From Woeseiaceae bacterium (GTDB taxonomy: Bacteria > Pseudomonadota > Gammaproteobacteria > Steroidobacterales > Woeseiaceae), in the NCBI GenBank assembly GCA_021773115.1, contig JAJFKS010000025.1:62001-126000 (forward strand): a DNA stretch of 64,000 nt. The letters run 5' to 3'. Within the stretch, counting starts at the first letter, position 1; each line of letters starts with the position of its first letter. The position numbers and the translations under genes were made by a program. Below, piece after piece: positions 1 through 64,000 of the stretch. Under the pieces are notes generated by a model, which saw only the letters and a program-made list of their open reading frames with translations, ran no database searches and was not told where the DNA came from.

Positions 1-146
1 TCATTATCGCATTCGCTATATTCATGGTCATCAAAGGCCTGAATTCGATGAAAAAGAAAGAAGAAGAGAAGCCTGCTGAGCCGCCGAAGCCTTCGGATGA
101 AGTAGTTCTCTTGACCGAAATTCGTGACTCGCTGAAGTCACGCTAA
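1..146 (+). CDS. mscL: Large-conductance mechanosensitive channel MscL, C-terminal part (5' end outside window)
   Basis: The first 48 codons to a TAA at 144-146 encode the end of a second membrane helix ([12 protein letters not shown]) followed by a charged linker rich in Lys/Glu/Pro and the amphipathic tail [12 protein letters not shown]. This is the usual C-terminal arrangement of MscL, the inner-membrane pore that opens under hypo-osmotic tension and ends in a cytoplasmic helical bundle. The gene starts upstream of the window, so the pore-lining first helix cannot be checked. A strong hairpin terminator follows 27 bases after the stop. Confidence 0.88.
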
Positions 147-173
147 CAGGCAAAAGAGGTTCGCGACGGAGAT

Positions 174-203
174 CAGGGCACCCATTGGGTGCCCTGTTTT
201 TTT
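174..203 (+). terminator. Rho-independent terminator of mscL
   Basis: Perfect 10-bp stem (CAGGGCACCC / GGGTGCCCTG) with a 3-base ATT loop, followed by seven T residues. It lies between mscL and the convergent IclR gene and probably ends the mscL transcript. Confidence 0.9.
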
Positions 204-220
204 GTATAGCGAATAACTTT

Positions 221-964
221 CTAGAGCCCATTAACCCCGGAAGCTGCATTCGCCGTTTCCAAGACCATGCTGATGAGGTCGCCAATTTCAGTATCTTCCA
301 ATACGTAGCTTGGAACGGTGCAGCTCAGCGCCGCTTCGACCTGGCCGCCGATACCGTGGACAGGTGCAGCAATGCAAACCAGACCGCGGGTAATTTCCTC
401 ATCGTCGATACCATAGCCGCGCTCCAGTGTCAGGGCAAGTTCGTCGCGCAGCTTTCGGCCATCTGAAATCGTATTTTCGGTAAACGACTGAAGACTGCGG
501 CTAACAATGCGATTGATAATGCTCTTGTCTGCGTTTGCCAGAAGAACCTTGCCCATCGCCGTGCAATGCAGTGGAAAACTCTTGCCGATTTCTGAATGCA
601 GGCGAATGCCGAAGTCCTTTGATTCGATCTTGTCGAGATAAATGCCGGTATCGTCATCTCGAATTCCAAGTGTCACAACCTGCCCGGTCTTACGATGCAG
701 GGCTTCAATGTGCGGTCGGGCAATTTGACGCACGTTGTAGCTTGCGGTGACTGCGGCACCGAGCTTGGCCAGCAGCAGGCCGAAGCGGTATTCGCGGCTG
801 GCCTCGTCGAAGGTCAACGCACCCAGTGAAACGAGCTCGGCCAGGAGCCTGTGCACCGTTGCCTTCGGAAGGGCGGTGGTCGCGACAATGTCGCTGAACG
901 AGTGACCGCCGTCCGATTGCCGAACCGCCTCAAGAATCCTGAATCCTTTGCTGAGGGCACCCAC
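221..964 (-). CDS. IclR-family transcriptional regulator
   Basis: 247-residue cytoplasmic DNA-binding regulator. The N-terminal winged helix-turn-helix (about residues 1-65, with the typical IclR opening GALSKGFRILEAV and the helix LPKATVHRLLAEL) is followed by an IclR effector-binding domain with the usual HCTAMGKVLLA and RGYGIDDEE segments. The start is GTG at 964, chosen because AGGAG precedes it at good spacing. It is divergent from the KDPG aldolase/KDG kinase operon across a short region carrying two palindromes, so it most likely represses that operon and responds to a keto-sugar acid, as KdgR does; the effector is inferred from context only. Confidence 0.88.
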   Translation of the reverse strand: MGALSKGFRILEAVRQSDGGHSFSDIVATTALPKATVHRLLAELVSLGALTFDEASREYRFGLLLAKLGAAVTASYNVRQIARPHIEALHRKTGQVVTLGIRDDDTGIYLDKIESKDFGIRLHSEIGKSFPLHCTAMGKVLLANADKSIINRIVSRSLQSFTENTISDGRKLRDELALTLERGYGIDDEEITRGLVCIAAPVHGIGGQVEAALSCTVPSYVLEDTEIGDLISMVLETANAASGVNGL

Positions 965-1012
965 GTTTGTTTTCTCCTATGATTGACAGAAACAGAAGAC
1001 TCGTGCCTAATA

Positions 1013-1048
1013 GTTCTATAAGTAGAACATAGTTTCATATATGAAACT
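1013..1048. promoter_or_regulatory. Two palindromic operators between the IclR gene and eda
   Basis: A perfect 18-bp palindrome AGTTTCATATATGAAACT lies at 1031-1048, and a second inverted repeat GTTCTA-N4-TAGAAC at 1013-1028. Their centres are 19 bp apart. The half-sites (TGAAAC-like) resemble those bound by KdgR-type IclR proteins, although the order of half-sites differs from the textbook KdgR site. Their position between the divergent regulator and catabolic genes makes them the probable binding sites of the adjacent IclR protein. Confidence 0.75.
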
Positions 1049-1074
1049 ACCTTTAATTATTCACTACCAAGCGA

Positions 1075-1728
1075 ATGGTCACTAAAATGAAAGATATCAA
1101 CAAGATACTAGCTGATAATCCCGTTGTCCCCCTGGTCCAGTCCGACGATCCGGCGTCGGCCGTCGCTATATCGCGTGCGCTGGCTGCGGGTGGACTGACC
1201 GTCGTAGAGGTCGTTTTTCGAACGGATCGGGCACTCGAATGCCTGCAAGCGGTTGCCGATGACGTGCCGGAAGTGATCGCCGGTGCCGGGACGGTGTTGA
1301 GTGCGGCGCAGGCACAGGCAGCGATCGATAGCGGCGCCAGGTTCATCGTATCGCCCGGTCTCGATGACGGTGTGGTGAAAGTCGCAAAGGACAATAAGGT
1401 CCCAATTTACCCCGGCATCATGACGCCGAGTGAATTGCAGCGCGCATTCAATCTAGGGCTCGATACCGTGAAATTTTTTCCAGCATCGATTGCGGGCGGC
1501 ATCCCGGCTATCAAGGCACTTTCCAGCGTATTTCGAGGCATTCGATTCATGCCGACCGGTGGTGTATCCGCGGCCAACCTGGCAGATTTTCTGGCTGTGC
1601 CGGCGGTACTCGCGTGCGGCGGCAGCTGGCTTACGCCGAAATCAGCAATCGATGAAGGCAACTTCGACGCAATTACCAAATTGGCACAAGAAGCGATTGC
1701 CATCGCTCGTACTGCACGAGGAGAATAA
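1075..1728 (+). CDS. eda: 2-dehydro-3-deoxy-phosphogluconate (KDPG) aldolase
   Basis: 217-residue class I aldolase that splits KDPG into pyruvate and glyceraldehyde 3-phosphate in the Entner-Doudoroff pathway. Visible signatures are the catalytic glutamate in VVEVVFR, the AGAGTVLS loop, the Schiff-base lysine in TVKFFPAS and the phosphate-binding PTGGV segment; the length is normal for the family. An alternative ATG lies 12 bases downstream at 1087, and neither start has a clear Shine-Dalgarno sequence. The stop is only 2 bases from the KDG kinase start, so the two are co-transcribed, and with the kinase they convert 2-keto-3-deoxygluconate to central metabolites. Confidence 0.93.
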
Positions 1729-1730
1729 TA

Positions 1731-2759
1731 ATGAGTGAATTCCTGAGCTTTGGCGAAATCATGCTGCGTCTGAAATCGCCAGGACACGAGCGTTTCTTCC
1801 AGTCACCATCGCTGGAGGCGACCTTTGGTGGCGGCGAGTCAAATGTTGCGGTTGCGCTGGCGAACTACGGGCTTGATGCCGGTTTCATCACCGCATTGCC
1901 GAACAACGATATCGCAGAGGCGTGTATTCGGGAAGTTCGAGGTTTTGGCGTAGACACCCGTCATATCCGCCGAAGTGGTTCGCGCGTAGGCATCTATTAT
2001 CTTGAAGGCGGTGCAAATCAGCGTCCGAGCAAAGTTATCTACGATCGAGCCAACTCGTCAATCGCGGAATGCGGGCCAGGCGACTTCGACTGGAAAACAA
2101 TCTTCAAAGGCGCGAAGTGGTTCCACATTACTGGCATTACACCGGCGTTGTCTCAGTCCGCTGCCGATCTGTCACTCGAAGCTTGTAAAGCGGCGAAAGC
2201 GGCGGGTGTTACTGTGTCCTGCGATTTCAATTTCCGCGGCAAGCTGTGGAAGTACGGCAAGACGGCTCCGGAAGTGATGCGAGAGTTGGTGAAGTATGTC
2301 GACGTCGGTATCGCCAACGAAGAGGACTGTCAGAAGTCGCTTGGCATATCCGTCGATGTCGATGTCGAAGCCGGCGAACTGGATACGGCGAAATACGAGG
2401 CTCTGTCGAAAAAAATGATGGAGATCTACCCAAACCTGTCAATCATGGCGATCACTTTGCGCGAAAGTCGCAGTGCGGATACCAATGGCTGGTCTGCCTG
2501 TTTAAGAGACGCAGATGGCTTCAAGCTGTCACGTCATTATGAAATCACTGACATCATCGATCGGGTAGGCGGTGGCGACAGTTTCGCGTCCGGCTTGATT
2601 GGCGGTCTCGCCTTGCATGACGATCGTCAGCAGGCGCTCGAATTCGCGGTGGCGGCGAGCTGTCTCAAGCACTCAATCTCCGGTGACTTCAATCGTGTGT
2701 CGGTTGCGGAAGTGCGCAATCTGATGGGCGGTGATGGGTCGGGACGGGTGCAACGCTGA
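1731..2759 (+). CDS. kdgK: 2-dehydro-3-deoxygluconokinase (KDG kinase), PfkB family
   Basis: 342-residue sugar kinase that phosphorylates 2-keto-3-deoxygluconate to KDPG, the substrate of the preceding aldolase. The N-terminal FGEIMLRL and [15 protein letters not shown] segments and the C-terminal PfkB signature [12 protein letters not shown], which holds the catalytic aspartate, are all present. It overlaps the downstream lipoprotein start by one base (TGATG), indicating translational coupling. There is no sign of damage. Confidence 0.93.
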
Positions 2760-3289
2760 TGAAAACGATTCACAGTAAATTGTGGTTGGTCGCTTTAATG
2801 CTTGTCGTTTCCGCCTGTGGCGGTAACGATGCTGACGGCGGCCGTAAAGTCGACGCATCCGGAAAGATTGCCACAGATCTCGACGCGGTTCCCGCTGAGG
2901 TCGTCGCCGCCGCGAAGGCGGCTCGGCCGGACCTCACCATAACTGCAGCGGAATTCGAAACACGAGACGGTAACGATTACTACGAACTTGGCGGAATGCT
3001 GCCTGACGGCAGTGAGTGGGAACTCGATATGACGAGAATCGACGGTGTCTGGATAGTTGCCGAAACTCAGCGCGATATTGGAATGGAGTTGGTGCACGAC
3101 GCAGTTGTCGGTACGCTTGAGACCAAGTTCCCCGGTTGGACGCCGAATCGTATTATTGAAAGCGACCAGGGTGACGGCGTGATTGTTTACGAATTCTTCG
3201 GCAAGAACGAGGATGGGGAAGACACCAAGGTCGAAGTCAAGCTGGAAGACGGCCATGCGGAATTACTGATCGACGAATGGGTGCATTAA
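2759..3289 (+). CDS. Predicted lipoprotein with PepSY-like repeats
   Basis: 176-residue protein with a signal peptide ending in a lipobox (LVVSAC, lipidated Cys20), so probably anchored in a membrane. The mature part appears to hold two copies of a PepSY-like fold: an Ala-rich helix with RPDLTITAAEF followed by YYELGGML strands, and a second unit with FPGWTPNRIIE and VIVYEFFGK. Such domains bind ligands or inhibit extracytoplasmic enzymes in characterised proteins; no function is established here. The start overlaps the kdgK stop, so it is expressed with the KDG operon, which is an unusual partner for a PepSY-like lipoprotein. Confidence 0.7.
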   Translation: MKTIHSKLWLVALMLVVSACGGNDADGGRKVDASGKIATDLDAVPAEVVAAAKAARPDLTITAAEFETRDGNDYYELGGMLPDGSEWELDMTRIDGVWIVAETQRDIGMELVHDAVVGTLETKFPGWTPNRIIESDQGDGVIVYEFFGKNEDGEDTKVEVKLEDGHAELLIDEWVH

Positions 3290-3776
3290 TTACTGGCAGG
3301 TCGGTACAATCGGCGTCCCGCTAATAATCAATCGTTTGTTTGGTATGAAAAGTAAGGATCAAGATTCGCTAACGTCAGTGTTATTCGTCTGCATGGGCAT
3401 TATTTTTTTATTAGTTTAGAAACAATTGCTTATGCGATTCAGGCACAACTTGGGCTACAAGTTAGTGTCGGATCGTACTAGGTTTCGTGCCGGGCGTAAG
3501 CGCAGGTGTGGTAACGGCGATAGCCGAACCGGACAACAGATTTAGATCTACTGAGCACTGCCCCCCGAAGGCAATTCAACACTCGCTAGTTATCATAAGC
3601 CTCCGAGAATAACGCCAATCAGAACAATCACATACGGTCACGTTCGATAACGTTGCGTCACGTTGGATCACGTTCGCACTGTGGCAGTATTGTGGCGGCC
3701 AATCAGGTTCTTGTTTCGGTACGAATATGCTAAAATACACCAATAGTATGACAATTGAGTAGAGTCGGAGACCACA
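3290..3776. other. Gene-free stretch before the parDE operon
   Basis: 487 bases with no convincing gene. The only structure I can support is the run of tandem 10-bp repeats at 3639-3678, listed separately. The stretch marks the transition from the KDG operon to accessory DNA. Confidence 0.6.
3639..3678. repeat. Four tandem 10-bp repeats (CACGTTCGAT-like)
   Basis: Four consecutive 10-base units begin with CACGTT, AACGTT, CACGTT and CACGTT at 3639, 3649, 3659 and 3669; the preceding ten bases (3629-3638) look like a decayed fifth unit. One helical turn per unit puts every copy on the same face of the DNA. They lie about 100 bp upstream of the antitoxin start and could be binding sites for the ParD-type protein or for an unrelated factor. 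Confidence 0.7.
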
Positions 3777-4031
3777 ATGACGACAGTCAGAAAGACCATC
3801 ACGCTTACATCCAAACTGGATGAATGGATCAAGTCCCAGACCAACGACGGTGAATTCACCAATGATAGCGAGTACATCCGCGATCTGGTCCGGCGTGATC
3901 AGGATCAAAAGAGCAAACTACTGGCGCTAAAAGCGGCTATCCAGGAAGGACTGGACAGCGGTGTTAGCGATCGGACGGTAGGGGAGATCTGGGCGGAAGC
4001 AGAGGCTCGTCACCAGGCCAAGAGTGGCTGA
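3777..4031 (+). CDS. parD: Type II antitoxin, ParD family
   Basis: 84-residue protein with an N-terminal ribbon-helix-helix DNA-binding domain (VRKTITLTSKLDEWI... through IRDLVRRD, about residues 4-42) and a C-terminal tail expected to wrap the toxin. It neutralises the downstream ParE and usually represses its own operon. The reading frame overlaps parE by 8 bases, as in coupled toxin-antitoxin operons. It sits next to a tRNA fragment and insertion-sequence debris, a common accessory location. Confidence 0.88.
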   Translation: MTTVRKTITLTSKLDEWIKSQTNDGEFTNDSEYIRDLVRRDQDQKSKLLALKAAIQEGLDSGVSDRTVGEIWAEAEARHQAKSG

Positions 4032-4314
4032 CTTCTTCCTCAGTGAGCGTGCGGCAGAGGACATTGAGGAAATGGCCGAATACGGATTTACGAACTTCGG
4101 TGTCTCGAAATCCCGAGAGTATGGTCAAGGCTTGGAAGTCTGTCTCGCCCAATTAGCTATGTCACCGTTGATGGGACTTGGCGCGGACGAACTGGCCGAT
4201 GATCTTCGGCGTTTTTTGTACGGGTCTCACTGGATTTTCTACGTGCAACGACCCGGTGGCATTCACGTTGTTCGTGTCCTGCAGAAAAACATGGATTTTG
4301 TACGGCACTTGTAA
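4024..4314 (+). CDS. parE: Type II toxin, ParE/RelE superfamily
   Basis: 96-residue basic protein with the ParE fold pattern: N-terminal FLSERAAEDIEEMAEYG helix pair, a middle segment LRRFLYGSHWIFYVQ and C-terminal IHVVRVLQKNMDF. ParE toxins block DNA gyrase, whereas RelE relatives cleave mRNA; the pairing with a ParD-type antitoxin favours ParE. It is the second gene of the pair, overlaps the antitoxin by 8 bases and looks intact. Confidence 0.87.
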   Translation: MADFFLSERAAEDIEEMAEYGFTNFGVSKSREYGQGLEVCLAQLAMSPLMGLGADELADDLRRFLYGSHWIFYVQRPGGIHVVRVLQKNMDFVRHL

Positions 4315-4393
4315 TTGCAAAATATTTTACTGCTCATCTGAGCGTTCCAAAGAATTGAACTTTCAAATCAGGCCGCTCTTTGAATGTACTGGT

Positions 4394-4443
4394 GGTGGCT
4401 TCGGACCAGGTGGTTGGGAGTTCGAATCTCTCCGGGCGCGCCA
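4394..4443 (+). pseudogene. 3' fragment of tRNA-Arg (anticodon UCG), possible attachment-site remnant
   Basis: The stretch reads as the anticodon loop CTTCGGA (anticodon TCG at 4401-4403), a variable loop, T stem GGGAG, T loop TTCGAAT, T stem CTCTC, acceptor strand CGGGCGC, discriminator G and an encoded CCA at 4441-4443. The upper anticodon stem is broken and no D arm or 5' acceptor strand lies upstream. The acceptor strand fits tRNA-Arg genes that begin GCGCCCG. Truncated 3' tRNA ends are typical of att sites left by tRNA-targeting integrases, although no integrase is seen here. Confidence 0.78.
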
Positions 4444-4448
4444 ATTAA

Positions 4449-4486
4449 AACAAGGTGTTAACCGGTCACATGGTTTACACCTTGTT
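4449..4486. repeat. 10-bp inverted repeat, probable insertion-sequence end
   Basis: AACAAGGTGT at 4449-4458 and ACACCTTGTT at 4477-4486 form a perfect 10-bp inverted repeat around an 18-base spacer, directly beside the tRNA fragment. The adjoining text with GGTTTACACC and CACATAGTTAACA resembles the ends of some insertion sequences, but no transposase remains nearby, so the assignment is tentative. Confidence 0.4.
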
Positions 4487-4791
4487 CCGGACACATAGTT
4501 AACATGTCGAGTAGCTCAACTGGAGGTTGATTGTAAATAGGCATCGAATCTTGACCCATCTCGGCAACAGGAAACAATGGCTTGTACTACGAACTGGCGC
4601 CGAAACCGGGTCAAATTCGCACACCGGTTCACACACCGGTTAATTAGAGCAATTATGGGTGTCCTAAAAAAATTGTTGCTGTCGCTCGATGAAGAACTAT
4701 CGCGCCCGGGCGTGTCTCACCGATCCTTGCCAGATAGTGCCCAATCGGCATAGGCAACTGTTCGAAAACTGTCTGACCCGGCGAGAAACAA

Positions 4792-4819
4792 TTGACATTT
4801 AACGTTAAAAACGTATAAC
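4792..4819 (+). promoter_or_regulatory. Promoter with operator in the spacer, ceramidase-like gene A
   Basis: TTGACA at 4792-4797 and TATAAC at 4814-4819 are separated by 16 bp. The perfect palindrome TTTAACGTTAAA (4798-4809) fills the spacer directly after the -35, where a bound repressor would block RNA polymerase. It is the most symmetrical of the eleven copies of this motif. Confidence 0.82.
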
Positions 4820-4858
4820 TTAAACACGCACCCTTGGTAGTCGAGAAAAAGTCAGAAA

Positions 4859-6421
4859 ATGAAACGTCGAAACGTAATCAAAACCGCAGGAGTGGCGGCG
4901 GGTTTGGCGTGGCTCGGCATGCCAGCTATCGGTTCAGGTAAGCCCGTAAAGTCGAAACTGCGGGTGGCAGCCAGTAGCTTCGAAACACACTTTGAAGCAG
5001 GGGCGCCTACCTTTGGTTACTCCGGCGAGACGGTGAAAAATGCAGCCGGACCATTGAAAACAACTGTATTGCTGGTTGAAGACGGCAGTAAACGGCTCTG
5101 TTTGATCACTTCCGATCTTCGCGTCGAAATCTTAAACGTAAATCACTTTCTTCGAGCGGAGGCGGCCAAAGTGTTGGGGCTCGATCCCTCGGAGGTTTTA
5201 TTCTTCACTTCTCACAACCATAGCGTATCGCCGTTGGCCGAAGTCGAAGTGAAGAGTTTCGTGTGGTATCAAAAGTCGCTTGATGAGCTTCCAGAAGTGA
5301 AACTCTTCCCTGTGGGTAAACGTTTCTTGGCTTCGTTACAACAGCACCTCGGCAAGTTGTCCAACAAGCTTGAGCCAGTCACTGTGGCTTGGGCGCAGGG
5401 CAGCGAAGGGCGCATTACCTATAATCGCAAGGGGCGGCGGGCAGATGGCTCCACCTATTTCATGCGGGAGGAGGACCGCGAGCTGATGGGTAAGGACTTC
5501 AGCGGGGATATCGACAAGGAAGTACCCGTGGTAGTTTTTCGCAATGAAAAAGAGAAGCCGATTGCCGCCTTGCTACAGTTTACAGGACATCCAGTAACAA
5601 GTTATCACCCTGAGAACCTCACGATTTTTGGCGATTATCCTTCAGTTGCTGCTGATGTCCTGAGTCAAGCTCTGGGTGAAGGTGGAGAGCCGGTGCCTGT
5701 CGCATTTTTACAAGGGTGTGGCGGGGATTCCAGCTCCAAAGAGATGTTTATTGGGGGCGTATCGCGGGCACGGGAGTTCGGAGAAATGCTTGGGCAGAGT
5801 GCGGTCGATTCGCTGGCGGATCTTAAACCGTCTCGACTTGCGGGCATGGACTACGTAGAACAAAAAGTAGGCATACCGCTAGCGCCTCTCCCGGCGAAAG
5901 AAATAATTCTAAACGAAATCGAAGAGATGAAAGATTTCATTCGTCGAGCAAACGCAGGCGACGAAGACACACTCTCGTGCGTTGGACAGAATTTCCCGAG
6001 GGCACTTACGCCAAAATATCGCGGTGCCTTGGTTGGTATGCTGTTGGATTGGAACGAATGGGCGCTTTCTAAGTACAAACAGGGTAAGGACGGCGAAGTG
6101 ATGCAGTCGCTGGATGTACCGCTTTATGTTCTGAGGTTGGGCGATGTCGCAATAGCGGGGATGCCGTTCGAGCCGTTCTTGGGCATCGGCCGTCAGATCC
6201 GCACACAATCACCTTTTCCGCTGACCATCCCTTGCGGGTACGTGAACGAAACGCACGGATACGTTACGGATTCCGCCAACACGGGTGACCGCGAATACAT
6301 GAGCTCGTTTTACCGCTATACCAAGTTCCGCCCCCCGTTTGCCAAGCCTGCCGGTGATGTGGTGGCTGATCGTGCGGTTGAAACGCTTCGCGGGTTTTGG
6401 AACGAGCGACAAACGACATGA
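4859..6421 (+). CDS. Tat-exported neutral/alkaline ceramidase-superfamily hydrolase (paralog A)
   Basis: 520-residue protein with a twin-arginine signal (KRRNVIK, then a hydrophobic stretch to about residue 25), so exported folded to the periplasm. The body matches the neutral/alkaline ceramidase N-terminal domain family, zinc amidases acting on N-acyl bonds: the metal-site motif SHNHS (His119, His121), FTGHPVTSYHPE, LQGCGGDSSSKEMF and the C-terminal GYVTDSANTGDREYMS. It shares with three other proteins in the window a signature GSEGRITYNRKGRRADGSTY. It is the most divergent of the four. It heads an operon with an acid-sugar dehydratase and a hydroxyacid dehydrogenase behind a LacI-type operator. 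The true substrate is unknown; a ceramide is only one possibility. Confidence 0.8.
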   Translation: MKRRNVIKTAGVAAGLAWLGMPAIGSGKPVKSKLRVAASSFETHFEAGAPTFGYSGETVKNAAGPLKTTVLLVEDGSKRLCLITSDLRVEILNVNHFLRAEAAKVLGLDPSEVLFFTSHNHSVSPLAEVEVKSFVWYQKSLDELPEVKLFPVGKRFLASLQQHLGKLSNKLEPVTVAWAQGSEGRITYNRKGRRADGSTYFMREEDRELMGKDFSGDIDKEVPVVVFRNEKEKPIAALLQFTGHPVTSYHPENLTIFGDYPSVAADVLSQALGEGGEPVPVAFLQGCGGDSSSKEMFIGGVSRAREFGEMLGQSAVDSLADLKPSRLAGMDYVEQKVGIPLAPLPAKEIILNEIEEMKDFIRRANAGDEDTLSCVGQNFPRALTPKYRGALVGMLLDWNEWALSKYKQGKDGEVMQSLDVPLYVLRLGDVAIAGMPFEPFLGIGRQIRTQSPFPLTIPCGYVNETHGYVTDSANTGDREYMSSFYRYTKFRPPFAKPAGDVVADRAVETLRGFWNERQTT

Positions 6422-6621
6422 ATTAGCGGCTTTCGCCGAGCCGTCAAATTCTGTGCGCGCCGCTACCACTCGTTGTCGACTGTCCGGACGGTTGTCGTTC
6501 TGTTTGCCGGAATACGGGCTGCTGCACTCTATACCTGAGTACGACCTAACTCGCTCTCGATTTGACCGAGCCTGTTGCTGTGACAGCTGTGCAGCGTCGC
6601 TGAAGAATACGGGAATCGGAT

Positions 6622-7851
6622 TTGAAGATTATTGATGTGAAAACTGCCCTGCTTACTGGGCCTCTGACAAACGATCCATCCTTGCTGGTGTTTCGAAAAC
6701 TTCGTTCTGCTGCGTTCATTGAGATTCATATGGACAGCGGAATCATCGGCATTGGCGAAACCTACATCGGCTACTTCGTGCCTGAGGTAGTGCCCAACAT
6801 CGTCGATTTCTTCAGGTCCATTCTTGTAGGTCTGACCGACGACGAGATCCAGCCTGGCCAAATCTACGATCGCATGATGCGCTGCGCTCACTTCTGGGCG
6901 CGGACCGGAATGGCGGTCAGCGTTCTTGCCGGTATTGAAGCAGCGTTGTGGGACCTGCGAGGGAAGCTCGATAATAAGCCTGTATACGAATTACTCGGTG
7001 GGACAAAATACGATCGCCTCCTCTGCTACGCCACGGGTTCCGTCAGCAACTACCCCTGGCCGAAGCTGAATGCTAAAATTGAACAGTATCGAGTTGCTGG
7101 CTTCCGCGCTGCCAAGTTCGCTGCCGGGTGGTACGACGCAAGCAATCAGTGCGTTTTTAACAGTACGTCCCCACAGGAATGGGCTGATATCGAATCAGAA
7201 AAACTCGAAGCCATCGGCCGCACCACTAGTGGCGACTTCGCTATCTGCATGGATGGGCATATGGATAATATGCATCACGCCGACCTGCGACCCTGGACGA
7301 TCGATATAGCAAAAACTGTTATGCAAGCTATCGAGCCCTATGGCCTTCTCTTCTTCGAAGAGCCTTTCAATTACGATCAGGTCAATGACTATGCGGAGCT
7401 TTGCCGAAGCACCACGGTCGACATCGCAGGCGGCGAATGCCTTACAACACCCAACGAGTTTCAAGCCTTCGCCGATCTCGACGCGCTGGATATCGCACAA
7501 CCTGACGCGTCCTTCATCGGTATCGGGACTTTTGTAGATGTGGCCACTATGTTCGCAAAACGCGGTCGCCAAATCGCAACCCACGCGTGGAGCAGTGGTG
7601 CCGGCATCATGGCGAATATCCACGCCGCATTCGCCTCACCCGGCATCGCTATCGTCGAAATTCCTCCGCTCGCCGGGCCGTTGCATACCGAAGTATGGGT
7701 TCCCGGCTTGCGATTTGAGGATGGCTACATCCTCCCGCCTGATGCACCCGGCCTTGGCGTCACACTCACCGAAGAGATAAAAAATCGCTTCCCCTTCATT
7801 CCGGGTAGCGGCGAGTTCAACCCGGTGCCTGGCAAACTACAAGTGATGTAG
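6622..7851 (+). CDS. Enolase-superfamily acid-sugar dehydratase (mandelate racemase/muconate lactonizing type)
   Basis: 409-residue TIM-barrel enzyme with an N-terminal capping domain. Metal ligands appear in CMDGHMDN, FFEEPF and AGGECLTT; the lysine in AAKFAAGW and histidine in ATHAWSSGAG are the likely acid/base residues. Family members dehydrate aldonic acids such as galactonate or mannonate to 2-keto-3-deoxy acids. I chose the TTG at 6622 because the protein then begins MKIIDVKT, the conserved family opening. It lies 200 bases after paralog A in the same direction with no operator between, so it is probably in the same transcript. The sugar-acid product could feed KDG kinase and aldolase at the start of the window. 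Confidence 0.85.
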   Translation: MKIIDVKTALLTGPLTNDPSLLVFRKLRSAAFIEIHMDSGIIGIGETYIGYFVPEVVPNIVDFFRSILVGLTDDEIQPGQIYDRMMRCAHFWARTGMAVSVLAGIEAALWDLRGKLDNKPVYELLGGTKYDRLLCYATGSVSNYPWPKLNAKIEQYRVAGFRAAKFAAGWYDASNQCVFNSTSPQEWADIESEKLEAIGRTTSGDFAICMDGHMDNMHHADLRPWTIDIAKTVMQAIEPYGLLFFEEPFNYDQVNDYAELCRSTTVDIAGGECLTTPNEFQAFADLDALDIAQPDASFIGIGTFVDVATMFAKRGRQIATHAWSSGAGIMANIHAAFASPGIAIVEIPPLAGPLHTEVWVPGLRFEDGYILPPDAPGLGVTLTEEIKNRFPFIPGSGEFNPVPGKLQVM

Positions 7852-8004
7852 ATGCCTTCTGCGTGCACAGGACATCATCGCACAGCCTGGCAGGTGTGGA
7901 TTGAGACAGCGAACACCTTCCTGCGCTTTGGGAAGCTCACAAATCGATGCCCCCTTTTTTTCGAGTGAAAGTTTTTGTGCCCGAACAAGCCGCGAAGTAA
8001 TTAT

Positions 8005-9030
8005 ATGATCGATAAGCCCGTAATTCTGATAATGATCGAGCATGAGGAACACCACCTCGACAAGATTCGCGACGCATGCCCAGGTTGCGAGTTGCGCATC
8101 GCTCCGAAGAACGATCGCCCCGAGCATATCGATCCAGAAGTGTTGAGCAACGTTGACGTGTTCATCGGGAATCATCCGCCATCGAACTTCAATGATTTCA
8201 AAAATCTTCGCTGGGTACAGATCGCCTCAGCGGGGTATGCTCATATCACGCACTTGCCTCTCGTGCAGCGGGGCATTCGCGTCACCAATGCGCTTGGTGT
8301 GTTCGACTCACCGATCGCCGAGTGGAACATCATGACGATGCTCATGTGGGAGCGTCGCATGGTCGAACAGCTCGAGAACCAAAGGAACTGCGTGTGGGAC
8401 CGCGCTGCCAGATTTCAGTCCAGTCTGTTCGGTCGCACGATCGGCTTCGTCGGCTACGGAGGCATTGCCCGTGAAACGGCACGACTGGCGAAGGCGATGA
8501 ACCTGAACGTCCACGCGATTACCCGTGACGGCGGAATAAAAAGCCGCGATCTTGTTTACCGTGTTGAGAATACCGGAGATTCCGAAGGCAAGTGTGTCGA
8601 TCGCCTGTTCAAGATGGCCGATATGACCGAGTTCCTACGCGATCTCGATTATCTGATCATCACCGTACCGCATACGCCACAAACTGAAGGGATGATTCGA
8701 GAGCAACAGCTTCGCGCGCTCAAGCCGTCTGCGGTATTGATAAACTCCGCGCGAGCACCGATCGTAAACGAGGAGGCACTAATTCGTTGCCTTGAAGAGC
8801 GCTGGATTCGTGGTGTGTCGGTTGACGTACACTACGCTTACCCGCTGCATTCCACGCATCCGCTGTGGCAGATGCCAAATGTCGTCCTTACGCCCCATGT
8901 GGCGGGGTCTGATTCGAATTCGCATTACCTTGATCGCATCTACGATATTTTTTCGCAGAATCTCCATCGTTATCTCAGCAATGAGCCGTTTCTCAATTTG
9001 CTGACCGAGGCGCAACTGCTGGGTAAGTAA
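8005..9030 (+). CDS. D-isomer-specific 2-hydroxyacid dehydrogenase
   Basis: 341-residue NAD(P)-dependent oxidoreductase if started at ATG 8005; an in-frame GTG at 7975 would add ten residues. The Rossmann motif GFVGYGGIARETA and the catalytic arginine in SARAPIVNE and histidine in LTPHVAGS follow the D-2-hydroxyacid dehydrogenase pattern. It reversibly reduces 2-keto acids to D-2-hydroxy acids. It follows the acid-sugar dehydratase in the same direction and probably handles a keto-acid intermediate of the island pathway. Insertion-sequence remnants begin 8 bases after its stop. Confidence 0.87.
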   Translation: MIDKPVILIMIEHEEHHLDKIRDACPGCELRIAPKNDRPEHIDPEVLSNVDVFIGNHPPSNFNDFKNLRWVQIASAGYAHITHLPLVQRGIRVTNALGVFDSPIAEWNIMTMLMWERRMVEQLENQRNCVWDRAARFQSSLFGRTIGFVGYGGIARETARLAKAMNLNVHAITRDGGIKSRDLVYRVENTGDSEGKCVDRLFKMADMTEFLRDLDYLIITVPHTPQTEGMIREQQLRALKPSAVLINSARAPIVNEEALIRCLEERWIRGVSVDVHYAYPLHSTHPLWQMPNVVLTPHVAGSDSNSHYLDRIYDIFSQNLHRYLSNEPFLNLLTEAQLLGK

Positions 9031-9037
9031 AAAGAAG

Positions 9038-9480
9038 TGTCCAAAAAAGGTGTCAGGTGAGGTGGTCAGACCTTTGCGGACACTTTCTTCAGGTAACATT
9101 GCCGTACTTCTCGTATTGCACCGGGCTGTAGTAGCCCAGCGTCGAGTGCATACGCTTGATGGTTCGCGTCCGAGTTGGCGCGCGATCTCACGCATCGACA
9201 TCACGGCGCTTAAGCCGCGAGAGATATCTTCGCGTTCGGCCAGAGAAAACTGCCTGTCAGATCGAGTCCGTTCAGCGGGTTCATAGCCGCCGTGCAATCG
9301 CAATACTCCAAATACGGACGCTGGGAACTTCCCGATCGCACGCCCAATATCGCTATATCCCCCTCCTACATGCCAACGTTGCAAAAGCTCCGCCTTCTGG
9401 CCGTCTGATAGGCTAGGTCTCCCGAGTTCTGCCATCACAAGATCTCCTTCTTAGATCGTCAGAATATCTTGTGTTGCATT
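9038..9480 (-). mobile_element. Chimeric insertion-sequence remnant: IS3-type OrfB 3' end joined to IS30-type transposase 5' end
   Basis: On the minus strand, from about 9438 down to about 9160, the translation matches the start of IS30-family transposases (GRPSLSDGQKAELL, then an HTH segment MSMREIARQLGREPSSV). At about 9155-9160 the reading switches to a different frame ending MHSTLGYYSPVQYEKYGNVT with a stop at 9089-9091, which is the C-terminal tail of an IS3-family OrfB. The sequence TGTCCAAAAAAGGTGTCAGG from 9038 looks like the IS3 terminal inverted repeat. Neither transposase is functional. It interrupts the space between the first and second catabolic operons. Confidence 0.78.
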
Positions 9481-9722
9481 GACCGGTTGAATTCACACGC
9501 ATGACCTCAAGCCAAGCATGAGTCGGCGATGTAACTGTTGGGACAATGCAGTTGCAATGAATACATAGGATGACAAGATCACGCACAATGCCGGCACCCT
9601 AACAAGCGGACTCAGCATTCCAAGACTGTGATCTTGTGCCACTTTCTGCCGAGAATATGAAATTGTTACACGCAAGTCGCTGCTGAGATCGTTCCGGACA
9701 CTCTCATCTCAGGCCACATGTA
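9481..9722. other. Gene-free stretch upstream of ceramidase-like gene B
   Basis: No gene or RNA signature recognised. The stretch probably includes the outer end of the IS30-type remnant and unassigned sequence leading to the regulated promoter at 9723. Confidence 0.5.
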
Positions 9723-9751
9723 TTGACAGACTGTAACGTTAAAGGCATATT
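9723..9751 (+). promoter_or_regulatory. Promoter with operator in the spacer, ceramidase-like gene B
   Basis: TTGACA (9723-9728) and CATATT (9746-9751) are spaced by 17 bp, with TGTAACGTTAAA at 9732-9743 between them. The geometry, operator 3 bp after the -35, is the same as in the promoters of paralogs C and D. Confidence 0.85.
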
Positions 9752-9799
9752 CCAATCTCACGAATAAAATTGTTGAGCACCCAGTTCAGGAGAACAAAA

Positions 9800-11344
9800 A
9801 TGAATCACACACGTCGTCATTTCTTGCAGAGTTCTGTCGCAGCGGGTGCCGTGACAGCAGCCGGCCTTTCCTGGAGCAACATTGCGAACGCACTGGGGAG
9901 CAGCGAGAAACTTGAAGTGGCCGCCATCCGTTTCGGTACCATGGCGGACGTTGGCGATACTGGTTCCAGCCGCGTCGGTGCAAAGATCGGCGAGGTCGCC
10001 GGTCCACTGAAGACGACGGTAATGCTGTTCAGGGACGGTGCCACGCAAGTTTGCCTGGTCGCCTGGGATATCGGTGGCAGCAACGAGTACACCAAGGATA
10101 TTGTCTCACGTCGGCTCGGCATTCCGCGGGAGAACGTGCTGGTATTTTCTTCTCATAACCATAGCGGCGCGCCGACAGGTGCTGGTGATCCGCCGCCATA
10201 CTTTTACTCGATTCCCTATGAAGCGCCGAAGAAACGTAAACTCACGCCGTTCGGCAAGCGGCTCTTTACGCAGGTCGACGATTCACTGAAGAAATTACCG
10301 AAAATGCTGGAACCAGTCACGGTCTGGCACGCGGAAGGCTCCGAGGGTCGGATCACCTACTGCCGCAAAGGGCGCCGGGCCGATGGTTCGACCTTTTTCA
10401 TGCGCGAAGAAGACCGTGTCCTGTACGGCAAGGATTTTAACGGCGACATCGATCGTCAGGCGCCAGTTGTGGTCTTCAAGAACGCCAGTGGCCGCCCGGT
10501 TGCCGGCCTGGTGCAGTTCACCGGTCACCCGGTCACCAGTTACCATCCAGAGAAGCCCGTTGTGCACGGCGACTGGCCGCAGGTCGCGACAGACATCGTT
10601 GGCCGCGAACTGGCGGGCGGCAGCGGCGAGCCGGTGCCGGTCGGCTTCCTGCAGGGTTGTGCCGGCGACGTCAATTCCAAGGAGATGTTCGTCGGTGGTG
10701 TTGAGCGGGCCATTGAGTTTGGCGAACTACTCGGCGGCAGTTACGTCAAGGCGTTGTCTGACCTTAAGGAGTCCGACCGTCGCGGCATGAACTTCACCAT
10801 GGCGCCCGCACACGTGCCCTGCGGCGAGCTGCCGAGCGAACAGGAGTTGCGCGCCGAGATTGCTGAGATGCAGGACTTCATCAAGCGTGCCGACGCCGGC
10901 GACGAGAACACCATTAATTGCGTTGGCCTGAACTTTCCGCACGCACTGACACCGAAATACCGCGGCGCGCTCATTAAGGCGGTGCTGCCCTGGAGCGAGT
11001 GGGCGCTCGACCTCAGAGTTACTGGACGCACCGACACAGCAATGAAGGCGGTCGACATGCCGGTGCACGTCATGCGCATCGGCGACGTCGGCATACTCGG
11101 CCTCACCTGCGAGCCCTTCCAGGGCATCGGTCGTCGCTTCCGCGAGTTGTCGCCGCTGCCTCTGTCGATCCCGTGCGGCTACACCAATGGTTCGCACGGC
11201 TATGTAACTGACGCGGCGAATACTGGCGACCGCGAATACATGAGTGCCTTCTATCGCTACACGAAGTTCCGGCCGCAGTTCGAGCGACCTGCCGGCAACG
11301 TCTTGGCCGACAGTGGTGTCGAAGCGCTGAGGAGTTTTCTATAG
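9800..11344 (+). CDS. Tat-exported neutral/alkaline ceramidase-superfamily hydrolase (paralog B)
   Basis: 514-residue protein starting at ATG 9800 behind AGGAG (9788-9792). The twin-arginine signal is TRRHFLQS followed by a hydrophobic run ending near NIANALG. Family motifs are SSHNHSGAPTG (putative zinc histidines 119 and 121), FTGHPVTSYHPE, LQGCAGDVNSKEMF and GYVTDAANTGDREYMS. The sequence is close to paralogs C and D along its whole length. It stands as its own transcription unit with a LacI-type operator in the promoter, converging on the SSS transporter gene. Expected to act in the periplasm on an N-acyl bond; substrate unknown. Confidence 0.82.
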   Translation: MNHTRRHFLQSSVAAGAVTAAGLSWSNIANALGSSEKLEVAAIRFGTMADVGDTGSSRVGAKIGEVAGPLKTTVMLFRDGATQVCLVAWDIGGSNEYTKDIVSRRLGIPRENVLVFSSHNHSGAPTGAGDPPPYFYSIPYEAPKKRKLTPFGKRLFTQVDDSLKKLPKMLEPVTVWHAEGSEGRITYCRKGRRADGSTFFMREEDRVLYGKDFNGDIDRQAPVVVFKNASGRPVAGLVQFTGHPVTSYHPEKPVVHGDWPQVATDIVGRELAGGSGEPVPVGFLQGCAGDVNSKEMFVGGVERAIEFGELLGGSYVKALSDLKESDRRGMNFTMAPAHVPCGELPSEQELRAEIAEMQDFIKRADAGDENTINCVGLNFPHALTPKYRGALIKAVLPWSEWALDLRVTGRTDTAMKAVDMPVHVMRIGDVGILGLTCEPFQGIGRRFRELSPLPLSIPCGYTNGSHGYVTDAANTGDREYMSAFYRYTKFRPQFERPAGNVLADSGVEALRSFL

Positions 11345-11389
11345 CGAAAACCCGCCTCCGACGTAATAGTTGTTCTCATTGTCGATCCG

Positions 11390-12886
11390 TCAGGATGCCC
11401 TGGGCATCCTTTTCGCGCCAAAATAGCTGACCACGCAGCCCACAGCCAAGTTTGCGATTAGCGAGCAAGCCCCGATGAGCTGGAAGCTGACCGCCTGTGT
11501 GTTTGTGATGACGTCCCAGTAAGCAACAACGAGACCAGTCAGGAAACCGAATATCGCCCCAACAATTGCTCCGCTTGCGGTTGCGAAAGGAACGAAGAGC
11601 GCAAAGATAAAAAGACAGAAAAGTGGCACCACCAGAATATTGGCTGTTTTCATAGTCAGTTCGAGAAAGTTTCCTGGAACGAATTGCATGAAATGACTCA
11701 GCACAATTACCACCAGCCCGGTCCCGGCCGTCAGATATTTGCTGAAAGGAGGATCGCCTGACGCAGGCAGACGCGCTTGTCTGCGGTAATCAATAAAGTC
11801 CGATTGCACGACCGCAGAAATCGAATTGACGCCGGAATCAATGCTGGACATGGCAGCGGCAAAAATGGCAACAACGACTAGTCCGGAAACCCCCACCGGA
11901 AGGAACTCCGCGATAAAGAGCGGGAACAATTGATCTGCATTGTGTATCAGGTCGATTCCCGGCGGCAACGATCCAGGGAATTTACTGAAAAACGCCAAAA
12001 GTCCGAACCCTATAGAGGACAGGATCAGGAACACAAATACCTGAGCGACCGATTTCACCAAATACGCTTTCCGCGCCGTACTCGGCCCGTTTGTCGACAT
12101 GTAGCGCTGTATCGCGACCTGGTCCCCGCCAGCGGTTGCTACCTGGATGATGAGAATCGAGATCACCGAGCCGACGACGGTTGCGCGGACATGAACATCG
12201 AAACTGAAGAATGGCTGATTATCCCAATTTGCCGCCCATTCGGTAGGCCACCAATCGAAGCCCTTCATTTTTGCTGAAATAATAACCAGAGTAAGTAAGG
12301 CGCCGCCGAGCAGTAATACGAACTGGATGGCATCGGTTACGATGACAGTACGAATCCCACCCAAGGAGGTATACAAGATCGCAATTGATCCCGCTATCAC
12401 CGCTACAACTGTTGTCCAGTCTTCGCCAATACCGAGAACTATGACGAGCGCATTGGCGGTCAAATAAAGAAGCAGCGACATCCATACGAGACGCAATAGA
12501 ATGAACATTATTGCGCCCATCTGCCGGACTCCGGCGCCGAGTTGTCGCTCTAGCAACTCGTAAGCACTCGTGACTCGTCGCCGCATAATTACCGGTATGA
12601 GGATGTAGCCCACAATCCAATAGCTAAGGGGGATCGCCAGTAGCCCTGCCATAACAACAGGCCCATGTTTGATCATCTCTCCCGGTTGCGAAAGATAGGA
12701 GACAGTACTCAGCAGCGTCACGAACAATGAAACGCCGATCATTCCGGCGGACATGTTTCGTCCCCCAGTGAAGTATTCCTCCCTCGAGTTTTGGCGCCTG
12801 GAATTGTACCAACCGAGAAGCAAGACCCCGATCCCGTATGACAGAATCAGGAGCCAGTCGATCCAATGCAATCGCGATCCGATCAC
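11390..12886 (-). CDS. Sodium:solute symporter (SSS family)
   Basis: 498-residue inner-membrane transporter with about 13 hydrophobic segments and the SSS landmark regions SREEYFTGGRNMSAGMIG near the N-terminus and GLVVVAIFAAAMSSIDSGVNS in the middle. SSS proteins import sugars, amino acids or carboxylates with sodium. The GTG start at 12886 is 9 bases after the stop of the pyruvyl-transferase-like gene, so both are in one operon under the operator at 14126. The likely role is uptake of the product released by the exported hydrolases; the substrate cannot be read from sequence. Confidence 0.9.
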   Translation of the reverse strand: MIGSRLHWIDWLLILSYGIGVLLLGWYNSRRQNSREEYFTGGRNMSAGMIGVSLFVTLLSTVSYLSQPGEMIKHGPVVMAGLLAIPLSYWIVGYILIPVIMRRRVTSAYELLERQLGAGVRQMGAIMFILLRLVWMSLLLYLTANALVIVLGIGEDWTTVVAVIAGSIAILYTSLGGIRTVIVTDAIQFVLLLGGALLTLVIISAKMKGFDWWPTEWAANWDNQPFFSFDVHVRATVVGSVISILIIQVATAGGDQVAIQRYMSTNGPSTARKAYLVKSVAQVFVFLILSSIGFGLLAFFSKFPGSLPPGIDLIHNADQLFPLFIAEFLPVGVSGLVVVAIFAAAMSSIDSGVNSISAVVQSDFIDYRRQARLPASGDPPFSKYLTAGTGLVVIVLSHFMQFVPGNFLELTMKTANILVVPLFCLFIFALFVPFATASGAIVGAIFGFLTGLVVAYWDVITNTQAVSFQLIGACSLIANLAVGCVVSYFGAKRMPRAS

Positions 12887-12895
12887 GTCCGCGTA

Positions 12896-14095
12896 TTATG
12901 GCAAGGATCTTAGAAACGGAGCCATAACTTTTTCGTATGTTTCATCAATACGATCGGTCAATCCCAGATAGCGACGAAATCCACTTTGAAGTTCATCTAC
13001 CAGGTAGGTCCTGAGCGCTTGCGCGAGATCGTTCCTGGCAGGCGCGACATCCCACTCTTCCGGAGAAACACAATAGCCGGAAGTACCCCCTTCCCTGGGC
13101 GGATGTATTTCGGTATTTCTGGTGCGTGCAAATCCGTCAAATCCACCTACACCCAGCGTATAGTTGAACCCGACACCGCGGGCATCCTCGGCGATGAGTA
13201 CGGATGGGCGCCGTTGTCGAAAAAAGCTGAGATGTGCATGGCACTCAAAGCCAACATGCAGATCGCATTCGCGATAAAAATTCAGCTTTTGAGAATCACC
13301 GGCCATTTCAAGTATTTCGTAGCCACAGGTGGCGGCATAGGAGCGAATTACGGCGTTTTTCTTTGCAACGTCTGACCTCATCGAAGCATCGTTGGTCGTG
13401 CTCTTGTCGTCAAATGGCGATGACGCAGGATCTGTCAAATGAAATGCACAATATCTGGTGGCATCGGGAAACATGTCTTTCAGCAAATCGAGGCACTGTA
13501 CGGCCAGGTCGCCATAAAAGGCACTCAACGGAGGACTGAAAACCAGCGTATTGATGCGGGTCGGGCGATGCAGTGGGGTACCGAAGAAATCCGGGTCATA
13601 CCATGCCGGATCCCCCGTCATGACGGTGTTCTCGATACCGTGTTTTCTCAGGACCTCCATGAGAAAGTACTCTCTGCACGAGAACTGGCTGACACCTGAG
13701 GCGACGCGGTGCAGGAAACGGCTGGTTTCCTGAGAGTATTGAGTTGTCTCGCGGCTATATGAATCGCCCGGGTACACATTCCAGTTTGCACCGATCGGAA
13801 CCATTGGTACCTTTATGCGATCCAGATCGTCGGTCAATCGATAGCATCCAGGATAGAGCGGGATGCCATCGCGAATAGGGAAGGCTGGTAACAATATTGC
13901 TGCAGTTTGGTTGATTTCATCGATGTAATCGTCAAGCGAGTCTTCTCGAAAGATGGTCAAAAACTCGACATCACCTTTTTCTCTCCTCACAAGTTTCTCA
14001 AGTGCAACTGAAATAAGATGATCACCGACGTTGGCCGAACTGCGGCGACCGGGGTAAGTGGAGAGTACGGTATATTTTTTTACCGCCGAGGGCAT
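12896..14095 (-). CDS. Polysaccharide pyruvyl transferase-like protein
   Basis: 399 residues from ATG 14095. A longer frame open to 14158 is rejected because the promoter and operator lie inside it. The protein has the pattern of the polysaccharide pyruvyl transferase family: an N-terminal STYPGRRSSANVGDHLIS segment, a Rossmann-like middle (LLPAFPIRDGI, VPMVPIGANWN) and a C-terminal CDLHVGFECHAHLSF region. Characterised members add pyruvate ketals to exopolysaccharides; some relatives are other glycan-modifying enzymes. Finding it first in an operon with a transporter, in a catabolic regulon, is unusual, so a different activity is possible. Confidence 0.62.
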   Translation of the reverse strand: MPSAVKKYTVLSTYPGRRSSANVGDHLISVALEKLVRREKGDVEFLTIFREDSLDDYIDEINQTAAILLPAFPIRDGIPLYPGCYRLTDDLDRIKVPMVPIGANWNVYPGDSYSRETTQYSQETSRFLHRVASGVSQFSCREYFLMEVLRKHGIENTVMTGDPAWYDPDFFGTPLHRPTRINTLVFSPPLSAFYGDLAVQCLDLLKDMFPDATRYCAFHLTDPASSPFDDKSTTNDASMRSDVAKKNAVIRSYAATCGYEILEMAGDSQKLNFYRECDLHVGFECHAHLSFFRQRRPSVLIAEDARGVGFNYTLGVGGFDGFARTRNTEIHPPREGGTSGYCVSPEEWDVAPARNDLAQALRTYLVDELQSGFRRYLGLTDRIDETYEKVMAPFLRSLP

Positions 14096-14125
14096 CCGAG
14101 TATTTCCGCAAAAAAGAGGAGGAGG

Positions 14126-14158
14126 TTTAACGTTATAGTTTGGTCGATGAGTTGTCAA
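14126..14158 (-). promoter_or_regulatory. Promoter with operator on the -10, pyruvyl transferase-SSS operon
   Basis: On the minus strand TTGACA (14153-14158) and TATAAC (14132-14137) are 15 bp apart. The 12-mer TATAACGTTAAA (14126-14137) includes the -10 box. The same arrangement occurs in front of the second TonB receptor and the propeller gene. Confidence 0.8.
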
Positions 14159-14251
14159 TTATCTTTTATTTGACAGCCGTAGTAGTTGCTGTCTCCGTAT
14201 CTTTCGTCGTTAATAATCGCAGGCACCGGTCTGCGTGAGGTTGGGAAATGG

Positions 14252-14284
14252 TTGACACGCTTTGTACAGAAATGTAACGTTAAA
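14252..14284 (+). promoter_or_regulatory. Promoter with operator on the -10, secreted propeller gene
   Basis: TTGACA at 14252-14257 is followed after 15 bp by TGTAAC, the beginning of the operator TGTAACGTTAAA (14273-14284). It diverges from the promoter at 14126-14158; the operator centres are 147 bp apart, close enough for a tetrameric LacI-type protein to loop the DNA, which is speculative. Confidence 0.78.
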
Positions 14285-14455
14285 GTTCTCGCCCGGGAAC
14301 CTGTATTCTCACGCAGACTGATATGCCTATCACGGAGTTGGAATCCGATGTTGCGAGGCAATGAGGCAGGAAATCCGGCAGGGGATCACCATGGTGAATA
14401 TCGAGCTATTGCCGGACGTGCCCATGATTCTGAATATCTCCCACAGATTACAGCT

Positions 14456-15922
14456 ATGATAACAATGCAAAGGGTCGCCAAGTTACGGACTGCCGCCAGG
14501 TTTTTCACTCGGTTCCTTGCCTTGAGTGTGGTTCTAGTGGCTCCGGCATTGAGCCAGCCGGTGGATATCGGCTCCCGATTGGAACTTTTTATCGACCGCT
14601 ACCTGATAGATGAAGTGCAGGGTGCGGAATTGCGCTTGCACCATCCGGTCAAGGCACCGGCAGCAAAGTCCCCGCTGCCGCCAAGGTTCTACGGGACTAT
14701 CATCAAGGACGGTGATATCTACCGGGCGTATTGGCGCGGCCGCGACCCGGGCTACAAGGGGCCATCTTACAGCGGTCATCTTGGCGAAATAGTTCAATAT
14801 GCAGAAAGCCGTGACGGGATCGACTGGAATTTTCCGAACGTGGGAATGTATGAAGTCGACGGTTCTCGAGTTAACAACGTTATTCTCGCGAAGCAATCCA
14901 GGGTGTTGCACAATTTTTCTCCGTTCCTCGACACGCGGCCGGGGGTACCGCGTGAAGAACGATACAAGGCTTTGGCGGGTTATGGCGGCATCGGTGGCAA
15001 CAAGCCAAAAGAATGGGCGAAATCCGGCAGGGGGCTGCACGCCTTCGTATCGGCCGATGGCATACACTGGACCCGGAAAAGCGAGGTTGTTCCTTACCGG
15101 CCCGAATGGCGCCATGCGTTCGACTCTCAGAATGTCTCATTCTGGTCACCTGAGGAAAATCAGTACGTTTGCTATTTCCGAACCTGGATATCTAGCGAGA
15201 ACTTGCGCAGCATCAGCAGAACGACGTCAGTGGATTTCGAAACCTGGACTGATCCTGTCGCAATGGATCCGAACTTGCCTGGCGAACATTTCTACACCAG
15301 CCAGACGCATCCGTACTTCCGTGCTCCACACATCTACATTGCCCTACCCACGCGTTTCGTTCCCGGCCGCGGCGACGCACCCGCATACAATATGACGGAC
15401 GTTAATGCCACGGATATCATGCTCATGACTTCGCGCGCCGGTTCGACAGGATACGACCGCTTGTTTACGGAGGCTTTCATTCGTCCGGGACTTGATTCAG
15501 GGCGATGGCGAAACCGCAGTAACTACGTGTCGCAAAACGTTGTGCCCACGGGGCCAACGGAGATGTCGATGTATCATCGTCTCGGTGATCGTTACACCTT
15601 GCGTACGGACGGTTTCGTTTCCGTTAATGCTGGTGCGAAAGGCGGTGAGTTGTCGACCAAGCCCCTAACATTTTCTGGCAGCAAACTGCTGCTCAACTTC
15701 AGTACCAGTGCCGTTGGTGGCATTCGAATTGAAATACAGACTGCCGACGGGGTGCCAGTGCCCGGTTTTACGCTGGACGATGCCATAGAGTTGTATGGCG
15801 ATTCGATCAAACAGGCTTACACATGGAGGTCAGGGACCGATGTTTCGGAGCTGGCCGGAAAGCCGGTTCGTCTCCGCTTTGTTCTTTCTGATGCTGACCT
15901 GTATTCCTTCCGCTTTCGATAG
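14456..15922 (+). CDS. Secreted beta-propeller protein, glycoside hydrolase 32/43-like
   Basis: About 488 residues from ATG 14456 (14465 is an alternative; no strong ribosome site). A Sec signal peptide (RFFTRFLALSVVLVAPALSQ) is followed by the opening LELFIDRYLIDEVQGAELRLHHPV, which I associate with a poorly studied family common in planctomycete polysaccharide clusters. Repeated blades of the type SADGIHWTRKS and YAESRDGIDW suggest a five-bladed propeller like glycoside hydrolase families 32 and 43, with a C-terminal beta-sandwich. Acidic catalytic residues cannot be assigned with confidence. It heads a unit with an FAH-type hydrolase and an aldo/keto reductase. Probably a periplasmic glycan-acting enzyme. 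Confidence 0.62.
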   Translation: MITMQRVAKLRTAARFFTRFLALSVVLVAPALSQPVDIGSRLELFIDRYLIDEVQGAELRLHHPVKAPAAKSPLPPRFYGTIIKDGDIYRAYWRGRDPGYKGPSYSGHLGEIVQYAESRDGIDWNFPNVGMYEVDGSRVNNVILAKQSRVLHNFSPFLDTRPGVPREERYKALAGYGGIGGNKPKEWAKSGRGLHAFVSADGIHWTRKSEVVPYRPEWRHAFDSQNVSFWSPEENQYVCYFRTWISSENLRSISRTTSVDFETWTDPVAMDPNLPGEHFYTSQTHPYFRAPHIYIALPTRFVPGRGDAPAYNMTDVNATDIMLMTSRAGSTGYDRLFTEAFIRPGLDSGRWRNRSNYVSQNVVPTGPTEMSMYHRLGDRYTLRTDGFVSVNAGAKGGELSTKPLTFSGSKLLLNFSTSAVGGIRIEIQTADGVPVPGFTLDDAIELYGDSIKQAYTWRSGTDVSELAGKPVRLRFVLSDADLYSFRFR

Positions 15923-16086
15923 ATGCGTTGCGGCACAGTGCGAAGCGGAAGGAAAGTCTCCGCCATCGTTCTTGGCAAACATCCGGTCATTGGAAGGCAG
16001 AGATTAGCGCGGTATTTAGTGCTCTTTTCGATTCGGGGAGGGGCGCGGTTGACAAAAATTTATTACGACAACAAGAAGGTACACCA

Positions 16087-16932
16087 ATGAAATTATTGCG
16101 AGTAGGACCGCCTGGTAAAGAGCAGCCTGCCATTCTCGATGGTTCCGGTATTCCCAGGGATCTGTCCGCGCACGTACCGGATATTGCCGGTGATTCTCTC
16201 CTCCCGGAGTCGCTCGAGAAACTGCAATCGCTTAATCTGAATAGCCTGCCGGCACTGAATGGCAGTGATCGTATCGGCGCTTGCGTTGCGGGCACTGGAA
16301 AGTTCATTTGTATCGGCCTTAACTTCGCCGATCACGCGAAAGAAGCAGGTGCAGAGATTCCCGACGAACCAATTGTTTTCAACAAATGGACAAGCTGCAT
16401 CGTTGGACCGAACGACGACATCATCAAGCCCAGGGGAAGTACCAAGCTCGACTGGGAAGTCGAGCTGGCTATCGTGATTGGCAAGCCCGGGATCTACATC
16501 GACGAATCGAATGCGGAGGACCACATTGCAGGGTATTGTGTAGTCAACGACGTGTCGGAGCGTCATTTTCAACTCGAATGCGGTGGCCAGTGGGCGAAGG
16601 GCAAGGGTTGCGATACATTCGGTCCGGTAGGCCCCTGGCTGGTTACAGCTGATGAGATTGACGATGTCCAGAACTTGCGTATGTGGCTCGAAGTTAACGG
16701 CAAGCGTTACCAGGACGGAAGCACCAGTACAATGATTTTCAAGCCGAACTTCATTGTCAGCTACCTTAGCCGTTTCATGAGTCTACAGGCAGGAGATATT
16801 ATCTCTACCGGTACGCCGCCGGGTGTCGGTATGGGCCAACAGCCGCCTGTCTACCTGAATGCAGGTGACAAGATGAAGGTCGGAATCGAAGGACTTGGCG
16901 AACAGGTTCAAACCGTTATTGTGGCCGACTGA
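16087..16932 (+). CDS. Fumarylacetoacetate hydrolase-family protein (diketo-sugar acid hydrolase-like)
   Basis: 281 residues from ATG 16087, preceded by AGAAGG at 16073-16078. A longer frame from 15928 lacks such a site and homology-like sequence. The FAH core is clear: FICIGLNFADHAKEAG, FNKWTSCIVGPNDDI, the metal-binding acidic segment DWEVELAIVIG and the C-terminal STGTPPGVGMG. Relatives hydrolyse C-C bonds of 2,4-diketo-3-deoxy sugar acids (L-fuconate pathway) or related acylpyruvates. It fits a pathway where a deoxy-keto acid is oxidised and then cleaved. Second gene of the propeller operon. Confidence 0.88.
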   Translation: MKLLRVGPPGKEQPAILDGSGIPRDLSAHVPDIAGDSLLPESLEKLQSLNLNSLPALNGSDRIGACVAGTGKFICIGLNFADHAKEAGAEIPDEPIVFNKWTSCIVGPNDDIIKPRGSTKLDWEVELAIVIGKPGIYIDESNAEDHIAGYCVVNDVSERHFQLECGGQWAKGKGCDTFGPVGPWLVTADEIDDVQNLRMWLEVNGKRYQDGSTSTMIFKPNFIVSYLSRFMSLQAGDIISTGTPPGVGMGQQPPVYLNAGDKMKVGIEGLGEQVQTVIVAD

Positions 16933-16969
16933 TTTTGCAAACGACGCGTGAAGCTGAGACTCGAATGAC

Positions 16970-17866
16970 ATGTCATCTATACACCGAAAACTTGGCCTGG
17001 GAACAGCACAGTTTGGCATGGCCTACGGCGTGACCAATCGGAGTGGCCGGGTAAAGCGTCATGAGTTGGATGAGATCATAACAACGGCAGATCGCTACGG
17101 GATTGAGGTATTCGACACGGCTCCCGCCTACGATCAAAGTGAGGCGGTTCTCGGAGAGTATGCAAGCTCCCGGAAGGGTATGCGGATAGTCACGAAAACG
17201 CCGCATTTCAATGCGCCGGAAGCGACAGTTGCCGATCTGGATTTACTGCGGTCGACATTTGAACAGTCAGTCAAACATCTGCAGGTCGATTCTGTGCACG
17301 GCCTCCTGTTGCATAACGGCGCCAATCTTTTGCGGCCTGATTCCCATTTGCTTTGGGCTGGGCTTGAGGCGTTGAAGTCGGAGAACAAGGTTCGGCGGAT
17401 TGGTGTATCGGTGTATACCCCGGAGGAATTGATGGGTATTCTCGATTCGTTTCCGATCGACATTGTTCAATTGCCCGCGAGTATTCTCGATCAGCGCTTC
17501 GGTCGATGCGGCCTGATTAAGCAGTTGAGTGAGGCCGGAGTGGAGATTCACGTCCGTTCAGCTTTCTTGCAGGGAGTACTCCTGTCTGATCCGAGCACCC
17601 TTGGCGAGTACTTCAATCCACTGAAGCCCCATTTGATGTCGCTGCGCGAGGCTGCTGCCGATGCAGGTATGTCGATGCTGCAGATGACACTAAACTACGT
17701 GTTGCACATGCGTGAGATTGGGACCGCGCTGGTTGGTGTAGATGGCGTCGCGCAGTTTCAGGAAATTCTGGACTCCGTTGATGACGAGTTCCAGGTCGAT
17801 ACGGACTGGGAGCGCTGGGCTGTTAATGACACCTGCTGGATCAACCCGGGAGAATGGAAGCTCTGA
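16970..17866 (+). CDS. Aldo/keto reductase
   Basis: 298-residue NAD(P)H-dependent TIM-barrel oxidoreductase. The catalytic tetrad is visible: Asp in VFDTAPAYD, Tyr in the same APAYDQSE segment, Lys in IVTKTPHF and His in LLLHNGAN. The opening LGLGTAQFGMAYG is typical of the subgroup that includes L-fucose or galactose-type dehydrogenases and NDP-sugar-related reductases. It lies 37 bases after the FAH-type hydrolase, so it is likely co-transcribed and oxidises or reduces a sugar intermediate. It converges on the first TonB receptor gene. Confidence 0.88.
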   Translation: MSSIHRKLGLGTAQFGMAYGVTNRSGRVKRHELDEIITTADRYGIEVFDTAPAYDQSEAVLGEYASSRKGMRIVTKTPHFNAPEATVADLDLLRSTFEQSVKHLQVDSVHGLLLHNGANLLRPDSHLLWAGLEALKSENKVRRIGVSVYTPEELMGILDSFPIDIVQLPASILDQRFGRCGLIKQLSEAGVEIHVRSAFLQGVLLSDPSTLGEYFNPLKPHLMSLREAAADAGMSMLQMTLNYVLHMREIGTALVGVDGVAQFQEILDSVDDEFQVDTDWERWAVNDTCWINPGEWKL

Positions 17867-17903
17867 TGACAGCTGACGACGAGGCGGCGTTTTGCTTGCA
17901 AGC

Positions 17904-20198
17904 TTAGAAGCGGCCGCGCAGGCCCACGATGGTTTCGGGCCGAAATTCCTGAAGTCGGCTTTCCTGTTGCAATAACACGCCATCGGTGATGTTGCCGGCG
18001 TATACATCGCGCATCCTGCGGCGCGGATCACCGAAAATGACACGACCCTGAAGCCACAGCATCAGGTTGTCCGTCAATTGCAACTGGCCCGTTATAAAAG
18101 CACTGGGCTTTCTCAGTGATTGCTTTTGGCGAAAATTGATGTCCTGCTGAAAAGCGTCAGCCGTCCAATCGAGGTCCAGTGCGTAGTTGAACCGCCAGTC
18201 CGGTATGTCATGCCGCCATTGCAAGGACCACCAATGTGTAACGACGTTTCGCATAGGTCGTTGTTCACCGGTAAATGGATCTAGTGTTTCCGAGTTCTGC
18301 ACCCTGTAGGTTGCGTCAACCACCGCGGTATTCAGACCTATATAATCCAGACGGAGGCTGCTTTTGAACTCAATTCCATAGAGTCGGGCGTCGCCGATAT
18401 TGCCCGGCGCGGACGCCGTACTGCTGATTGCAACTTTGTCGATGTGGTCGTCGTAATCGTTATAGAAAGCGCGGGCAGCCATCGTGCCTCTGTCATTGGC
18501 CAGTTGGTGTTCATAGGTCATTTGGAGAGCCCACACCTTTTGCGGCTCGAGGCCGGGGTTGCCGGCGTCAATCTCAACATCCTCCCGGTCGAATGATGCG
18601 ACAAAATTGCTGAAATCAAGTTGACTGGTGGAACGCGCCAGCGTGCTACGCAATTGTGCCTGATCGCTGATATCCCAGCGCAGATCGAAGCGCGGATTAA
18701 TAAAAACGAAGGTGCGGTCATCGTCGACGTCGGCACCTACCTGACTGATATTCGAGTATTCGATGTTGATGGCACTTTCCAACGCGATATCGTTGCGCAG
18801 CGGCCAGTAGTGCCTACCGAAGGCTTCATAGCGGAGTTCTTCGACGTTCCCGTCGGCATTGAAAATGTCTACGGGTATGAATTCCCCCGTCGCATCCTGT
18901 TCGAGAAAGGTGACCGCCTTTTGTAGTGTGTTTCTTGCGACCTCGGCACCAAGTTCAACGTTTCGACCGTCGCTTAAAGAGCTACTAAAGGAAGTCCGGA
19001 GTATTGTCTCCGTCGAATCCTGATCCGTCAGAACTATCGTCTCGGTGCCTGGGACGTCGGGGTTTGCCAATGTCAGGGTGGTGAGTTCGGACGTCAACGA
19101 ATCTGATTCGGCGACGATCAGGCGCGTTTTTAGTGCGCCGCCGCCGAGGCGTTGTTCGAGATCGCCCCCGATTTCCCACGACTTGTTGTCGGTATCCAGC
19201 AGAGAATTAGAGCCGCCAGTTTCGGCAGTAAATGCATCTGTTGTGGCAATGTTTCTATCGGTTTCACGTTGCAGGTCGGCGAGTCTGGCATTCAGGTTCA
19301 GAATGCGACCATTGCTGCCTTGCAAGGTTCCGGCGGCGGTAAAAATGCGGTCATGCTGTATTGTCTGTTCGACGTATAGTCGGCGTTCAAGCACTTGGCC
19401 GTCCCCGGGGGAAAAGATATCTTCGTTGCGGGTGAAGTATGTACCCCTGTTGAGCGGCCCGCTTTCGGCACTAAGGAGATAGCTGAGCGGACCGACTTCG
19501 TTGCTGTAGGAAACCCGGCCATCAAACTTCCCAGGACTGCGTGCAAAATAGTCACCGTAATGAACCTGCCAGGCCCCGGACCCGGTAGATCCTCCTTCTA
19601 TCAGCACGACATTGACAATGATGCCCTGGCTCTGGACTTCTAGACCTGGCGCCGTTCCACGGATCACTTCGATTCGCGCAACTCGCTCAGCTTTCATCCG
19701 TTGCACGACGGAGCCGATGTCGGTCGCCTTTCCAGAGAGTCGTTTGCCGTCTAAAAGAATCTGATCACCACCGGAACCAAAGCCGCGTGCGTTACCGCTT
19801 GGCGCGTTGCCATCCCGCGGCACCAATGCGGCAGTGCCGGGGATCCAGCGAAGCATGTCGGCTACGCTACTAACGCCATAGGCAGCGAAGTAACCCGCAT
19901 CGTAAACAACTATTGAACCAGTGCTATCCGCGTTTTCTCCCTCTGTGCCCGCGGGAGCACCATCCAATGCCAGTTGTTCGTCCTGTGTCTCGGGTGATGA
20001 TTTGGAAACTGCATGCGCGGCAAGAGGCGAGAAAGCAATCAGCAGTGCCGCGGCTGCCGATGCGACTGACCTCGTGGAGCAAGCGCAAAGCGTCAGGCTG
20101 GGCCATCGATGCCGGCGCGAGCATCGTTCAGTCCTGCACCGCCTACTGTCGGAACAATTGAAGGCTGGCCACTGAATTTTATGCCTTGGGGCTATCAT
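17904..20198 (-). CDS. TonB-dependent outer-membrane receptor 1
   Basis: About 764 residues from ATG 20198, which has GTGGAG 11 bases upstream and follows the operator-promoter at 20361-20378; a frame open to 20531 would run through that promoter. A long basic N-terminal region precedes the signal-like stretch SVASAAAALLIAFSPLAAHA. A plug domain (DMLRWIPGTAALVP, ILLDGKRLSGKATDIG, RIEVIRGTAPGLE) is followed by a large beta-barrel ending in aromatic F (GLRGRF). It imports a large substrate across the outer membrane using TonB energy. The plug is compact and resembles short receptors of siderophore or carbohydrate type. Divergent from paralog C with a shared regulated region. Confidence 0.87.
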   Translation of the reverse strand: MIAPRHKIQWPAFNCSDSRRCRTERCSRRHRWPSLTLCACSTRSVASAAAALLIAFSPLAAHAVSKSSPETQDEQLALDGAPAGTEGENADSTGSIVVYDAGYFAAYGVSSVADMLRWIPGTAALVPRDGNAPSGNARGFGSGGDQILLDGKRLSGKATDIGSVVQRMKAERVARIEVIRGTAPGLEVQSQGIIVNVVLIEGGSTGSGAWQVHYGDYFARSPGKFDGRVSYSNEVGPLSYLLSAESGPLNRGTYFTRNEDIFSPGDGQVLERRLYVEQTIQHDRIFTAAGTLQGSNGRILNLNARLADLQRETDRNIATTDAFTAETGGSNSLLDTDNKSWEIGGDLEQRLGGGALKTRLIVAESDSLTSELTTLTLANPDVPGTETIVLTDQDSTETILRTSFSSSLSDGRNVELGAEVARNTLQKAVTFLEQDATGEFIPVDIFNADGNVEELRYEAFGRHYWPLRNDIALESAINIEYSNISQVGADVDDDRTFVFINPRFDLRWDISDQAQLRSTLARSTSQLDFSNFVASFDREDVEIDAGNPGLEPQKVWALQMTYEHQLANDRGTMAARAFYNDYDDHIDKVAISSTASAPGNIGDARLYGIEFKSSLRLDYIGLNTAVVDATYRVQNSETLDPFTGEQRPMRNVVTHWWSLQWRHDIPDWRFNYALDLDWTADAFQQDINFRQKQSLRKPSAFITGQLQLTDNLMLWLQGRVIFGDPRRRMRDVYAGNITDGVLLQQESRLQEFRPETIVGLRGRF

Positions 20199-20360
20199 GC
20201 TTTGCTGAACTCCACTTTCTTCCGGGTGCCGATTCGCCTCGGGCAGTCGGTTATGCATTGCTGCTGGAGTGAGATACGAGGGGATGAGCTTTGTCCATTC
20301 ACTCACCGTCCTGGTCGCGTCCTGCCTGCAATTGTCCCTGTTCGACACCTGTTTCAGTCT

Positions 20361-20378
20361 TTTATATTGAACGTTAAA
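20361..20378 (-). promoter_or_regulatory. Operator and -10 of TonB receptor 1
   Basis: On the minus strand the 12-mer TTTAACGTTCAA (20367-20378) directly precedes TATAAA (20361-20366). A good -35 at 17 bp is not seen; TTGACA lies 23 bp upstream (20390-20395). The site has one change from the consensus in the right half. Confidence 0.65.
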
Positions 20379-20424
20379 GTCTGCTGTTATGTCAAGGCAC
20401 TGATGCCCATTCATGGATGTTCGC

Positions 20425-20453
20425 TTGCGGAAATGTAACGTTAAATATATAGT
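20425..20453 (+). promoter_or_regulatory. Promoter with operator in the spacer, ceramidase-like gene C
   Basis: TTGCGG (20425-20430) and TATAGT (20448-20453) are separated by 17 bp; TGTAACGTTAAA occupies 20434-20445. Its centre is 67 bp from that of the divergent operator of TonB receptor 1. Confidence 0.82.
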
Positions 20454-20494
20454 TCGGAAACAATTGTTGGATAGTCCCTTTGGAGATGTGGATT

Positions 20495-22039
20495 GTGAAC
20501 ACTGACCGCCGTATGTTCTTGCAGAGTTCACTTGCCGCGAGCGGTGTAGCGGCCACGGGCCTGTCCTTCAGCGGCCTGGCAAACGCAATGAGGCCAGGTA
20601 AACGGCTCGAAGTCGCGGCCATTCGTTTTGGCACAATGGCGGATGTCGGAGACAACGGCGGCAGCTATCTGGGGCACGAAATTCTGAATGTTGCCAGTGC
20701 CCTGAAGACGACGATCATGTTGCTGAAGGACGGCGACCTTCGTACCTGTCTTGTGTGTTTTGACGGCGGTTTGCCGGTTGAGTTTACGAAGAAATTGATC
20801 TCGCGGGAGTTGAATATCCCGATGGACAATGTGGTCATTTTCTCCTCGCACAATCACAGCGGTGCGCCGACCGGCGGGTCGAGTGCTCCTGGGGAGAGTT
20901 ACTACAACATAGACCGGAATGATCCCTCGTACGATGCACCGCTGACACCGTTCGGCCGAAGAATGTTTGGTGAGCTGAAAGCGTCGGCGCGACGTCTGCC
21001 AGGCATGTTGCAACCCGTCAGTGTGTGGTATGCAGAAGGTTCCGAAGGTCGGATTACCTACAATCGAAAAGGGCGCCGCGCTGATGGGTCGACCTACCTC
21101 ATGCGTGAAGAGGATCGTGTTCTTGTCGACCGGGATTACAATGGCGACATTGACAGGCAGGCTCCGGTGCTTGTATTCAGAAATGATCAAGACAGGGCTG
21201 TCGCCGCGCTCGTTCAATTCACGGGTCACCCGGTTACCAGCTACAAACCGGAAGCACCCGTCGTATTCGGGGAATGGCCGCAGATCGCGACCGATATCGT
21301 TGCGCGCGAACTGGCCAACGGCGGCGAGCCGGTTCCGGTCGGGTACTTGCAAGGGTGTTGTGGCGACGTCAATTCAAAGGAGATGTTCACCGGCGGCGTC
21401 GAACGCGCTATTGAGTTTGGTGAGATGCTTGGTGAGAGCTATGTGAAGGCTCTGCAAGACCTCCGGATGTCGGATCGCGACGGCATGAGTTTCACCGTTG
21501 AATCAGTGCCGATTCCCTGTGGCCCCTTACCTAGCCTGGACGTTCTAAATGACGAAATCGCGGAAATGCATGATTTTATCCGGCGCGCCGATGCAGGTGA
21601 CGACGACACGCTGGCCTGTGTGGGGCTGAATTTCCCGCACGCATTGTCGCCGAAATATCGGGGCGCGCTGGTGAAAGGCATTCTCCCCTGGAACGAATGG
21701 GCATTGGATCTGAGCCAGACCGGGCGCGCCGATACTGTGGCAAAATCAGTGGACTTGCCGACCCATGTATTTCGTATTGGTGATGTAGGAATTGTTGGAA
21801 TGCAGTGCGAGCCGTTCCAGGGAATCGGCCGCAGAATACGAGAGCTGTCACCAACCGCCTTGACCATTCCTTGTGGCTATACCAATGGGTCGCAAGGTTA
21901 CTTTACAGATGCGGCCAATACCGGCGACCGCGAGTATATGAGTTCGTTCTACCGCTACACTCGATATCGGCCGCCGTTCAAGTCGCCGGCCGGGGACGCG
22001 GCGGCTGATCGTGCCGTACAAATACTGAAACAGTCCTGA
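20495..22039 (+). CDS. Tat-exported neutral/alkaline ceramidase-superfamily hydrolase (paralog C)
   Basis: 514 residues from GTG 20495, chosen because TTTGGAG at 20479-20485 lies 9 bases upstream and because the N-terminus (NTDRRMFLQSS) then aligns with paralogs B and D; in-frame TTG 20480 and ATG 20486 overlap the ribosome site. Twin-arginine signal DRRMFLQ, then SSHNHSGAPTG, FTGHPVTSYKPE, LQGCCGDVNSKEMF and GYFTDAANTGDREYMS. Compared with B it has CCGD rather than CAGD at the conserved glycine-aspartate loop. It heads a unit with a hexapeptide acyltransferase and GlcDEF, so its release product may be a hydroxyacid-linked compound; this is inference. Confidence 0.82.
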   Translation: MNTDRRMFLQSSLAASGVAATGLSFSGLANAMRPGKRLEVAAIRFGTMADVGDNGGSYLGHEILNVASALKTTIMLLKDGDLRTCLVCFDGGLPVEFTKKLISRELNIPMDNVVIFSSHNHSGAPTGGSSAPGESYYNIDRNDPSYDAPLTPFGRRMFGELKASARRLPGMLQPVSVWYAEGSEGRITYNRKGRRADGSTYLMREEDRVLVDRDYNGDIDRQAPVLVFRNDQDRAVAALVQFTGHPVTSYKPEAPVVFGEWPQIATDIVARELANGGEPVPVGYLQGCCGDVNSKEMFTGGVERAIEFGEMLGESYVKALQDLRMSDRDGMSFTVESVPIPCGPLPSLDVLNDEIAEMHDFIRRADAGDDDTLACVGLNFPHALSPKYRGALVKGILPWNEWALDLSQTGRADTVAKSVDLPTHVFRIGDVGIVGMQCEPFQGIGRRIRELSPTALTIPCGYTNGSQGYFTDAANTGDREYMSSFYRYTRYRPPFKSPAGDAAADRAVQILKQS

Positions 22040-22233
22040 GGTTGCGCTGAGTGCTTTAGGATCAATACTGCGTCGTTGCAGGAATATCGCAAATCAAGCA
22101 GCAGGATTGCGCGTCAGAGTTCAAACTACGTATCGCGAATCTACTGCACAGAAAGGAGTTTGACATCGAGCGTACACAGGAAGCGGATGGTTATTTCAGC
22201 ATCGGCGAGAATGCCCAGGTAGACCCCGGGGTT

Positions 22234-22860
22234 GTGCTTGGATATCGGTATCCTGGCGACTCCGAACCAACTCGTATCGGGGACAATGCGGTTATTCGAT
22301 CGGGATCAACCATCTACGCGGACACGGTCATCGGCAAGCGCTTCTCTTGCGGCCACAACGTGCTAATAAGGGCGAACGTGACGATCGGTAATCGCGTCGT
22401 TGTGCATCATGGATCGACACTGGAGGGCACGGTCGAAATTGGCTCGGGTGTTAAAATCATGGCCCACGTTTACGTGCCCAGCCAGACCAAGATCGGCAAT
22501 ATGGTGTTCATTGGACCTGGTGTGACCATCTTGAATGACAAGATGCCGATGCGCAGGAAGATTGCCCGGCTGTCCGGAGTCACGATTGAAGAACACGTCG
22601 TCATTGGCGGTCAGGTGACAATCTGCCCGGGCGTAACCGTTGGCGCGCGATCTTTCGTTGCGGCTGGCGCATTGCTAACCAAGGACGTGCCCGCCGACAC
22701 TCTCGCATTCGGGACACCGGCCCGTTTCACTGAGCTACCCGAGCAATTGGCCGGGGGGAACTTTCCTGAACACCTGCTTCCACAGACCGATTTGTTCGGG
22801 GCACAGCAAGACCCGACCTGGCAGGATGAGGATCCCCAGCTCTGGTCCGGTTCTCGCTAG
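22234..22860 (+). CDS. Hexapeptide-repeat (left-handed beta-helix) acyltransferase
   Basis: At least 208 residues of isoleucine/valine-rich hexapeptide repeats (IGDNAVIRSG, TVIGKRFSCGHNV, VEIGSGVKI, VTICPGVTVGARSFVAAGALLTKDVP) typical of LpxA-like O- or N-acetyltransferases. The coordinate uses the first canonical start, GTG 22234, but coding-like sequence continues upstream in frame (GYFSIGENAQVDPGVVLG), with AAAGGAG at 22152-22158 followed six bases later by an ATC at 22165; the real start is probably there. It sits between paralog C and glcD in one operon. Likely modifies or protects a sugar intermediate; donor and acceptor are unknown. Confidence 0.82.
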   Translation: MLGYRYPGDSEPTRIGDNAVIRSGSTIYADTVIGKRFSCGHNVLIRANVTIGNRVVVHHGSTLEGTVEIGSGVKIMAHVYVPSQTKIGNMVFIGPGVTILNDKMPMRRKIARLSGVTIEEHVVIGGQVTICPGVTVGARSFVAAGALLTKDVPADTLAFGTPARFTELPEQLAGGNFPEHLLPQTDLFGAQQDPTWQDEDPQLWSGSR

Positions 22861-22902
22861 CATTTGTCGGGTGTCGCAATTCGACCTGGAGGCGGCCTGG
22901 AC

Positions 22903-24357
22903 ATGAACGCAAGCGTTAATAGCCCCATCTACGACGCGTCAGCGCTCGCCACAAGATTTCGCGAGATTCTGCGGAGTGATCAAATTATTGTCGATGCCGA
23001 AAGCAAGCGGCCCTACGAGTGTGATGCTCTGCCGGTTTACAAGGCAATGCCACTCCTGGTGCTTGCGCCGGAAACGACGCAGCAGATCCAGGCAATAAAT
23101 CGCTTGTGCAATGAACTCAAGCTGCCGGTGGTGGCGCGCGGGGCCGGAACCGGACTCAGTGCGGGCGCGTTGCCAGACAAGAACGGGGTGTTGGTATCTC
23201 TTGCGCGCCTTTGCAAAATTATTGAGATTGATCCAGAAGCCCGGATCGCACGGGTTCAGCCCGGGGTTCGCAACCTGGCGATTACCGAAGCTGCTGAAGA
23301 GTACGGCCTCTATTATGCGCCTGATCCGTCATCGCAGATCGCGTGCAGCATTGGCGGCAATATTGCAGAAAATTCGGGTGGCGTTCATTGCCTGAAGTAC
23401 GGCCTCACTGTACACAACGTGCTGGGCATGGAAGTGGTCACGGCGGATGGTGAGATCCTGCAAGTGGGAGGATGCGGTCTGGATACCGCGGGCTACGATT
23501 TTAATGCCCTGTTCATCGGCTCCGAAGGTTTGCTTGGTATTGTCACGGAGGTGCGAGTCAAGCTGTTGCCGATACCTGAACACGCACGGGTTGTAATGGC
23601 GGGTTTCGCCAGTGTCCTGAGTGCGGGCGATGCTGTCAGCGCGGTCATCGCAGCAGGAATCATACCGGCCGGTCTCGAAATGATGGACGGCTTCGCCATT
23701 CAGGCGGCAGAGGATTTCGTGAGTGCCGGCTATCCGCGCGATGCCAGCGCATTGTTACTGTGCGAGGTGGACGGAAGCGAGAACGAGGTTCTCGAGCATG
23801 TCGAGCATATCGAGAAGATTTTTCATGAGTTTGGCGCAACGTCGTGCCGCGTATCCCGGGACGAGGAGGAAAGGGCGCTGCTCTGGAAAGGCAGGAAATC
23901 AGCCTTTCCGGCCGTAGGACGGATATCGCCTGACTACTACTGCATGGACGGCACGATTCCCCGACGCAAAATTGGCACGGTGCTGGAGGCTATCCATCGA
24001 TTGTCGGACCAGTACGGTTTGCGCATCGCCAACGTGTTTCATGCTGGCGACGGTAATCTTCATCCGCTCATTCTTTTCGATGCCAGTGTTCCGGGTGAGC
24101 TGCACACTGCCGAGGCACTCGGCGGCAAAATCCTGGAGCTGTGCGTGGAGGTGGGCGGTTCGATCACCGGCGAACACGGCGTCGGGGCCGAGAAGCTCCG
24201 CTACATGCTTACACAGTTCAACGACGCCGAACTTGCACAGTTCTACGCCATCAAGGATGCGTTCGATCCGTCTGGCATGCTGAACCCGGGCAAAGGTATA
24301 CCGACACTGCGTCAATGCCAGGAATACCGGTCCATCGATGCATCGATCAGGACGTAA
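22903..24357 (+). CDS. glcD: FAD-linked oxidase, glycolate oxidase subunit GlcD-like
   Basis: 484 residues from ATG 22903 with GGAGG about ten bases upstream. The N-terminal PCMH-type FAD-binding domain shows VVARGAGTGLSAGA and IGGNIAENSGGVH; the C-terminal FAD-oxidase domain ends with FHAGDGNLHPLILFD and GSITGEHGVGAEK. GlcD oxidises glycolate or a similar D-2-hydroxy acid to the 2-keto acid. With GlcE and GlcF immediately after, it forms the three-subunit membrane-associated oxidase that passes electrons to the quinone pool. In this operon the substrate may be glycolate or D-lactate-like acid produced by the island. Confidence 0.9.
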   Translation: MNASVNSPIYDASALATRFREILRSDQIIVDAESKRPYECDALPVYKAMPLLVLAPETTQQIQAINRLCNELKLPVVARGAGTGLSAGALPDKNGVLVSLARLCKIIEIDPEARIARVQPGVRNLAITEAAEEYGLYYAPDPSSQIACSIGGNIAENSGGVHCLKYGLTVHNVLGMEVVTADGEILQVGGCGLDTAGYDFNALFIGSEGLLGIVTEVRVKLLPIPEHARVVMAGFASVLSAGDAVSAVIAAGIIPAGLEMMDGFAIQAAEDFVSAGYPRDASALLLCEVDGSENEVLEHVEHIEKIFHEFGATSCRVSRDEEERALLWKGRKSAFPAVGRISPDYYCMDGTIPRRKIGTVLEAIHRLSDQYGLRIANVFHAGDGNLHPLILFDASVPGELHTAEALGGKILELCVEVGGSITGEHGVGAEKLRYMLTQFNDAELAQFYAIKDAFDPSGMLNPGKGIPTLRQCQEYRSIDASIRT

Positions 24358-24363
24358 GTGTAA

Positions 24364-25422
24364 ATGGGAGATATTGCTGATGAACTTGAGGCTACCGTGC
24401 GTGCTGCTGCCGCAAGCGGCAAGAAGTTGTCGATTGTCGCGGGAGGCAGCAAGTCGTTCGTCGGCAGAAATGTCTCGGGTGAGCGCCTGGATGTCTCCGG
24501 TCATTGCGGCATACTCGACTACCAGCCAGCTGAGTTGGTACTGACCGTACGCGCCGGAACGAAGCTGACGGAAATCGCACAATGCCTGGAAGAGCGTCAA
24601 CAGATGCTCCCGTTCGAACCGCCGGATTTCGATGGCAAGGCAACGATTGGCGGAACTCTTGCTTGCGATATGTCAGGACCGGCACGGCCGTGGAGAGGCT
24701 CGGTTCGCGATGTGACACTCGGCGTAACGCTGATCAACGGCAGGGGGCAACGGCTGCGTTTCGGTGGCCAGGTTTTGAAGAACGTGGCGGGCTACGATGT
24801 CTCGCGCCTGCAGGCTGGGGCGATGGGCACATTGGGTGTTATGACTGAGATAACGCTGCGCTTGCTTCCTACGCCTGCGGCGACTGCGACAGTGTTTTGC
24901 GAAATGGACTCACGTGCCGCCATAAAGCGCATGAACGAACTGGCACGCCTGCCTTTGCCGATTTCCGGTGCGGCGTGGCTCGGCGGCAGTTTGTACCTGC
25001 GGCTGGAAGGTGCGGAACGCGCCGTAACGGGCGCGCTTGGCAAGGTCGGGCCAGAGTTCCAGCCCGGTGACGAGTCGATATGGATGCGAATTCGAGAGCA
25101 GTCATTGACGTTCTTTGAGGGCAATGCTTCGCTATGGCGCTTCTCCGTGGCATCCAACGCCGGGCACAGGATTGAAGATCAGTCCTGGCTGTTCGACTGG
25201 GGCGGCGCACAACGCTGGCTGCGCGGGGAGTTCGAAATGAAGTACCTCGAATCCCTCGCAAACGATCTGGGCGGACAGGTTTCCCTCTACCGTCACGGTG
25301 ATCGGGCTGGGGAGGTCTTCCACACCCAGGCGCCGGCAATGCGCAACTTGCAACTGCGCCTGAAGAATAGTTTCGACCCACACGGCATTCTTAATGCAGG
25401 TCGTATGTACCACGGCATATAG
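24364..25422 (+). CDS. glcE: Glycolate oxidase FAD-binding subunit GlcE-like
   Basis: 352 residues with a second PCMH FAD-binding domain: AGGSKSFVGR, the TVRAGTKLTEI segment, FDGKATIGGTLACDMSGP and FGGQVLKNVAGYDVSRL, all characteristic of GlcE. The C-terminal half ends in LKNSFDPHGILNAGRMY. It starts 6 bases after glcD and is followed 11 bases later by glcF, giving the canonical D-E-F order. It lacks the C-terminal FAD-oxidase catalytic half seen in GlcD, as expected for the family. Confidence 0.9.
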   Translation: MGDIADELEATVRAAAASGKKLSIVAGGSKSFVGRNVSGERLDVSGHCGILDYQPAELVLTVRAGTKLTEIAQCLEERQQMLPFEPPDFDGKATIGGTLACDMSGPARPWRGSVRDVTLGVTLINGRGQRLRFGGQVLKNVAGYDVSRLQAGAMGTLGVMTEITLRLLPTPAATATVFCEMDSRAAIKRMNELARLPLPISGAAWLGGSLYLRLEGAERAVTGALGKVGPEFQPGDESIWMRIREQSLTFFEGNASLWRFSVASNAGHRIEDQSWLFDWGGAQRWLRGEFEMKYLESLANDLGGQVSLYRHGDRAGEVFHTQAPAMRNLQLRLKNSFDPHGILNAGRMYHGI

Positions 25423-25433
25423 CAGGGACACAG

Positions 25434-26657
25434 ATGCAAGTATCCATTCATGAATCATTCCGCGAGCTGTCCGAAGCATCCGAAGCTGAGGCAATCTTGC
25501 GCTCATGCGTGCATTGCGGCTTTTGCAATGCAACCTGCCCCACGTATCAGCAGTTGCACGATGAACGAGACGGCCCGAGAGGCCGCATCTACCTCATCAA
25601 GCAACTGCTGGAGACTGGTGAGGCTACAGAGAAAACGCAGGTTCACCTGGATCGTTGCCTCACGTGCCGGAGCTGCGAGACCACATGCCCATCCGGCGTG
25701 CAATATGCGCGGTTGGCGGATATCGGGCGCGGCATACTAGAACGGGAGGTGCCAAGGCCTGTTACGGCGCGGGGAATCCGTTGGTTGTTGCGAAAAGTCG
25801 TGGCATTTCGGCGCCGAATTGCTGTGGTCATGGCGGTCGCGCGCATCATGAAGCCGCTGTTACCCCATTCGCTGCGCCGCAAGATTCCCGCGAAAAAAGC
25901 GTCGGGGAGGTGGCCTGCTGCACGGCACGATCGGGTGATGTTCACCCCCAAAGGCTGTGTGCAGGCTTCGGTCTCACCCAATACCAATGCTGCCGCCGCG
26001 CGAGTCCTCGACAAGCTCGGCGTTTCGCTCGTTGATGAATCGGCGTCGGGTTGTTGTGGCGCAGTAAGTTACCACCTTGGGTTTCACGAAGAGGGCAAAA
26101 CCTTTTTCAGAAAAAACATCGATGCCTGGTGGCCGATCGTTGAGTCCGGCGCAGAGGCGCTCGTCCTTACCGCCTCCGGTTGCGGTTCGATGGTCAAGGA
26201 TTATGGTGAGCTACTGAAGTCCGATCCCGAATATGCGGAAAAAGCCGCCGTCATTTCCGGGTTGGCCAAGGACCTGAGTGAGGTAGTGGTGGCGGAAAAC
26301 ATCGACAGCTTGAACATAGCGCCCGGCGCCGAAAAGGTCGCGGTGCACTGTCCGTGCACTTTGCAACACGCTCAAAAGCTTCCCGATGACGTAGACCGGG
26401 TACTTGCCAGGCTGGGATTCAATCTCGCTAAAACCCGGGACAAACACCTGTGCTGCGGATCGGCCGGTACTTATTCGATCCTGCAGCCGAAAATCAGCAA
26501 AAAACTGTTGGCGCAGAAGGTCGAGGCCCTGAGCATTGACGCGCCTGGAAAAATCGCAACCGCCAATGTGGGTTGCCAGCTGGATTTGGGTGGTGCCGCC
26601 GGGATTCCAGTGCGGCACTGGGTCGAACTCGTTGATGAAGCTTTGATTGAGGGCTGA
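25434..26657 (+). CDS. glcF: Glycolate oxidase iron-sulfur subunit GlcF-like
   Basis: 407 residues. Two 4Fe-4S motifs, CVHCGFCNATCP near residue 25 and CLTCRSCETTCP near residue 75, are followed by two cysteine-rich CCG domains (SGCCGAVSYHLG and LCCGSAGTYS). It carries electrons from the GlcD/GlcE flavins to the membrane quinone pool. Last gene of the C operon; 214 bases separate it from the convergent aminotransferase gene, with no clear terminator recognised. Confidence 0.9.
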   Translation: MQVSIHESFRELSEASEAEAILRSCVHCGFCNATCPTYQQLHDERDGPRGRIYLIKQLLETGEATEKTQVHLDRCLTCRSCETTCPSGVQYARLADIGRGILEREVPRPVTARGIRWLLRKVVAFRRRIAVVMAVARIMKPLLPHSLRRKIPAKKASGRWPAARHDRVMFTPKGCVQASVSPNTNAAAARVLDKLGVSLVDESASGCCGAVSYHLGFHEEGKTFFRKNIDAWWPIVESGAEALVLTASGCGSMVKDYGELLKSDPEYAEKAAVISGLAKDLSEVVVAENIDSLNIAPGAEKVAVHCPCTLQHAQKLPDDVDRVLARLGFNLAKTRDKHLCCGSAGTYSILQPKISKKLLAQKVEALSIDAPGKIATANVGCQLDLGGAAGIPVRHWVELVDEALIEG

Positions 26658-26871
26658 CCAGGCGCCAACGCAGCGATATTCTCTGGTTCGCATGACGCCC
26701 TGTTCGTCGCCGCAGAAATGGGCGCGCTCCGGTATCGTTGCTTAGCCAATAATACTACACACGCCATGTCAGCATTCCGGGCAGAGCCGACTATACTGAC
26801 ATGGCGATTGCTATTATCTCAACAGCAGAGTGAGTGCCAGGGACCTGCCTTCAGGAAGCAATTGTCCAACT

Positions 26872-28155
26872 TCAGGCAACAGCATCAAGGCACTTGCCGA
26901 ACTGCTCAAGCATACATTGGATATCGTCCATGGTATGGCTGGCCGAAATTGAACATTGCTTGGTCGCAATTGGGATGAAGTAAATTCCCACGTCAATTAG
27001 GGCTTTTCGTATTGCTACATCCCGCTCAAAGTCATGGTTGGTCAACAGGTCGTGAAAGTCACGCGGCGCGTGATCCATGAAGTAGAATGAAAAAGCGGAT
27101 CCCAGTCGTACAACCGTACCGACGATGTTGCGGGATTCGAAAGCTTGCTGTAAGCCGGCTTCGGCCGCACGACCCAGCGTGTCCAGGCGCGAGTAAATCT
27201 CGCCGCCACGCTCCTTCAGGATCCCCAGTGTTGCAATCGCAGCTGCAACCGCCGCAGGGTGGCCATTGTAGGTGCCGGCAGCCAACGGTCGTTTGCCGGG
27301 ATCGACGTCAGCCAACAGGTCCATGAGTCCGGCTTTACCGCCAAGTAACGAAATAGGATAACCGTTCGCAACTGCCTTTCCGTATGTAACAAGATCGGGT
27401 TTGACTCCACATATCTCAGCATAGCCGCCCAGCGCATGGCGAAACCCGGTCTTGACCTCGTCAAATATCAGTACGAATCCAAGTTCGTCGGCCAGCTCGC
27501 GCAACCCGCTGAGGTAACCGTCATCGGGACCTATAATTCCGATATTTTGCAGTACAGGTTCTGTTATCAAGGCGGCAACCGGATAGCGCTGACACACGTA
27601 ACGAACCGATTCAAGATCGTTGTAATTGATGACGTGAACATATCGCTGTTCGTTGATGACAGTGCCCGCTCCCAGTGGGCGAAGAGGGTACTCACCCGGG
27701 CTTACGCGCTCACCGATCTCGGCTATGGTGTTGAAAACATTACAGGCGAGCTCGTCCGAGTTTCCGTTGTAGCCACCTTGTACAACGATGAAATGTTGTC
27801 GTCCGGTCGCAGCTCTGCTCAATTTGATGGCAAGAGCTGTAGCTTCACTGCCGGTGTTGAGCATTGTTACTTTCTCAACGTGCTCGATGTTTTGACAGAC
27901 AGTTTCTGCCAGTGAGGTTTCCAGTTCGTTCGGGCCCGAACCGTACAGGCTCGAACGGCTGGCAATCACCGATTCCACCGCATTGTTCACTTTCGACTCA
28001 TTGTGCCCCAGCAGATGCGGCGCGAAGGCGGCATGAAAATCAATGTAGCGATTTTGATCCGTATCCCACAGGTAAGCGCCTTCGGCCCTGGTAAAGGCTA
28101 TTGACGGGTTAACTTGCCGGTTCAACGAGCTGACGCCGCCAGGGATGTATTGCAA
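26872..28155 (-). CDS. Class III aminotransferase / glutamate-1-semialdehyde aminomutase-like
   Basis: 427 residues from TTG 28155. PLP-fold class III landmarks are PGGVSS near the start, MLNTGSEATALAIKLSR, VLIFDEVKTGFRHALGG and the Schiff-base lysine in VTYGKAVANGYP. Members move amino groups within or between substrates; with no porphyrin genes nearby, an amino-sugar or omega-amino acid transaminase is more likely than HemL. The canonical start is suspect: in-frame coding-like sequence INIHKRS lies upstream, with AAGAGAGG then GTC-ATC-AAT, so an ATC start near 28176 is plausible. A LacI-type operator lies about 100 bases upstream. Confidence 0.85.
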   Translation of the reverse strand: MQYIPGGVSSLNRQVNPSIAFTRAEGAYLWDTDQNRYIDFHAAFAPHLLGHNESKVNNAVESVIASRSSLYGSGPNELETSLAETVCQNIEHVEKVTMLNTGSEATALAIKLSRAATGRQHFIVVQGGYNGNSDELACNVFNTIAEIGERVSPGEYPLRPLGAGTVINEQRYVHVINYNDLESVRYVCQRYPVAALITEPVLQNIGIIGPDDGYLSGLRELADELGFVLIFDEVKTGFRHALGGYAEICGVKPDLVTYGKAVANGYPISLLGGKAGLMDLLADVDPGKRPLAAGTYNGHPAAVAAAIATLGILKERGGEIYSRLDTLGRAAEAGLQQAFESRNIVGTVVRLGSAFSFYFMDHAPRDFHDLLTNHDFERDVAIRKALIDVGIYFIPIATKQCSISASHTMDDIQCMLEQFGKCLDAVA

Positions 28156-28249
28156 GCTTCGTTTGTGAATATTGATGACGGCCTCTCTTTATTCTGTCGT
28201 GGTCATGAGCTGTTCGACGCTGTTGGTTGCGTCGCAAGACGTGTGAAAC

Positions 28250-28278
28250 ATTTGACGTTAAAGGTCGGAAAAAGTCAA
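28250..28278 (-). promoter_or_regulatory. Promoter and operator of the class III aminotransferase gene
   Basis: On the minus strand TTGACT (28273-28278) and TCAAAT (28250-28255) are 17 bp apart and the 12-mer TTTAACGTCAAA (28251-28262) overlaps the spacer and -10. It deviates from the consensus at one position. Confidence 0.65.
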
Positions 28279-28715
28279 ACTCTTTCTCTGTCGCGCGTCG
28301 CAATTGAACGCGAATTCGCCGACGGTGCGGGCACTATCTCCGTCAGGCTGTGAAGAGGTCGCGGATGTGATTCACCGGACAGGTCATGGACCTGTGCAGA
28401 CGGCTCTCATATCCGCCACAGGGCAATCGCCAGGGCGGGTATGCTTGTCCCCAACCGAGTCGGTATGACGTATTGGCGATACGCATTGCATCCGACCCGG
28501 GATCAGAGGGCAGGCAACTCGGCTCGAATCGTGGGCTTGTCAGGGTCGACAACGCTTGCAGGATGTCCATGTACATCGACACCCGTGATACACGAACCTG
28601 GCGCTCGCCGCTGCTATGACTTATTGAATACCTTATGTTTCTGGCGTCGGAAGTTGTGATCTTCCTTGCCTTCCATTGCAATACGGGCTGCGGAGTCCTG
28701 CTTTTTTCCGGTGCA
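28279..28715. other. Divergent intergenic region without genes
   Basis: Between the aminotransferase promoter and the TonB receptor 2 promoter. Short frames exist on both strands but none has a ribosome site or recognisable sequence. I see no RNA gene. Confidence 0.5.
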
Positions 28716-28762
28716 TGTAATGTTAAAGGTTGACATTATGAATTCGGAGATATAACGTTAAA
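28716..28762 (+). promoter_or_regulatory. Double-operator promoter of TonB receptor 2
   Basis: TGTAATGTTAAA (28716-28727) lies just upstream of TTGACA (28730-28735); after 15 bp comes TATAAC, the start of a second operator TATAACGTTAAA (28751-28762). The two operators are 35 bp apart, flanking the -35. This is the only promoter in the set with two sites on the same side. Confidence 0.82.
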
Positions 28763-28877
28763 GTTCACAGGGGTTCGCTCGTTCTTCAAATCATGCGAAG
28801 AGTCGGCGTACGGCAGAAAAAGTAACGCAGAAAATTGTCAGGCCGGCATTGTGTGCGGCTTCGAGGGGGCTAAGGTT

Positions 28878-31790
28878 ATGATATTCAGTGAACTACGCAG
28901 TAAGAAAAGTCTATCTTCGCATGGGTCGGAAAGAAGGCCTACCAAAGTAACAGTCAGCGTGGCGACATTTTGCGCGCTCGCAATCGGAATCCTGACTATG
29001 CCGACAGCATCTCAGGCCCAGGACAGCGAGGCAACGATTGAAGAAATCGTGGTTACGGGTTCGCATATTCGTAGAGATACCTTTTCCTCATCATCGCCGA
29101 TCACTGTCGTTGACGCGGAACTGATCGGTAAGGTCGGTGAAACCAATCTGGGTGACTTCCTTGAGAGAGTTCCGTCCATTACCAGTGGCAGCAATGCCTC
29201 AAATACCGGCGGTAACGTCGGTATAGCGACTGGGCTCAATACAGCCTCATTGCGTAACCTGGGCTCGCAAAGAACTCTGGTGCTGGTCAACGGGCGTCGC
29301 TTCGTTTCCGGTGTATCTGCGAGTTCTGGCTACGGCGTGGATTTGAACGCGATTCCAACCGCGATCATCGAACGTATCGAAGTCCTGACCGGTAACCAGT
29401 CTGCCGTGTATGGCTCGGACGCGATGGCTGGTGTCATTAACGTGATTACCAAGACGAACTTCGAGGGCGTGAAGATTCACGCGCAGACAGGCCAGGCCAC
29501 TGAAGGCGATCGCGAACGCAATGATATTGATATCACGCTGGGCAAGAACTTCGAAGGTGGCGGCAATGTCTGGGTCTCTATGGCATATTCGGATGCATCC
29601 GCAGTCTGGATGCGCGATCGGGATTGGGCACCGTACAGCCTGACCGGTGTTGATACGGATGGTGACGGCTTGCGGGATTCCTTGCAGTTCGAAGGTTCAT
29701 CTTTTATTCCGGAAAGCCGCCTGCTCGGAATGGGTGTGAGCATCAAGGGTGATGGAACTCCTTTCGAGGGATCACGCAACGTCGATACGTCGGACCGCCT
29801 GAATTTTCATGACTTCTGGCTGCTGCGACTTCCACAGGACAAGAAGTACGTGTCCGCGGGCCTGAACCTACCCCTTAGTGAGAAGTCTACGGCCACAGTC
29901 CAGCTCAACTACTCCCGCATCGAGTCCACAGGCCGGTTCGAGCCTTTGCCGTTGAATACGATTACGGAGACATTCCGGTCGTCTTCTGGTGGTGCCTCGA
30001 ACATGGATCTGGCAACGCATCCGCTGTGGGCGGGCAGCTCAGCCGGCGCGCAGTTCCTCGCGGCTGGCGCTACGAGCCTTGACGATCTTTCCAACACGTT
30101 CCGTCGCGTGGTCGAATTCGGCCCGCTCGGCAATGACGCGTTGCGTACGACCTTCCGCGTTGTTGGTGCTGTGGATCACGATTTTGATAATGGAATGAGA
30201 CTGGACGTTTCGGCCGTGTATGGCGTGACTGATTCGGATATTTTCTTTAACGGCGATATCAATCTCGAGCGCGCGGCCACTGCCCTCAACATCGAACCTG
30301 ATGGCTTCGGTGGCTATCAGTGCGCTGATGCTGTTGCACGCCTGCAGGGATGTGTGCCGTATAACCCGTTCAATACGGTTGACAGCGTTGCGGGGCTCGC
30401 CGGTGTGACCGGGTTCTCCGACGAAGCAAAAGACTACTTGCAAGCCAATCTGTCCTCGCAGGGAAAGGTCGAACAAACCATTGTTAACGCAGTGCTTGCA
30501 GGCGAACTGCCGTTCAGCATCGGGCAGCAGGACAATGTCGCGTTCGCAACCGGTGTCGAATACCGAAAAGAGGAGGCTGAAGAAATTCCTGATGGCTTGC
30601 GACAGAAAGGTCTGACACGAGTTCAGAATTTTCAACCCACTGGTGGAGATTTCGATGTTACCGAGATTTACGGTGAGTTGAACATCCCCTTGATGGATAA
30701 GCTGATTCTTGAAGTGGCCGGACGCTTCGGCGATTACTCGAGTGTCGGCAACATCAGTAGCTGGAAAGTTGGCCTTGATGCGCCGATCAATGATTCGATC
30801 CGCTTTCGTGCAGCTACTTCATCTGCCATTCGTGCTCCAAATATCAGTGACCTGTTTGCCGGAGGTACCAACAGTGCCGGTAGCGTTATTGACCCTTGTG
30901 AAGGTGTGACAAACACTACGACAGGTAATGTCGCCGACAACTGCCGTTCCTTCGCGGCGATCCAGAACCGGATCGATACGACTGGCGCGTTTACGTTGAC
31001 TCAGATCGAGGGCCAGAAGACCCGTGTTCTGTCTTCAGGCAATCCGAATGTGCAGGAAGAAACGGCAACCTCATTCTCGGCTGGTGTGATCTTTACACCC
31101 GTGTCATTGGAGGGTTTTTCAATTGCTGCGGATTTCTATAGCATCGAGATTGAAGACCTGATCGGCCGTCAGAGCAGAGACGATATCCTCAACGATTGCT
31201 ACGACGTATCGCCGTCGTCGTTTGACTCCACCTGTGGTGGCGTCCTGGTGCGAGATCCGGCAGCGGGTCCAATGCTTGAGCTGAAGGTGGGTACAGTCAA
31301 CAATCCAGAGAAGTCCGAATTTAGCGGCGTCGACCTGGAAACGGCCTACCAGTTCGGTCAGGTAGGGCCGGGTGACCTCGTGATGACGCTGGGTGCGAAC
31401 TTCATCATCCATGCAGGCCGGAAAGACGATAACCAGAAAGGTCAGCTGCTGAATCCGGACTACAGGTTCAACCTGAATGTGGACTACAGCATCAAGGACA
31501 TTAACCTGTTCGCAACCTGGCGGTATCGCGCGGAGTCCAAGGACCGCGTCAACAATACGGTCAATGCGCCCAATCTGAATACGATGAAGGCAGCATCTTA
31601 TCTCGATGTCCGGGCCAGCTACCGTTTCACTGATGGAGTGCAGTTGTATGTCGGAGCCACCAACCTGTTTGATGCTTCGCCGCAGCTCATGGGCTTCACT
31701 CATGCGTCACGCAACACAGCGGGCACCAACGGAACCGTTTACGATGTGATCGGTCGACAGGTGTTTGCAGGCCTGAACGTCGACTTCTGA
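28878..31790 (+). CDS. TonB-dependent outer-membrane receptor 2
   Basis: About 970 residues from ATG 28878 (CTAAGG upstream). The signal peptide ends near MPTASQAQ; the TonB-box region EEIVVTGSHIRRD, plug (LNTASLRNLGSQRTLVLVNGRRF, RIEVLTGNQSAVYGSDAMAGVINVITK) and long barrel ending GRQVFAGLNVDF match the large receptors of glycan-utilising gammaproteobacteria and Caulobacterales. It likely imports an oligosaccharide or glycoconjugate. It starts an operon-like array of aldolase, kelch-SSS transporter, lactonase and SDR, though a terminator follows it directly. Confidence 0.9.
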   Translation: MIFSELRSKKSLSSHGSERRPTKVTVSVATFCALAIGILTMPTASQAQDSEATIEEIVVTGSHIRRDTFSSSSPITVVDAELIGKVGETNLGDFLERVPSITSGSNASNTGGNVGIATGLNTASLRNLGSQRTLVLVNGRRFVSGVSASSGYGVDLNAIPTAIIERIEVLTGNQSAVYGSDAMAGVINVITKTNFEGVKIHAQTGQATEGDRERNDIDITLGKNFEGGGNVWVSMAYSDASAVWMRDRDWAPYSLTGVDTDGDGLRDSLQFEGSSFIPESRLLGMGVSIKGDGTPFEGSRNVDTSDRLNFHDFWLLRLPQDKKYVSAGLNLPLSEKSTATVQLNYSRIESTGRFEPLPLNTITETFRSSSGGASNMDLATHPLWAGSSAGAQFLAAGATSLDDLSNTFRRVVEFGPLGNDALRTTFRVVGAVDHDFDNGMRLDVSAVYGVTDSDIFFNGDINLERAATALNIEPDGFGGYQCADAVARLQGCVPYNPFNTVDSVAGLAGVTGFSDEAKDYLQANLSSQGKVEQTIVNAVLAGELPFSIGQQDNVAFATGVEYRKEEAEEIPDGLRQKGLTRVQNFQPTGGDFDVTEIYGELNIPLMDKLILEVAGRFGDYSSVGNISSWKVGLDAPINDSIRFRAATSSAIRAPNISDLFAGGTNSAGSVIDPCEGVTNTTTGNVADNCRSFAAIQNRIDTTGAFTLTQIEGQKTRVLSSGNPNVQEETATSFSAGVIFTPVSLEGFSIAADFYSIEIEDLIGRQSRDDILNDCYDVSPSSFDSTCGGVLVRDPAAGPMLELKVGTVNNPEKSEFSGVDLETAYQFGQVGPGDLVMTLGANFIIHAGRKDDNQKGQLLNPDYRFNLNVDYSIKDINLFATWRYRAESKDRVNNTVNAPNLNTMKAASYLDVRASYRFTDGVQLYVGATNLFDASPQLMGFTHASRNTAGTNGTVYDVIGRQVFAGLNVDF

Positions 31791-31848
31791 TCGGGTTTGT
31801 GGCCGGCGCATCCAGTTGACCTTGCGCCGTGTTGCGCCAATACTAACG

Positions 31849-31890
31849 AATGGCCCTGCATTTCATCGCGAATTGCAGGGCCATTTTTTT
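31849..31890 (+). terminator. Rho-independent terminator after TonB receptor 2
   Basis: A perfect 12-bp stem (AATGGCCCTGCA / TGCAGGGCCATT) with a 13-base loop and a run of seven T residues (31884-31890). Read-through must occur, or another promoter must exist, for the aldolase at 31923 to be expressed. Confidence 0.88.
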
Positions 31891-31922
31891 CGAATCTTCC
31901 TTTTCTCAAGAGTAATATTTAA

Positions 31923-32813
31923 ATGAGCTCAGTCGGCAAACTCAACGGAATTATCGTGGCTCTCATCACGCCTTTCGACAGTAAAGGCAAGCTGGCGCCG
32001 GAACGCGCACGAAAGTTGATAGAGAGTCATATTGAAACGGGTGTGCAGGGCTTCTACGTTGGCGGTAGTTCTGGCGAGGGCTTTCTGCAATCTGTAGAGG
32101 AACGCCGCGAGTATCTGCAGTTCGTTGCCAATGTCTGCGCAAATAGGGTTACGTTAATAGCCCAGGTCGGTGCGCTGTCGTCGCGTGACGCATGGACGCT
32201 GGCAGACGATGCAGGCCAGATTGGCTACGACATCGTGTCTTCGACGCCACCGTTCTACTACTCGTACACTGAGCAAGAGGTGCTCGACTATTATCGGGAG
32301 TTGGCGGAGCGCAGTCCGTTGCCGATAATGCTGTACAACGCACCGCATACCACTGGCCGTAAGCTTTCGCTCGACGCTCAAGCGGCGATGCTGAAGCTGC
32401 CAAACGTCATCGGATCCAAGCACACGGATACCAATCTTTTTACCGCCGAACGCCTTATGCAAACATTGAAGGGCGTTCAGTTCGTTAACGGACCGGACGA
32501 CATGCTTACCGCCGGCCTGGCGATGGGTATGGTCGGTGGTATTGGTACCACCTACAATTTCATACCGCGCATTTATCTTGACATATATAGGCATGTGAAG
32601 AACGGGGACCTGGCCAGCGCCAGGGCTTCCCAGGCCATCGCCAATGAACTTATCGATGAACTGATACGTGTTTCCCCAAGTGTAATTCCGGGTACAAAGC
32701 TTGCGCTTGACATTCAGGGCTACGACGTAGGCCCGGCCCGGAAACCGTTTCAGAAAATTACCGCCGACACATCGCGATTCGAAAAGCTGCTGAAAGATTG
32801 CGATGCTTTTTGA
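31923..32813 (+). CDS. DapA/N-acetylneuraminate lyase-family aldolase (1)
   Basis: 296-residue TIM-barrel class I aldolase. GFYVGGSSGEGF, the catalytic tyrosine in IMLYNAP and Schiff-base lysine in VIGSKHTDTNLF are in the expected order; the length is that of a typical NAL/DapA subunit. The family cleaves or forms 2-keto-3-deoxy acids with release of pyruvate (sialic acid, KDG, hydroxy-oxo acids). The GGSSGEGF form resembles N-acetylneuraminate lyases more than DapA, and the next gene carries a NanM-like propeller, so a sialic-acid-like nine-carbon or other keto-deoxy acid substrate is possible but unproven. Confidence 0.87.
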   Translation: MSSVGKLNGIIVALITPFDSKGKLAPERARKLIESHIETGVQGFYVGGSSGEGFLQSVEERREYLQFVANVCANRVTLIAQVGALSSRDAWTLADDAGQIGYDIVSSTPPFYYSYTEQEVLDYYRELAERSPLPIMLYNAPHTTGRKLSLDAQAAMLKLPNVIGSKHTDTNLFTAERLMQTLKGVQFVNGPDDMLTAGLAMGMVGGIGTTYNFIPRIYLDIYRHVKNGDLASARASQAIANELIDELIRVSPSVIPGTKLALDIQGYDVGPARKPFQKITADTSRFEKLLKDCDAF

Positions 32814-32960
32814 GTTAGGAGCCGTAACCACGGCGCTAACCGTTCTGGCTGTCGGTCACTGTCGGGGTGCGGTCCGGTACGTATTGAACAAGACTTCCGA
32901 GCGCTCCCGGGCGTTCGGCAGGAAATCGCGGGCATATGAAGTAATTCCAGGGAGTGGCAG

Positions 32961-35759
32961 ATGAGGTTGATCTCGACATCTGATTGTTGTAACGCCGAAC
33001 CTGCCGCGATCGGCCGAATGCTCAGGCTGCTTGCGACGGTGCTCCTTGCAATGGGACTTTCGCCGCTGGCGCAGGGCAACGAGGATAGCCCGGAATTGCT
33101 GACGCGTATCGAGTTTAACGAGTTCGGCGAACTGGGTTCGTCCGGACCGGATGCAGGTCCCGGGATCGCCGGCGCCTATGTAGGCGTGCAGAACGGCGGG
33201 CTTATCGTCGCCGGTGGAGGGAGTGGTACAGGCTCTCCTGGGCAGGAGAGCCGAGATTTCGGTACGAGACGGAATATTCACGACGAAGTATGGGTCGCTA
33301 CACGAGTTGACGGCAAGATCTCCACAGACGAGCGTCAGCTCAGTTGGCATGACACAGGACTGAGGCTGCCGGGCAAGAGGGCATTCGGCGCATTCGCTAA
33401 CCACGAATTGGGACTGATTGCAGTCGGGGGTAGCGATGGTACAGACGCCCGGAATGAAAGTTTTCTGATTCGATGGGACAGCCAGTCGAAGGCGGCGAGC
33501 CTGCTCGAATTGCCGGAATTGCCGAAGGCCGCCATGAATGGCGGTGCGGCGGTTATCGGCGACAGTCTATACGTCGTGGTAGGCAGCAATGCTGGCGGCT
33601 CGAGTCACGACTTCTTTAGATTCGACCTCGGCCGCATTCAAACTGACGCATTCGGTGAGCCTGTTGCTGATGGCAGGTTGGCAAGGATCACCGAGCAGCT
33701 GGACGAGCAGGGGAGAGTTGTCGGCCCCTGGGAGCAACTGCCGGCCCTGCCAATTCCTGACGGACAAACGCGTGGCAACGTCTCCATGACGGTGGCCGCC
33801 CAGAACAACGGAATCGGTGACCGGCTGTTCGTTATCATGCCGACTTCAGCCGCTCCTGGCGCAGGCGGCGACCGGGCTGGTTCGAGTAAACGGGGCAGTG
33901 TCTGGTCTTATGACCCGGTAGCCAACGCGTGGACCCGGAAAGCCGATGTGCCCTTGGTCGGCGCAGGTGTCAGTGGATTTGTCGGTAGCGCACTGGGGCA
34001 GTCTCATATCCTGGTCTTTGCGGATGCAGTATCCGGTGAGCAGCGCGTCGCCCGTTCCTACAACACCGTGACCAATACCTGGACGGACTACGCCGAGGTA
34101 TATGCGGGTCCTGGGACACAAACGACCACCGGGGCCGATTCGCTCGTTCTCCAGGCAGTAACAGCGTTCGTCAAATGGGACGGCGATTTCCTGCTACTGG
34201 GTAACGGGGTTCGGGCAGGCGTTCCGGTTGCCGGTATCTGGCAGTTCGACGTGAAGAGTCCGGTTTCACACTTCGGTTGGCAGAACATGACTGTGTTGAT
34301 CGTATACCTGTTGTCGATGGTGGTGGTCGGTGTCTATTTTGCGCGGAAGAACAGTGACACAGACGACTATTTCCGAGGCGGACAGAACATTCCGTGGTGG
34401 GCGGCAGGTTGTTCCATCTACGCTACCATGCTGAGTTCCTTGACCTACCTCGCACTTCCGGCACTCGTTTACCAGACAGACTGGCTCTTGTATATCGGTA
34501 TTCTGACCGTGTTGATGGTTGCGCCGATTATCGTGCATCTCATCATGCCGTTCTTCCGAAACATCGATGCGACCAGTGCGTATGAGTACCTTTCCAAGCG
34601 ATTCAATATGCCCGTAAGGCTGTTTGCCAGTGCGCTGTTCATCTGCTTCCAGATCGGGAGAATGGGAATTGTGATGGCACTAACGGCGCTCGCGCTGGCA
34701 GCCGTCACCCCTCTCGACGCATGGCAATCGGTACTTCTTATGGGCGTGCTATCGATGATCTACAGCGCGATGGGCGGAATTGAAGCCGTGGTTTGGACAG
34801 ATACTATCCAAGTCTTCGTGCTTACCCTTGGTGCACTGCTATGTTTCGGCTTCATTATCAGCGGAATAGACGGCGGCTTGTCGGGATTCTTCAGTGCCGG
34901 CATTGCGGATAACAAGTTCCGGCTGCTGGATCTCGACTTCAGCGCCAGTAGTATAACGTCGCTTTCTATCTGGGTTATTGTCCTGGGCGGCATCGGCCAG
35001 AACATGTCGAGCTATTCAGCGGATCAGGCAGTGGTTCAGCGTTACATGACCACCAAGAGTACCAAGGCAGCCGCATCCTCGATCTGGACGAACGCGATCG
35101 TCACGGTGCCGGGCGTTCTGATGTTCTTCTTTATTGGAACCGGGCTTTATGCGTTCTACCAGTCTAACCCGGCCAAGCTGGATCCGAACCTGCAGATCGA
35201 CCAGATTTTTCCTGCTTTTGTTGGCGCCGAGCTCCCCATCGGTCTTGCGGGACTGATTGTGGCTGGAATCTTTGCCGCCGCACAATCCACGGTGTCGTCC
35301 GGGATGAATTCGACCGCGACCGCTTTGGTCACTGACTTTCTGCGACCCTTTAGAGTCTGCCAGAGCGATCGCAGCTACCTGAAGGCGGCGAGAATATTGA
35401 CGGTCGTGATGGGCGTGCTGGGTACCGCAGTTGGTCTGATGTTTATCAGTCCGGAGATTCGCTCGCTCATGGCCGAGTACTTCAAAGTGATCGGTATGTT
35501 CATGGGTGCATTAGCTGGGCTGTTTATTCTCGGCATCACAACGCAGAGAGCAACAGGCGCTGGCGCACTCGTCGGAATGGTCTGCGGGGCTGGCATCAAT
35601 ATCGTGGTGTGGTTGATGGAGTGGGCCAACGGCTACCTTTTTGCGACCATTGGTATAGCTTGCAGTATTGGCATTGGATACCTGGCGAGCTTGCTGTTGC
35701 CCGCCGATAAGCGGGATATTGACGGGTTGACCATCTATACACTGCAACGCAATCCGTAA
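32961..35759 (+). CDS. Fusion of periplasmic kelch (NanM-like mutarotase) domain and SSS transporter
   Basis: 932 residues. A signal peptide (LLATVLLAMGLSPLAQG) precedes a kelch-type beta-propeller to about residue 435, with repeats such as LIAVGGSDGTDAR, LYVVVGSNAGGSS and LLLGNGVRAGVPVAGIWQF, resembling sialate mutarotases. From about residue 437 there are the hydrophobic segments of a sodium:solute symporter (DDYFRGGQNIPWWAAG, LAGLIVAGIFAAAQSTVSSGMNS). The propeller would sit in the periplasm beside the transport pore and could present the correct anomer. Neighbours are a NanA-like aldolase and a lactonase. Confidence 0.87.
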   Translation: MRLISTSDCCNAEPAAIGRMLRLLATVLLAMGLSPLAQGNEDSPELLTRIEFNEFGELGSSGPDAGPGIAGAYVGVQNGGLIVAGGGSGTGSPGQESRDFGTRRNIHDEVWVATRVDGKISTDERQLSWHDTGLRLPGKRAFGAFANHELGLIAVGGSDGTDARNESFLIRWDSQSKAASLLELPELPKAAMNGGAAVIGDSLYVVVGSNAGGSSHDFFRFDLGRIQTDAFGEPVADGRLARITEQLDEQGRVVGPWEQLPALPIPDGQTRGNVSMTVAAQNNGIGDRLFVIMPTSAAPGAGGDRAGSSKRGSVWSYDPVANAWTRKADVPLVGAGVSGFVGSALGQSHILVFADAVSGEQRVARSYNTVTNTWTDYAEVYAGPGTQTTTGADSLVLQAVTAFVKWDGDFLLLGNGVRAGVPVAGIWQFDVKSPVSHFGWQNMTVLIVYLLSMVVVGVYFARKNSDTDDYFRGGQNIPWWAAGCSIYATMLSSLTYLALPALVYQTDWLLYIGILTVLMVAPIIVHLIMPFFRNIDATSAYEYLSKRFNMPVRLFASALFICFQIGRMGIVMALTALALAAVTPLDAWQSVLLMGVLSMIYSAMGGIEAVVWTDTIQVFVLTLGALLCFGFIISGIDGGLSGFFSAGIADNKFRLLDLDFSASSITSLSIWVIVLGGIGQNMSSYSADQAVVQRYMTTKSTKAAASSIWTNAIVTVPGVLMFFFIGTGLYAFYQSNPAKLDPNLQIDQIFPAFVGAELPIGLAGLIVAGIFAAAQSTVSSGMNSTATALVTDFLRPFRVCQSDRSYLKAARILTVVMGVLGTAVGLMFISPEIRSLMAEYFKVIGMFMGALAGLFILGITTQRATGAGALVGMVCGAGINIVVWLMEWANGYLFATIGIACSIGIGYLASLLLPADKRDIDGLTIYTLQRNP

Positions 35760-35778
35760 AGGGCGGGCGGCAACCGCA

Positions 35779-36879
35779 ATGAAAGCAAGGGCAGTTGCAA
35801 ACGACTCATACAATCCCGACATGCTCGTTTTCTGTACTTCGTTCCCCAATGGGCCCGGGGGTGCCATTCATGGTTTTCGCCTTGACCCCAACAACGGTCG
35901 ACTGACTGCGGTTCACTGCACCGGCGACATTGAAAACCCTTTCTTCCTGACCCTGTCTCCGTGTGGCAGTGTACTCTACTCGGTGCACGCGCCGGGGACA
36001 TTTTCCGGGCCGGATTACAGTCAGATTGCTGCGTACCGGCTCGAGGGCCCAGACGGGGTCCCGCGCCTTCTCAAGCGGCAATCAACGCACGGGTCGGGAG
36101 CCTGCTATCTGAGCATTGCCGCAACGGGTAAGACTATCCTGTCGGCGAACTACTCCAGCAGCTCGGTAGCATCGTTCCCGCTTGGTGATGATGGCTCACC
36201 CGGCGCCGCTGTATCCGTAATCGGGCAAGCTCATTCAAGTAATGACCTTGATCGAGAGCAGCGGTCGCATCCTCATTGCATTGTGTCCAGTGCGGACGGC
36301 CGTTATGTGATCATCGCGGACCTGGGCCTTGACCTGGTTCAATCCCGCCCATTTGATTCCGCGACCCATCGACTGGCGTCTCCTGATTCTCCTGGTATCG
36401 CGCTGCAGCCGGGTTCCGGTCCGCGCCACCTGGTGTTTTCTACCGATGGCGGGCGCCTCTACGTTGTCAATGAACTGAGTTCAACCATCACTATGCTCGA
36501 CTTTGACAAGCAGACCGGGCTTATGCGCGAGCGGCTTACATGCTCGACACTCCCCGATGGGTTCGACGGTGAGAACGCGGCCGCGGATATCGTGCTAACG
36601 ACGGACGGGCGTTTCATGTACGCCTGCAATCGCGGCCACGATAGTATCGCGGCCTACTGTTTCGGTGATGACGGGGTACCCGGTTGCGTCGAGATTACGT
36701 CGAGTTGTGGCGCTTCACCGCATAGCCTCGCGATATCGCCGTGCGGTTCGTTCCTGCTCTGTGCTAACTCAGACGACGGGTGCATAGTGGTTTTTCGGAT
36801 CGATTCCGTGAGCGGAGAGCTATCGATGATCGGTCAGCCCACCGCTGTACCGTTTCCTTCATGCCTGGCGATCCGCTGA
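35779..36879 (+). CDS. Lactonase, 7-bladed beta-propeller (YbhE/6-phosphogluconolactonase-like)
   Basis: 366 residues from ATG 35779; ATG 35821 is an alternative nearer the conserved start. The repeats NPFFLTLSPCGSVLYSVHAPG, PHCIVSSADGRYVIIADLGLD, GSGPRHLVFSTDGGRLYVVNEL and PHSLAISPCGSFLLCANSDDG are the blades of the lactonase family that includes E. coli Pgl and muconate-lactonizing relatives. It probably hydrolyses a sugar lactone to the aldonic acid in the cytoplasm. It is 19 bases after the transporter and in line with the SDR, so it is part of the same unit. Confidence 0.87.
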   Translation: MKARAVANDSYNPDMLVFCTSFPNGPGGAIHGFRLDPNNGRLTAVHCTGDIENPFFLTLSPCGSVLYSVHAPGTFSGPDYSQIAAYRLEGPDGVPRLLKRQSTHGSGACYLSIAATGKTILSANYSSSSVASFPLGDDGSPGAAVSVIGQAHSSNDLDREQRSHPHCIVSSADGRYVIIADLGLDLVQSRPFDSATHRLASPDSPGIALQPGSGPRHLVFSTDGGRLYVVNELSSTITMLDFDKQTGLMRERLTCSTLPDGFDGENAAADIVLTTDGRFMYACNRGHDSIAAYCFGDDGVPGCVEITSSCGASPHSLAISPCGSFLLCANSDDGCIVVFRIDSVSGELSMIGQPTAVPFPSCLAIR

Positions 36880-36928
36880 CACGCGCGCTGACGGGTGTTA
36901 CATCTATATCAAATCTTGGAGCAAGCAG

Positions 36929-37702
36929 ATGAATTTGTTCGATCTCAAGGGAAAGACCGTCCTGATCACGGGAGGCTATGGTTACCTGGGGGGTGCCATG
37001 GCTCTGGGCCTGTCCCATTACCAGGCTAATGTGTGTGTCCTTGCACGCTCTGAAAGCAAATTCAGGGAGGCGTTCGGGAGCGACGCGGGTCGATTGCACT
37101 TCATCCCTTGCGATATCGCGAATTCAACTAGCATCAAATCGGCAGTGATCACAGCCGCGGAGGCGCATGGTTCGATTGACGTTCTTATCAATAACGCCAT
37201 GTATTGTCGTGGCAATGACCCCTTGGGCATCAGCGACGACGACTGGGCTTTCAGCGTCGACGGAGTAGTTAGCAGCGTGTATCGCTGTATTCGTGAGGCG
37301 GCACCAATCATGCAGAAGCAGGCGAGTGGCAGCATTATCAATGTCGCGTCGATGTACGGCATCGTAGCACCTGATTTCGCGGCCTATGAAAACGCACCAG
37401 AATCTCTGAATCCGCCACACTACGGAGCAGGAAAAGCGGCGGTCATTCAATTGACGAAATACTACGCGCAATTGCTTGGTCCACAAAACGTCAGAGTCAA
37501 CAGCATTTCACCGGGGCCGTTTCCGAATCTTGACACACAAAGAAACCAGGATTTTGTGAGCGCTCTCAAGGAACGAACCAGCCTCCGCAGAATCGGGCGG
37601 CCGGAAGAATTAATTGGTGCCGCAGTTTACCTGGCGTCACATGCGTCATCCTACGTGACGGGGCAAAACCTGGTCGTTGATGGCGGCTGGACTGCTACCT
37701 GA
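36929..37702 (+). CDS. Short-chain dehydrogenase/reductase (SDR) 1
   Basis: 257 residues with the classical SDR layout: the cofactor loop (normally TGxxxGIG) as TGGYGYLGGAMA, the NNA motif (INNAMYCRG), and the catalytic Ser/Tyr/Lys with Tyr in HYGAGKAAV. The C-terminal ASYVTGQNLVVDGG is standard. Homologous sequences of this type oxidise sugars or sugar acids with NAD(P). It is the last gene before the LacI regulator and lies 49 bases after the lactonase, so a lactone-forming sugar dehydrogenase role is attractive; the direction of the reaction is not known. Confidence 0.88.
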   Translation: MNLFDLKGKTVLITGGYGYLGGAMALGLSHYQANVCVLARSESKFREAFGSDAGRLHFIPCDIANSTSIKSAVITAAEAHGSIDVLINNAMYCRGNDPLGISDDDWAFSVDGVVSSVYRCIREAAPIMQKQASGSIINVASMYGIVAPDFAAYENAPESLNPPHYGAGKAAVIQLTKYYAQLLGPQNVRVNSISPGPFPNLDTQRNQDFVSALKERTSLRRIGRPEELIGAAVYLASHASSYVTGQNLVVDGGWTAT

Positions 37703-37890
37703 CGCGGCAATAGCCGAATATTAATCTAAAGCGGACAAGCCTTGTTGACTACCGGGCACTCGACTGGCGGGCGTACGAATTGCGGTGCTCGATGTGTATA
37801 ATCCAGTGGCTGTGAATAATGAAAAATAAATGAACGCGCTGGGCAAGACTATTGCTCGCTAGGCGCCAAACCAAAGGTCGAACACGTCGT

Positions 37891-38937
37891 ATGGTAAAGA
37901 AGAGGGTGAGTTCAAGAAGAAACCGGCGGGTCACTCTTCGTGATATCGCGGAGGCCACGAACGTTTCGGTTATGAGCGTCTCCAACGTCGTCAACGGCAA
38001 ATCTCAGTTTGTCAGCCGTGCGACACGCCTGAAAGTAGAGGCGGCGATCAAAAAGCTGAAATACGTACCGAGTGCAACCAGCCGGAAACTGCGAAGTAGT
38101 CAAGAGTTTTCCATCGGCATGATTATCATGGACGAGGCGCCGGTATTTCTCGCCGATCCGTTCATCTGCCTGCTCGTGGCTGGCCTGAGCAATCATCTCA
38201 GTTCGAATAACTACTCCTTGACGATACAAGGAGTGCGCCCCGAGAGCTTCAAGCAAGCCTCATTGTTTTCGGTAGCCGGCACGGACGCTTTGTGTGCCAT
38301 TTTGTGCGGGTCCGAAGCAGATAGGCGCAAGAACGTCGAATTCATGATGGGCAGGCACCAACCGGTGGTGCTCTTCCAGGACAAACTGAATATCAAAGCG
38401 AGTGGAATCGCGATGGTCAGTCAGGATGACGAGAAAGGCGGCCATAGTATAACGTCTCACGTCATTTCACGTGGCGCGAAGAGATTGCTATTCGTCAGGC
38501 CGTTGGTGCAATGGCCGGCCATCGAGAAGCGCTTGAAGGGCGTTAAGAAGGCTATCGCACGGAAAAAAGGGGTGACACTCGATATCCTCAAATGCGAAGA
38601 GTCGACATTTGAGAAGACGCAGGAAGCACTTGCCGAATATCTCGCTGACGCTGAGGTCCCGGATGCCATTCTTGGTGGGACAGATGCGATGGGTATTGCG
38701 GCGATGCGCTATTGTCAGGATCAGGACTTCGACGTCCCTGGCGAAATCATGGTTACCGGTTTTAATGGCTTTTCTGCGAGTAATTTTTCGACCCCCTCAT
38801 TAACCACCATTATTTCACCGGCTTACGAAATGGGGCAGTTGGCGGGCCAGCTTATCCTCGATCGGTTGCGGACCGGTCGTTTTTCGGCACGCAATACATT
38901 GCTTCCGGTGTCATTCAAGCAGGGTGGATCCGCGTAG
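37891..38937 (+). CDS. LacI-family transcriptional regulator, probable master regulator of the island
   Basis: 348 residues from ATG 37891 (an upstream in-frame TTG at 37852 is less likely). The helix-turn-helix VTLRDIAEATNVSVMSVSNVVNG occupies residues 14-36, in three parts: VTLRDIAEAT, NVSVMSV and SNVVNG. A hinge helix with SRKLRS contains Leu67, which in LacI proteins wedges into a central CG step. A periplasmic-binding-like effector domain follows (ILGGTDAMGIAAM, MVTGFNGFSASNF, LTTIISPAYEMGQLA). It is the only DNA-binding regulator within the island and the repeated 12-mer operators have a central CG, so I infer it binds them. No such site lies before its own gene, though a TATAAT occurs at 37797-37802. 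Confidence 0.85.
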   Translation: MVKKRVSSRRNRRVTLRDIAEATNVSVMSVSNVVNGKSQFVSRATRLKVEAAIKKLKYVPSATSRKLRSSQEFSIGMIIMDEAPVFLADPFICLLVAGLSNHLSSNNYSLTIQGVRPESFKQASLFSVAGTDALCAILCGSEADRRKNVEFMMGRHQPVVLFQDKLNIKASGIAMVSQDDEKGGHSITSHVISRGAKRLLFVRPLVQWPAIEKRLKGVKKAIARKKGVTLDILKCEESTFEKTQEALAEYLADAEVPDAILGGTDAMGIAAMRYCQDQDFDVPGEIMVTGFNGFSASNFSTPSLTTIISPAYEMGQLAGQLILDRLRTGRFSARNTLLPVSFKQGGSA

Positions 38938-39018
38938 GGCGGGAGTTTTTCCGTCTCATTTTGCAAACCGCCGCCAGAAAACGCGCCGCAATCTATTCTC
39001 CGTTGTCGATGTGTGTCG

Positions 39019-39047
39019 TTGACAGTATGTAACGTTAAAGTTATATT
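39019..39047 (+). promoter_or_regulatory. Promoter with operator in the spacer, ceramidase-like gene D
   Basis: TTGACA (39019-39024) and TATATT (39042-39047) are 17 bp apart with TGTAACGTTAAA at 39028-39039. This is the closest match to consensus sigma-70 among the regulated promoters of the island. Confidence 0.87.
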
Positions 39048-39081
39048 TGGTTTTTAAGACCGACACCATTCCGGAGTTCTC

Positions 39082-40632
39082 ATGACCGACAAAGACAGAC
39101 GCGCGTTCCTGCAAAAATCACTTGCCGCAGGCACCGTTGCCGCATCGGGCGTTTCCCTCGGCAACATTGCGTATGGCATGAGCGGGCACGGGCAACTGGA
39201 AGTAGCCGCAATTCGTTTCGGTACCATGGCTGACGTCGGTGATGCCGGTGCGAGCAAGCTCGGCAACAAGGTTCTGGAAGTGGCCGGTCCGCTGAAGACG
39301 ACAATCATGCTACTCAGGGAAGGGAACCAGGAGGTCTGCATTATCTGCATCGATTTCCTGCTGAGCCGGCCGCTGGCATACTTCAAGAAAATTGTTTCGC
39401 AGGAACTCGGAATTGCCGCGGGTAACGTAGTGATGTTTTCTTCGCACAATCACAGCGATGCCCCAACTGGCGGATTTACCGGGGTGAATGACCAGGATTA
39501 CCGCGACAGGTTGATTTCGTCGGAAGAGTCACCGCTGACGCCTTTCGGCGAGCGGCTGTTCAAAGAACTCAGAGATTCGGCGCGTCGCTTGCGCAGGATG
39601 CTGGAGCCGGTGAGCGTCTGGTATGCCGAAGGTAGCGAAGGCCGCATAACGTACAACCGCAAAGGCCGTCGCGCTGACGGCTCGACGTACTTCATGCGAG
39701 AAGAAGACCGTGGTCTTGTCGGTGACGATTACAATGGCGATATTGACCGCCAGGCGCCGGTCGTGGTCTTCAAAAACAAGCACAACAAGCCAGTTGCCGC
39801 CCTCGTGCAGTTTACAGGGCACCCGGTGACCAGCTACAAGCCGGAGGCACCGGTCGTATTCGGCGAATGGTCGCAAACCGCGACGGATATCGTCGGCAGG
39901 GAGTTGGCCGAGGGTGGCGAGCCGATTCCCGTCGGTTTTCTGCAGGGGTGTGCCGGCGATGTGAATTCAAAAGAAATGTTCAGCGGTGGCGTGGAACGCT
40001 CGCGCCTGTTCGGCAAGATGCTCGGCGAGAGCTACGTCAAGGCGCTGAACGATCTGCAGCCATCAGCTCGTAGTGGTTTGATGTATGCTGCGGAAGCCGT
40101 TCCGGTGCCGTGCGGTCCGCTGCCGGACGTGCGCACACTACAACTGGAAATCGACGAGATGAATGACTTCATTCGGCGCGCCGACGCGGGAGATCAGAAA
40201 ACGCTCAGTTGCGTTGGGCTGAACTTCCCGCACGCATTGTCACCCGAGTACCGCGGCGCACTGGTCAAGTCGGTGCTGCCATGGAGCGAGTGGGCGCTGG
40301 ATATTCGCAAGACAGGCCGTGAAGACACCATCATGAAGGCACTCGATCTGCCAATCTACGTAATAGGACTGGGCGATGTAGGCATTGTGGGCCTGCAATG
40401 TGAACCGTTCCAGGGCATTGGCCGGAGGCTGCGCGAACTTTCACCCCTCCCGCTGACTATTCCGTGCGGATACGCCAATGGCTCGCACGGTTACGTTACA
40501 GACTCTGCCAATACGGGCGACCTCGAATACATGAGTTCGTACTACCGCTACACCCGATTCCGGCCGCAGTTCGCGCGGCCGGCCGGCGACGTGCTGGCGG
40601 ATCGAGGTGCACAAATTCTCGCGAAAGGATAG
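39082..40632 (+). CDS. Tat-exported neutral/alkaline ceramidase-superfamily hydrolase (paralog D)
   Basis: 516 residues from ATG 39082. Twin-arginine signal KDRRAFLQKS then a hydrophobic region to GNIAYG. It carries the same motifs as B and C: SSHNHSDAPTGG (with Asp in place of the Gly after HS found in B and C), FTGHPVTSYKPE, LQGCAGDVNSKEMF, GYVTDSANTGDLEYMS (Leu where the others have Arg). It leads the operon D-aldolase-amidohydrolase-CBM9. The alterations around the metal motif and near the C-terminus suggest divergence in specificity among the paralogs. Confidence 0.82.
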   Translation: MTDKDRRAFLQKSLAAGTVAASGVSLGNIAYGMSGHGQLEVAAIRFGTMADVGDAGASKLGNKVLEVAGPLKTTIMLLREGNQEVCIICIDFLLSRPLAYFKKIVSQELGIAAGNVVMFSSHNHSDAPTGGFTGVNDQDYRDRLISSEESPLTPFGERLFKELRDSARRLRRMLEPVSVWYAEGSEGRITYNRKGRRADGSTYFMREEDRGLVGDDYNGDIDRQAPVVVFKNKHNKPVAALVQFTGHPVTSYKPEAPVVFGEWSQTATDIVGRELAEGGEPIPVGFLQGCAGDVNSKEMFSGGVERSRLFGKMLGESYVKALNDLQPSARSGLMYAAEAVPVPCGPLPDVRTLQLEIDEMNDFIRRADAGDQKTLSCVGLNFPHALSPEYRGALVKSVLPWSEWALDIRKTGREDTIMKALDLPIYVIGLGDVGIVGLQCEPFQGIGRRLRELSPLPLTIPCGYANGSHGYVTDSANTGDLEYMSSYYRYTRFRPQFARPAGDVLADRGAQILAKG

Positions 40633-40686
40633 CGGCAGGCAGGGCGGAGTTCGCCGGAATGCTACGCCGTGATGGAGGGAACAAGC

Positions 40687-41700
40687 ATGCGGGAAATGCA
40701 CGGTTACCTAGCGGGCGTTCCATTGCCCTGGGACGATCACGGTGTCTTGCTTCAGGGCCAGTTTCGTAATGTGATTGAAGCGCTGTTGGACGACGGCTGT
40801 GACGGGCTATACCTTTTCGGTACCAGCGGCGAAGGCTATGCGGTGTCCGACGAGGAGTTCGGGCGGATTGTCGAGATCTTTGTGAACGCGACGACGGATG
40901 CTGGTATTTTTCGCCAGGTCGGCTGCTTTGGGCTGAGTTCCAGCCAGGTGGTGCGCCGCTGTGCGGTTGCGTCTGAGCTGGGCGCGGACAGCGTGCAGAT
41001 AACGCTGCCATTCTGGAAAGAGCTGAATGACTTTGAGCTCAGGATGTACTTTGAGGACGTCTGCGGCGAGCTCGAGAATATTCCGTTCCTGTTCTACAAC
41101 AACCCGAGAAACAAGCGGCGGCTAAATGGCAAGGAGCTTGAGGCGCTATCGTCAGCGACGCCGAACCTTCGCGCGGTCAAGACGGGCTCGGGGGCGTGGC
41201 TCGAGTTCTACGAACTGGTCGTGGAGTCACCGTCGTTGCAGCATTTCGTTACCGAGCCGGCATTTCCGTTTTGTCACGGTGTAGCCAGTGTTGGTCTGAT
41301 TCCTTCGTCCAATTACGCCAACCCCGGGAAATGCCGTGCATACTACAAGGCCGTGACCGAGGGTGATCACAAGCTCGCGCAGCTCCTTCATGCCGAGATC
41401 GTTGCTTTCTTTCACGCCACCGCCGTCCCTCTCTTGCGCAAAGGGTATGTCGACGGCGCGGTAGACAAGGCGTACGCCCGGATTCGTGGCATGGAGATGT
41501 CACTGGAAATGAAATCGCCGTACGCTGCGCTGAGCGACGAGGACTTTAGCTGGCTCAAGGAAACTGTTTTGCAAACCGGCTTCTTGGAACCGACTGGTTC
41601 CTGGTCTGGCGCTGAGCAAGAAACAACAGGTAGGACTGCGGCGAGACAGCCCGGATACCTGTCACCAATACGGTCCGGTTTGGACATGGAAACCCAATAA
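40687..41700 (+). CDS. DapA/NAL-family aldolase (2)
   Basis: 337 residues from ATG 40687 behind GATGGAGGG. A class I aldolase TIM barrel: GLYLFGTSGEGYAVS, the tyrosine in FLFYNNPRNK and Schiff-base lysine in LRAVKTGSG. It is distantly related to the aldolase at 31923, having a GTSGEGY rather than GGSSGEGF signature and a longer C-terminus. It lies 54 bases after paralog D. The presence of two different aldolases in one regulon suggests two keto-deoxy acids, or one aldolase and one hydratase/dehydratase activity. Confidence 0.85.
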   Translation: MREMHGYLAGVPLPWDDHGVLLQGQFRNVIEALLDDGCDGLYLFGTSGEGYAVSDEEFGRIVEIFVNATTDAGIFRQVGCFGLSSSQVVRRCAVASELGADSVQITLPFWKELNDFELRMYFEDVCGELENIPFLFYNNPRNKRRLNGKELEALSSATPNLRAVKTGSGAWLEFYELVVESPSLQHFVTEPAFPFCHGVASVGLIPSSNYANPGKCRAYYKAVTEGDHKLAQLLHAEIVAFFHATAVPLLRKGYVDGAVDKAYARIRGMEMSLEMKSPYAALSDEDFSWLKETVLQTGFLEPTGSWSGAEQETTGRTAARQPGYLSPIRSGLDMETQ

Positions 41701-41720
41701 TTGAAGCTCGGAGTAGAAAG

Positions 41721-42587
41721 ATGAAAATAGCCTGTGACGTACATGTTCACCTATGGGATGCAAATTCCCGCGATCATATTGATGAGAGCTTCATCAACGA
41801 GCTGCGCGATGTGTCCGGAAGGGACGGCACACTGAATGTCGATTTGCAGCAATTTTCGAGCCACTTCGCGAACGTTGACTCGGTAGTGGTCTTCGGCGGC
41901 ATGGCCCGGCACACCGGCCTCCACGTACCGAACAAGTTCATTCATGACTTCGTTCAGAACAGCGAATTCGGCGGGAAGCTTATTCCGTTCGTCGGCATCG
42001 ATCCGTTTGATGTCAACTACCTGGATGAATTCGAGCGTGCGGTTGAAGACTGGGGCTTTAGGGGCGTCAAGCTCATGCCGATGTACGCCAATTTCGATCC
42101 ACGTGACGAGCTTCTCGCGCCCCTGTATGAGGCCTGCGAACGCAAGGGCTTGCCAATTCTTTTTCACATGGGAACGACATTCTGCCGTTGCGCGCCATTG
42201 AACTTTGCCGAACCCATGATGCTGGAACCCGTGGCGCTGAAGTACCCCAATCTCAAGATGATCGTGGCGCACATGGGGCACCCGTTCGAGAATCAGACGG
42301 TCGTGCTGATTCGCAAGCAACCAAATGTCTTTTCCGATCTCTCCGCGCTGCACTATCGGCCATGGCAGCTCTTCAACAGCATGATGCTGGCGCAGGAATA
42401 TGGCGTGACACACAAGCTGTTGTTTGGCACGGATTACCCCTTCACCATGCCTGACGAGTCAATGGTCAAACTTCGGGAGATCATGCGCTTTTCATTTGGG
42501 GCCGGCTCGAATATGCCGCATTTGAACCCGGCGTGGATGGAAGACGTATTTGCCAGGGACACGGTTTCATTGTTGGGCCTCATCTAG
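41721..42587 (+). CDS. Amidohydrolase family 2 metal-dependent hydrolase
   Basis: 288 residues, TIM-barrel type. The N-terminal HVHLWD (His8, His10) starts the metal site; further ligands are in PILFHMGTT, MIVAHMGHP and LLFGTDYP. Such enzymes hydrolyse lactones or amides, or decarboxylate 2-hydroxy-dicarboxyl compounds. It starts 21 bases after the aldolase stop and is in the D operon. In sugar-acid pathways this family commonly provides sugar lactone hydrolases, so that is one candidate activity. Confidence 0.85.
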   Translation: MKIACDVHVHLWDANSRDHIDESFINELRDVSGRDGTLNVDLQQFSSHFANVDSVVVFGGMARHTGLHVPNKFIHDFVQNSEFGGKLIPFVGIDPFDVNYLDEFERAVEDWGFRGVKLMPMYANFDPRDELLAPLYEACERKGLPILFHMGTTFCRCAPLNFAEPMMLEPVALKYPNLKMIVAHMGHPFENQTVVLIRKQPNVFSDLSALHYRPWQLFNSMMLAQEYGVTHKLLFGTDYPFTMPDESMVKLREIMRFSFGAGSNMPHLNPAWMEDVFARDTVSLLGLI

Positions 42588-42636
42588 CAGCGGACAGTTG
42601 TCGCTCGCCTTGTCTGTGCAGCCGGAGCGTAACGAA

Positions 42637-43287
42637 ATGACAGACAAAAAATACCCGGTCAAGCGGCATCCAGGCGAGAGGCCGATGCAGATCGATGGTG
42701 AGGGTAGGAACCCCGCCTGGGGCGCGGCACACGTGCTCGAGGATTTCACATTTCCATGGCTGGACGAAATGGCCCCGGCGACCCGATTTCGCGCGCTCTG
42801 GGACAGGCAGTACTTCTATTTCTTTTTCGAGGCGAGCGACGGGGACCTTGTGCTGGCGGATGGGAGCGATTCAAGGGAAAGGGTAATCGGCTCTGATCGT
42901 GTCGAGATTTTTCTTGCAACCGGGCGTGATCTGCAGCCGTATTACGGACTGGAGTTGGACCCGCGCGGCGAAGTCCTCGACTACCGGGGTCGTTTCCACA
43001 GGATAATCGACTGGGACTGGTGCTGCGACGGATTGGAAGTTCAAGCGAGGCAGAATGCAGAAGGCTATACGGTTGAAGGGCGCGTTGCGTTGTCCTCGCT
43101 GCAGCAGCTAGCTTGTCTGCACGAAGATGAGGTGGGGCAATATCTCATCGCCGGCCTGTTTCGCGCGGAGTTCAGTCACGACGAAAATCGGCAGACGACG
43201 CAGAATTGGATCGCATGGGTCGACCCTCAGGTGACGGACCCGGATTTTCATGTGCCGTCCGCGTTTGGTTGTCTGCGGCTGGTGTAG
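42637..43287 (+). CDS. CBM9-like carbohydrate-binding domain protein
   Basis: 216 residues from ATG 42637, preceded by CGGAGCG. No signal peptide is visible. The sequence RALWDRQYFYFFFEASD, GSDRVEIFLATG and YTVEGRVALSSL follows the carbohydrate-binding module family 9 pattern (DOMON-like beta sandwich) often seen alone in sugar-catabolism clusters. Standalone cytoplasmic versions have no established function. It closes the D operon; its stop is 3 bases from that of the convergent D-aminoacylase. Confidence 0.72.
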   Translation: MTDKKYPVKRHPGERPMQIDGEGRNPAWGAAHVLEDFTFPWLDEMAPATRFRALWDRQYFYFFFEASDGDLVLADGSDSRERVIGSDRVEIFLATGRDLQPYYGLELDPRGEVLDYRGRFHRIIDWDWCCDGLEVQARQNAEGYTVEGRVALSSLQQLACLHEDEVGQYLIAGLFRAEFSHDENRQTTQNWIAWVDPQVTDPDFHVPSAFGCLRLV

Positions 43288-43290
43288 CTA

Positions 43291-44805
43291 TCAGTGCCCG
43301 CCCAAAACCCTGTGTACAGGTAATCGGACGCCGGGCCGTAGCGGCTCACCGGCACTGTCGTCACCGAACACGCGTTGCCCTGCTATCCAGACTCCATCCA
43401 TGCCGGTCGACAACTTGCAGGGTTCCTTGAGCGTGGCGTTTTCCTGCAGATTATCTAATAAAAATAATGCGAAATCGGCACGCCTGCCAACCTCGAGATG
43501 GCCGGCATCGAGGCCGAAATAGTCTGCGGCACGCGACGTTATGCGCCGCAGCCCGGAAACGAGATCAATCGGGCCATTCCGCACCAGGCGGGTAAGAAAA
43601 CCGGTAAACGCGCCGAAATTCCGAGGATGGCAGGCGCCATTGAAGTTCGTTGTGTACAGCCAGGAATCGGATCCGAGCAGGCAGCGATCGTGCTGGATCA
43701 GGCGATTGACGCTTTCCTGAGTCGACGTATTGTCGAAAATGCATACGCAGTTGGGATCGGTGAAATAGACATCCTGTATGATGCTGGCCGGTTCCGCTCC
43801 CAGGGACAACGCGATTTCGCCAATCGTCCTCTTGGTGTAACCGTGATTCTGATGCTGGATGACGTGAATGTCGTCATAGGAATTTATGCATATGTTGCGG
43901 ATCGCTGCATCGACATCCGCCTGTGCAAACGGCGCGGACACCTTCGGTACACGATGAAATGCATTCTGAAAGACGAGGCTCAAGGTCGTACAGCCGGCGA
44001 CGTAAGGATACATGTCGAAGTGCGCATGTTCGTTGATATCGAAGCGACGCTCCATCTCCGGAACCAAGTGGTCCAGTCGGTCCGACAAGGGGCGCAAGTG
44101 CGAAACCAGTACCGGGCAGCCGGCGGCCCGGCTGATATCAATCACTTCATCCATAGCCTGCAAAATACCTGCTCCCTGGTCTCGAATGTGACAGGTTAGT
44201 GGTTTGCCGAATTTCGCAAGGACCGTGCTCAGTGCGTGCAATTCCTCAGGGCTGTAATCGGCTGCCTCGGGATAATTTAGACCAACGGACATGCCGGCCC
44301 AGCCGGCTTGCAGGTACTCCTGCAACCTTGAACACATGTTGGCAATTTCAGCTTGCGACGGTGTGCGGGCCGCTTCCATGACCGAAAGTCGCAAGGTGCC
44401 GTGACCCAGGAGTTCGCCGATGTTTAAAGAAAGACCGTGTTCTACCTGACGCAAATGATCCTGGCAGTTGTGGTTCGCATCTGTGCTTTTCGGTGCTATA
44501 AGCGGAAACGGCGTTGTATCGGGGACGCTGGACATACCGCAGTTGCCTACAACCAGGGTACCTACTCCCTGCGAAACAGACGAGCCCCCGTCGTTGTCCT
44601 CATGAGTGACCATGAAGTCGGCATGACTGTGCGTGTCGACAAATGCCGGCGTCAGCAGTCGGCCGGCAGCGTCGATGACTTGGGTCGCCGGTGCAGCTTC
44701 GTTGCCGAGGTGCGTAACAAGCGTCCCCTGAACGCCGAGATGCCTGTGGTCGCAGAAATTGCGGCCGTCAAATATTTTGGCGTTGTCAATGCGAAGATCC
44801 AGCAA
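43291..44805 (-). CDS. N-acyl-D-amino-acid deacylase (D-aminoacylase)-like amidohydrolase
   Basis: 504 residues from TTG 44805 with AGGAG about 8 bases upstream. The N-terminal LLTPAFVDTHSHADFM metal motif, CHIRDQG, VLVSHLRP and LLGSDSWLY metal-binding segments, and a C-terminal VGRRADFALFLLDN ... GVWIAGQRVF beta-domain fit D-aminoacylases, which free D-amino acids from N-acyl forms. It has its own operator-promoter and is transcribed divergently from ridA. With RidA and the D-serine dehydratase-like gene it makes a plausible N-acyl-D-amino acid branch. Confidence 0.85.
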   Translation of the reverse strand: MLDLRIDNAKIFDGRNFCDHRHLGVQGTLVTHLGNEAAPATQVIDAAGRLLTPAFVDTHSHADFMVTHEDNDGGSSVSQGVGTLVVGNCGMSSVPDTTPFPLIAPKSTDANHNCQDHLRQVEHGLSLNIGELLGHGTLRLSVMEAARTPSQAEIANMCSRLQEYLQAGWAGMSVGLNYPEAADYSPEELHALSTVLAKFGKPLTCHIRDQGAGILQAMDEVIDISRAAGCPVLVSHLRPLSDRLDHLVPEMERRFDINEHAHFDMYPYVAGCTTLSLVFQNAFHRVPKVSAPFAQADVDAAIRNICINSYDDIHVIQHQNHGYTKRTIGEIALSLGAEPASIIQDVYFTDPNCVCIFDNTSTQESVNRLIQHDRCLLGSDSWLYTTNFNGACHPRNFGAFTGFLTRLVRNGPIDLVSGLRRITSRAADYFGLDAGHLEVGRRADFALFLLDNLQENATLKEPCKLSTGMDGVWIAGQRVFGDDSAGEPLRPGVRLPVHRVLGGH

Positions 44806-44943
44806 GTGTTACTCTCCTGAGTGTTTTTTCAGTATGGCATTTCGGACGCTGGGCCGGCACGGCTTTGCTGCTGTCAGGGCAGGGCCGGACGGGCCGATGA
44901 TGATGCAGCATCGGTTGGTTTCGGGTTGTAGAAGTCACGTAAG

Positions 44944-44979
44944 TTTAACGTTATACTTCTTTCGAATACGTAATTGCAA
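44944..44979 (-). promoter_or_regulatory. Promoter with operator on the -10, D-aminoacylase gene
   Basis: On the minus strand TTGCAA (44974-44979) and TATAAC (44950-44955) are 18 bp apart; the operator TATAACGTTAAA covers 44944-44955. On the plus strand TATACT at 44952-44957 could serve ridA, but its -35 is weak, so shared control is uncertain. Confidence 0.72.
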
Positions 44980-45098
44980 GGCATGAGATTCTGCGATTAT
45001 GACAGGCGCCGGCTGTTTGCCATATGATGCCTGCGAGCGGCAAATATCGGTGCTCCGTGCAATCCCCTTCGACCCTGACCCTTGAGGAAAATACAATA

Positions 45099-45485
45099 AT
45101 GTCACGCCAATTTTTTGGATCACACCCCCAGCTTAAAGATGGTCGCAGAACGCCGCTGTCGCATGCCGTCCGAGCCGGTGATTTTGTTTACGTATCCGGC
45201 CAGGTTCCGTTCGGGTCGGACGGCAAGTTGGTCACCAGCGGTTTCGAAGATCAGGTGCACCAAGTCATCGAGAATCTCGGTAACGTGCTGGCCGAAGCAG
45301 GGTGTACTTTGTCGGATGTAATCAAGTGCACAGTCTGGCTGGAGGATGTGAGAAATTTTGTTAGCTTCAATGACGTGTATGGGCAGTACTTCAAAGAGAA
45401 TCCGCCGGCCAGGTCAACGGTCCATTCGACTCTGATGGTCGATGCGGGTGTGGAAATTGAGGCGGTTGCGTACAAGCCTTTGTAG
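45099..45485 (+). CDS. ridA: RidA-family enamine/imine deaminase
   Basis: 128 residues from ATG 45099 with TTGAGGAAAA directly upstream; upstream in-frame codons to 45024 are unlikely to be used. The sequence FVYVSGQVPFGSDGKL, the VIENLGNVLAEAGCTLSDVIKCTVWLEDV region and ARSTVHSTLMVDAGVEIEAVAYKP are RidA hallmarks, including the conserved arginine that binds the substrate carboxylate. RidA destroys 2-aminoacrylate released by PLP dehydratases, which fits the D-serine dehydratase-like enzyme encoded shortly downstream. Confidence 0.9.
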   Translation: MSRQFFGSHPQLKDGRRTPLSHAVRAGDFVYVSGQVPFGSDGKLVTSGFEDQVHQVIENLGNVLAEAGCTLSDVIKCTVWLEDVRNFVSFNDVYGQYFKENPPARSTVHSTLMVDAGVEIEAVAYKPL

Positions 45486-45547
45486 GATAGGCCATGCCGC
45501 TCCCTGTGTTCGCACAGTTCGCGATGCACGACCTCGAGGATTCATGA

Positions 45548-46324
45548 GTGAATTTAGACGGTAAGACCGCCCTTGTAACAGGCGCCGGCCAGGGTATTGG
45601 CCAGGGCTGTGCGCTGGCGCTTGCAAAGGCGGGTGCTACGCTAGTCTTGAACGATCGGCCCGGGAGTGAAGAACTCGCGACCACGGCAGAACAGATTAGG
45701 GCTCAGGGCGGCACATGCTATACGGTCGAGGGCAACGTTTTCTGCGGCGATGCGCGAGAGCGTCTTGTTGCAGCGGCGATCGAGAGCGCAGGCGCAATTG
45801 ACATTCTCGTCAGTAATCCTGCGCTGAATATCAGGCGACCTTTTCTGGACTTTGAACTGCGCGATTTTGAGAACATCGTGGCCGGGACGCTGGTCAGTGC
45901 GTTTCACATGAGCCAGCTGGTGGCACGTCGCATGGTCAACGCGGGCTGCGGTGGCAAGATTGTGTTCGTGTCCAGCGTGCACGCGGAAATGCCGATCGCC
46001 AATAACGTCGCCTACGGCGCATCCAAAGCGGGCCTCAATCACCTGGCGGCGACGATCTCGGTCGAGTTGGCACCACACCGGATCAACGTAAACACCATTG
46101 AGCCGGGCTGGATTGATACTCCTGGTGAACGGGCGATGTCTTCCGACGACGTTATCGAGCGGGAAGGCAAGAAACTGCCCTGGAAACGCATGGGCGTTGT
46201 TGGTGACATTGGTGATGCGGTTGTCTTTCTGGTGTCCGATGCGGCCGATTACATTACTGGTACGACAATTCCAGTAGACGGCGGTTTCCGCTTCAGGCAC
46301 TGTGCGCCGGACAGTTCCGAGTAG
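45548..46324 (+). CDS. Short-chain dehydrogenase/reductase (SDR) 2
   Basis: 258 residues from GTG 45548. TGAGQGIGQGCA cofactor motif, LVSNPALN in the NNAG position, SSVHAEMP with the catalytic serine, and AYGASKAGLNHL with Tyr/Lys. It ends VDGGFRFRHCAP. The substitution SNPA for NNAG is unusual but occurs in sugar dehydrogenases. It sits between ridA and the PLP enzyme in the same direction, likely an oxidoreductase acting on a hydroxy or keto intermediate. Confidence 0.88.
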   Translation: MNLDGKTALVTGAGQGIGQGCALALAKAGATLVLNDRPGSEELATTAEQIRAQGGTCYTVEGNVFCGDARERLVAAAIESAGAIDILVSNPALNIRRPFLDFELRDFENIVAGTLVSAFHMSQLVARRMVNAGCGGKIVFVSSVHAEMPIANNVAYGASKAGLNHLAATISVELAPHRINVNTIEPGWIDTPGERAMSSDDVIEREGKKLPWKRMGVVGDIGDAVVFLVSDAADYITGTTIPVDGGFRFRHCAPDSSE

Positions 46325-46424
46325 AATAGCGAATCCGTTCATCCTGGTCTTTGGCGTGTAGAAACGGCCAGTTTCAGCGTACATTCCGGCACCCACTTCG
46401 ATAATTTCTGACAGACTCTGACCC

Positions 46425-47714
46425 ATGTCGAAACTTCAATTGAACAAAATTCACGCGACGACAATTGACGGCACTACCAAGGGTTTTCCCGGTACGTCGC
46501 GATCAATGCGTCTGGATCAAATTGGCGCAAAAAACTGGAACGTTCTTGGTCACGATTTGCCGTTTCCAGTCGCGATACTGAAAGACAGTGCGTTGCGCAA
46601 CAACAGCATACAGATGAAGAGTTTTCTGAATACGACTGGCGTGTCCTTGAGCCCGCACGGTAAGACAACTATGTGTCCCCAGCTTTTCGACAGGCAGTTG
46701 GCGGATGGGGCTTGGGGGCTGACAGCTGCGACCACGGCACACGTAAATGTGTACCGGCAGGCTGGCGTACGGCGTATCGTGCTTGCCAATCAACTGGTTG
46801 GCGAACAGAACGTTGCCTATATTGCCAAGGAACTCAGGCAGGACCCGGATTTTGACTTTTACTGCCTGGTTGACTCGCTGCGGCAGGCAGACCAACTCGC
46901 CGAGCTATTGCGGAAATACAAGCCTGGCCGCCCATTAAAGCTGCTGGTTGAAATGGGCTCACGAAATGGCCGCTGTGGTGTGCGTAGCCGGGAGCAGGGT
47001 ATCGAACTGGCTCGACATGTTGCTGCTCAGAAAGATGTTTTTTGCCTGGCAGGCATCGAGGTTTTCGAGGCCATATTCGGCGGCAATCCGGATGATGCCG
47101 CCATCAAGGCTGAAAGATTGCTTGAACAGGCCGTAAAGCTAGCAGAAGAATGTGATGATGCTGACTTGTTCGGTACCCCGGAGTTGCTGTTAACTGCCGG
47201 CGGCAGCATGTATTTCGCGCGAGCCGCCAGGGCCTTGCTCAAGGCCTGTGCTTCCCGCAAACCAACGGTGCTGTTGCGGAGCGGATGCTATCTGACGCAC
47301 GATCATGGGCTCTATGCGAAAGGGGCCGAGTTCGAAAAGCTTCATGCGAGTGGCGACTATCCCGAGTTCGTTCCTGCACTCGAAGTCTGGGCTTGCGTAC
47401 AGTCACAACCAGAACCCGGGCTGGCTATTCTGGCGTTAGGGAAACGGGATATTTCCTACGATATTCAGCTTCCGATCGTGTGTTACTACGCCGAAGACGG
47501 TAGCGCCAAGACTGTTGCTCCGGGTGATTACGAAGTAGTGGCACTCAACGATCAGCACGCCTACATGCGTTGTCCCGCAGGTTCGGAGCCGGCGCCAGGC
47601 GATCTTTTTGGCCTCGGCATATCGCATCCCTGTACGACTTTCGATAAATGGCAGCTCTTGTACATCGTTGACGATGACTATCGTGTGCTCGAGGGAATTT
47701 GTACCTTCTTTTGA
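46425..47714 (+). CDS. D-serine dehydratase / D-threonine aldolase-like PLP enzyme (alanine racemase N-terminal fold)
   Basis: 429 residues. The fold-type III PLP domain begins around LPFPVAILKDSAL, with the PLP lysine in SPHGKTTMCPQ, then EMGSRNGRCGV and LLTAGGSMYF. The C-terminal domain contains GISHPCTTFDKW, where the His-x-Cys pair matches the zinc/metal ligands of D-serine dehydratase (DSD1 type) and D-threonine aldolase. Substrate is probably a D-hydroxy amino acid; the product aminoacrylate or glycine plus aldehyde would feed central metabolism. It ends the island. Confidence 0.85.
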   Translation: MSKLQLNKIHATTIDGTTKGFPGTSRSMRLDQIGAKNWNVLGHDLPFPVAILKDSALRNNSIQMKSFLNTTGVSLSPHGKTTMCPQLFDRQLADGAWGLTAATTAHVNVYRQAGVRRIVLANQLVGEQNVAYIAKELRQDPDFDFYCLVDSLRQADQLAELLRKYKPGRPLKLLVEMGSRNGRCGVRSREQGIELARHVAAQKDVFCLAGIEVFEAIFGGNPDDAAIKAERLLEQAVKLAEECDDADLFGTPELLLTAGGSMYFARAARALLKACASRKPTVLLRSGCYLTHDHGLYAKGAEFEKLHASGDYPEFVPALEVWACVQSQPEPGLAILALGKRDISYDIQLPIVCYYAEDGSAKTVAPGDYEVVALNDQHAYMRCPAGSEPAPGDLFGLGISHPCTTFDKWQLLYIVDDDYRVLEGICTFF

Positions 47715-48063
47715 AGGATCAGGACACGTAACCGGGCCACGATTTGCGTGGCAGTGGGGAATTGTGCCTCCCATAAATTCGTCCGCGTCGATTTTATTGG
47801 ATTTTTTCTCGATTTAGTTCAGTAACGGATGGCTGAGTCAGTTCATTGGCATCGTATCGGACATCATATAGTCTAATTTTGTCAGGTTTTACAGGGTTTA
47901 TTAAGAGTGCGGACGTCTGAGGAAACTGAACAACTGATTCCGACAAATTTCCGACATCAGCTGTGCTCTGTTGTGCATTGTGGGGCGAAATCGCAACGAA
48001 CGCCGTCTTTTAGGCTAAATATATCAATTACTTACACTAGCATTCATGCCTTCGAACCAGATG

Positions 48064-48178
48064 GTCGGAGGTTCGCTCCGACGAGCGACAAACCGGCAGC
48101 GCCGGTTTGGACACACGAAGTGTGCCCCGAAGAGGTGACGAGCATAGCGAGGAATCTACCGAGGACAGGCCGAAGGCC
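48064..48178. repeat. Chain of four short perfect hairpins
   Basis: Stems with small loops occur one after another: GTCGGAG/CTCCGAC (48064-48082, loop GTTCG), CAAACCGGC/GCCGGTTTG (48089-48109, loop AGC), CACAC/GTGTG (48112-48124, loop GAA) and GGCC/GGCC (48168-48178, loop GAA). This density of GC-rich stem-loops looks like a structured RNA or a mobile hairpin repeat rather than coding sequence. A 97-codon frame crosses it and is probably spurious. Confidence 0.6.
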
Positions 48179-48473
48179 CATCCCTCCAGCTGCGCCATAA
48201 AAGTCTAACTTAAATCAATCAACTTGTGTCTTAGGTGCCAGCTGCTTTAACTGATCAAGCGTGATCACGCTGAGTATGATTCGTAGCGCGCTAGAATGGC
48301 AGCGGTGCGATCAGGTGAGCTGTCGCACTACACCGATTGCCACTCCCAATAAATAATCTTTTCAGCACCGGGCTCGATCTCAATTGTGTAAACGGCGCCT
48401 GGCAACCGTATGCACACACAAACTAGATGCTGATCGAGGGATGGCATGAGTGCTTGCTTTCGATTGTTGCTAG

Positions 48474-48770
48474 CTACTGACGCAGTGCCAGGTTTTCCAG
48501 CGCCAGATCGCGATGGCTGCGAGTAATCGATCGCAGCGTTCCAGGATTATTTTGAGCCACTTCCATATAGGTACATGCCCGTTTGATTCTTCGAAAAAAG
48601 ATAACAAAACCAAGTGTGACGATTATTGAGACGGGACAGCTATTCACAATTGCTGCTAACATCTGTTGCTCGGTAATCTTGTCCGTCTGGCTACAGTTCT
48701 GGCTACAAGTTGCGCCGGATATCCCCGGAAACAACAGGATGTGCTCGGACACAAAATGGTTTAAAAACAT
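48474..48770 (-). pseudogene. Probable N-terminal relic of an integrase/transposase gene
   Basis: 98-codon frame ending RSHRDLALENLALRQ followed at once by a stop. The phrase RxLALENLALRQ is the usual opening of certain DDE integrase-core transposases, where it continues QLAVL. Here the rest of the gene is missing. Upstream residues include a hydrophobic stretch. I call it a relic with modest confidence; a small membrane protein is the alternative. Confidence 0.42.
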
Positions 48771-48776
48771 TTGCTT

Positions 48777-49256
48777 ATGAATTCAGACAAGAAGATCAGC
48801 GTGCTATTTATTTGCATGGGCAATATCTGCCGTTCGCCGACGGCGGAGGGTGTATTTCGACATCACGTCAATGAAGCGGGACTAGCGCATAAGTTCGAAA
48901 TTGACTCGGCAGGAACGCACGCTTATCACGTCGGAGAACCGCCGGACCGTCGCGCAACGGCCGCCGCAGAACGTCGGGGCATATCGCTCGCCGATATCTT
49001 TGCGCGTCGTGTTTGCGACGAAGACTTTGAGCGATTTGACTTCATCATCGCAATGGATGAAGACAATCAGCAGCGATTACTCGACCAAGCCCCGGAGGAA
49101 CATCAATCGAAGGTGTCCCTGTTTCTGAGTTTCGTCGATGGCGACGAGCGCGAAGTCCCGGATCCGTACTATGGCGGTGCAGCAGGGTTTGAAAGAGTGC
49201 TTGACCTGGTTGAAGCTGCATCTCGCGGTTTGCTTGATACGATGCAGCGGCGCTAG
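48777..49256 (+). CDS. Low-molecular-weight protein tyrosine phosphatase
   Basis: 159 residues from ATG 48777. The P-loop CMGNICRS (C-x5-R) near residue 14 and the distal general acid in VPDPYYGG are the two catalytic signatures; the length is normal. The enzyme removes phosphate from tyrosine residues; bacterial members often regulate exopolysaccharide kinases or protein-arginine modification. No partner kinase lies in the window. It is transcribed convergently with rne. Confidence 0.92.
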   Translation: MNSDKKISVLFICMGNICRSPTAEGVFRHHVNEAGLAHKFEIDSAGTHAYHVGEPPDRRATAAAERRGISLADIFARRVCDEDFERFDFIIAMDEDNQQRLLDQAPEEHQSKVSLFLSFVDGDEREVPDPYYGGAAGFERVLDLVEAASRGLLDTMQRR

Positions 49257-49317
49257 CACGATCCCCCTAATCGGCGTTGCGAGCCGACAGGCCCGCAACG
49301 CGATCATTCTTAAGGAT

Positions 49318-51942
49318 CTAGTCCTGGTTATCCCAGGGCAATAGTTTCGCAGCAGGTTTTGACACCGGCGGCGTTGGCTCTACCGGTTTCGGTTCAGCTT
49401 TGCCCTCGCCATTGCCGGAAGGCTGAGATGCCGCCGTACCCTTCTGCGGTTCGGGACGCTTCGTGTCTACAGCTGGAGACGGCTTCGGTGCTGGCTTTGG
49501 CGCAGCTTCAGTTTTCGGTGCCGGCTCAGGCTTCTGTACTGGCTCAGGCCTCGGTGCGGCTTCAGGCCTCGGTGCGGCTTCAGGCTTCGGTGCTGGCTCA
49601 GGCCTCGCTGCAGCTTCGGGCTTTGCGGACGGTTCCGGTTTCGATGCGTCGGCAGTAGCAGCGGGCTTTTGAGCGGGCGCGCCATCGGCTTTGTTCGCGT
49701 CAATTGCGCGTTCAGAATCGGTTCGTGCTTTCGGCGGTCCATCGGCTCGGGGTTTGCGCGGTGCTCGGGTTCTGGGTTTGGCAGCCGGTTTCTCGGCAGT
49801 GGCGTTATTGCCGCTGTCCGCATCGCTGGTTTTTGCAGGCGCCGCTTGCGGCTCCGCAGGTTTTGCCTGCGCATCGGTTCCGTTCGTAGATTGCTGCTGG
49901 TTCTCTGAACCTTGCTCAGTTTTTTCGCCACCGCGACGACGACGGCGTCCGCCGCGACTTCGTCGGCTGCGCGTTCGTTTCGGTTCGGTATTGGCGTCGT
50001 CAGTGTTGCCGGTCTTGTCCTGCCCCTGATTTGACTGTTGCTGATCCTTGCTCTGGCTACCGCTGGCATTCGCATCGGCATCTTTAGGGCCTTGTTTCGT
50101 ATTTCGATTCCCGGCTGCTTTCTTTTTCGCCTTACGCGGTTTCTTGCGAGCCTCACCAGCCGATCGCGATTCATTGCGTCGCTGTGATGGTTTCGATGGA
50201 CGACGACCGCGATTGCTCTTTGCCGCACCGCGACTACGCTGGGCTGGTTTCTTCTTGTCGTCGTCATCGCCGGCGAAGAAGGCAACGATCGTCGCCCATA
50301 ATCCTTTTCCGGCCGGTTCCTGGCGTTTCGGTGCCGGTGTTGACGGCTTCAATGTTCCTACGGCAGCGGCTTCGACGCCTTTGCGTTCCAATATCGCTTG
50401 CGGTGATTCCGGTTCGATGGGTCCGTTCGCCAGATTGAAACTGACACCGGCGTTTTCCGGCAGGTCCATCTGATCATCGCGCACGCGACGCACATCGTAG
50501 TGTGGCGTTTCGAGATGCGGATTCGCGACCAGCACGACCTGGGTTTCGTTTCGAACTTCGAGGTTCTGAACCCAATCGCGCTTCTCGTTCAACAGGTAGG
50601 TCGCGACTTCGACCGGCAGTTGCGCAATCACTTTTGCCGTACGTTCTTTGCGTGCTTCTTCGCCGATGATGCGGAGGATAGCGAGTGCAAGCGACTCCGT
50701 GCCACGAATTGTGCCGAAACCGGTGCAGCGCGGGCAGGTCTTGTAGGCCGACTCGCCTATCGATGGGCGCAGACGCTGACGCGACATTTCCATCAGGCCG
50801 AAGCGGCTGATCTTGCCAATCTGAATGCGGGCACGATCCTGACGCACGGCATCGCGCAGCCGGTTTTCGACTTCGCGCTGGTGTTTTTGCGGACCCATAT
50901 CAATGAAGTCGATGACAATCAGTCCGCCCAGGTCACGAATACGCAACTGGCGGGCGATTTCATCGGCGGCTTCGAGATTGGTGTTGAATGCCGTGGCTTC
51001 GATGTCGCCGCCTTTGGTCGCGCGCGCAGAGTTGATATCGATGGAGACCAGAGCCTCGGTGTGATCGATAACGATACTGCCGCCGGACGGCAGATTGACG
51101 TTGTGTGCGAACGCAGATTCAATCTGCGTCTCGATCTGGAATCGCGTAAATAGCGGAACCGGATCGACGTAGTGTTTCAGTTTCTTAAGGTTGTGAGGCA
51201 TCGTCTGTTCGACGTGCGCGTAGGCGTCTTTGTAGGTTGCCTCATCGTCGATCAGGATTTCACCGATGTCATTGGTCAAATAGTCGCGCAGGGCACGTAC
51301 AACAGAATCGCCTTCGCGATAGATCAGAAACGGCGAGGAGCGCTCGAGTACAACGTTGAGGATTGCTGTCCAGACCGTGAGCAGATTTTGCAGATCCCAG
51401 GCGAGCTCTTCAGCGCTGCGATCGATGCCAGCAGTCCGCAGAATGACGCTCATGTTCTCGGGAATTTCGATCTCGTTCAGCGCCTGGCGCGCAAGGTCGC
51501 GATCATCGCCGGTAATGCGGCGTGAAACGCCTCCGGATCGATCCTTGTTTGGTTTCAGCACGATAAAACGGCCAGCGAGGCTGACAAACGTTGTCAGTGC
51601 TGCGCCTTTATTGCCGCGTTCTTCCTTGTCGACCTGGACGACAATGTCCTGGCCTTCCCTGAGCACGTCCTTGATGTTGGTCTTGCCGCTGGCCTTCGCC
51701 TGTTTGACGAAATACTCGCTGGATATTTCTTTCAGTGGCAGGAAGCCGTGACGATCTGCACCGTAATCAACAAAAGCGGCTTCGAGGCTGGGCTCGATGC
51801 GCGTGATTTTACCTTTGTAAATATTAGCTTTTTTGCGTTCGCTAGCGGGTGCTTCGATATTCAGGTCGAACAGTAATTGTCCGTCGACCATCGCCATGCG
51901 CAACTCTTCTTCCTGAGTTGCATTGATTAGCATTCTTTTCAT
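49318..51942 (-). CDS. rne: Ribonuclease E
   Basis: 874 residues. The N-terminal half has the S1 domain (ANIYKGKITRIEPSLEAAFVDYG, read in two blocks), RNase H-like/5' sensor regions, the catalytic aspartates in VSIDINSARAT and LIVIDFIDM, and the zinc-link CPRCTGFG. The C-terminal third is a disordered scaffold: a Lys/Arg-rich RNA-binding block with RRSRGGRRRRRG, then a long Pro/Ala/Lys/Glu section with repeated PKPEAAPRPE-type units from about residue 780. It starts RNA decay and processes rRNA/tRNA. Divergent from rluC, the usual gammaproteobacterial arrangement; the 350-base leader is long enough for autoregulation by mRNA feedback, which I cannot confirm. Confidence 0.95.
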   Translation of the reverse strand: MKRMLINATQEEELRMAMVDGQLLFDLNIEAPASERKKANIYKGKITRIEPSLEAAFVDYGADRHGFLPLKEISSEYFVKQAKASGKTNIKDVLREGQDIVVQVDKEERGNKGAALTTFVSLAGRFIVLKPNKDRSGGVSRRITGDDRDLARQALNEIEIPENMSVILRTAGIDRSAEELAWDLQNLLTVWTAILNVVLERSSPFLIYREGDSVVRALRDYLTNDIGEILIDDEATYKDAYAHVEQTMPHNLKKLKHYVDPVPLFTRFQIETQIESAFAHNVNLPSGGSIVIDHTEALVSIDINSARATKGGDIEATAFNTNLEAADEIARQLRIRDLGGLIVIDFIDMGPQKHQREVENRLRDAVRQDRARIQIGKISRFGLMEMSRQRLRPSIGESAYKTCPRCTGFGTIRGTESLALAILRIIGEEARKERTAKVIAQLPVEVATYLLNEKRDWVQNLEVRNETQVVLVANPHLETPHYDVRRVRDDQMDLPENAGVSFNLANGPIEPESPQAILERKGVEAAAVGTLKPSTPAPKRQEPAGKGLWATIVAFFAGDDDDKKKPAQRSRGAAKSNRGRRPSKPSQRRNESRSAGEARKKPRKAKKKAAGNRNTKQGPKDADANASGSQSKDQQQSNQGQDKTGNTDDANTEPKRTRSRRSRGGRRRRRGGEKTEQGSENQQQSTNGTDAQAKPAEPQAAPAKTSDADSGNNATAEKPAAKPRTRAPRKPRADGPPKARTDSERAIDANKADGAPAQKPAATADASKPEPSAKPEAAARPEPAPKPEAAPRPEAAPRPEPVQKPEPAPKTEAAPKPAPKPSPAVDTKRPEPQKGTAASQPSGNGEGKAEPKPVEPTPPVSKPAAKLLPWDNQD

Positions 51943-52289
51943 GTTGCCCTACTTGAGTGATGGAGGGCAGAAATACGGGGTGAGGCGCCAGGCGGGCGCA
52001 GGGGGTGTCACGCAAAGGAACCAGGCGCCGGATTGCGCCGTCGAATGTCATCGTTAGTTCAGTTCTGGTCTGGCGCAAAATCGCCAGTACCGATAAAAAA
52101 ATCAGCATGATTTCCCTGCGGCTTTGCCGCTTCGGCGAGCTCCGGAATCCGGTATTGCTGCCTTCTGAAATCAGGTCTCGCAGATCGCGAGACCAAAAAA
52201 AATCGATTAAGAAGTGCCGACTTTAGGTATCTAGAGACGTCACTCGGCGGTAATATACCACACCGCAAGACCACTTCAAGTGATTGATC

Positions 52290-53312
52290 ATGCAAGAAAA
52301 GCCGCCGACTGGCGCGAAACCGCCGAATTCCGACGGAACGACCACGAGCCCTGTCCGTAAGGTCATGATCGACGCTGAGCGCGCCGGTCAGCGAATCGAT
52401 AATTTCCTGCGAGGCGAGCTGCCCGGGGTGCCGAAAGGGAGGCTGTACCGGCTGTTGCGGCGCGGTGAGGTCCGAGTCAACGGTGGCCGGGTGCGGGCAG
52501 AGCACAAGCTCGAGGAGGGTGACGAAGTCCGGGTGCCACCTGCGCGGATCCGGGCTGAAGGCGCACCGCCGTCGGAAAAAATGGCCTCGGACATGCTGGA
52601 TCATGTCATTTACGAAGACAAGCGACTGCTGGTGATCAACAAACCGACCGGAATCGCTGTGCACGGCGGCAGCGGTATCAGTCATGGTGTCATCGAACTG
52701 CTGCGGCATGCGCGCACCGATCTCAAGGATCTGGCACTTGTTCACCGTATCGATCGCGAGACTTCCGGCTGCCTGGTGCTGGCGAAACGGCGCAGCGCGC
52801 TGCGCGAGCTCCACGAACGCTTCCGCGAGGGGCTCGTTGAAAAAAATTATATGGCGCTGGTCGTCGGTGACTGGCAATTGGGCGATCAACTGATCGACGC
52901 GCCGCTCTACGTACAGAATCGCCAAAATGGCGAGCGGCATGTTGTTGTCAGCGGTAAACACGGCAAGCCGGCACAAACGCGTGTCGCGTTGTCGCGGAAG
53001 TATGGTGCCTATAGCCTGTTGCAGTGCGCGCCGCTCACCGGTCGGACGCACCAGATTCGCGTGCACCTGGATCACGCGGAGCATCCGATTGTTGGCGATG
53101 AACGCTACGGCGACGATGACGCGAATCGAAAAGCGAAACGGCTTGGCTTAAGGCGCTTGTTTCTGCACGCGCAGTCAATTGCGTTTCCGGACAACAGCGG
53201 CAACGAGCTGCATTTCACAGCGCCATTGGCTGAGGATCTGGAGAAATTTCTGCAATTGGCCGGTAGTGAAGGACGACGCCGGCGAAAACATGGCCCTTAC
53301 GGCAGCAGGTAG
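52290..53312 (+). CDS. rluC: 23S rRNA pseudouridine synthase RluC
   Basis: 340 residues from ATG 52290 (an in-frame TTG lies 6 bases earlier). N-terminal S4 RNA-binding domain (GQRIDNFLRGEL, LYRLLRRGEVRVNGGRV) followed by the RluA-type catalytic domain with the active-site aspartate in VHRIDRETSGCLVLAK. It converts uridines in 23S rRNA helix 38/88 region to pseudouridine. It sits divergent from rne, as in relatives, and its last 16 bases overlap the convergent maf gene. Confidence 0.93.
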   Translation: MQEKPPTGAKPPNSDGTTTSPVRKVMIDAERAGQRIDNFLRGELPGVPKGRLYRLLRRGEVRVNGGRVRAEHKLEEGDEVRVPPARIRAEGAPPSEKMASDMLDHVIYEDKRLLVINKPTGIAVHGGSGISHGVIELLRHARTDLKDLALVHRIDRETSGCLVLAKRRSALRELHERFREGLVEKNYMALVVGDWQLGDQLIDAPLYVQNRQNGERHVVVSGKHGKPAQTRVALSRKYGAYSLLQCAPLTGRTHQIRVHLDHAEHPIVGDERYGDDDANRKAKRLGLRRLFLHAQSIAFPDNSGNELHFTAPLAEDLEKFLQLAGSEGRRRRKHGPYGSR

Positions 53313-53890
53313 CCCAGTTGCCGCAGCCGGTCAGCTAACCAGATCATCGGTAGGCCGATAAGCGCGGTCGGATCATCCGTCTTGACTGAATCAAACAACA
53401 CAAACCCCGCCCCTTCGATTTTGAAACTCCCGGCGCAGTCATAGGGTTCATCGTGGCGCAGATAAACTTCAGCGAGGCGGCGATCAAAGCGTCGGAAATG
53501 AACGGTGGTTGTGTCCATGTGTTCGTAGCGGGTGCGACCGACCGGGTCGAGAATGCAAACAGCCGTCATAAAGGTCACCGACTTGCCGGAGGCCGCGAGC
53601 AGTTGTTCAACCGCTTTCTGGTGGTCGCCCGGTTTGCCCAGAACCCGGTTTCCCAGCACGGCGAGTTGATCGGCACCAATTATCAGGGAGCCACGAGCAT
53701 TGACCGCCACCGCTTCGGCCTTTTTTCGTGCAAGGTCGGTCGCGAGTTCGTCGCTGGGGAGTGCGTTTGGGTTGGATTCATCGACGTCAGGTGCGATCGT
53801 TTCGTAGTGGTCCAGAAAACGGTCCAGCAGACCCCGTCGGTAGGCCGAGGACGAGGCCAGGACAATGCTTGGTGCACCAGGGTTTTGCAT
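53297..53890 (-). CDS. Maf-family nucleoside triphosphate pyrophosphatase
   Basis: 197 residues. The SSSAYRRGLL opening (SSSxxR motif), the aspartate in IIGADQLAVLGN and KPGDHQKAVEQL segment identify a Maf/YceF protein, a house-cleaning enzyme that hydrolyses modified nucleotides such as 7-methyl-GTP. It overlaps the 3' end of rluC by 16 bases and diverges from yceD-rpmF. Confidence 0.92.
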   Translation of the reverse strand: MQNPGAPSIVLASSSAYRRGLLDRFLDHYETIAPDVDESNPNALPSDELATDLARKKAEAVAVNARGSLIIGADQLAVLGNRVLGKPGDHQKAVEQLLAASGKSVTFMTAVCILDPVGRTRYEHMDTTTVHFRRFDRRLAEVYLRHDEPYDCAGSFKIEGAGFVLFDSVKTDDPTALIGLPMIWLADRLRQLGYLLP

Positions 53891-54032
53891 AAAAGAATCA
53901 GGCTGTTAGGAGATACCAGCAAAAGTTTACCCGGTTTAACTTTGATTGCAGAGTGTTTCCGTGAAATAGCAGCCTGCCGGGTCCGCATGAGGCTTTGACA
54001 GCGGCGGTCAGGCTCCTTATCATGCGCGCGCC

Positions 54033-54602
54033 ATGGGCAATCCGCTGCGACAACGCCGAACCGCCGCTGAATTAGCGTCTTCCGGACAAGTCATTGAAAT
54101 AACTGAAGAAATTTCCTCTTTCGACAGGCTTTCAGAGATCGTCGAAGCGGATCTCGTTGCGCTCGATGCGGACAAAATTCCGTCGGCTTGGCGCGAATCG
54201 CGGGTTCAGGGTGAGCTAAAATTCGGCTTTGTGGCCGCGGCCGGCAGCATGCCGGCGGTGTCGGGACAGGCTGCGGTCGAACTGGATGCGGTTTGCCAGC
54301 GTTGCCTGGAGCCGTTTCGACTGCGCCTTGAGATAGCGGTGCGATTGCTGCTGGTCGGAAAGGAAACGTTGGCGAACGAGTTTGATGATTACGAGATCTG
54401 GGAACTCGATGAAGAGACACTTCGACCGCAGGATATTGTCGAAGAGTTGTTGATCATGGCGATGCCATTTTCGGCAACACATGAAAATATGGCAGATTGC
54501 AAAGCGTTTTCGTCTTCGGTCGAAAGCGCGACGGATATGAAACGACCATTTGCAGCACTCGGTGCTCAAATGAAACAAGTTGCAAAAGACCCGGACGCTT
54601 AG
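54033..54602 (+). CDS. yceD: YceD/DUF177 family protein, 23S rRNA accumulation protein
   Basis: 189 residues. Contains the conserved CQRCLEPF metal-like motif and an acidic C-terminal half ([26 protein letters not shown]). In E. coli the yceD-rpmF pair is co-transcribed and YceD is needed for normal 23S rRNA levels. Here rpmF starts 22 bases after the stop, supporting the same operon. A second Cys pair seen in some relatives is not obvious. Confidence 0.9.
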
Positions 54603-54624
54603 TCGGGTTTTACTGGAGAAAATT

Positions 54625-54819
54625 ATGGCCGTTCAAAAAAGCCGCAGAACACCGTCAACACGTGGCGCGCGTCGCTCGCACGACAAGCTCAAGAATGCAG
54701 CTTTGTCTGTCGATCCGACCTCAGGTGAAACGCACCTGCGTCATCGTGTCACCCCAGATGGTTTTTACCGCGGCGTACAGGTTGTCAAGCAGCCTGAAAT
54801 CGCAGACGACGACGAGTAG
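54625..54819 (+). CDS. rpmF: 50S ribosomal protein L32
   Basis: 64 residues starting [14 protein letters not shown] at ATG 54625 after TGGAG. A longer in-frame start within yceD is rejected because L32 proteins begin MAVQ. The zinc-binding cysteines found in many L32 proteins are absent, as in the cysteine-less form. It is followed by a hairpin and then plsX. Confidence 0.94.
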
Positions 54820-54831
54820 TCCTTAAGTTTC

Positions 54832-54850
54832 GGCCGGATTGTATCCGGCC
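54832..54850 (+). terminator. Hairpin between rpmF and plsX
   Basis: GGCCGGAT / ATCCGGCC with a TGT loop, followed by TGACTTTTC. The weak T tract suggests a partial terminator or attenuator, allowing some read-through into plsX. Confidence 0.65.
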
Positions 54851-54859
54851 TGACTTTTC

Positions 54860-55879
54860 GTGGGATCCCACACAACTCTCTCACTGGATGCAATGAGCGG
54901 CGACCTCGGTGCTGAGGTTGTTGTGCGCGCTGCTGCCGCCACTTTGCAGAAATACCAGCATGTCGAATTGGTTCTGGTGGGTGATCAGGACGAGCTTCAG
55001 AACCTCGTAACACGCATTGTCAGCGATCATTCCGATGCGGGGCGCTTGCGCATTGTGCATACGAGCGAAGTCGTTGGCATGTCCGAGTCGCCCGCCGACG
55101 CCTTGCGAAAGAAAAAAGATTCCTCAATGCGAGTTGCTATCAATCTCGTAAAGGACGGCGGCGCTGATGCCTGCGTGAGCTCAGGCAACACCGGCGCACT
55201 GATGGCAATCGCGAAATTCGTTTTGAAAATGTTGCCTGGCATCGACCGCCCCGCAATTATTACGGAATTGCCGGCCAAAGGCGGTAGCCTGCACATGCTG
55301 GACCTTGGCGCCAATACCGAGGCAACGGCCGAACAACTGTTCCAGTACGCGATGATGGGATCCATTGTGACCTCCGACATCGTGGGCATCGACAGCCCGC
55401 GGGTTGCGCTGCTCAATATCGGGGCAGAGGACATCAAGGGCAATAATACGGTCCGCGATGCTGCAGCGTTATTAAATGCCAGTACACTCAACTATATTGG
55501 GTTCATCGAAGGCAATGACCTGTTCTCCGGCAAAGCGGATGTTGTTGTCACAGATGGCTTTACCGGAAATGTTGCACTCAAAACTATTGAAGGCGCTGTT
55601 GGCCTGGTGACACACTTTCTGAAGCGCGCATTCACCCGCAACTGGCTGTCAAAGGTGCAGGCGATAATTGCAGGACCCGTACTGCGCCGCCTGGCCGCCG
55701 AAATGGATGCGCGAGCCTACAATGGTGCGACTCTGCTGGGACTAAATGGTATTGTTGTGAAAAGTCACGGCAGCGCCGATTCCGTCGCATATCAACATGC
55801 AATTGATACTGCAATTGTTGAGGTCAGGAACCAGTTGCCACAGCAGATCGGTAACTTGCTGCAAAAGGAAACTGCATGA
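54860..55879 (+). CDS. plsX: Phosphate acyltransferase PlsX
   Basis: 339 residues from GTG 54860. LSLDAMSGDLGAEVVVRA is the variant of the usual DAMGGDxGP opening; ACVSSGNTGALMA, LDLGANTEATAE and VVVTDGFTGNVALKTIEG are conserved PlsX segments. It makes acyl-phosphate from acyl-ACP for phospholipid synthesis. The DAMSGD reading (Ser for Gly) is a small deviation. It overlaps fabH by 4 bases. No clear ribosome site precedes the GTG, so translation may depend on the leader. Confidence 0.93.
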   Translation: MGSHTTLSLDAMSGDLGAEVVVRAAAATLQKYQHVELVLVGDQDELQNLVTRIVSDHSDAGRLRIVHTSEVVGMSESPADALRKKKDSSMRVAINLVKDGGADACVSSGNTGALMAIAKFVLKMLPGIDRPAIITELPAKGGSLHMLDLGANTEATAEQLFQYAMMGSIVTSDIVGIDSPRVALLNIGAEDIKGNNTVRDAAALLNASTLNYIGFIEGNDLFSGKADVVVTDGFTGNVALKTIEGAVGLVTHFLKRAFTRNWLSKVQAIIAGPVLRRLAAEMDARAYNGATLLGLNGIVVKSHGSADSVAYQHAIDTAIVEVRNQLPQQIGNLLQKETA

Positions 55880-56844
55880 TTTATTCGCGCATCGCCGGGA
55901 CCGGTCGATACCTACCTGAACGAATAATGACGAACGCCGATCTGGAAAAGATCGTCGATACCAGCGATGAGTGGATTCGGACTCGAACGGGTGTCGAGCG
56001 ACGTCATGTTTGCGCACCGGACCAGAGCGTTTCCCAAATGTGTATCGAGGCGGCCAAAGTTGCGATGGAGGCTGCCGGCGTCACTGCCGATGATATCGAT
56101 ATGGTCATCACGGGAACCACTACACCCGACCTGATATTCCCCAATGTATCGACCATTATTCAACACGAACTTGGAATTCCCGCTTGTACCGCATTCAGCC
56201 TCGAAGCAGCTTGCACCGGTTTTATTTATGCGCTGAGTACGGCCGACAAATTTATCAAAGCGGGCGAAGCAAAATGTGTGTTGGTGCTGGGCGCGGAATG
56301 CATTACCAAACTCGTTGACTGGACCGATCGAAATACTTGTGTGCTTTTCGGCGATGGCGCAGGTGCTGTAATTCTCAAGCCCTCTGACGAACAGGGCATT
56401 ATCTCCTGTCACCTTGGCGCTGATGGCCAGTACAAAGACCTGCTGTACTACCCGGTTGGCGCGTCGAAAAATCTCGCTGCAGCAGGAACACCTGACGCTA
56501 AGATCATGATGACCGGTAACGAAGTGTTCAAGGTCGCGGTGAAAACGCTTGGACGTATCGCATTGGAAACACTTGAGGATGCCGGCATTTCCAGGGAAGA
56601 ACTCGACTGGCTGGTTCCACACCAGGCCAATATTCGCATCATTCAGGCGATGGCCAAGCGACTCAACATGCCAATGGAAAAAGTCATTGTCACAGTACAG
56701 GATCATGGCAATACATCCGCCGCGTCCGTGCCAATGGCCCTTGACGTTGGCATACGCGATGGTCGCTTGAAGCGTGGTCAGCTGATTCTTATGGAAGCTT
56801 TCGGCGGTGGCTTCACCTGGGGCTCAGTCCTGATGCGCCTCTAA
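55876..56844 (+). CDS. fabH: 3-oxoacyl-ACP synthase III (FabH)
   Basis: 322 residues. The catalytic cysteine lies in LEAACTGFIYAL, the histidine in WLVPHQANIRI and asparagine in DHGNTSAASVP, giving the Cys-His-Asn triad of KAS III. It starts fatty-acid chains by condensing acetyl-CoA with malonyl-ACP. The rest of the usual fabD-fabG-acpP-fabF run is absent: a very long hairpin and unrelated genes follow. Confidence 0.94.
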   Translation: MIYSRIAGTGRYLPERIMTNADLEKIVDTSDEWIRTRTGVERRHVCAPDQSVSQMCIEAAKVAMEAAGVTADDIDMVITGTTTPDLIFPNVSTIIQHELGIPACTAFSLEAACTGFIYALSTADKFIKAGEAKCVLVLGAECITKLVDWTDRNTCVLFGDGAGAVILKPSDEQGIISCHLGADGQYKDLLYYPVGASKNLAAAGTPDAKIMMTGNEVFKVAVKTLGRIALETLEDAGISREELDWLVPHQANIRIIQAMAKRLNMPMEKVIVTVQDHGNTSAASVPMALDVGIRDGRLKRGQLILMEAFGGGFTWGSVLMRL

Positions 56845-56845
56845 A

Positions 56846-56903
56846 AAGATAAGGTGGCAGTCACCATAACTCGAAGGAGTTAGGGTGACTGCCACCTTAT
56901 CTT
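56846..56903. terminator. 26-bp near-perfect hairpin after fabH
   Basis: Arms of 20 bp (56846-56865 and 56884-56903) are perfect reverse complements; inside them TAACTC/GAGTTA form 6 more pairs around a GAAG loop, with one A-G mismatch between. A T run follows on the plus strand (56906-56910) and an A run precedes the left arm, so it can terminate both fabH and the convergent gene. The stem is far longer than a usual terminator. Confidence 0.85.
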
Positions 56904-56911
56904 GGTTTTTC

Positions 56912-57457
56912 TTACCAGAGTTGAGTTTTGTTTTGTTGCGCAGAACGGCGTTGCATGCGCTGGTGTAAAGCCTGCCGTCTTCGGTCAATACGATCGCGGC
57001 GAATTACCGGATCAACCGATTTTCCTTGCTTGCGGTCAAAATCGTCGCGAAATTGACAAAAATCTTCGTAGGCGGCACGCACGTGACGCATTTCAGTTGC
57101 GATCAGCTCAATCATGATGACGTCATCAAGAAAACCGATGACCGGGATGTCGTCGGGCAGGATATCTTCCGGGTCTGCAAAATAGACGAAGGTGGCGAGG
57201 AGTCGCTCGCGATCAGTCTGCGGCAAATGCCATTCCTCGTCTGTCAGCATGCTGATCAGCGACTCCAGCTCGGGGAGCCGTTTGCCAACGAAATCCGGCA
57301 GAGGTTCGTTGTTTCGAATCTCAGCCAGTACGTCACTGATCGCCTCGATAATCTCGGATTCTTCCGCATCACGCACCGCAGCGCGGGATTGCTGCAGGGC
57401 CTGGCGGAAAAAAATGAGGTCGCGATCGCTCAATTCAAAGGAAATTTTCATGCTCAT
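56912..57457 (-). CDS. DUF1232 (YkvA-like) protein
   Basis: 181 residues. The central FADPEDILPDDIPVIGFLDDVIMIEL matches the DUF1232/YkvA signature in two parts: FADPEDILPDDIP and GFLDDVIMIEL. It forms a hydrophobic helical hairpin with acidic residues. An N-terminal helical region and a very basic C-terminus (DRIDRRRQALHQRMQRR) flank it. Function is unknown; YkvA-like proteins are often membrane-associated. It is transcribed toward fabH and shares the long hairpin with it. Confidence 0.8.
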   Translation of the reverse strand: MSMKISFELSDRDLIFFRQALQQSRAAVRDAEESEIIEAISDVLAEIRNNEPLPDFVGKRLPELESLISMLTDEEWHLPQTDRERLLATFVYFADPEDILPDDIPVIGFLDDVIMIELIATEMRHVRAAYEDFCQFRDDFDRKQGKSVDPVIRRDRIDRRRQALHQRMQRRSAQQNKTQLW

Positions 57458-57537
57458 TGTGTCAGGCTACCGGCAACGCACTGTATCGGTCAATGTATGA
57501 TGGTTTACCATACAGGGACTGACATCGACACGAACCT

Positions 57538-58194
57538 ATGAATACGAAACTGGTTATTGGCAACAAGAATTACTCCTCCTGGTCCCTGCGGGTGTGGCTG
57601 CTGCTGCGCGAGGCTGGGATCAAATTTGAAGAGCAGCGCATCGCACTCGATACGCCGTCGACCCGGCGCGAATTGACCGAGGTGTCCGAAGCGGGTCGCG
57701 TACCGGTATTGCAGCACGACGGCATGACCGTTTGGGACTCGATGGCAATTGCCGAGACCATCGCCGAACTCTGGCCCGACAAGCATCTGTGGCCGGCGGA
57801 GCGGGACATACGCGCGCATGCGCGATCGGTGTGTGCCGAAATGCATGCAGGATTTGCAACGCTTCGAACGCGCATGCCGATGAACTGTCGTGCGATGGGG
57901 CGCAAGGTGTCTCTGCCGGACGAACTGGGTAAGGACATCGATCGCATCATCGCGATCTGGGTCGACTGCCGACATCGATATGGTGATAAAGGTGATTGGT
58001 TGTTCGGTGACTTCTCAGTTGCCGATGCGATGTTCGCACCGGTCGTATTGCGTTTCAGAACCTATGGTATCAATCTACCGGAATCTGCATGCTTCTATCC
58101 ACGGCGTTTGCTGCAAAGTGAAGCGATGCAGGAATGGCTGCTCGCGGCTGAATCGGAAACTGAAGTCATCGACAATGAAGAAATAGGAAAGTGA
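57538..58194 (+). CDS. Glutathione S-transferase family protein
   Basis: 218 residues. Thioredoxin-like N-terminal domain with NKNYSSWSLRVWLLLREAG, VPVLQHDGMTVWDSMAIAE (cis-Pro and glutathione-binding Asp-Ser region, listed here as VPVLQHDG and WDSMAIAE) and an all-helical C-terminal domain with GDFSVADAMFAPV. The start of the first motif carries the catalytic serine of the beta/zeta type. It overlaps the L,D-transpeptidase gene by 4 bases, so both are co-transcribed; physiological substrate unknown. Confidence 0.9.
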   Translation: MNTKLVIGNKNYSSWSLRVWLLLREAGIKFEEQRIALDTPSTRRELTEVSEAGRVPVLQHDGMTVWDSMAIAETIAELWPDKHLWPAERDIRAHARSVCAEMHAGFATLRTRMPMNCRAMGRKVSLPDELGKDIDRIIAIWVDCRHRYGDKGDWLFGDFSVADAMFAPVVLRFRTYGINLPESACFYPRRLLQSEAMQEWLLAAESETEVIDNEEIGK

Positions 58195-59231
58195 CAAAAT
58201 TGCATACAAACATCATTACGTTATTCACGTTGCTTGCAGCGTGGAGTCTTCCCGTGCAAGCCGCAATTTACGACCTGCCGCCAGAAGGACAGGATGTCAT
58301 TGGCGAAATATCCACGGTGGTTGCGAGCTACGATGACACGCTGGTTGATATTGCTCAACGTCATGGCCTCGGCTACCAGGACATCGTACATGCGAATCCC
58401 AACGTGAATGTCTGGGTACCGGGCGAGGGTACGGAAATCGTATTGCCGAATCGCTTCATATTGCCGCCGGGCTCGAGGACAGGACTGGTACTCAATATTG
58501 CTGAATACAGGATGTACTATTTTCCAGAGCCAAAGCCTGGCGAAGTTGCAAAAGTGCACACCTATCCGATGAGCATCGGTCGCATGGACTGGGAGACGCC
58601 ACTGGGTCTCACGCAGATTGTTGCGAAGGCGAAAAACCCAGCCTGGTATCCGCCGCAGTCAGTGCGTGACGAACACGCCGCCGATGGTGATCCCTTACCG
58701 AGAATCGTACCGGCAGGACCTGATAACCCGCTGGGCACGCGTGCATTACGACTCGGATTACCCGGCTATCTGATCCATGGCACGAACCGGCCGGCGGGTG
58801 TCGGCATGCGCGTGTCGCACGGTTGCATACGCATGTTCCCTGAAGATGTCGAATTTTTGTTTGATCGAATCCCGGTAAAAACTGCAGTGCGTATTATCGA
58901 TGTGCCGGTGAAGGTTGGATGGGATGGTGAAATGTTGGTTGCTGAAGTGCATCCATTACTGGAAGTGCCACAACGTCTGCCAAGACTGACAGAAGAGAAT
59001 ATCGAAGCGCTGGATGCGGATGTGGAATTTCCAGATGTGGAAACTCTCAGTAAAGATCCACTGACACATCTAACGGAACAATTTATTGTGACGACCGCGA
59101 CGCGTGCGGGTCAACTCGACTGGGATATTGTTGAGGCGTTGGTTAAGCGTTCAGACGGTATTCCCGAGGCTGTTGGTGTCAGCATAAAAGAGGCGGGCAT
59201 AAAAAACGCCGCGACAAGCGCGGCGTTCTAA
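58191..59231 (+). CDS. L,D-transpeptidase (ErfK/YbiS/YcfS/YnhG family)
   Basis: 346 residues from GTG 58191 overlapping the GST stop. A signal peptide (LFTLLAAWSLPVQA) is followed by a LysM-like segment (DTLVDIAQRHGLGYQDIVHANPNVN) and the YkuD domain with HGTNRPAGVGMRVSHGCIRM, catalytic cysteine near residue 212. Members attach Braun lipoprotein to peptidoglycan or form 3-3 cross-links. The lpp gene lies convergently right behind it and ends in lysine, so lipoprotein anchoring is the likely task. Confidence 0.92.
   Translation: MTKLHTNIITLFTLLAAWSLPVQAAIYDLPPEGQDVIGEISTVVASYDDTLVDIAQRHGLGYQDIVHANPNVNVWVPGEGTEIVLPNRFILPPGSRTGLVLNIAEYRMYYFPEPKPGEVAKVHTYPMSIGRMDWETPLGLTQIVAKAKNPAWYPPQSVRDEHAADGDPLPRIVPAGPDNPLGTRALRLGLPGYLIHGTNRPAGVGMRVSHGCIRMFPEDVEFLFDRIPVKTAVRIIDVPVKVGWDGEMLVAEVHPLLEVPQRLPRLTEENIEALDADVEFPDVETLSKDPLTHLTEQFIVTTATRAGQLDWDIVEALVKRSDGIPEAVGVSIKEAGIKNAATSAAF
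59205..59227 (-). terminator. Terminator of lpp located inside the end of the L,D-transpeptidase gene
   Basis: AACGCCGCG (59205-59213) and CGCGGCGTT (59219-59227) form a perfect 9-bp stem with a 5-base loop. On the minus strand it is followed by a run of T (complement of the A run at 59201-59206), making a classic terminator for lpp embedded in the coding end of the neighbour. Confidence 0.85.
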
Positions 59232-59253
59232 TAGATGTTGTTAAGCAGCAGTA

Positions 59254-59553
59254 CTACTTAGACATCGATTTCTTGAACATGCGTTCCATGCTCTCTCGGT
59301 TTGCTTGGCAGCAAGCCTGAGATTCTGTCGCAGCGGCAAGTGCCTGATCAGCAGTTCTTTGGGCCGCAGAAGCAGCCTGAGAAGCACGATCAGCAGATGC
59401 ACGAGCAGCTTCTGCTGCAGATGCAGCAGCGGCGGCGTCAGCAGCAGCACGATCAGCCGTAGCTTTAACGTCGTCAAGGCCGGTTGTTGCACAACCTGCA
59501 GCCATTGCGAGGAGGAGTACGAGTCCGCTAGCTTTAAGTGCGGTCTTTTTCAT
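59254..59553 (-). CDS. lpp: Alanine-zipper outer-membrane lipoprotein (Lpp/OprI-type)
   Basis: 99 residues. Signal peptide with lipobox LAMAAGC (lipidated Cys21), then a long alanine-rich coiled coil (DRAAADAAAAASAAEAARAS, QAASAAQRTADQALAAATES) and a C-terminal tail ending in Lys (SMSK), the residue that the L,D-transpeptidase links to diaminopimelate. Longer than E. coli Lpp (58 mature residues), closer to OprI. The two cysteines in SQACCQAN are unusual. Confidence 0.85.
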   Translation of the reverse strand: MKKTALKASGLVLLLAMAAGCATTGLDDVKATADRAAADAAAAASAAEAARASADRASQAASAAQRTADQALAAATESQACCQANRESMERMFKKSMSK

Positions 59554-59672
59554 TTTGGAAGATCCCTTGATAGTTTGCCAAAATCAGCTCGCGCATTATT
59601 TCCTAAACCGAACGGCGCTGCAATGAATATCCGGGGTTTCTTGCCCCCTGTCTCCCCGAAGCGACAGTGCCG

Positions 59673-59812
59673 CCGTAGGAGCGCGCCATGCGCGCGAAGC
59701 ACCGCGGCAGCCTGAAAGGCTGCAATAAGGTTCAGGCTGTGTCACAAACTGATAGTTTTTATGTGGCCTGTCGGCCACCGCTTCGCTTCGCGCGCATGGC
59801 GCGCTCCTACGG
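59673..59812. repeat. REP-like inverted pair (BIME-type element)
   Basis: A 28-base unit starting CCGTAGGAGCGCGCC at 59673-59700 recurs as its exact reverse complement at 59785-59812. It resembles the GTAGGAGCGNGCNNGCNCGCGAA type of REP element known from Pseudomonas and xanthomonads. Between the arms lie smaller hairpins, CAGCC/GGCTG (59708-59722) and GTGGCC/GGCCAC (59763-59778). Elements like this are moved by REP-associated tyrosine transposases, none of which is present here. Confidence 0.85.
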
Positions 59813-59815
59813 TAC

Positions 59816-59868
59816 TTGCACTGCCCGAAGTACTGTATATAATCCCAGCATACTGTGAATCCATACAG
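59816..59868 (+). promoter_or_regulatory. SOS promoter with two LexA boxes in front of lexA
   Basis: TTGCAC (59816-59821) and TATAAT (59838-59843) are 16 bp apart. LexA box 1, CTGTATATAATCCCAG (59833-59848), overlaps the -10 and has one mismatch to CTGT-N8-ACAG; box 2, CTGTGAATCCATACAG (59853-59868), is a perfect match downstream. This double-box layout gives autorepression of lexA and SOS induction of the genes that follow. Confidence 0.92.
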
Positions 59869-59878
59869 GAAAACTCAA

Positions 59879-60496
59879 ATGCGCGAACTGACCCCCAGGC
59901 AAAAGCAAATTCTTGAACTAATTCAAGATGTTATCTACGAAACCGGCATGCCACCCACCCGCGCAGAAATTGCCGCGGAGCTGGGCTTCAAGTCGGCCAA
60001 TGCGGCCGAGGAGCATTTGAGGGCCTTGCAACGTAAAGGCGTTCTCGACCTGGTGCCCGGCGCGTCGCGCGGCATCCAGTTGAAAGATTCTCTGCGGGAC
60101 CAGATGGGCTTGCCGCTGGTGGGTCGGGTCGCTGCCGGCAGTCCCATCCTCGCAGAGGAACATATCGAGACGCATTACCGCATCGATCCGCAACTTTTTA
60201 ACCCAAAACCGCATTATTTGTTGCGTGTACAGGGCATGAGTATGCGAGACGCCGGCATTCTCGACGGCGATCTCGTGGCCGTACACCGCACACCGGAAGT
60301 TCGCAGCCGACAGATCATCGTGGCACGACTGGATGACGAAGTGACGGTTAAACGTTACCGGCAAAACGGTACGGTAGTGTCCCTGTTGCCGGAGAACGTC
60401 GACTTCGAACCCATCGAAGTGGATTTGAAAACCCAGAATCTCGTCATCGAAGGCGTGGTTGTCGGCGTTATTCGTGATGGCTTGCCGCTGCATTGA
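59879..60496 (+). CDS. lexA: LexA repressor
   Basis: 205 residues from ATG 59879 (an in-frame GTG at 59855 lies inside LexA box 2 and is rejected; this start gives the canonical [12 protein letters not shown]). N-terminal winged HTH with [16 protein letters not shown], self-cleavage site in [11 protein letters not shown], catalytic serine in [13 protein letters not shown] and lysine in EVTVKRYRQ. It represses SOS genes until RecA filaments trigger autocleavage. It heads the imuA-imuB-dnaE2 run, as in many bacteria lacking umuDC. Confidence 0.95.
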
Positions 60497-60519
60497 TCTT
60501 GCATTGATGGAGCGGCGCA

Positions 60520-61155
60520 ATGAGCCTGGAGAAATTACTGGAGAACCCGCGTGTCTGGCGGGGCAGCAGCCAGAATAACCGCCAGGTCGGGCTTGCCAGT
60601 GGTTATCCGGAACTGGATCGTTGCCTGCCGGGTGGTGGCTGGCCGCTTGAGGCGCTTACCGAAATCCTGATCGGGCAGTACGGCATGGGTGAACTGCGTT
60701 TATTAATGCCGGCGCTCGCGCAACTCAGCGCTGAAGACGCACACTCCAGTCTGGGCGAACCCGCAGAGCCGGGCTGGATAGCCTGGGTTGCCCCACCGTT
60801 TCAACCCTATGCACCGGCATTGCAACAATGCGGTATCGATTTGTCCCGTATGCTGGTCGTGCGACCGAAAGACGACAGCGAATTATTATGGTCGGCTGAG
60901 CAGGCCTTGTCGTCGGGTACTTGTGCGGCGGTTTTGTTGTGGCCCGAGGTGCTCGATGACCAAGCCAGCCGGCGTTTGCAACTGGCCGCGGAAAAAGGAC
61001 ACAGCTGGGCAATTGCGTTTCGGCCATTGTCGGCACGCCATCAACCCTCTGCAGCGGCCTTGCGACTGGAACTGCAGTCCACCGGGCAGGGCACGCAGGT
61101 CCATATCTTAAAGAGTCGCGGTGGTCGCCCGGCTACCTTAAATAATTTACTTTAA
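60520..61155 (+). CDS. imuA: ImuA, SOS mutagenesis accessory protein (SulA/RecA-like)
   Basis: 211 residues. The N-terminal GYPELDRCLPGGGWPLEALTEIL and ELRLLMPALAQL segments are those of the ImuA family, with a RecA-like core lacking a proper Walker A. It works with ImuB and DnaE2 in translesion synthesis after DNA damage and is expected to be membrane-free cytoplasmic. It starts 23 bases after lexA and 2 bases separate it from imuB, so all are in one SOS operon. Confidence 0.9.
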   Translation: MSLEKLLENPRVWRGSSQNNRQVGLASGYPELDRCLPGGGWPLEALTEILIGQYGMGELRLLMPALAQLSAEDAHSSLGEPAEPGWIAWVAPPFQPYAPALQQCGIDLSRMLVVRPKDDSELLWSAEQALSSGTCAAVLLWPEVLDDQASRRLQLAAEKGHSWAIAFRPLSARHQPSAAALRLELQSTGQGTQVHILKSRGGRPATLNNLL

Positions 61156-61157
61156 AG

Positions 61158-62750
61158 ATGTCCCGGGCATGGAAATCACCCGTCGCGCGACGGGATACCG
61201 CCCCGACTCTTTCTGGTAAACAGCAGTCATTAGCGTTTACGGAGCCACCGCCGCCACCGCATGCCTTGTCGCTTACACCGACGCCGGTCCGGCGACTGTG
61301 GTTTTGCATCTACTTGCCCAATCTGCCGTTGGAGGCCTGCCGCACTTCGGATGAGGCACTCGCCATCGTTGAAGAGCAGCACGGCATCTACCGGGTTTTG
61401 CAAACCGACTTGCTTGCGGCAGAGGCGGGCATCATGGCGGGGCAGTCGACCAATGCAGCACTCGCCCTCATGCCAACGCTCAAGCTGGAAGAGCGCAGCC
61501 CGGTTCGCGAACAACAGGTGCTGGAACAGCTGGCGACCTGGCTGGAGCGCTTTTCCTCGTTTGTCAGCATTGCTGGCAACGATGTGTTGTTGCTGGAAAT
61601 CGCTGGCAGTCTGCGCTTGTTTGGCGGGCTTCCCAAGCTGCGCCAGGCGATCGCAGAGGGGCTTGCTGCACAGGGTTTTTCGGCAGCAATGGCAATCGCA
61701 CCCACACCGCTGGGCGCCACTTACCTCGCGAGAGCGGGTCGACGAGTCTGTATTCGTGCCGAGGAAAACTTAAGCCCGGCACTGCGATCTTTGCCACTCG
61801 GCTGTTTGAACTGGCCAGAGGGACAGCGAGAGGCGCTTGCCGGTATGGGCATTGCGAACATCGGCGATTGCCTGCGTTTGCCTCGCGAAGGTTTTGCACG
61901 GCGTTTTGGCGCAGAGCGCTTGCTCGAACTCGATCGTGCGCTGGGACACCTGCCGGATCCGCGTGACTCATGGCGCGCTCCCGAGCGTTTCTGCGCGAAC
62001 TTCGAAATGAACGAGGAACAATCCGATCGGAAATTACTGCTGAACATCTGTCATGAACTGTTGCTGTCGCACGAACAGTTTTTACTGGCGCGTCAATTGG
62101 GCACACAACGATTGTGTTTCAGTTTTTTTCATCTCAAAAGTCCCGCAACAGAATTGTGGCTGGGCTCAGCGCTGGCGGATCGTTCCGCAACACGCTGGTT
62201 TGATCTTCTCAAGATTCGTTTCGAGTCTTTGTGCCTGCCGGAAGCGGTCATTGCGGTACGTTTGCGCAGTGGTTTGTCACAGCCACTGCAGGCGGAGACC
62301 GGCAGGCTCGGTTTTCATCAGAAGGACGGCCGGCAGAGACGGCGTTATTCAATCGCACAACTCGCCGAGCGACTGATTGCGCGCATCGGTGATCAATCCG
62401 TCAATGCCATCAACATGGTCGCTGAGCATCGTCCCGAGTATGCCTTTAGTCTGCAGCATCCTTTATCGGACTGGTCGGTCAGTACTCTGACGAGCAATAC
62501 CGATATCAGGCGCCCATTGTGGATGTTGCCGGAACCCGCGTTGTTACCGGCAGATGGCAATTATCCCTTGTACAAAGGCTGCCGCCTAAGGTTGCTGGAT
62601 GGACCTGAGCGACTCGAAACCGGGTGGTGGGATGAATACAGCATCTCGCGCGATTACTACACGGCGATGAATGGCGCTGGCATGCATCTGTGGGTTTTTC
62701 GAAATCGTCAGCGAACGCCGAGCTGGTACCTGCATGGCATCTTTGGTTAA
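61158..62750 (+). CDS. imuB: ImuB, catalytically inactive Y-family DNA polymerase-like protein
   Basis: 530 residues of Y-family fold without the metal-binding acidic residues: the place of the usual FxxDCDxF motif reads [12 protein letters not shown]. Palm, thumb and little-finger segments follow ([49 protein letters not shown]). ImuB is known as a scaffold that joins ImuA, DnaE2 and the beta clamp; the clamp-binding peptide was not located with confidence. The stop overlaps dnaE2 by 17 bases. Confidence 0.92.
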
Positions 62751-64000
62751 AGCGGCTGCTGGCGTTCGATATGCCGAGTTACACGCACTCAGCAATTTTA
62801 CATTCCTGCGCGGTGCCTCCCATCCTGAGGAACTGGTTGAGACGGCTGCAGAACTTGGCTACGAGGCACTCGCGATCAGCGACGAATGTTCGATGTCGGG
62901 AATCGTACGCGCGCATGCAGCTGCTAAACAGGCGGGTTTAAAAAAACTGATCATCGCCTCCGAGTTGCGCCTGCAAAGTGGTCGTAAGCTTGTTGTGCTG
63001 GTGCAAAACATTGAAGGCTACGCAGCGCTTTGCCAACTCATCACGAATGCTCGACGTGCGGCAGAGAAGGGCACATACGAACTGACACGACTCGACTTCG
63101 AGAGCGGCTTACCGGGCTGCCTCGCGTTATGGGTGCCGGACAAGGACCTGACACTCGATGTGGAAGACCACTGGATACGTGAAACCTTTCGCGACCGCCT
63201 GTGGATTGCCGTTGAGCTGCTGGCAGATGGCCGGCAACGAGAACAGCTCGACAAACTGCGTGCAGAAGGTCAACGCCTGAAATTACCGCTGGTCGCATCG
63301 GGTGACGTGCATATGCACATCCGCGCGCGTCGCATACTGCAGGACGCCGTGACCGCGATTCGCGCAGGTACAACCATCGACCAGGCAGGTTTTGCCCTAT
63401 ACGCTAACGGCGAACGTCACTTGCGATCACTGGCGGTACTGGAACGCATCTATCCCGCGGAGCTGCTGGCTGAGTCGGTGTGTATTGCCGAGCGCATTCA
63501 GTTTTCGCTCGACGAACTGCGCTACGAATACCCGGGTGAGTTGATACCGGAAGGTGAAACCTCGGCCAGCTATCTCAGGAAACTGACCGAAGAAGGCATG
63601 CAGCGACGCTGGCCAGCGGGTGTTCCTGCCAAAGTCCGCACACTTGTTGAACACGAATTAAAACTGATCGCCGAGCTTAGCTATGAATCGTATTTCCTGA
63701 CCGTGCAGGATATCGTCGCGTTTGCACGCTCGCAAAAGATCCTCTGCCAGGGGCGTGGTTCAGCCGCGAACTCGGCAGTATGTTTTTGTTTGGGCATTAC
63801 AGAAGTCGATCCGGATCGTATGCAGGTGCTTGTGGAACGATTTATCTCGAAGGAGCGCAACGAACCACCGGACATTGATGTTGATTTCGAACACGAACGA
63901 CGCGAAGAAGTTATTCAATACATCTACGCGAAATACGGTCGCGAAAGAGCGGCACTTGCCGCCACGGTAATTACCTATCGACCGCGCAGTGCACTGCGTG
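62734..64000 (+). CDS. dnaE2: Error-prone DNA polymerase DnaE2 (ImuC), 5' part; continues past the window
   Basis: Starts at ATG 62734 ([17 protein letters not shown]) inside the end of imuB and stays open to the window end, giving 422 codons. An N-terminal PHP domain ([33 protein letters not shown]) is followed by the polymerase palm with the active-site motif [13 protein letters not shown] and [12 protein letters not shown]. DnaE2 is the non-essential, low-fidelity replicative-type polymerase that performs SOS mutagenesis with ImuA/ImuB. The missing 3' end should hold the rest of the palm, fingers and OB domain. Confidence 0.93.

Follow-up and report, generated by a model that had tools for sequence, protein, structure and literature searches.

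Four putatively exported ceramidase-superfamily proteins in a predicted sugar-acid regulon of a Woeseia-related bacterium

The stretch of DNA analysed here (64 kb; the window) carries an island of catabolic genes with four paralogs, CerA to CerD. Both their remote membership in the neutral-ceramidase superfamily and the retention of its metal-site residues are well supported by comparisons of sequences and profiles. We propose, with about even confidence, that CerA-D are exported, single-domain zinc amidohydrolases with a polar, anionic substrate, and that they cut an N-acyl (amide) bond in the sugar part of an environmental glycan before import. A substrate other than ceramide is probable, and the exact bond cut would be of the acyl/amide kind. 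Our results fit the idea put forward in the initial annotation, that a glycan or sugar-acid conjugate may lose an acyl or amide group prior to import. To this they add relatives in PVC bacteria and a hexapeptide-repeat partner protein, both absent from that annotation; the partner link is new here.

The paralogs and their kinship to neutral ceramidases

The four Cer reading frames, with starts as first annotated (Table 1), are all intact and encode 520, 514, 514 and 516 residues. The list of open reading frames gives CerB as 524 and CerC as 519 residues, from upstream TTG starts. CerB, CerC and CerD are each 51-52% identical to CerA, and the motifs noted at the outset (SHNHS, FTGHPVTSY, QGC-x-GD and GSEGRITY-x-RKGRRADG, the last reading ITYCRKGRRADG in CerB) recur in all four. 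A whole-genome search returned four family matches, every one within the window. Such multiplicity is not unique, which weakens this part of the initial argument: the genome of a MAG titled Opitutus sp. has six matches (E<=1e-30). A twin-arginine motif with a hydrophobic stretch is visible in each paralog, as described before (RR-x-F-L type in CerB, C and D; KRRNVI in CerA). A curated Tat cut-off is passed only by CerB (TIGR01409, 17.2 bits against 16.7), which scores 21.0 bits with Pfam TAT_signal, below the cut-off of 22.7. Tat export did not hold as a trait of the whole family: the 120 homologs include at least 37 with a Tat-like motif.

The assignment to the ceramidase superfamily was borne out by pairwise profile alignment. 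With hhalign, the family matched seven proteins scoring well above the ceramidase Pfam cut-off (97.1%, E 6.9e-11, 381 columns) and 13 PVC ceramidase-like proteins (99.9%, E 5.2e-35, 422 columns). The latter set represents 13 of the 20 loci with PF04734 matches; at the other seven, which were left out, it was doubtful that the longest ORF was the correct gene. The only PDB entries matched by a 75-row family profile (177635 sequences, E<=10) were the neutral ceramidases 2zws (E 7.8e-5) and 4wgk (E 0.034), the individual stretches of the PDB match being weak when taken singly (i-E 1.5 and 3.3). A profile from the four paralogs alone found no ceramidase in the PDB. The Pfam model Ceramidase_alk (PF04734) gave CerA 17.8 bits, below its gathering score of 32.1, and matched three of the four paralogs weakly at E<=10. 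At E<=0.001 it had zero matches in the genome, and no other Ceramidase_alk gene was found.

In Pseudomonas ceramidase (PaCD) we take H97, H204, E411 and Y448, together with H99, R160 and Y460, to be the zinc-ligand and catalytic residues. The comparison of this site, as proposed earlier, came out positive at the level of sequence: the family places H, H, R, H, E, Y and Y on H97, H99, R160, H204, E411, Y448 and Y460. Six of these residues are invariant in 75 of 75 sequences and the Arg is kept in 73. The stretch that follows the aligned Arg is longer, strongly charged and nearly invariant. Its charged fraction is 45% in the Cer family (64 of 75 rows parsed) as against 21% in PVC relatives (10 of 13 parsed), a comparison limited to PVC relatives because none of the seven ceramidases could be parsed. 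In a post hoc view, CerB, C and D diverge most in the loop beside the HNHS metal motif, where the 25-residue segment of lowest identity falls at 126-155 (28% versus 69% overall); a strict test of whether paralog-specific positions gather near the motif was not significant (4/14, p 0.17).

The tree places CerB, C and D in one clade and CerA in another, with Planctomycetota and Bacteroidota as the nearest rows of CerA. By this tree, CerB, C and D arose by duplication within the Woeseia-type lineage, and CerA was a separate gain. Ka/Ks values of 0.065-0.12 in the comparisons for CerB, C and D show purifying selection. The source is a marine bacterium related to Woeseia.

A predicted regulon of sugar-acid genes

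An operator, TAACGTTAAA (TAACGTTAWA), lies upstream of all four Cer genes. The claim that each gene stands behind an operator-promoter holds in full for CerA, B and D, where a strong sigma-70-like promoter carries the operator in its spacer of 16-17 bp; at CerC the promoter centred on the operator is weaker, and the hexamers with the best scores are found elsewhere. Allowing up to one mismatch, the window contains 23 matches where 3.1 would be expected; since a palindrome is counted once per strand, these correspond to about 13 sites. Exact matches fall mostly inside the island, which holds 12 of the 14 found genome-wide in G000 (8 sites) and 10 of 11 in G065 (7 sites). These results should be interpreted in the light of a reversed-pattern control, which gave 25 matches versus 14 real ones in G000 and 6 versus 11 in G065; the operator is thus notable for its clustering rather than its number. 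Copies upstream of the Cer genes, TonB receptor 2 and other catabolic units agree with the single regulon predicted at first, and the LacI-family regulator of the island probably reads them.

Table 1. Features of the island, with positions in the window
Feature	Position	Strand	Remark
operator TTTAACGTTAAA	4798..4809	.	promoter spacer of CerA
CerA	4859..6421	+	putatively exported ceramidase-superfamily hydrolase, separate lineage
enolase-superfamily dehydratase, sugar-acid type (MR_MLE)	6622..7851	+	downstream of CerA
D-2-hydroxyacid dehydrogenase	7975..9030	+	downstream of CerA
operator	9732..9743	.	promoter spacer of CerB
CerB	9800..11344	+	putatively exported ceramidase-superfamily hydrolase; two co-orthologs in G065
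sodium:solute symporter (SSF1)	11390..12886	-	
PS_pyruv_trans-domain protein	12896..14158	-	
operator	14126..14137	.	between divergent symporter and hydrolase units; second copy 14273-14284
secreted propeller-type hydrolase-like protein	14456..15922	+	GH32-like by some relatives' names; start picked by eye
FAA hydrolase	15928..16932	+	nearest model 2,4-didehydro-3-deoxy-L-rhamnonate hydrolase, 394 bits vs cut-off 500
aldo/keto reductase	16970..17866	+	
TonB-dependent receptor 1	17904..20531	-	true start probably downstream of ORF start
operator, first copy (one mismatch)	20367..20378	.	upstream of CerC
operator, second copy	20434..20445	.	upstream of CerC
CerC	20495..22039	+	putatively exported ceramidase-superfamily hydrolase
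hexapeptide-repeat protein	22234..22860	+	behind CerC
GlcD, GlcE, GlcF (glycolate/D-2-hydroxyacid oxidase type)	22864..26657	+	
class-III aminotransferase, GSAM-like	26872..28155	-	
operator-like site (one mismatch)	28251-28262		at class-III aminotransferase gene
operator	28751..28762	.	overlaps -10 of TonB receptor 2; weaker second copy at 28718
TonB-dependent receptor 2	28851..31790	+	
NanA-like aldolase	31923..32813	+	252.5 bits vs cut-off 281
NANM/kelch region fused to sodium:solute symporter	32961..35759	+	NANM 41.2 bits, cut-off 45
7-bladed lactonase	35779..36879	+	
short-chain dehydrogenase 1	36929..37702	+	
LacI-family regulator	37852..38937	+	
operator	39028..39039	.	promoter spacer of CerD
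CerD	39082..40632	+	putatively exported ceramidase-superfamily hydrolase
divergent DHDPS-type aldolase	40669..41700	+	homologs near Cer in L016, L019, L022
amidohydrolase-2 (lactonase-type by inference)	41721..42587	+	
CBM9 protein	42550..43287	+	
amidohydrolase-3 (PRK09061-like, below cut-off)	43291..44805	-	
operator	44944..44955	.	between divergent amidohydrolase-3 and RidA units
RidA, SDR2, D-serine-dehydratase/BhcC-like PLP enzyme	45024..47714	+	

The surrounding genes code for sugar-acid aldolases, a dehydratase, lactonases, GlcDEF, symporters and TonB receptors, in keeping with the non-lipid context originally described. Sugar-acid enzymes do lie downstream of CerA, C and D, whereas CerB is followed by genes on the opposite strand. 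In G065 the island is conserved in the same order for 26 of the 35 genes queried. The hexapeptide-repeat protein has a homolog directly beside the Cer gene in 20 of 28 related loci, mostly from PVC bacteria, and glycan-type neighbours in other phyla include BNR, NANM/kelch, DHDPS, SSF and propeller hydrolases; homologs of the propeller-type hydrolase-like protein occur close to Cer genes at PVC loci. The NanA-like aldolase and the NANM-symporter fusion prompted us to consider ordinary sialic-acid catabolism. It was set aside, as no BNR_2 sialidase and no NanE above cut-off was found in G000 or G065 (one weak NanE match in G065, 22.2 bits versus 27), and the substrate is consequently unlikely to be ordinary Neu5Ac. 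Of these two genomes, only G000 has an AGE-type epimerase. Peptidoglycan recycling was also considered; MurQ is present in both genomes, yet outside the island.

Proposed function and alternatives

According to our proposal, CerA-D would work in the periplasm, cutting an N-acyl (amide) bond on an amino sugar or sugar acid that belongs to an environmental glycan, and each paralog would deal with its own substituent or residue. TonB and symporter proteins would then import the product for degradation by the island's aldolases, dehydratase, lactonases, dehydrogenases, GlcDEF and enzymes that handle amines, and a LacI-type repressor encoded in the island would free the operons jointly once a sugar-acid product appears. 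A bolder version, which we put forward as a doubtful conjecture, is an acyl-exchange module for feeding on glycans: outside the cytoplasm, the Cer hydrolase would remove an unusual acyl group from an amino sugar, and the hexapeptide partner would re-acylate the imported amine with a standard acyl for the aldolase pathway. Such a module would have spread first in PVC bacteria and reached Woeseia-type bacteria later, the hydrolase then being tripled there and joined by a second lineage.

The same site could serve a different chemistry, with CerA-D being zinc hydrolases of a lactone or ester bond, or non-hydrolytic sugar-acid enzymes on the same fold. Divergence from the PVC relatives is large enough for such a shift, and lactonase-type proteins do occur in the island; however, two other proteins of this type are already there, and the complete ceramidase catalytic set as listed above, including the Arg and both Tyr, is retained, so that we hold this reading to be unlikely, albeit worth keeping in mind. 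It is rather improbable that the proteins are amidases that act on detrital envelope material and detach amino acids or peptides from its acidic sugars, by cutting uronic-acid amides or the muramic-acid lactyl-peptide bond. The aldolases would then receive the sugar acid, while PLP enzymes and GlcDEF would take the amino acid or D-lactate. Arguing for this view are the island's enzymes of amine or D-amino-acid type (class-III aminotransferase, RidA, D-serine-dehydratase-like, amidohydrolase-3), the position of GlcDEF directly behind CerC and the hexapeptide gene, and an M14-type gene that adjoins Cer in L016, with a similar-looking one, by eye, in L017. A lifestyle on detrital cell membranes and walls, proposed for Woeseiales (PMC7082342), also counts in favor. 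Against this, MurQ lies away from the island, no peptide transporter or peptidase is named among the scanned island proteins, and GlcDEF could equally act on the FAA-hydrolase product.

Superfamily membership and the retained metal-site residues would also be expected of true lipid amidases (ceramidases or hydrolases of N-acyl-amino-acid lipids) that are unrelated to the surrounding sugar-acid genes. We consider this very unlikely, given that glycan-type partners recur across phyla, that a long, charged and nearly invariant stretch lies beside the aligned catalytic Arg, and that no lipid or fatty-acid pathway protein is named among the scanned island proteins. Moreover, the match to PaCD ends where position 480 of 514 in the Cer profile aligns to residue 462 of 646, leaving the last 184 residues of PaCD unmatched. 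The resemblance of the hexapeptide partner to sugar N-acetyltransferases of surface glycans, and a PS_pyruv_trans protein in the island, could suggest a family that, together with this acyltransferase, modifies the surface glycan of the cell itself and stands beside catabolic genes only incidentally. This appears highly improbable, since the predicted operator is common to the Cer genes, a TonB receptor and other catabolic units, and since glycan-catabolic-type genes recur in other phyla.

Glycan or sugar-acid amide cleavage remains our favored reading. Ceramidase-superfamily proteins are numerous in PVC genomes (1-33 PF04734-matched stretches per genome in the seven of nine that have any), and their name suggests lipid turnover. 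In the island, one branch of the superfamily looks like a glycan/sugar-acid enzyme, in a regulated context that includes a defined operator and a partner gene that is conserved, and the function of a large PVC-rich group thereby becomes testable. This would also warn against reading ceramidase-type annotations as sphingolipid metabolism.

Relation to known systems

Cer proteins resemble neutral ceramidases (PF04734; P. aeruginosa 2zws/2zxc, human 4wgk) in that HxH, Arg, His, Glu and two Tyr align. They differ in length (516 versus 646 residues), in scoring below the Pfam cut-off, in the long charged stretch after the aligned Arg and in their sugar-acid gene context. In neutral ceramidases a C-terminal domain presumably follows the catalytic domain; by profile alignment, Cer proteins end without a counterpart of the PaCD type. 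The closest large group is that of the PVC ceramidase-like proteins, of one domain and about 400-490 residues, whose consensus GCGADQNP resembles the Cer QGCAGDVNS. They are about 14% identical to the Cer family (422 columns) and have a shorter, less charged segment where the latter carries NRKGRRADGSTYFMREEDR. Among the literature matches listed, no title gives a function for these PVC proteins and none concerns the Cer group.

The pairing of a NanA-like aldolase with a NANM-like/symporter fusion recalls NanA/NanM sialic-acid utilisation, but both the aldolase and the NANM region score below their cut-offs. For the hexapeptide partner, the best solved relative is 3fs8 (E 1.2e-30), of the QdtC/WxcM-type sugar N-acetyltransferases, with which it shares the ND-x-x-P motif. 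The positions of His123 and Glu141, which we take to be active-site residues of QdtC, are Gly and Ser in the partner (hand-counted in the alignment), and the partner differs further from QdtC in being found here with catabolic genes.

Four paralogs and a shared operator

The four paralogous genes proposed in the initial annotation were recovered as open reading frames at their assigned starts (see the table), and the motifs named there are present in the Cer proteins. CerB, CerC and CerD share 51-52% identity with CerA, and the whole 4.41 Mb host genome (G000) has no other Cer match at E<=0.01. A twin-arginine pattern is visible in all four proteins, but a curated signal model is passed by CerB only. 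Among Cer homologs a Tat-like motif occurs in at least 37 of 120, by a search pattern that misses some, and Sec-type starts appear common by eye.

An operator-promoter had also been claimed ahead of each gene. The operator core, TAACGTTAWA, indeed lies upstream of all four; for CerA, CerB and CerD it sits inside the 16-17 bp spacer of a predicted strong sigma-70-like promoter, whereas CerC has two operator copies and a weaker promoter fit. Further sites, some with one mismatch, precede the genes for TonB receptor 2 and the aminotransferase and occupy the gap within each of two pairs of divergent units. Exact matches fall inside the sugar-acid gene island in 12 of 14 cases genome-wide in G000 (8 sites), and in 10 of 11 (7 sites) in G065, a relative from the same family. 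The significance of the operator rests on this clustering, because the reversed pattern also occurs 25 and 6 times, respectively. The island LacI protein (89% identical in G065) is the likely reader of the operator. The later start tabulated for the propeller hydrolase is favored because a signal-like peptide begins there, and because of the position of the operator site listed with it.

Coordinates of the features discussed (window positions unless a locus or genome is given)
Feature	Location	Strand	Length (aa)
CerA	4859..6421	+	520
CerB	9800..11344	+	514
CerC	20495..22039	+	514
CerD	39082..40632	+	516
Hexapeptide gene	22234..22860	+	
PS_pyruv_trans-domain protein	12896-14158		
Propeller hydrolase ORF	start probably near 14456, rather than 14186		
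Operator site	14273-14284		
Extra G065 island gene (L043)	G065:C1:908361-909647		
Verrucomicrobiota gene row	L010:870-9801		
Secreted-looking family member	L019:2726-4396		~500-560 (family)

Relation to neutral ceramidases

Our results favor the view that CerA-D belong to the ceramidase superfamily, as first proposed. The data support this placement well, but not membership in the ceramidase family in the strict sense, because profile comparisons are significant while the Pfam model Ceramidase_alk stays below its cut-off: it matched three of the four paralogs weakly (best 17.8 bits vs 32.1), and nothing in G000 or G065 at E<=0.001. Searched against 177635 PDB sequences, a 75-row family profile (four window rows, 64 of 120 listed homologs out of 670, and seven locus translations) had just two hits at E<=10, the neutral ceramidases of Pseudomonas aeruginosa (PaCD, 2zws; E 7.8e-5) and human (4wgk; E 0.034). 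Single stretches of the PDB match were individually weak (i-E 1.5 and 3.3), and a four-row profile of the window paralogs found no ceramidase in the PDB. In pairwise profile-profile comparisons the family scored 97.1% (E 6.9e-11, 381 columns) against seven proteins well above the ceramidase cut-off, and 99.9% (E 5.2e-35, 422 columns) against 13 ceramidase-like proteins of PVC bacteria; these two sets scored 99.8% against each other.

In the 2zws alignment, CerD H122, H124, R193, H247, E441, Y471 and Y483 correspond to PaCD H97, H99, R160, H204, E411, Y448 and Y460, respectively, which we take to be zinc ligands and catalytic residues. Six of the seven are invariant in 75/75 rows, and the Arg is present in 73. 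CerA-D are very likely exported zinc hydrolases of this superfamily. No literature on the Cer protein group was found at title level among the matches listed, and a term search of the main texts of two Woeseiales papers gave neither "ceramidase" nor "sialic". As a separate observation, Ceramidase_alk is expanded in other genomes, with 33 matched stretches in G209, 17 in G199, 15 in G203 and 13 in G205; the literature matches listed gave no function for these proteins.

Distribution, history and neighboring genes

The family is patchy, occurring in 2/196 genomes of the order and in 5/288 of G205's phylum, a survey that scored at most five candidates per genome and included the previously known carriers G205 and G214. 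Among 23 genomes reached via loci, a single match at E<=1e-30 was seen in 18 and two matches in three, where the second is far weaker; one genome has four matches and another six. In a 52-row tree, built by a quick method with SH-aLRT support only, CerB, CerC and CerD form one clade (support 100) with their G065 copies and four metagenome proteins, nested in a group otherwise of Verrucomicrobiota and unassigned-taxon rows. CerA lies elsewhere, joined first by unassigned-taxon rows and next by one Sedimentisphaerales and one Bacteroidales row. Within the 60 kb searched, G065 has counterparts of 26 of the 35 island genes queried, in the same order, and carries two CerB copies; CerA is absent from G065, and the dehydratase and dehydrogenase behind it were not found in that stretch. 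Ka/Ks between the window and G065 is 0.065-0.12 for the CerB, CerC and CerD comparisons. The G065 island also holds an extra gene (L043) with a Tat-like start, ERREFLG, and, by eye, the look of a class-V PLP enzyme, adjoining an extra TonB-receptor-like gene.

Of 28 loci, 20 have a gene for a hexapeptide-repeat protein (43-74% identity to the window product) next to the Cer homolog: in 18 it follows immediately on the same strand, in L032 it lies upstream, and in L008 it is alongside on the opposite strand. The other eight (L009, L020, L021, L026-L030) have no adjoining hexapeptide gene; in L029 and L027 there is little sequence before the contig end. In the window and the G065 stretch this partner stands at CerC only. 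A rough same-contig count, covering listed rows and taking contigs of equal size as identical, placed 20 of the 120 listed hexapeptide homologs on a contig with one of the 120 listed Cer homologs, compared with 5 of 120 for the propeller hydrolase. The best solved relative of the hexapeptide protein is the sugar N-acetyltransferase QdtC; it retains the ND motif, but the positions that we assume to be the active-site His and Glu of QdtC are replaced. Related loci also hold BNR, kelch/NANM, DHDPS, symporter, Gfo/Idh, M14 and propeller-hydrolase genes. One Verrucomicrobiota contig has four propeller hydrolase-like genes and two BNR genes side by side, with a Cer-hexapeptide pair directly after them. 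Members of a secreted-looking family are found repeatedly close to Cer genes, eight of them in seven loci (the tabulated L019 protein and relatives in L011, L013, L015, L016, L022 and L025); the one scanned against Pfam gave no match.

Substrate and departures from known ceramidases

The Cer substrate is probably something other than ceramide. Upstream in the window lie a KDPG aldolase and a sugar kinase, and the island encodes an enolase-superfamily dehydratase, GlcDEF, a NanA-like aldolase, a NANM-symporter fusion, lactonase-type proteins, dehydrogenases, an FAA hydrolase (nearest model 2,4-didehydro-3-deoxy-L-rhamnonate hydrolase), and the amine-type enzymes GSAM-like aminotransferase, RidA and a D-serine-dehydratase-like enzyme. 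These activities are nearest-model names, and many of the proteins score under the curated cut-offs. Ordinary sialic acid, to which the NanA-like and NANM-type genes might point, is unlikely because a BNR_2 sialidase and a NanE above cut-off are missing from both G000 and G065. A 2-keto-3-deoxy sugar acid carrying an acylated amine would fit best, and the most economical guess for the target bond would be an N-acyl amide on an anionic glycan component. The catabolic island also contains, beside a symporter gene, a PS_pyruv_trans-domain protein (87% identical in G065), a domain normally of glycan synthesis.

The substrate may be charged, since a number of Lys, Arg, Glu and Asp residues beside the predicted zinc site are fully conserved. 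The least-alike 25-residue windows of mature CerB, CerC and CerD start at 126-131, just past HNHS, with 28% identity vs 69% overall in a post hoc comparison; a stricter test for group-fixed positions among the paralogs was not significant. The stretch following the aligned Arg, with consensus NRKGRRADGSTYFMREEDR, is almost invariant in the family. The NR-to-ID segment is 45% charged in the Cer family (64/75 rows parsed) vs 21% in the PVC relatives (10/13 parsed), a comparison that covers these relatives only, as the script parsed none of the seven ceramidases. Moreover, the match to PaCD stops at residue 462 of 646, where the Cer protein almost ends.
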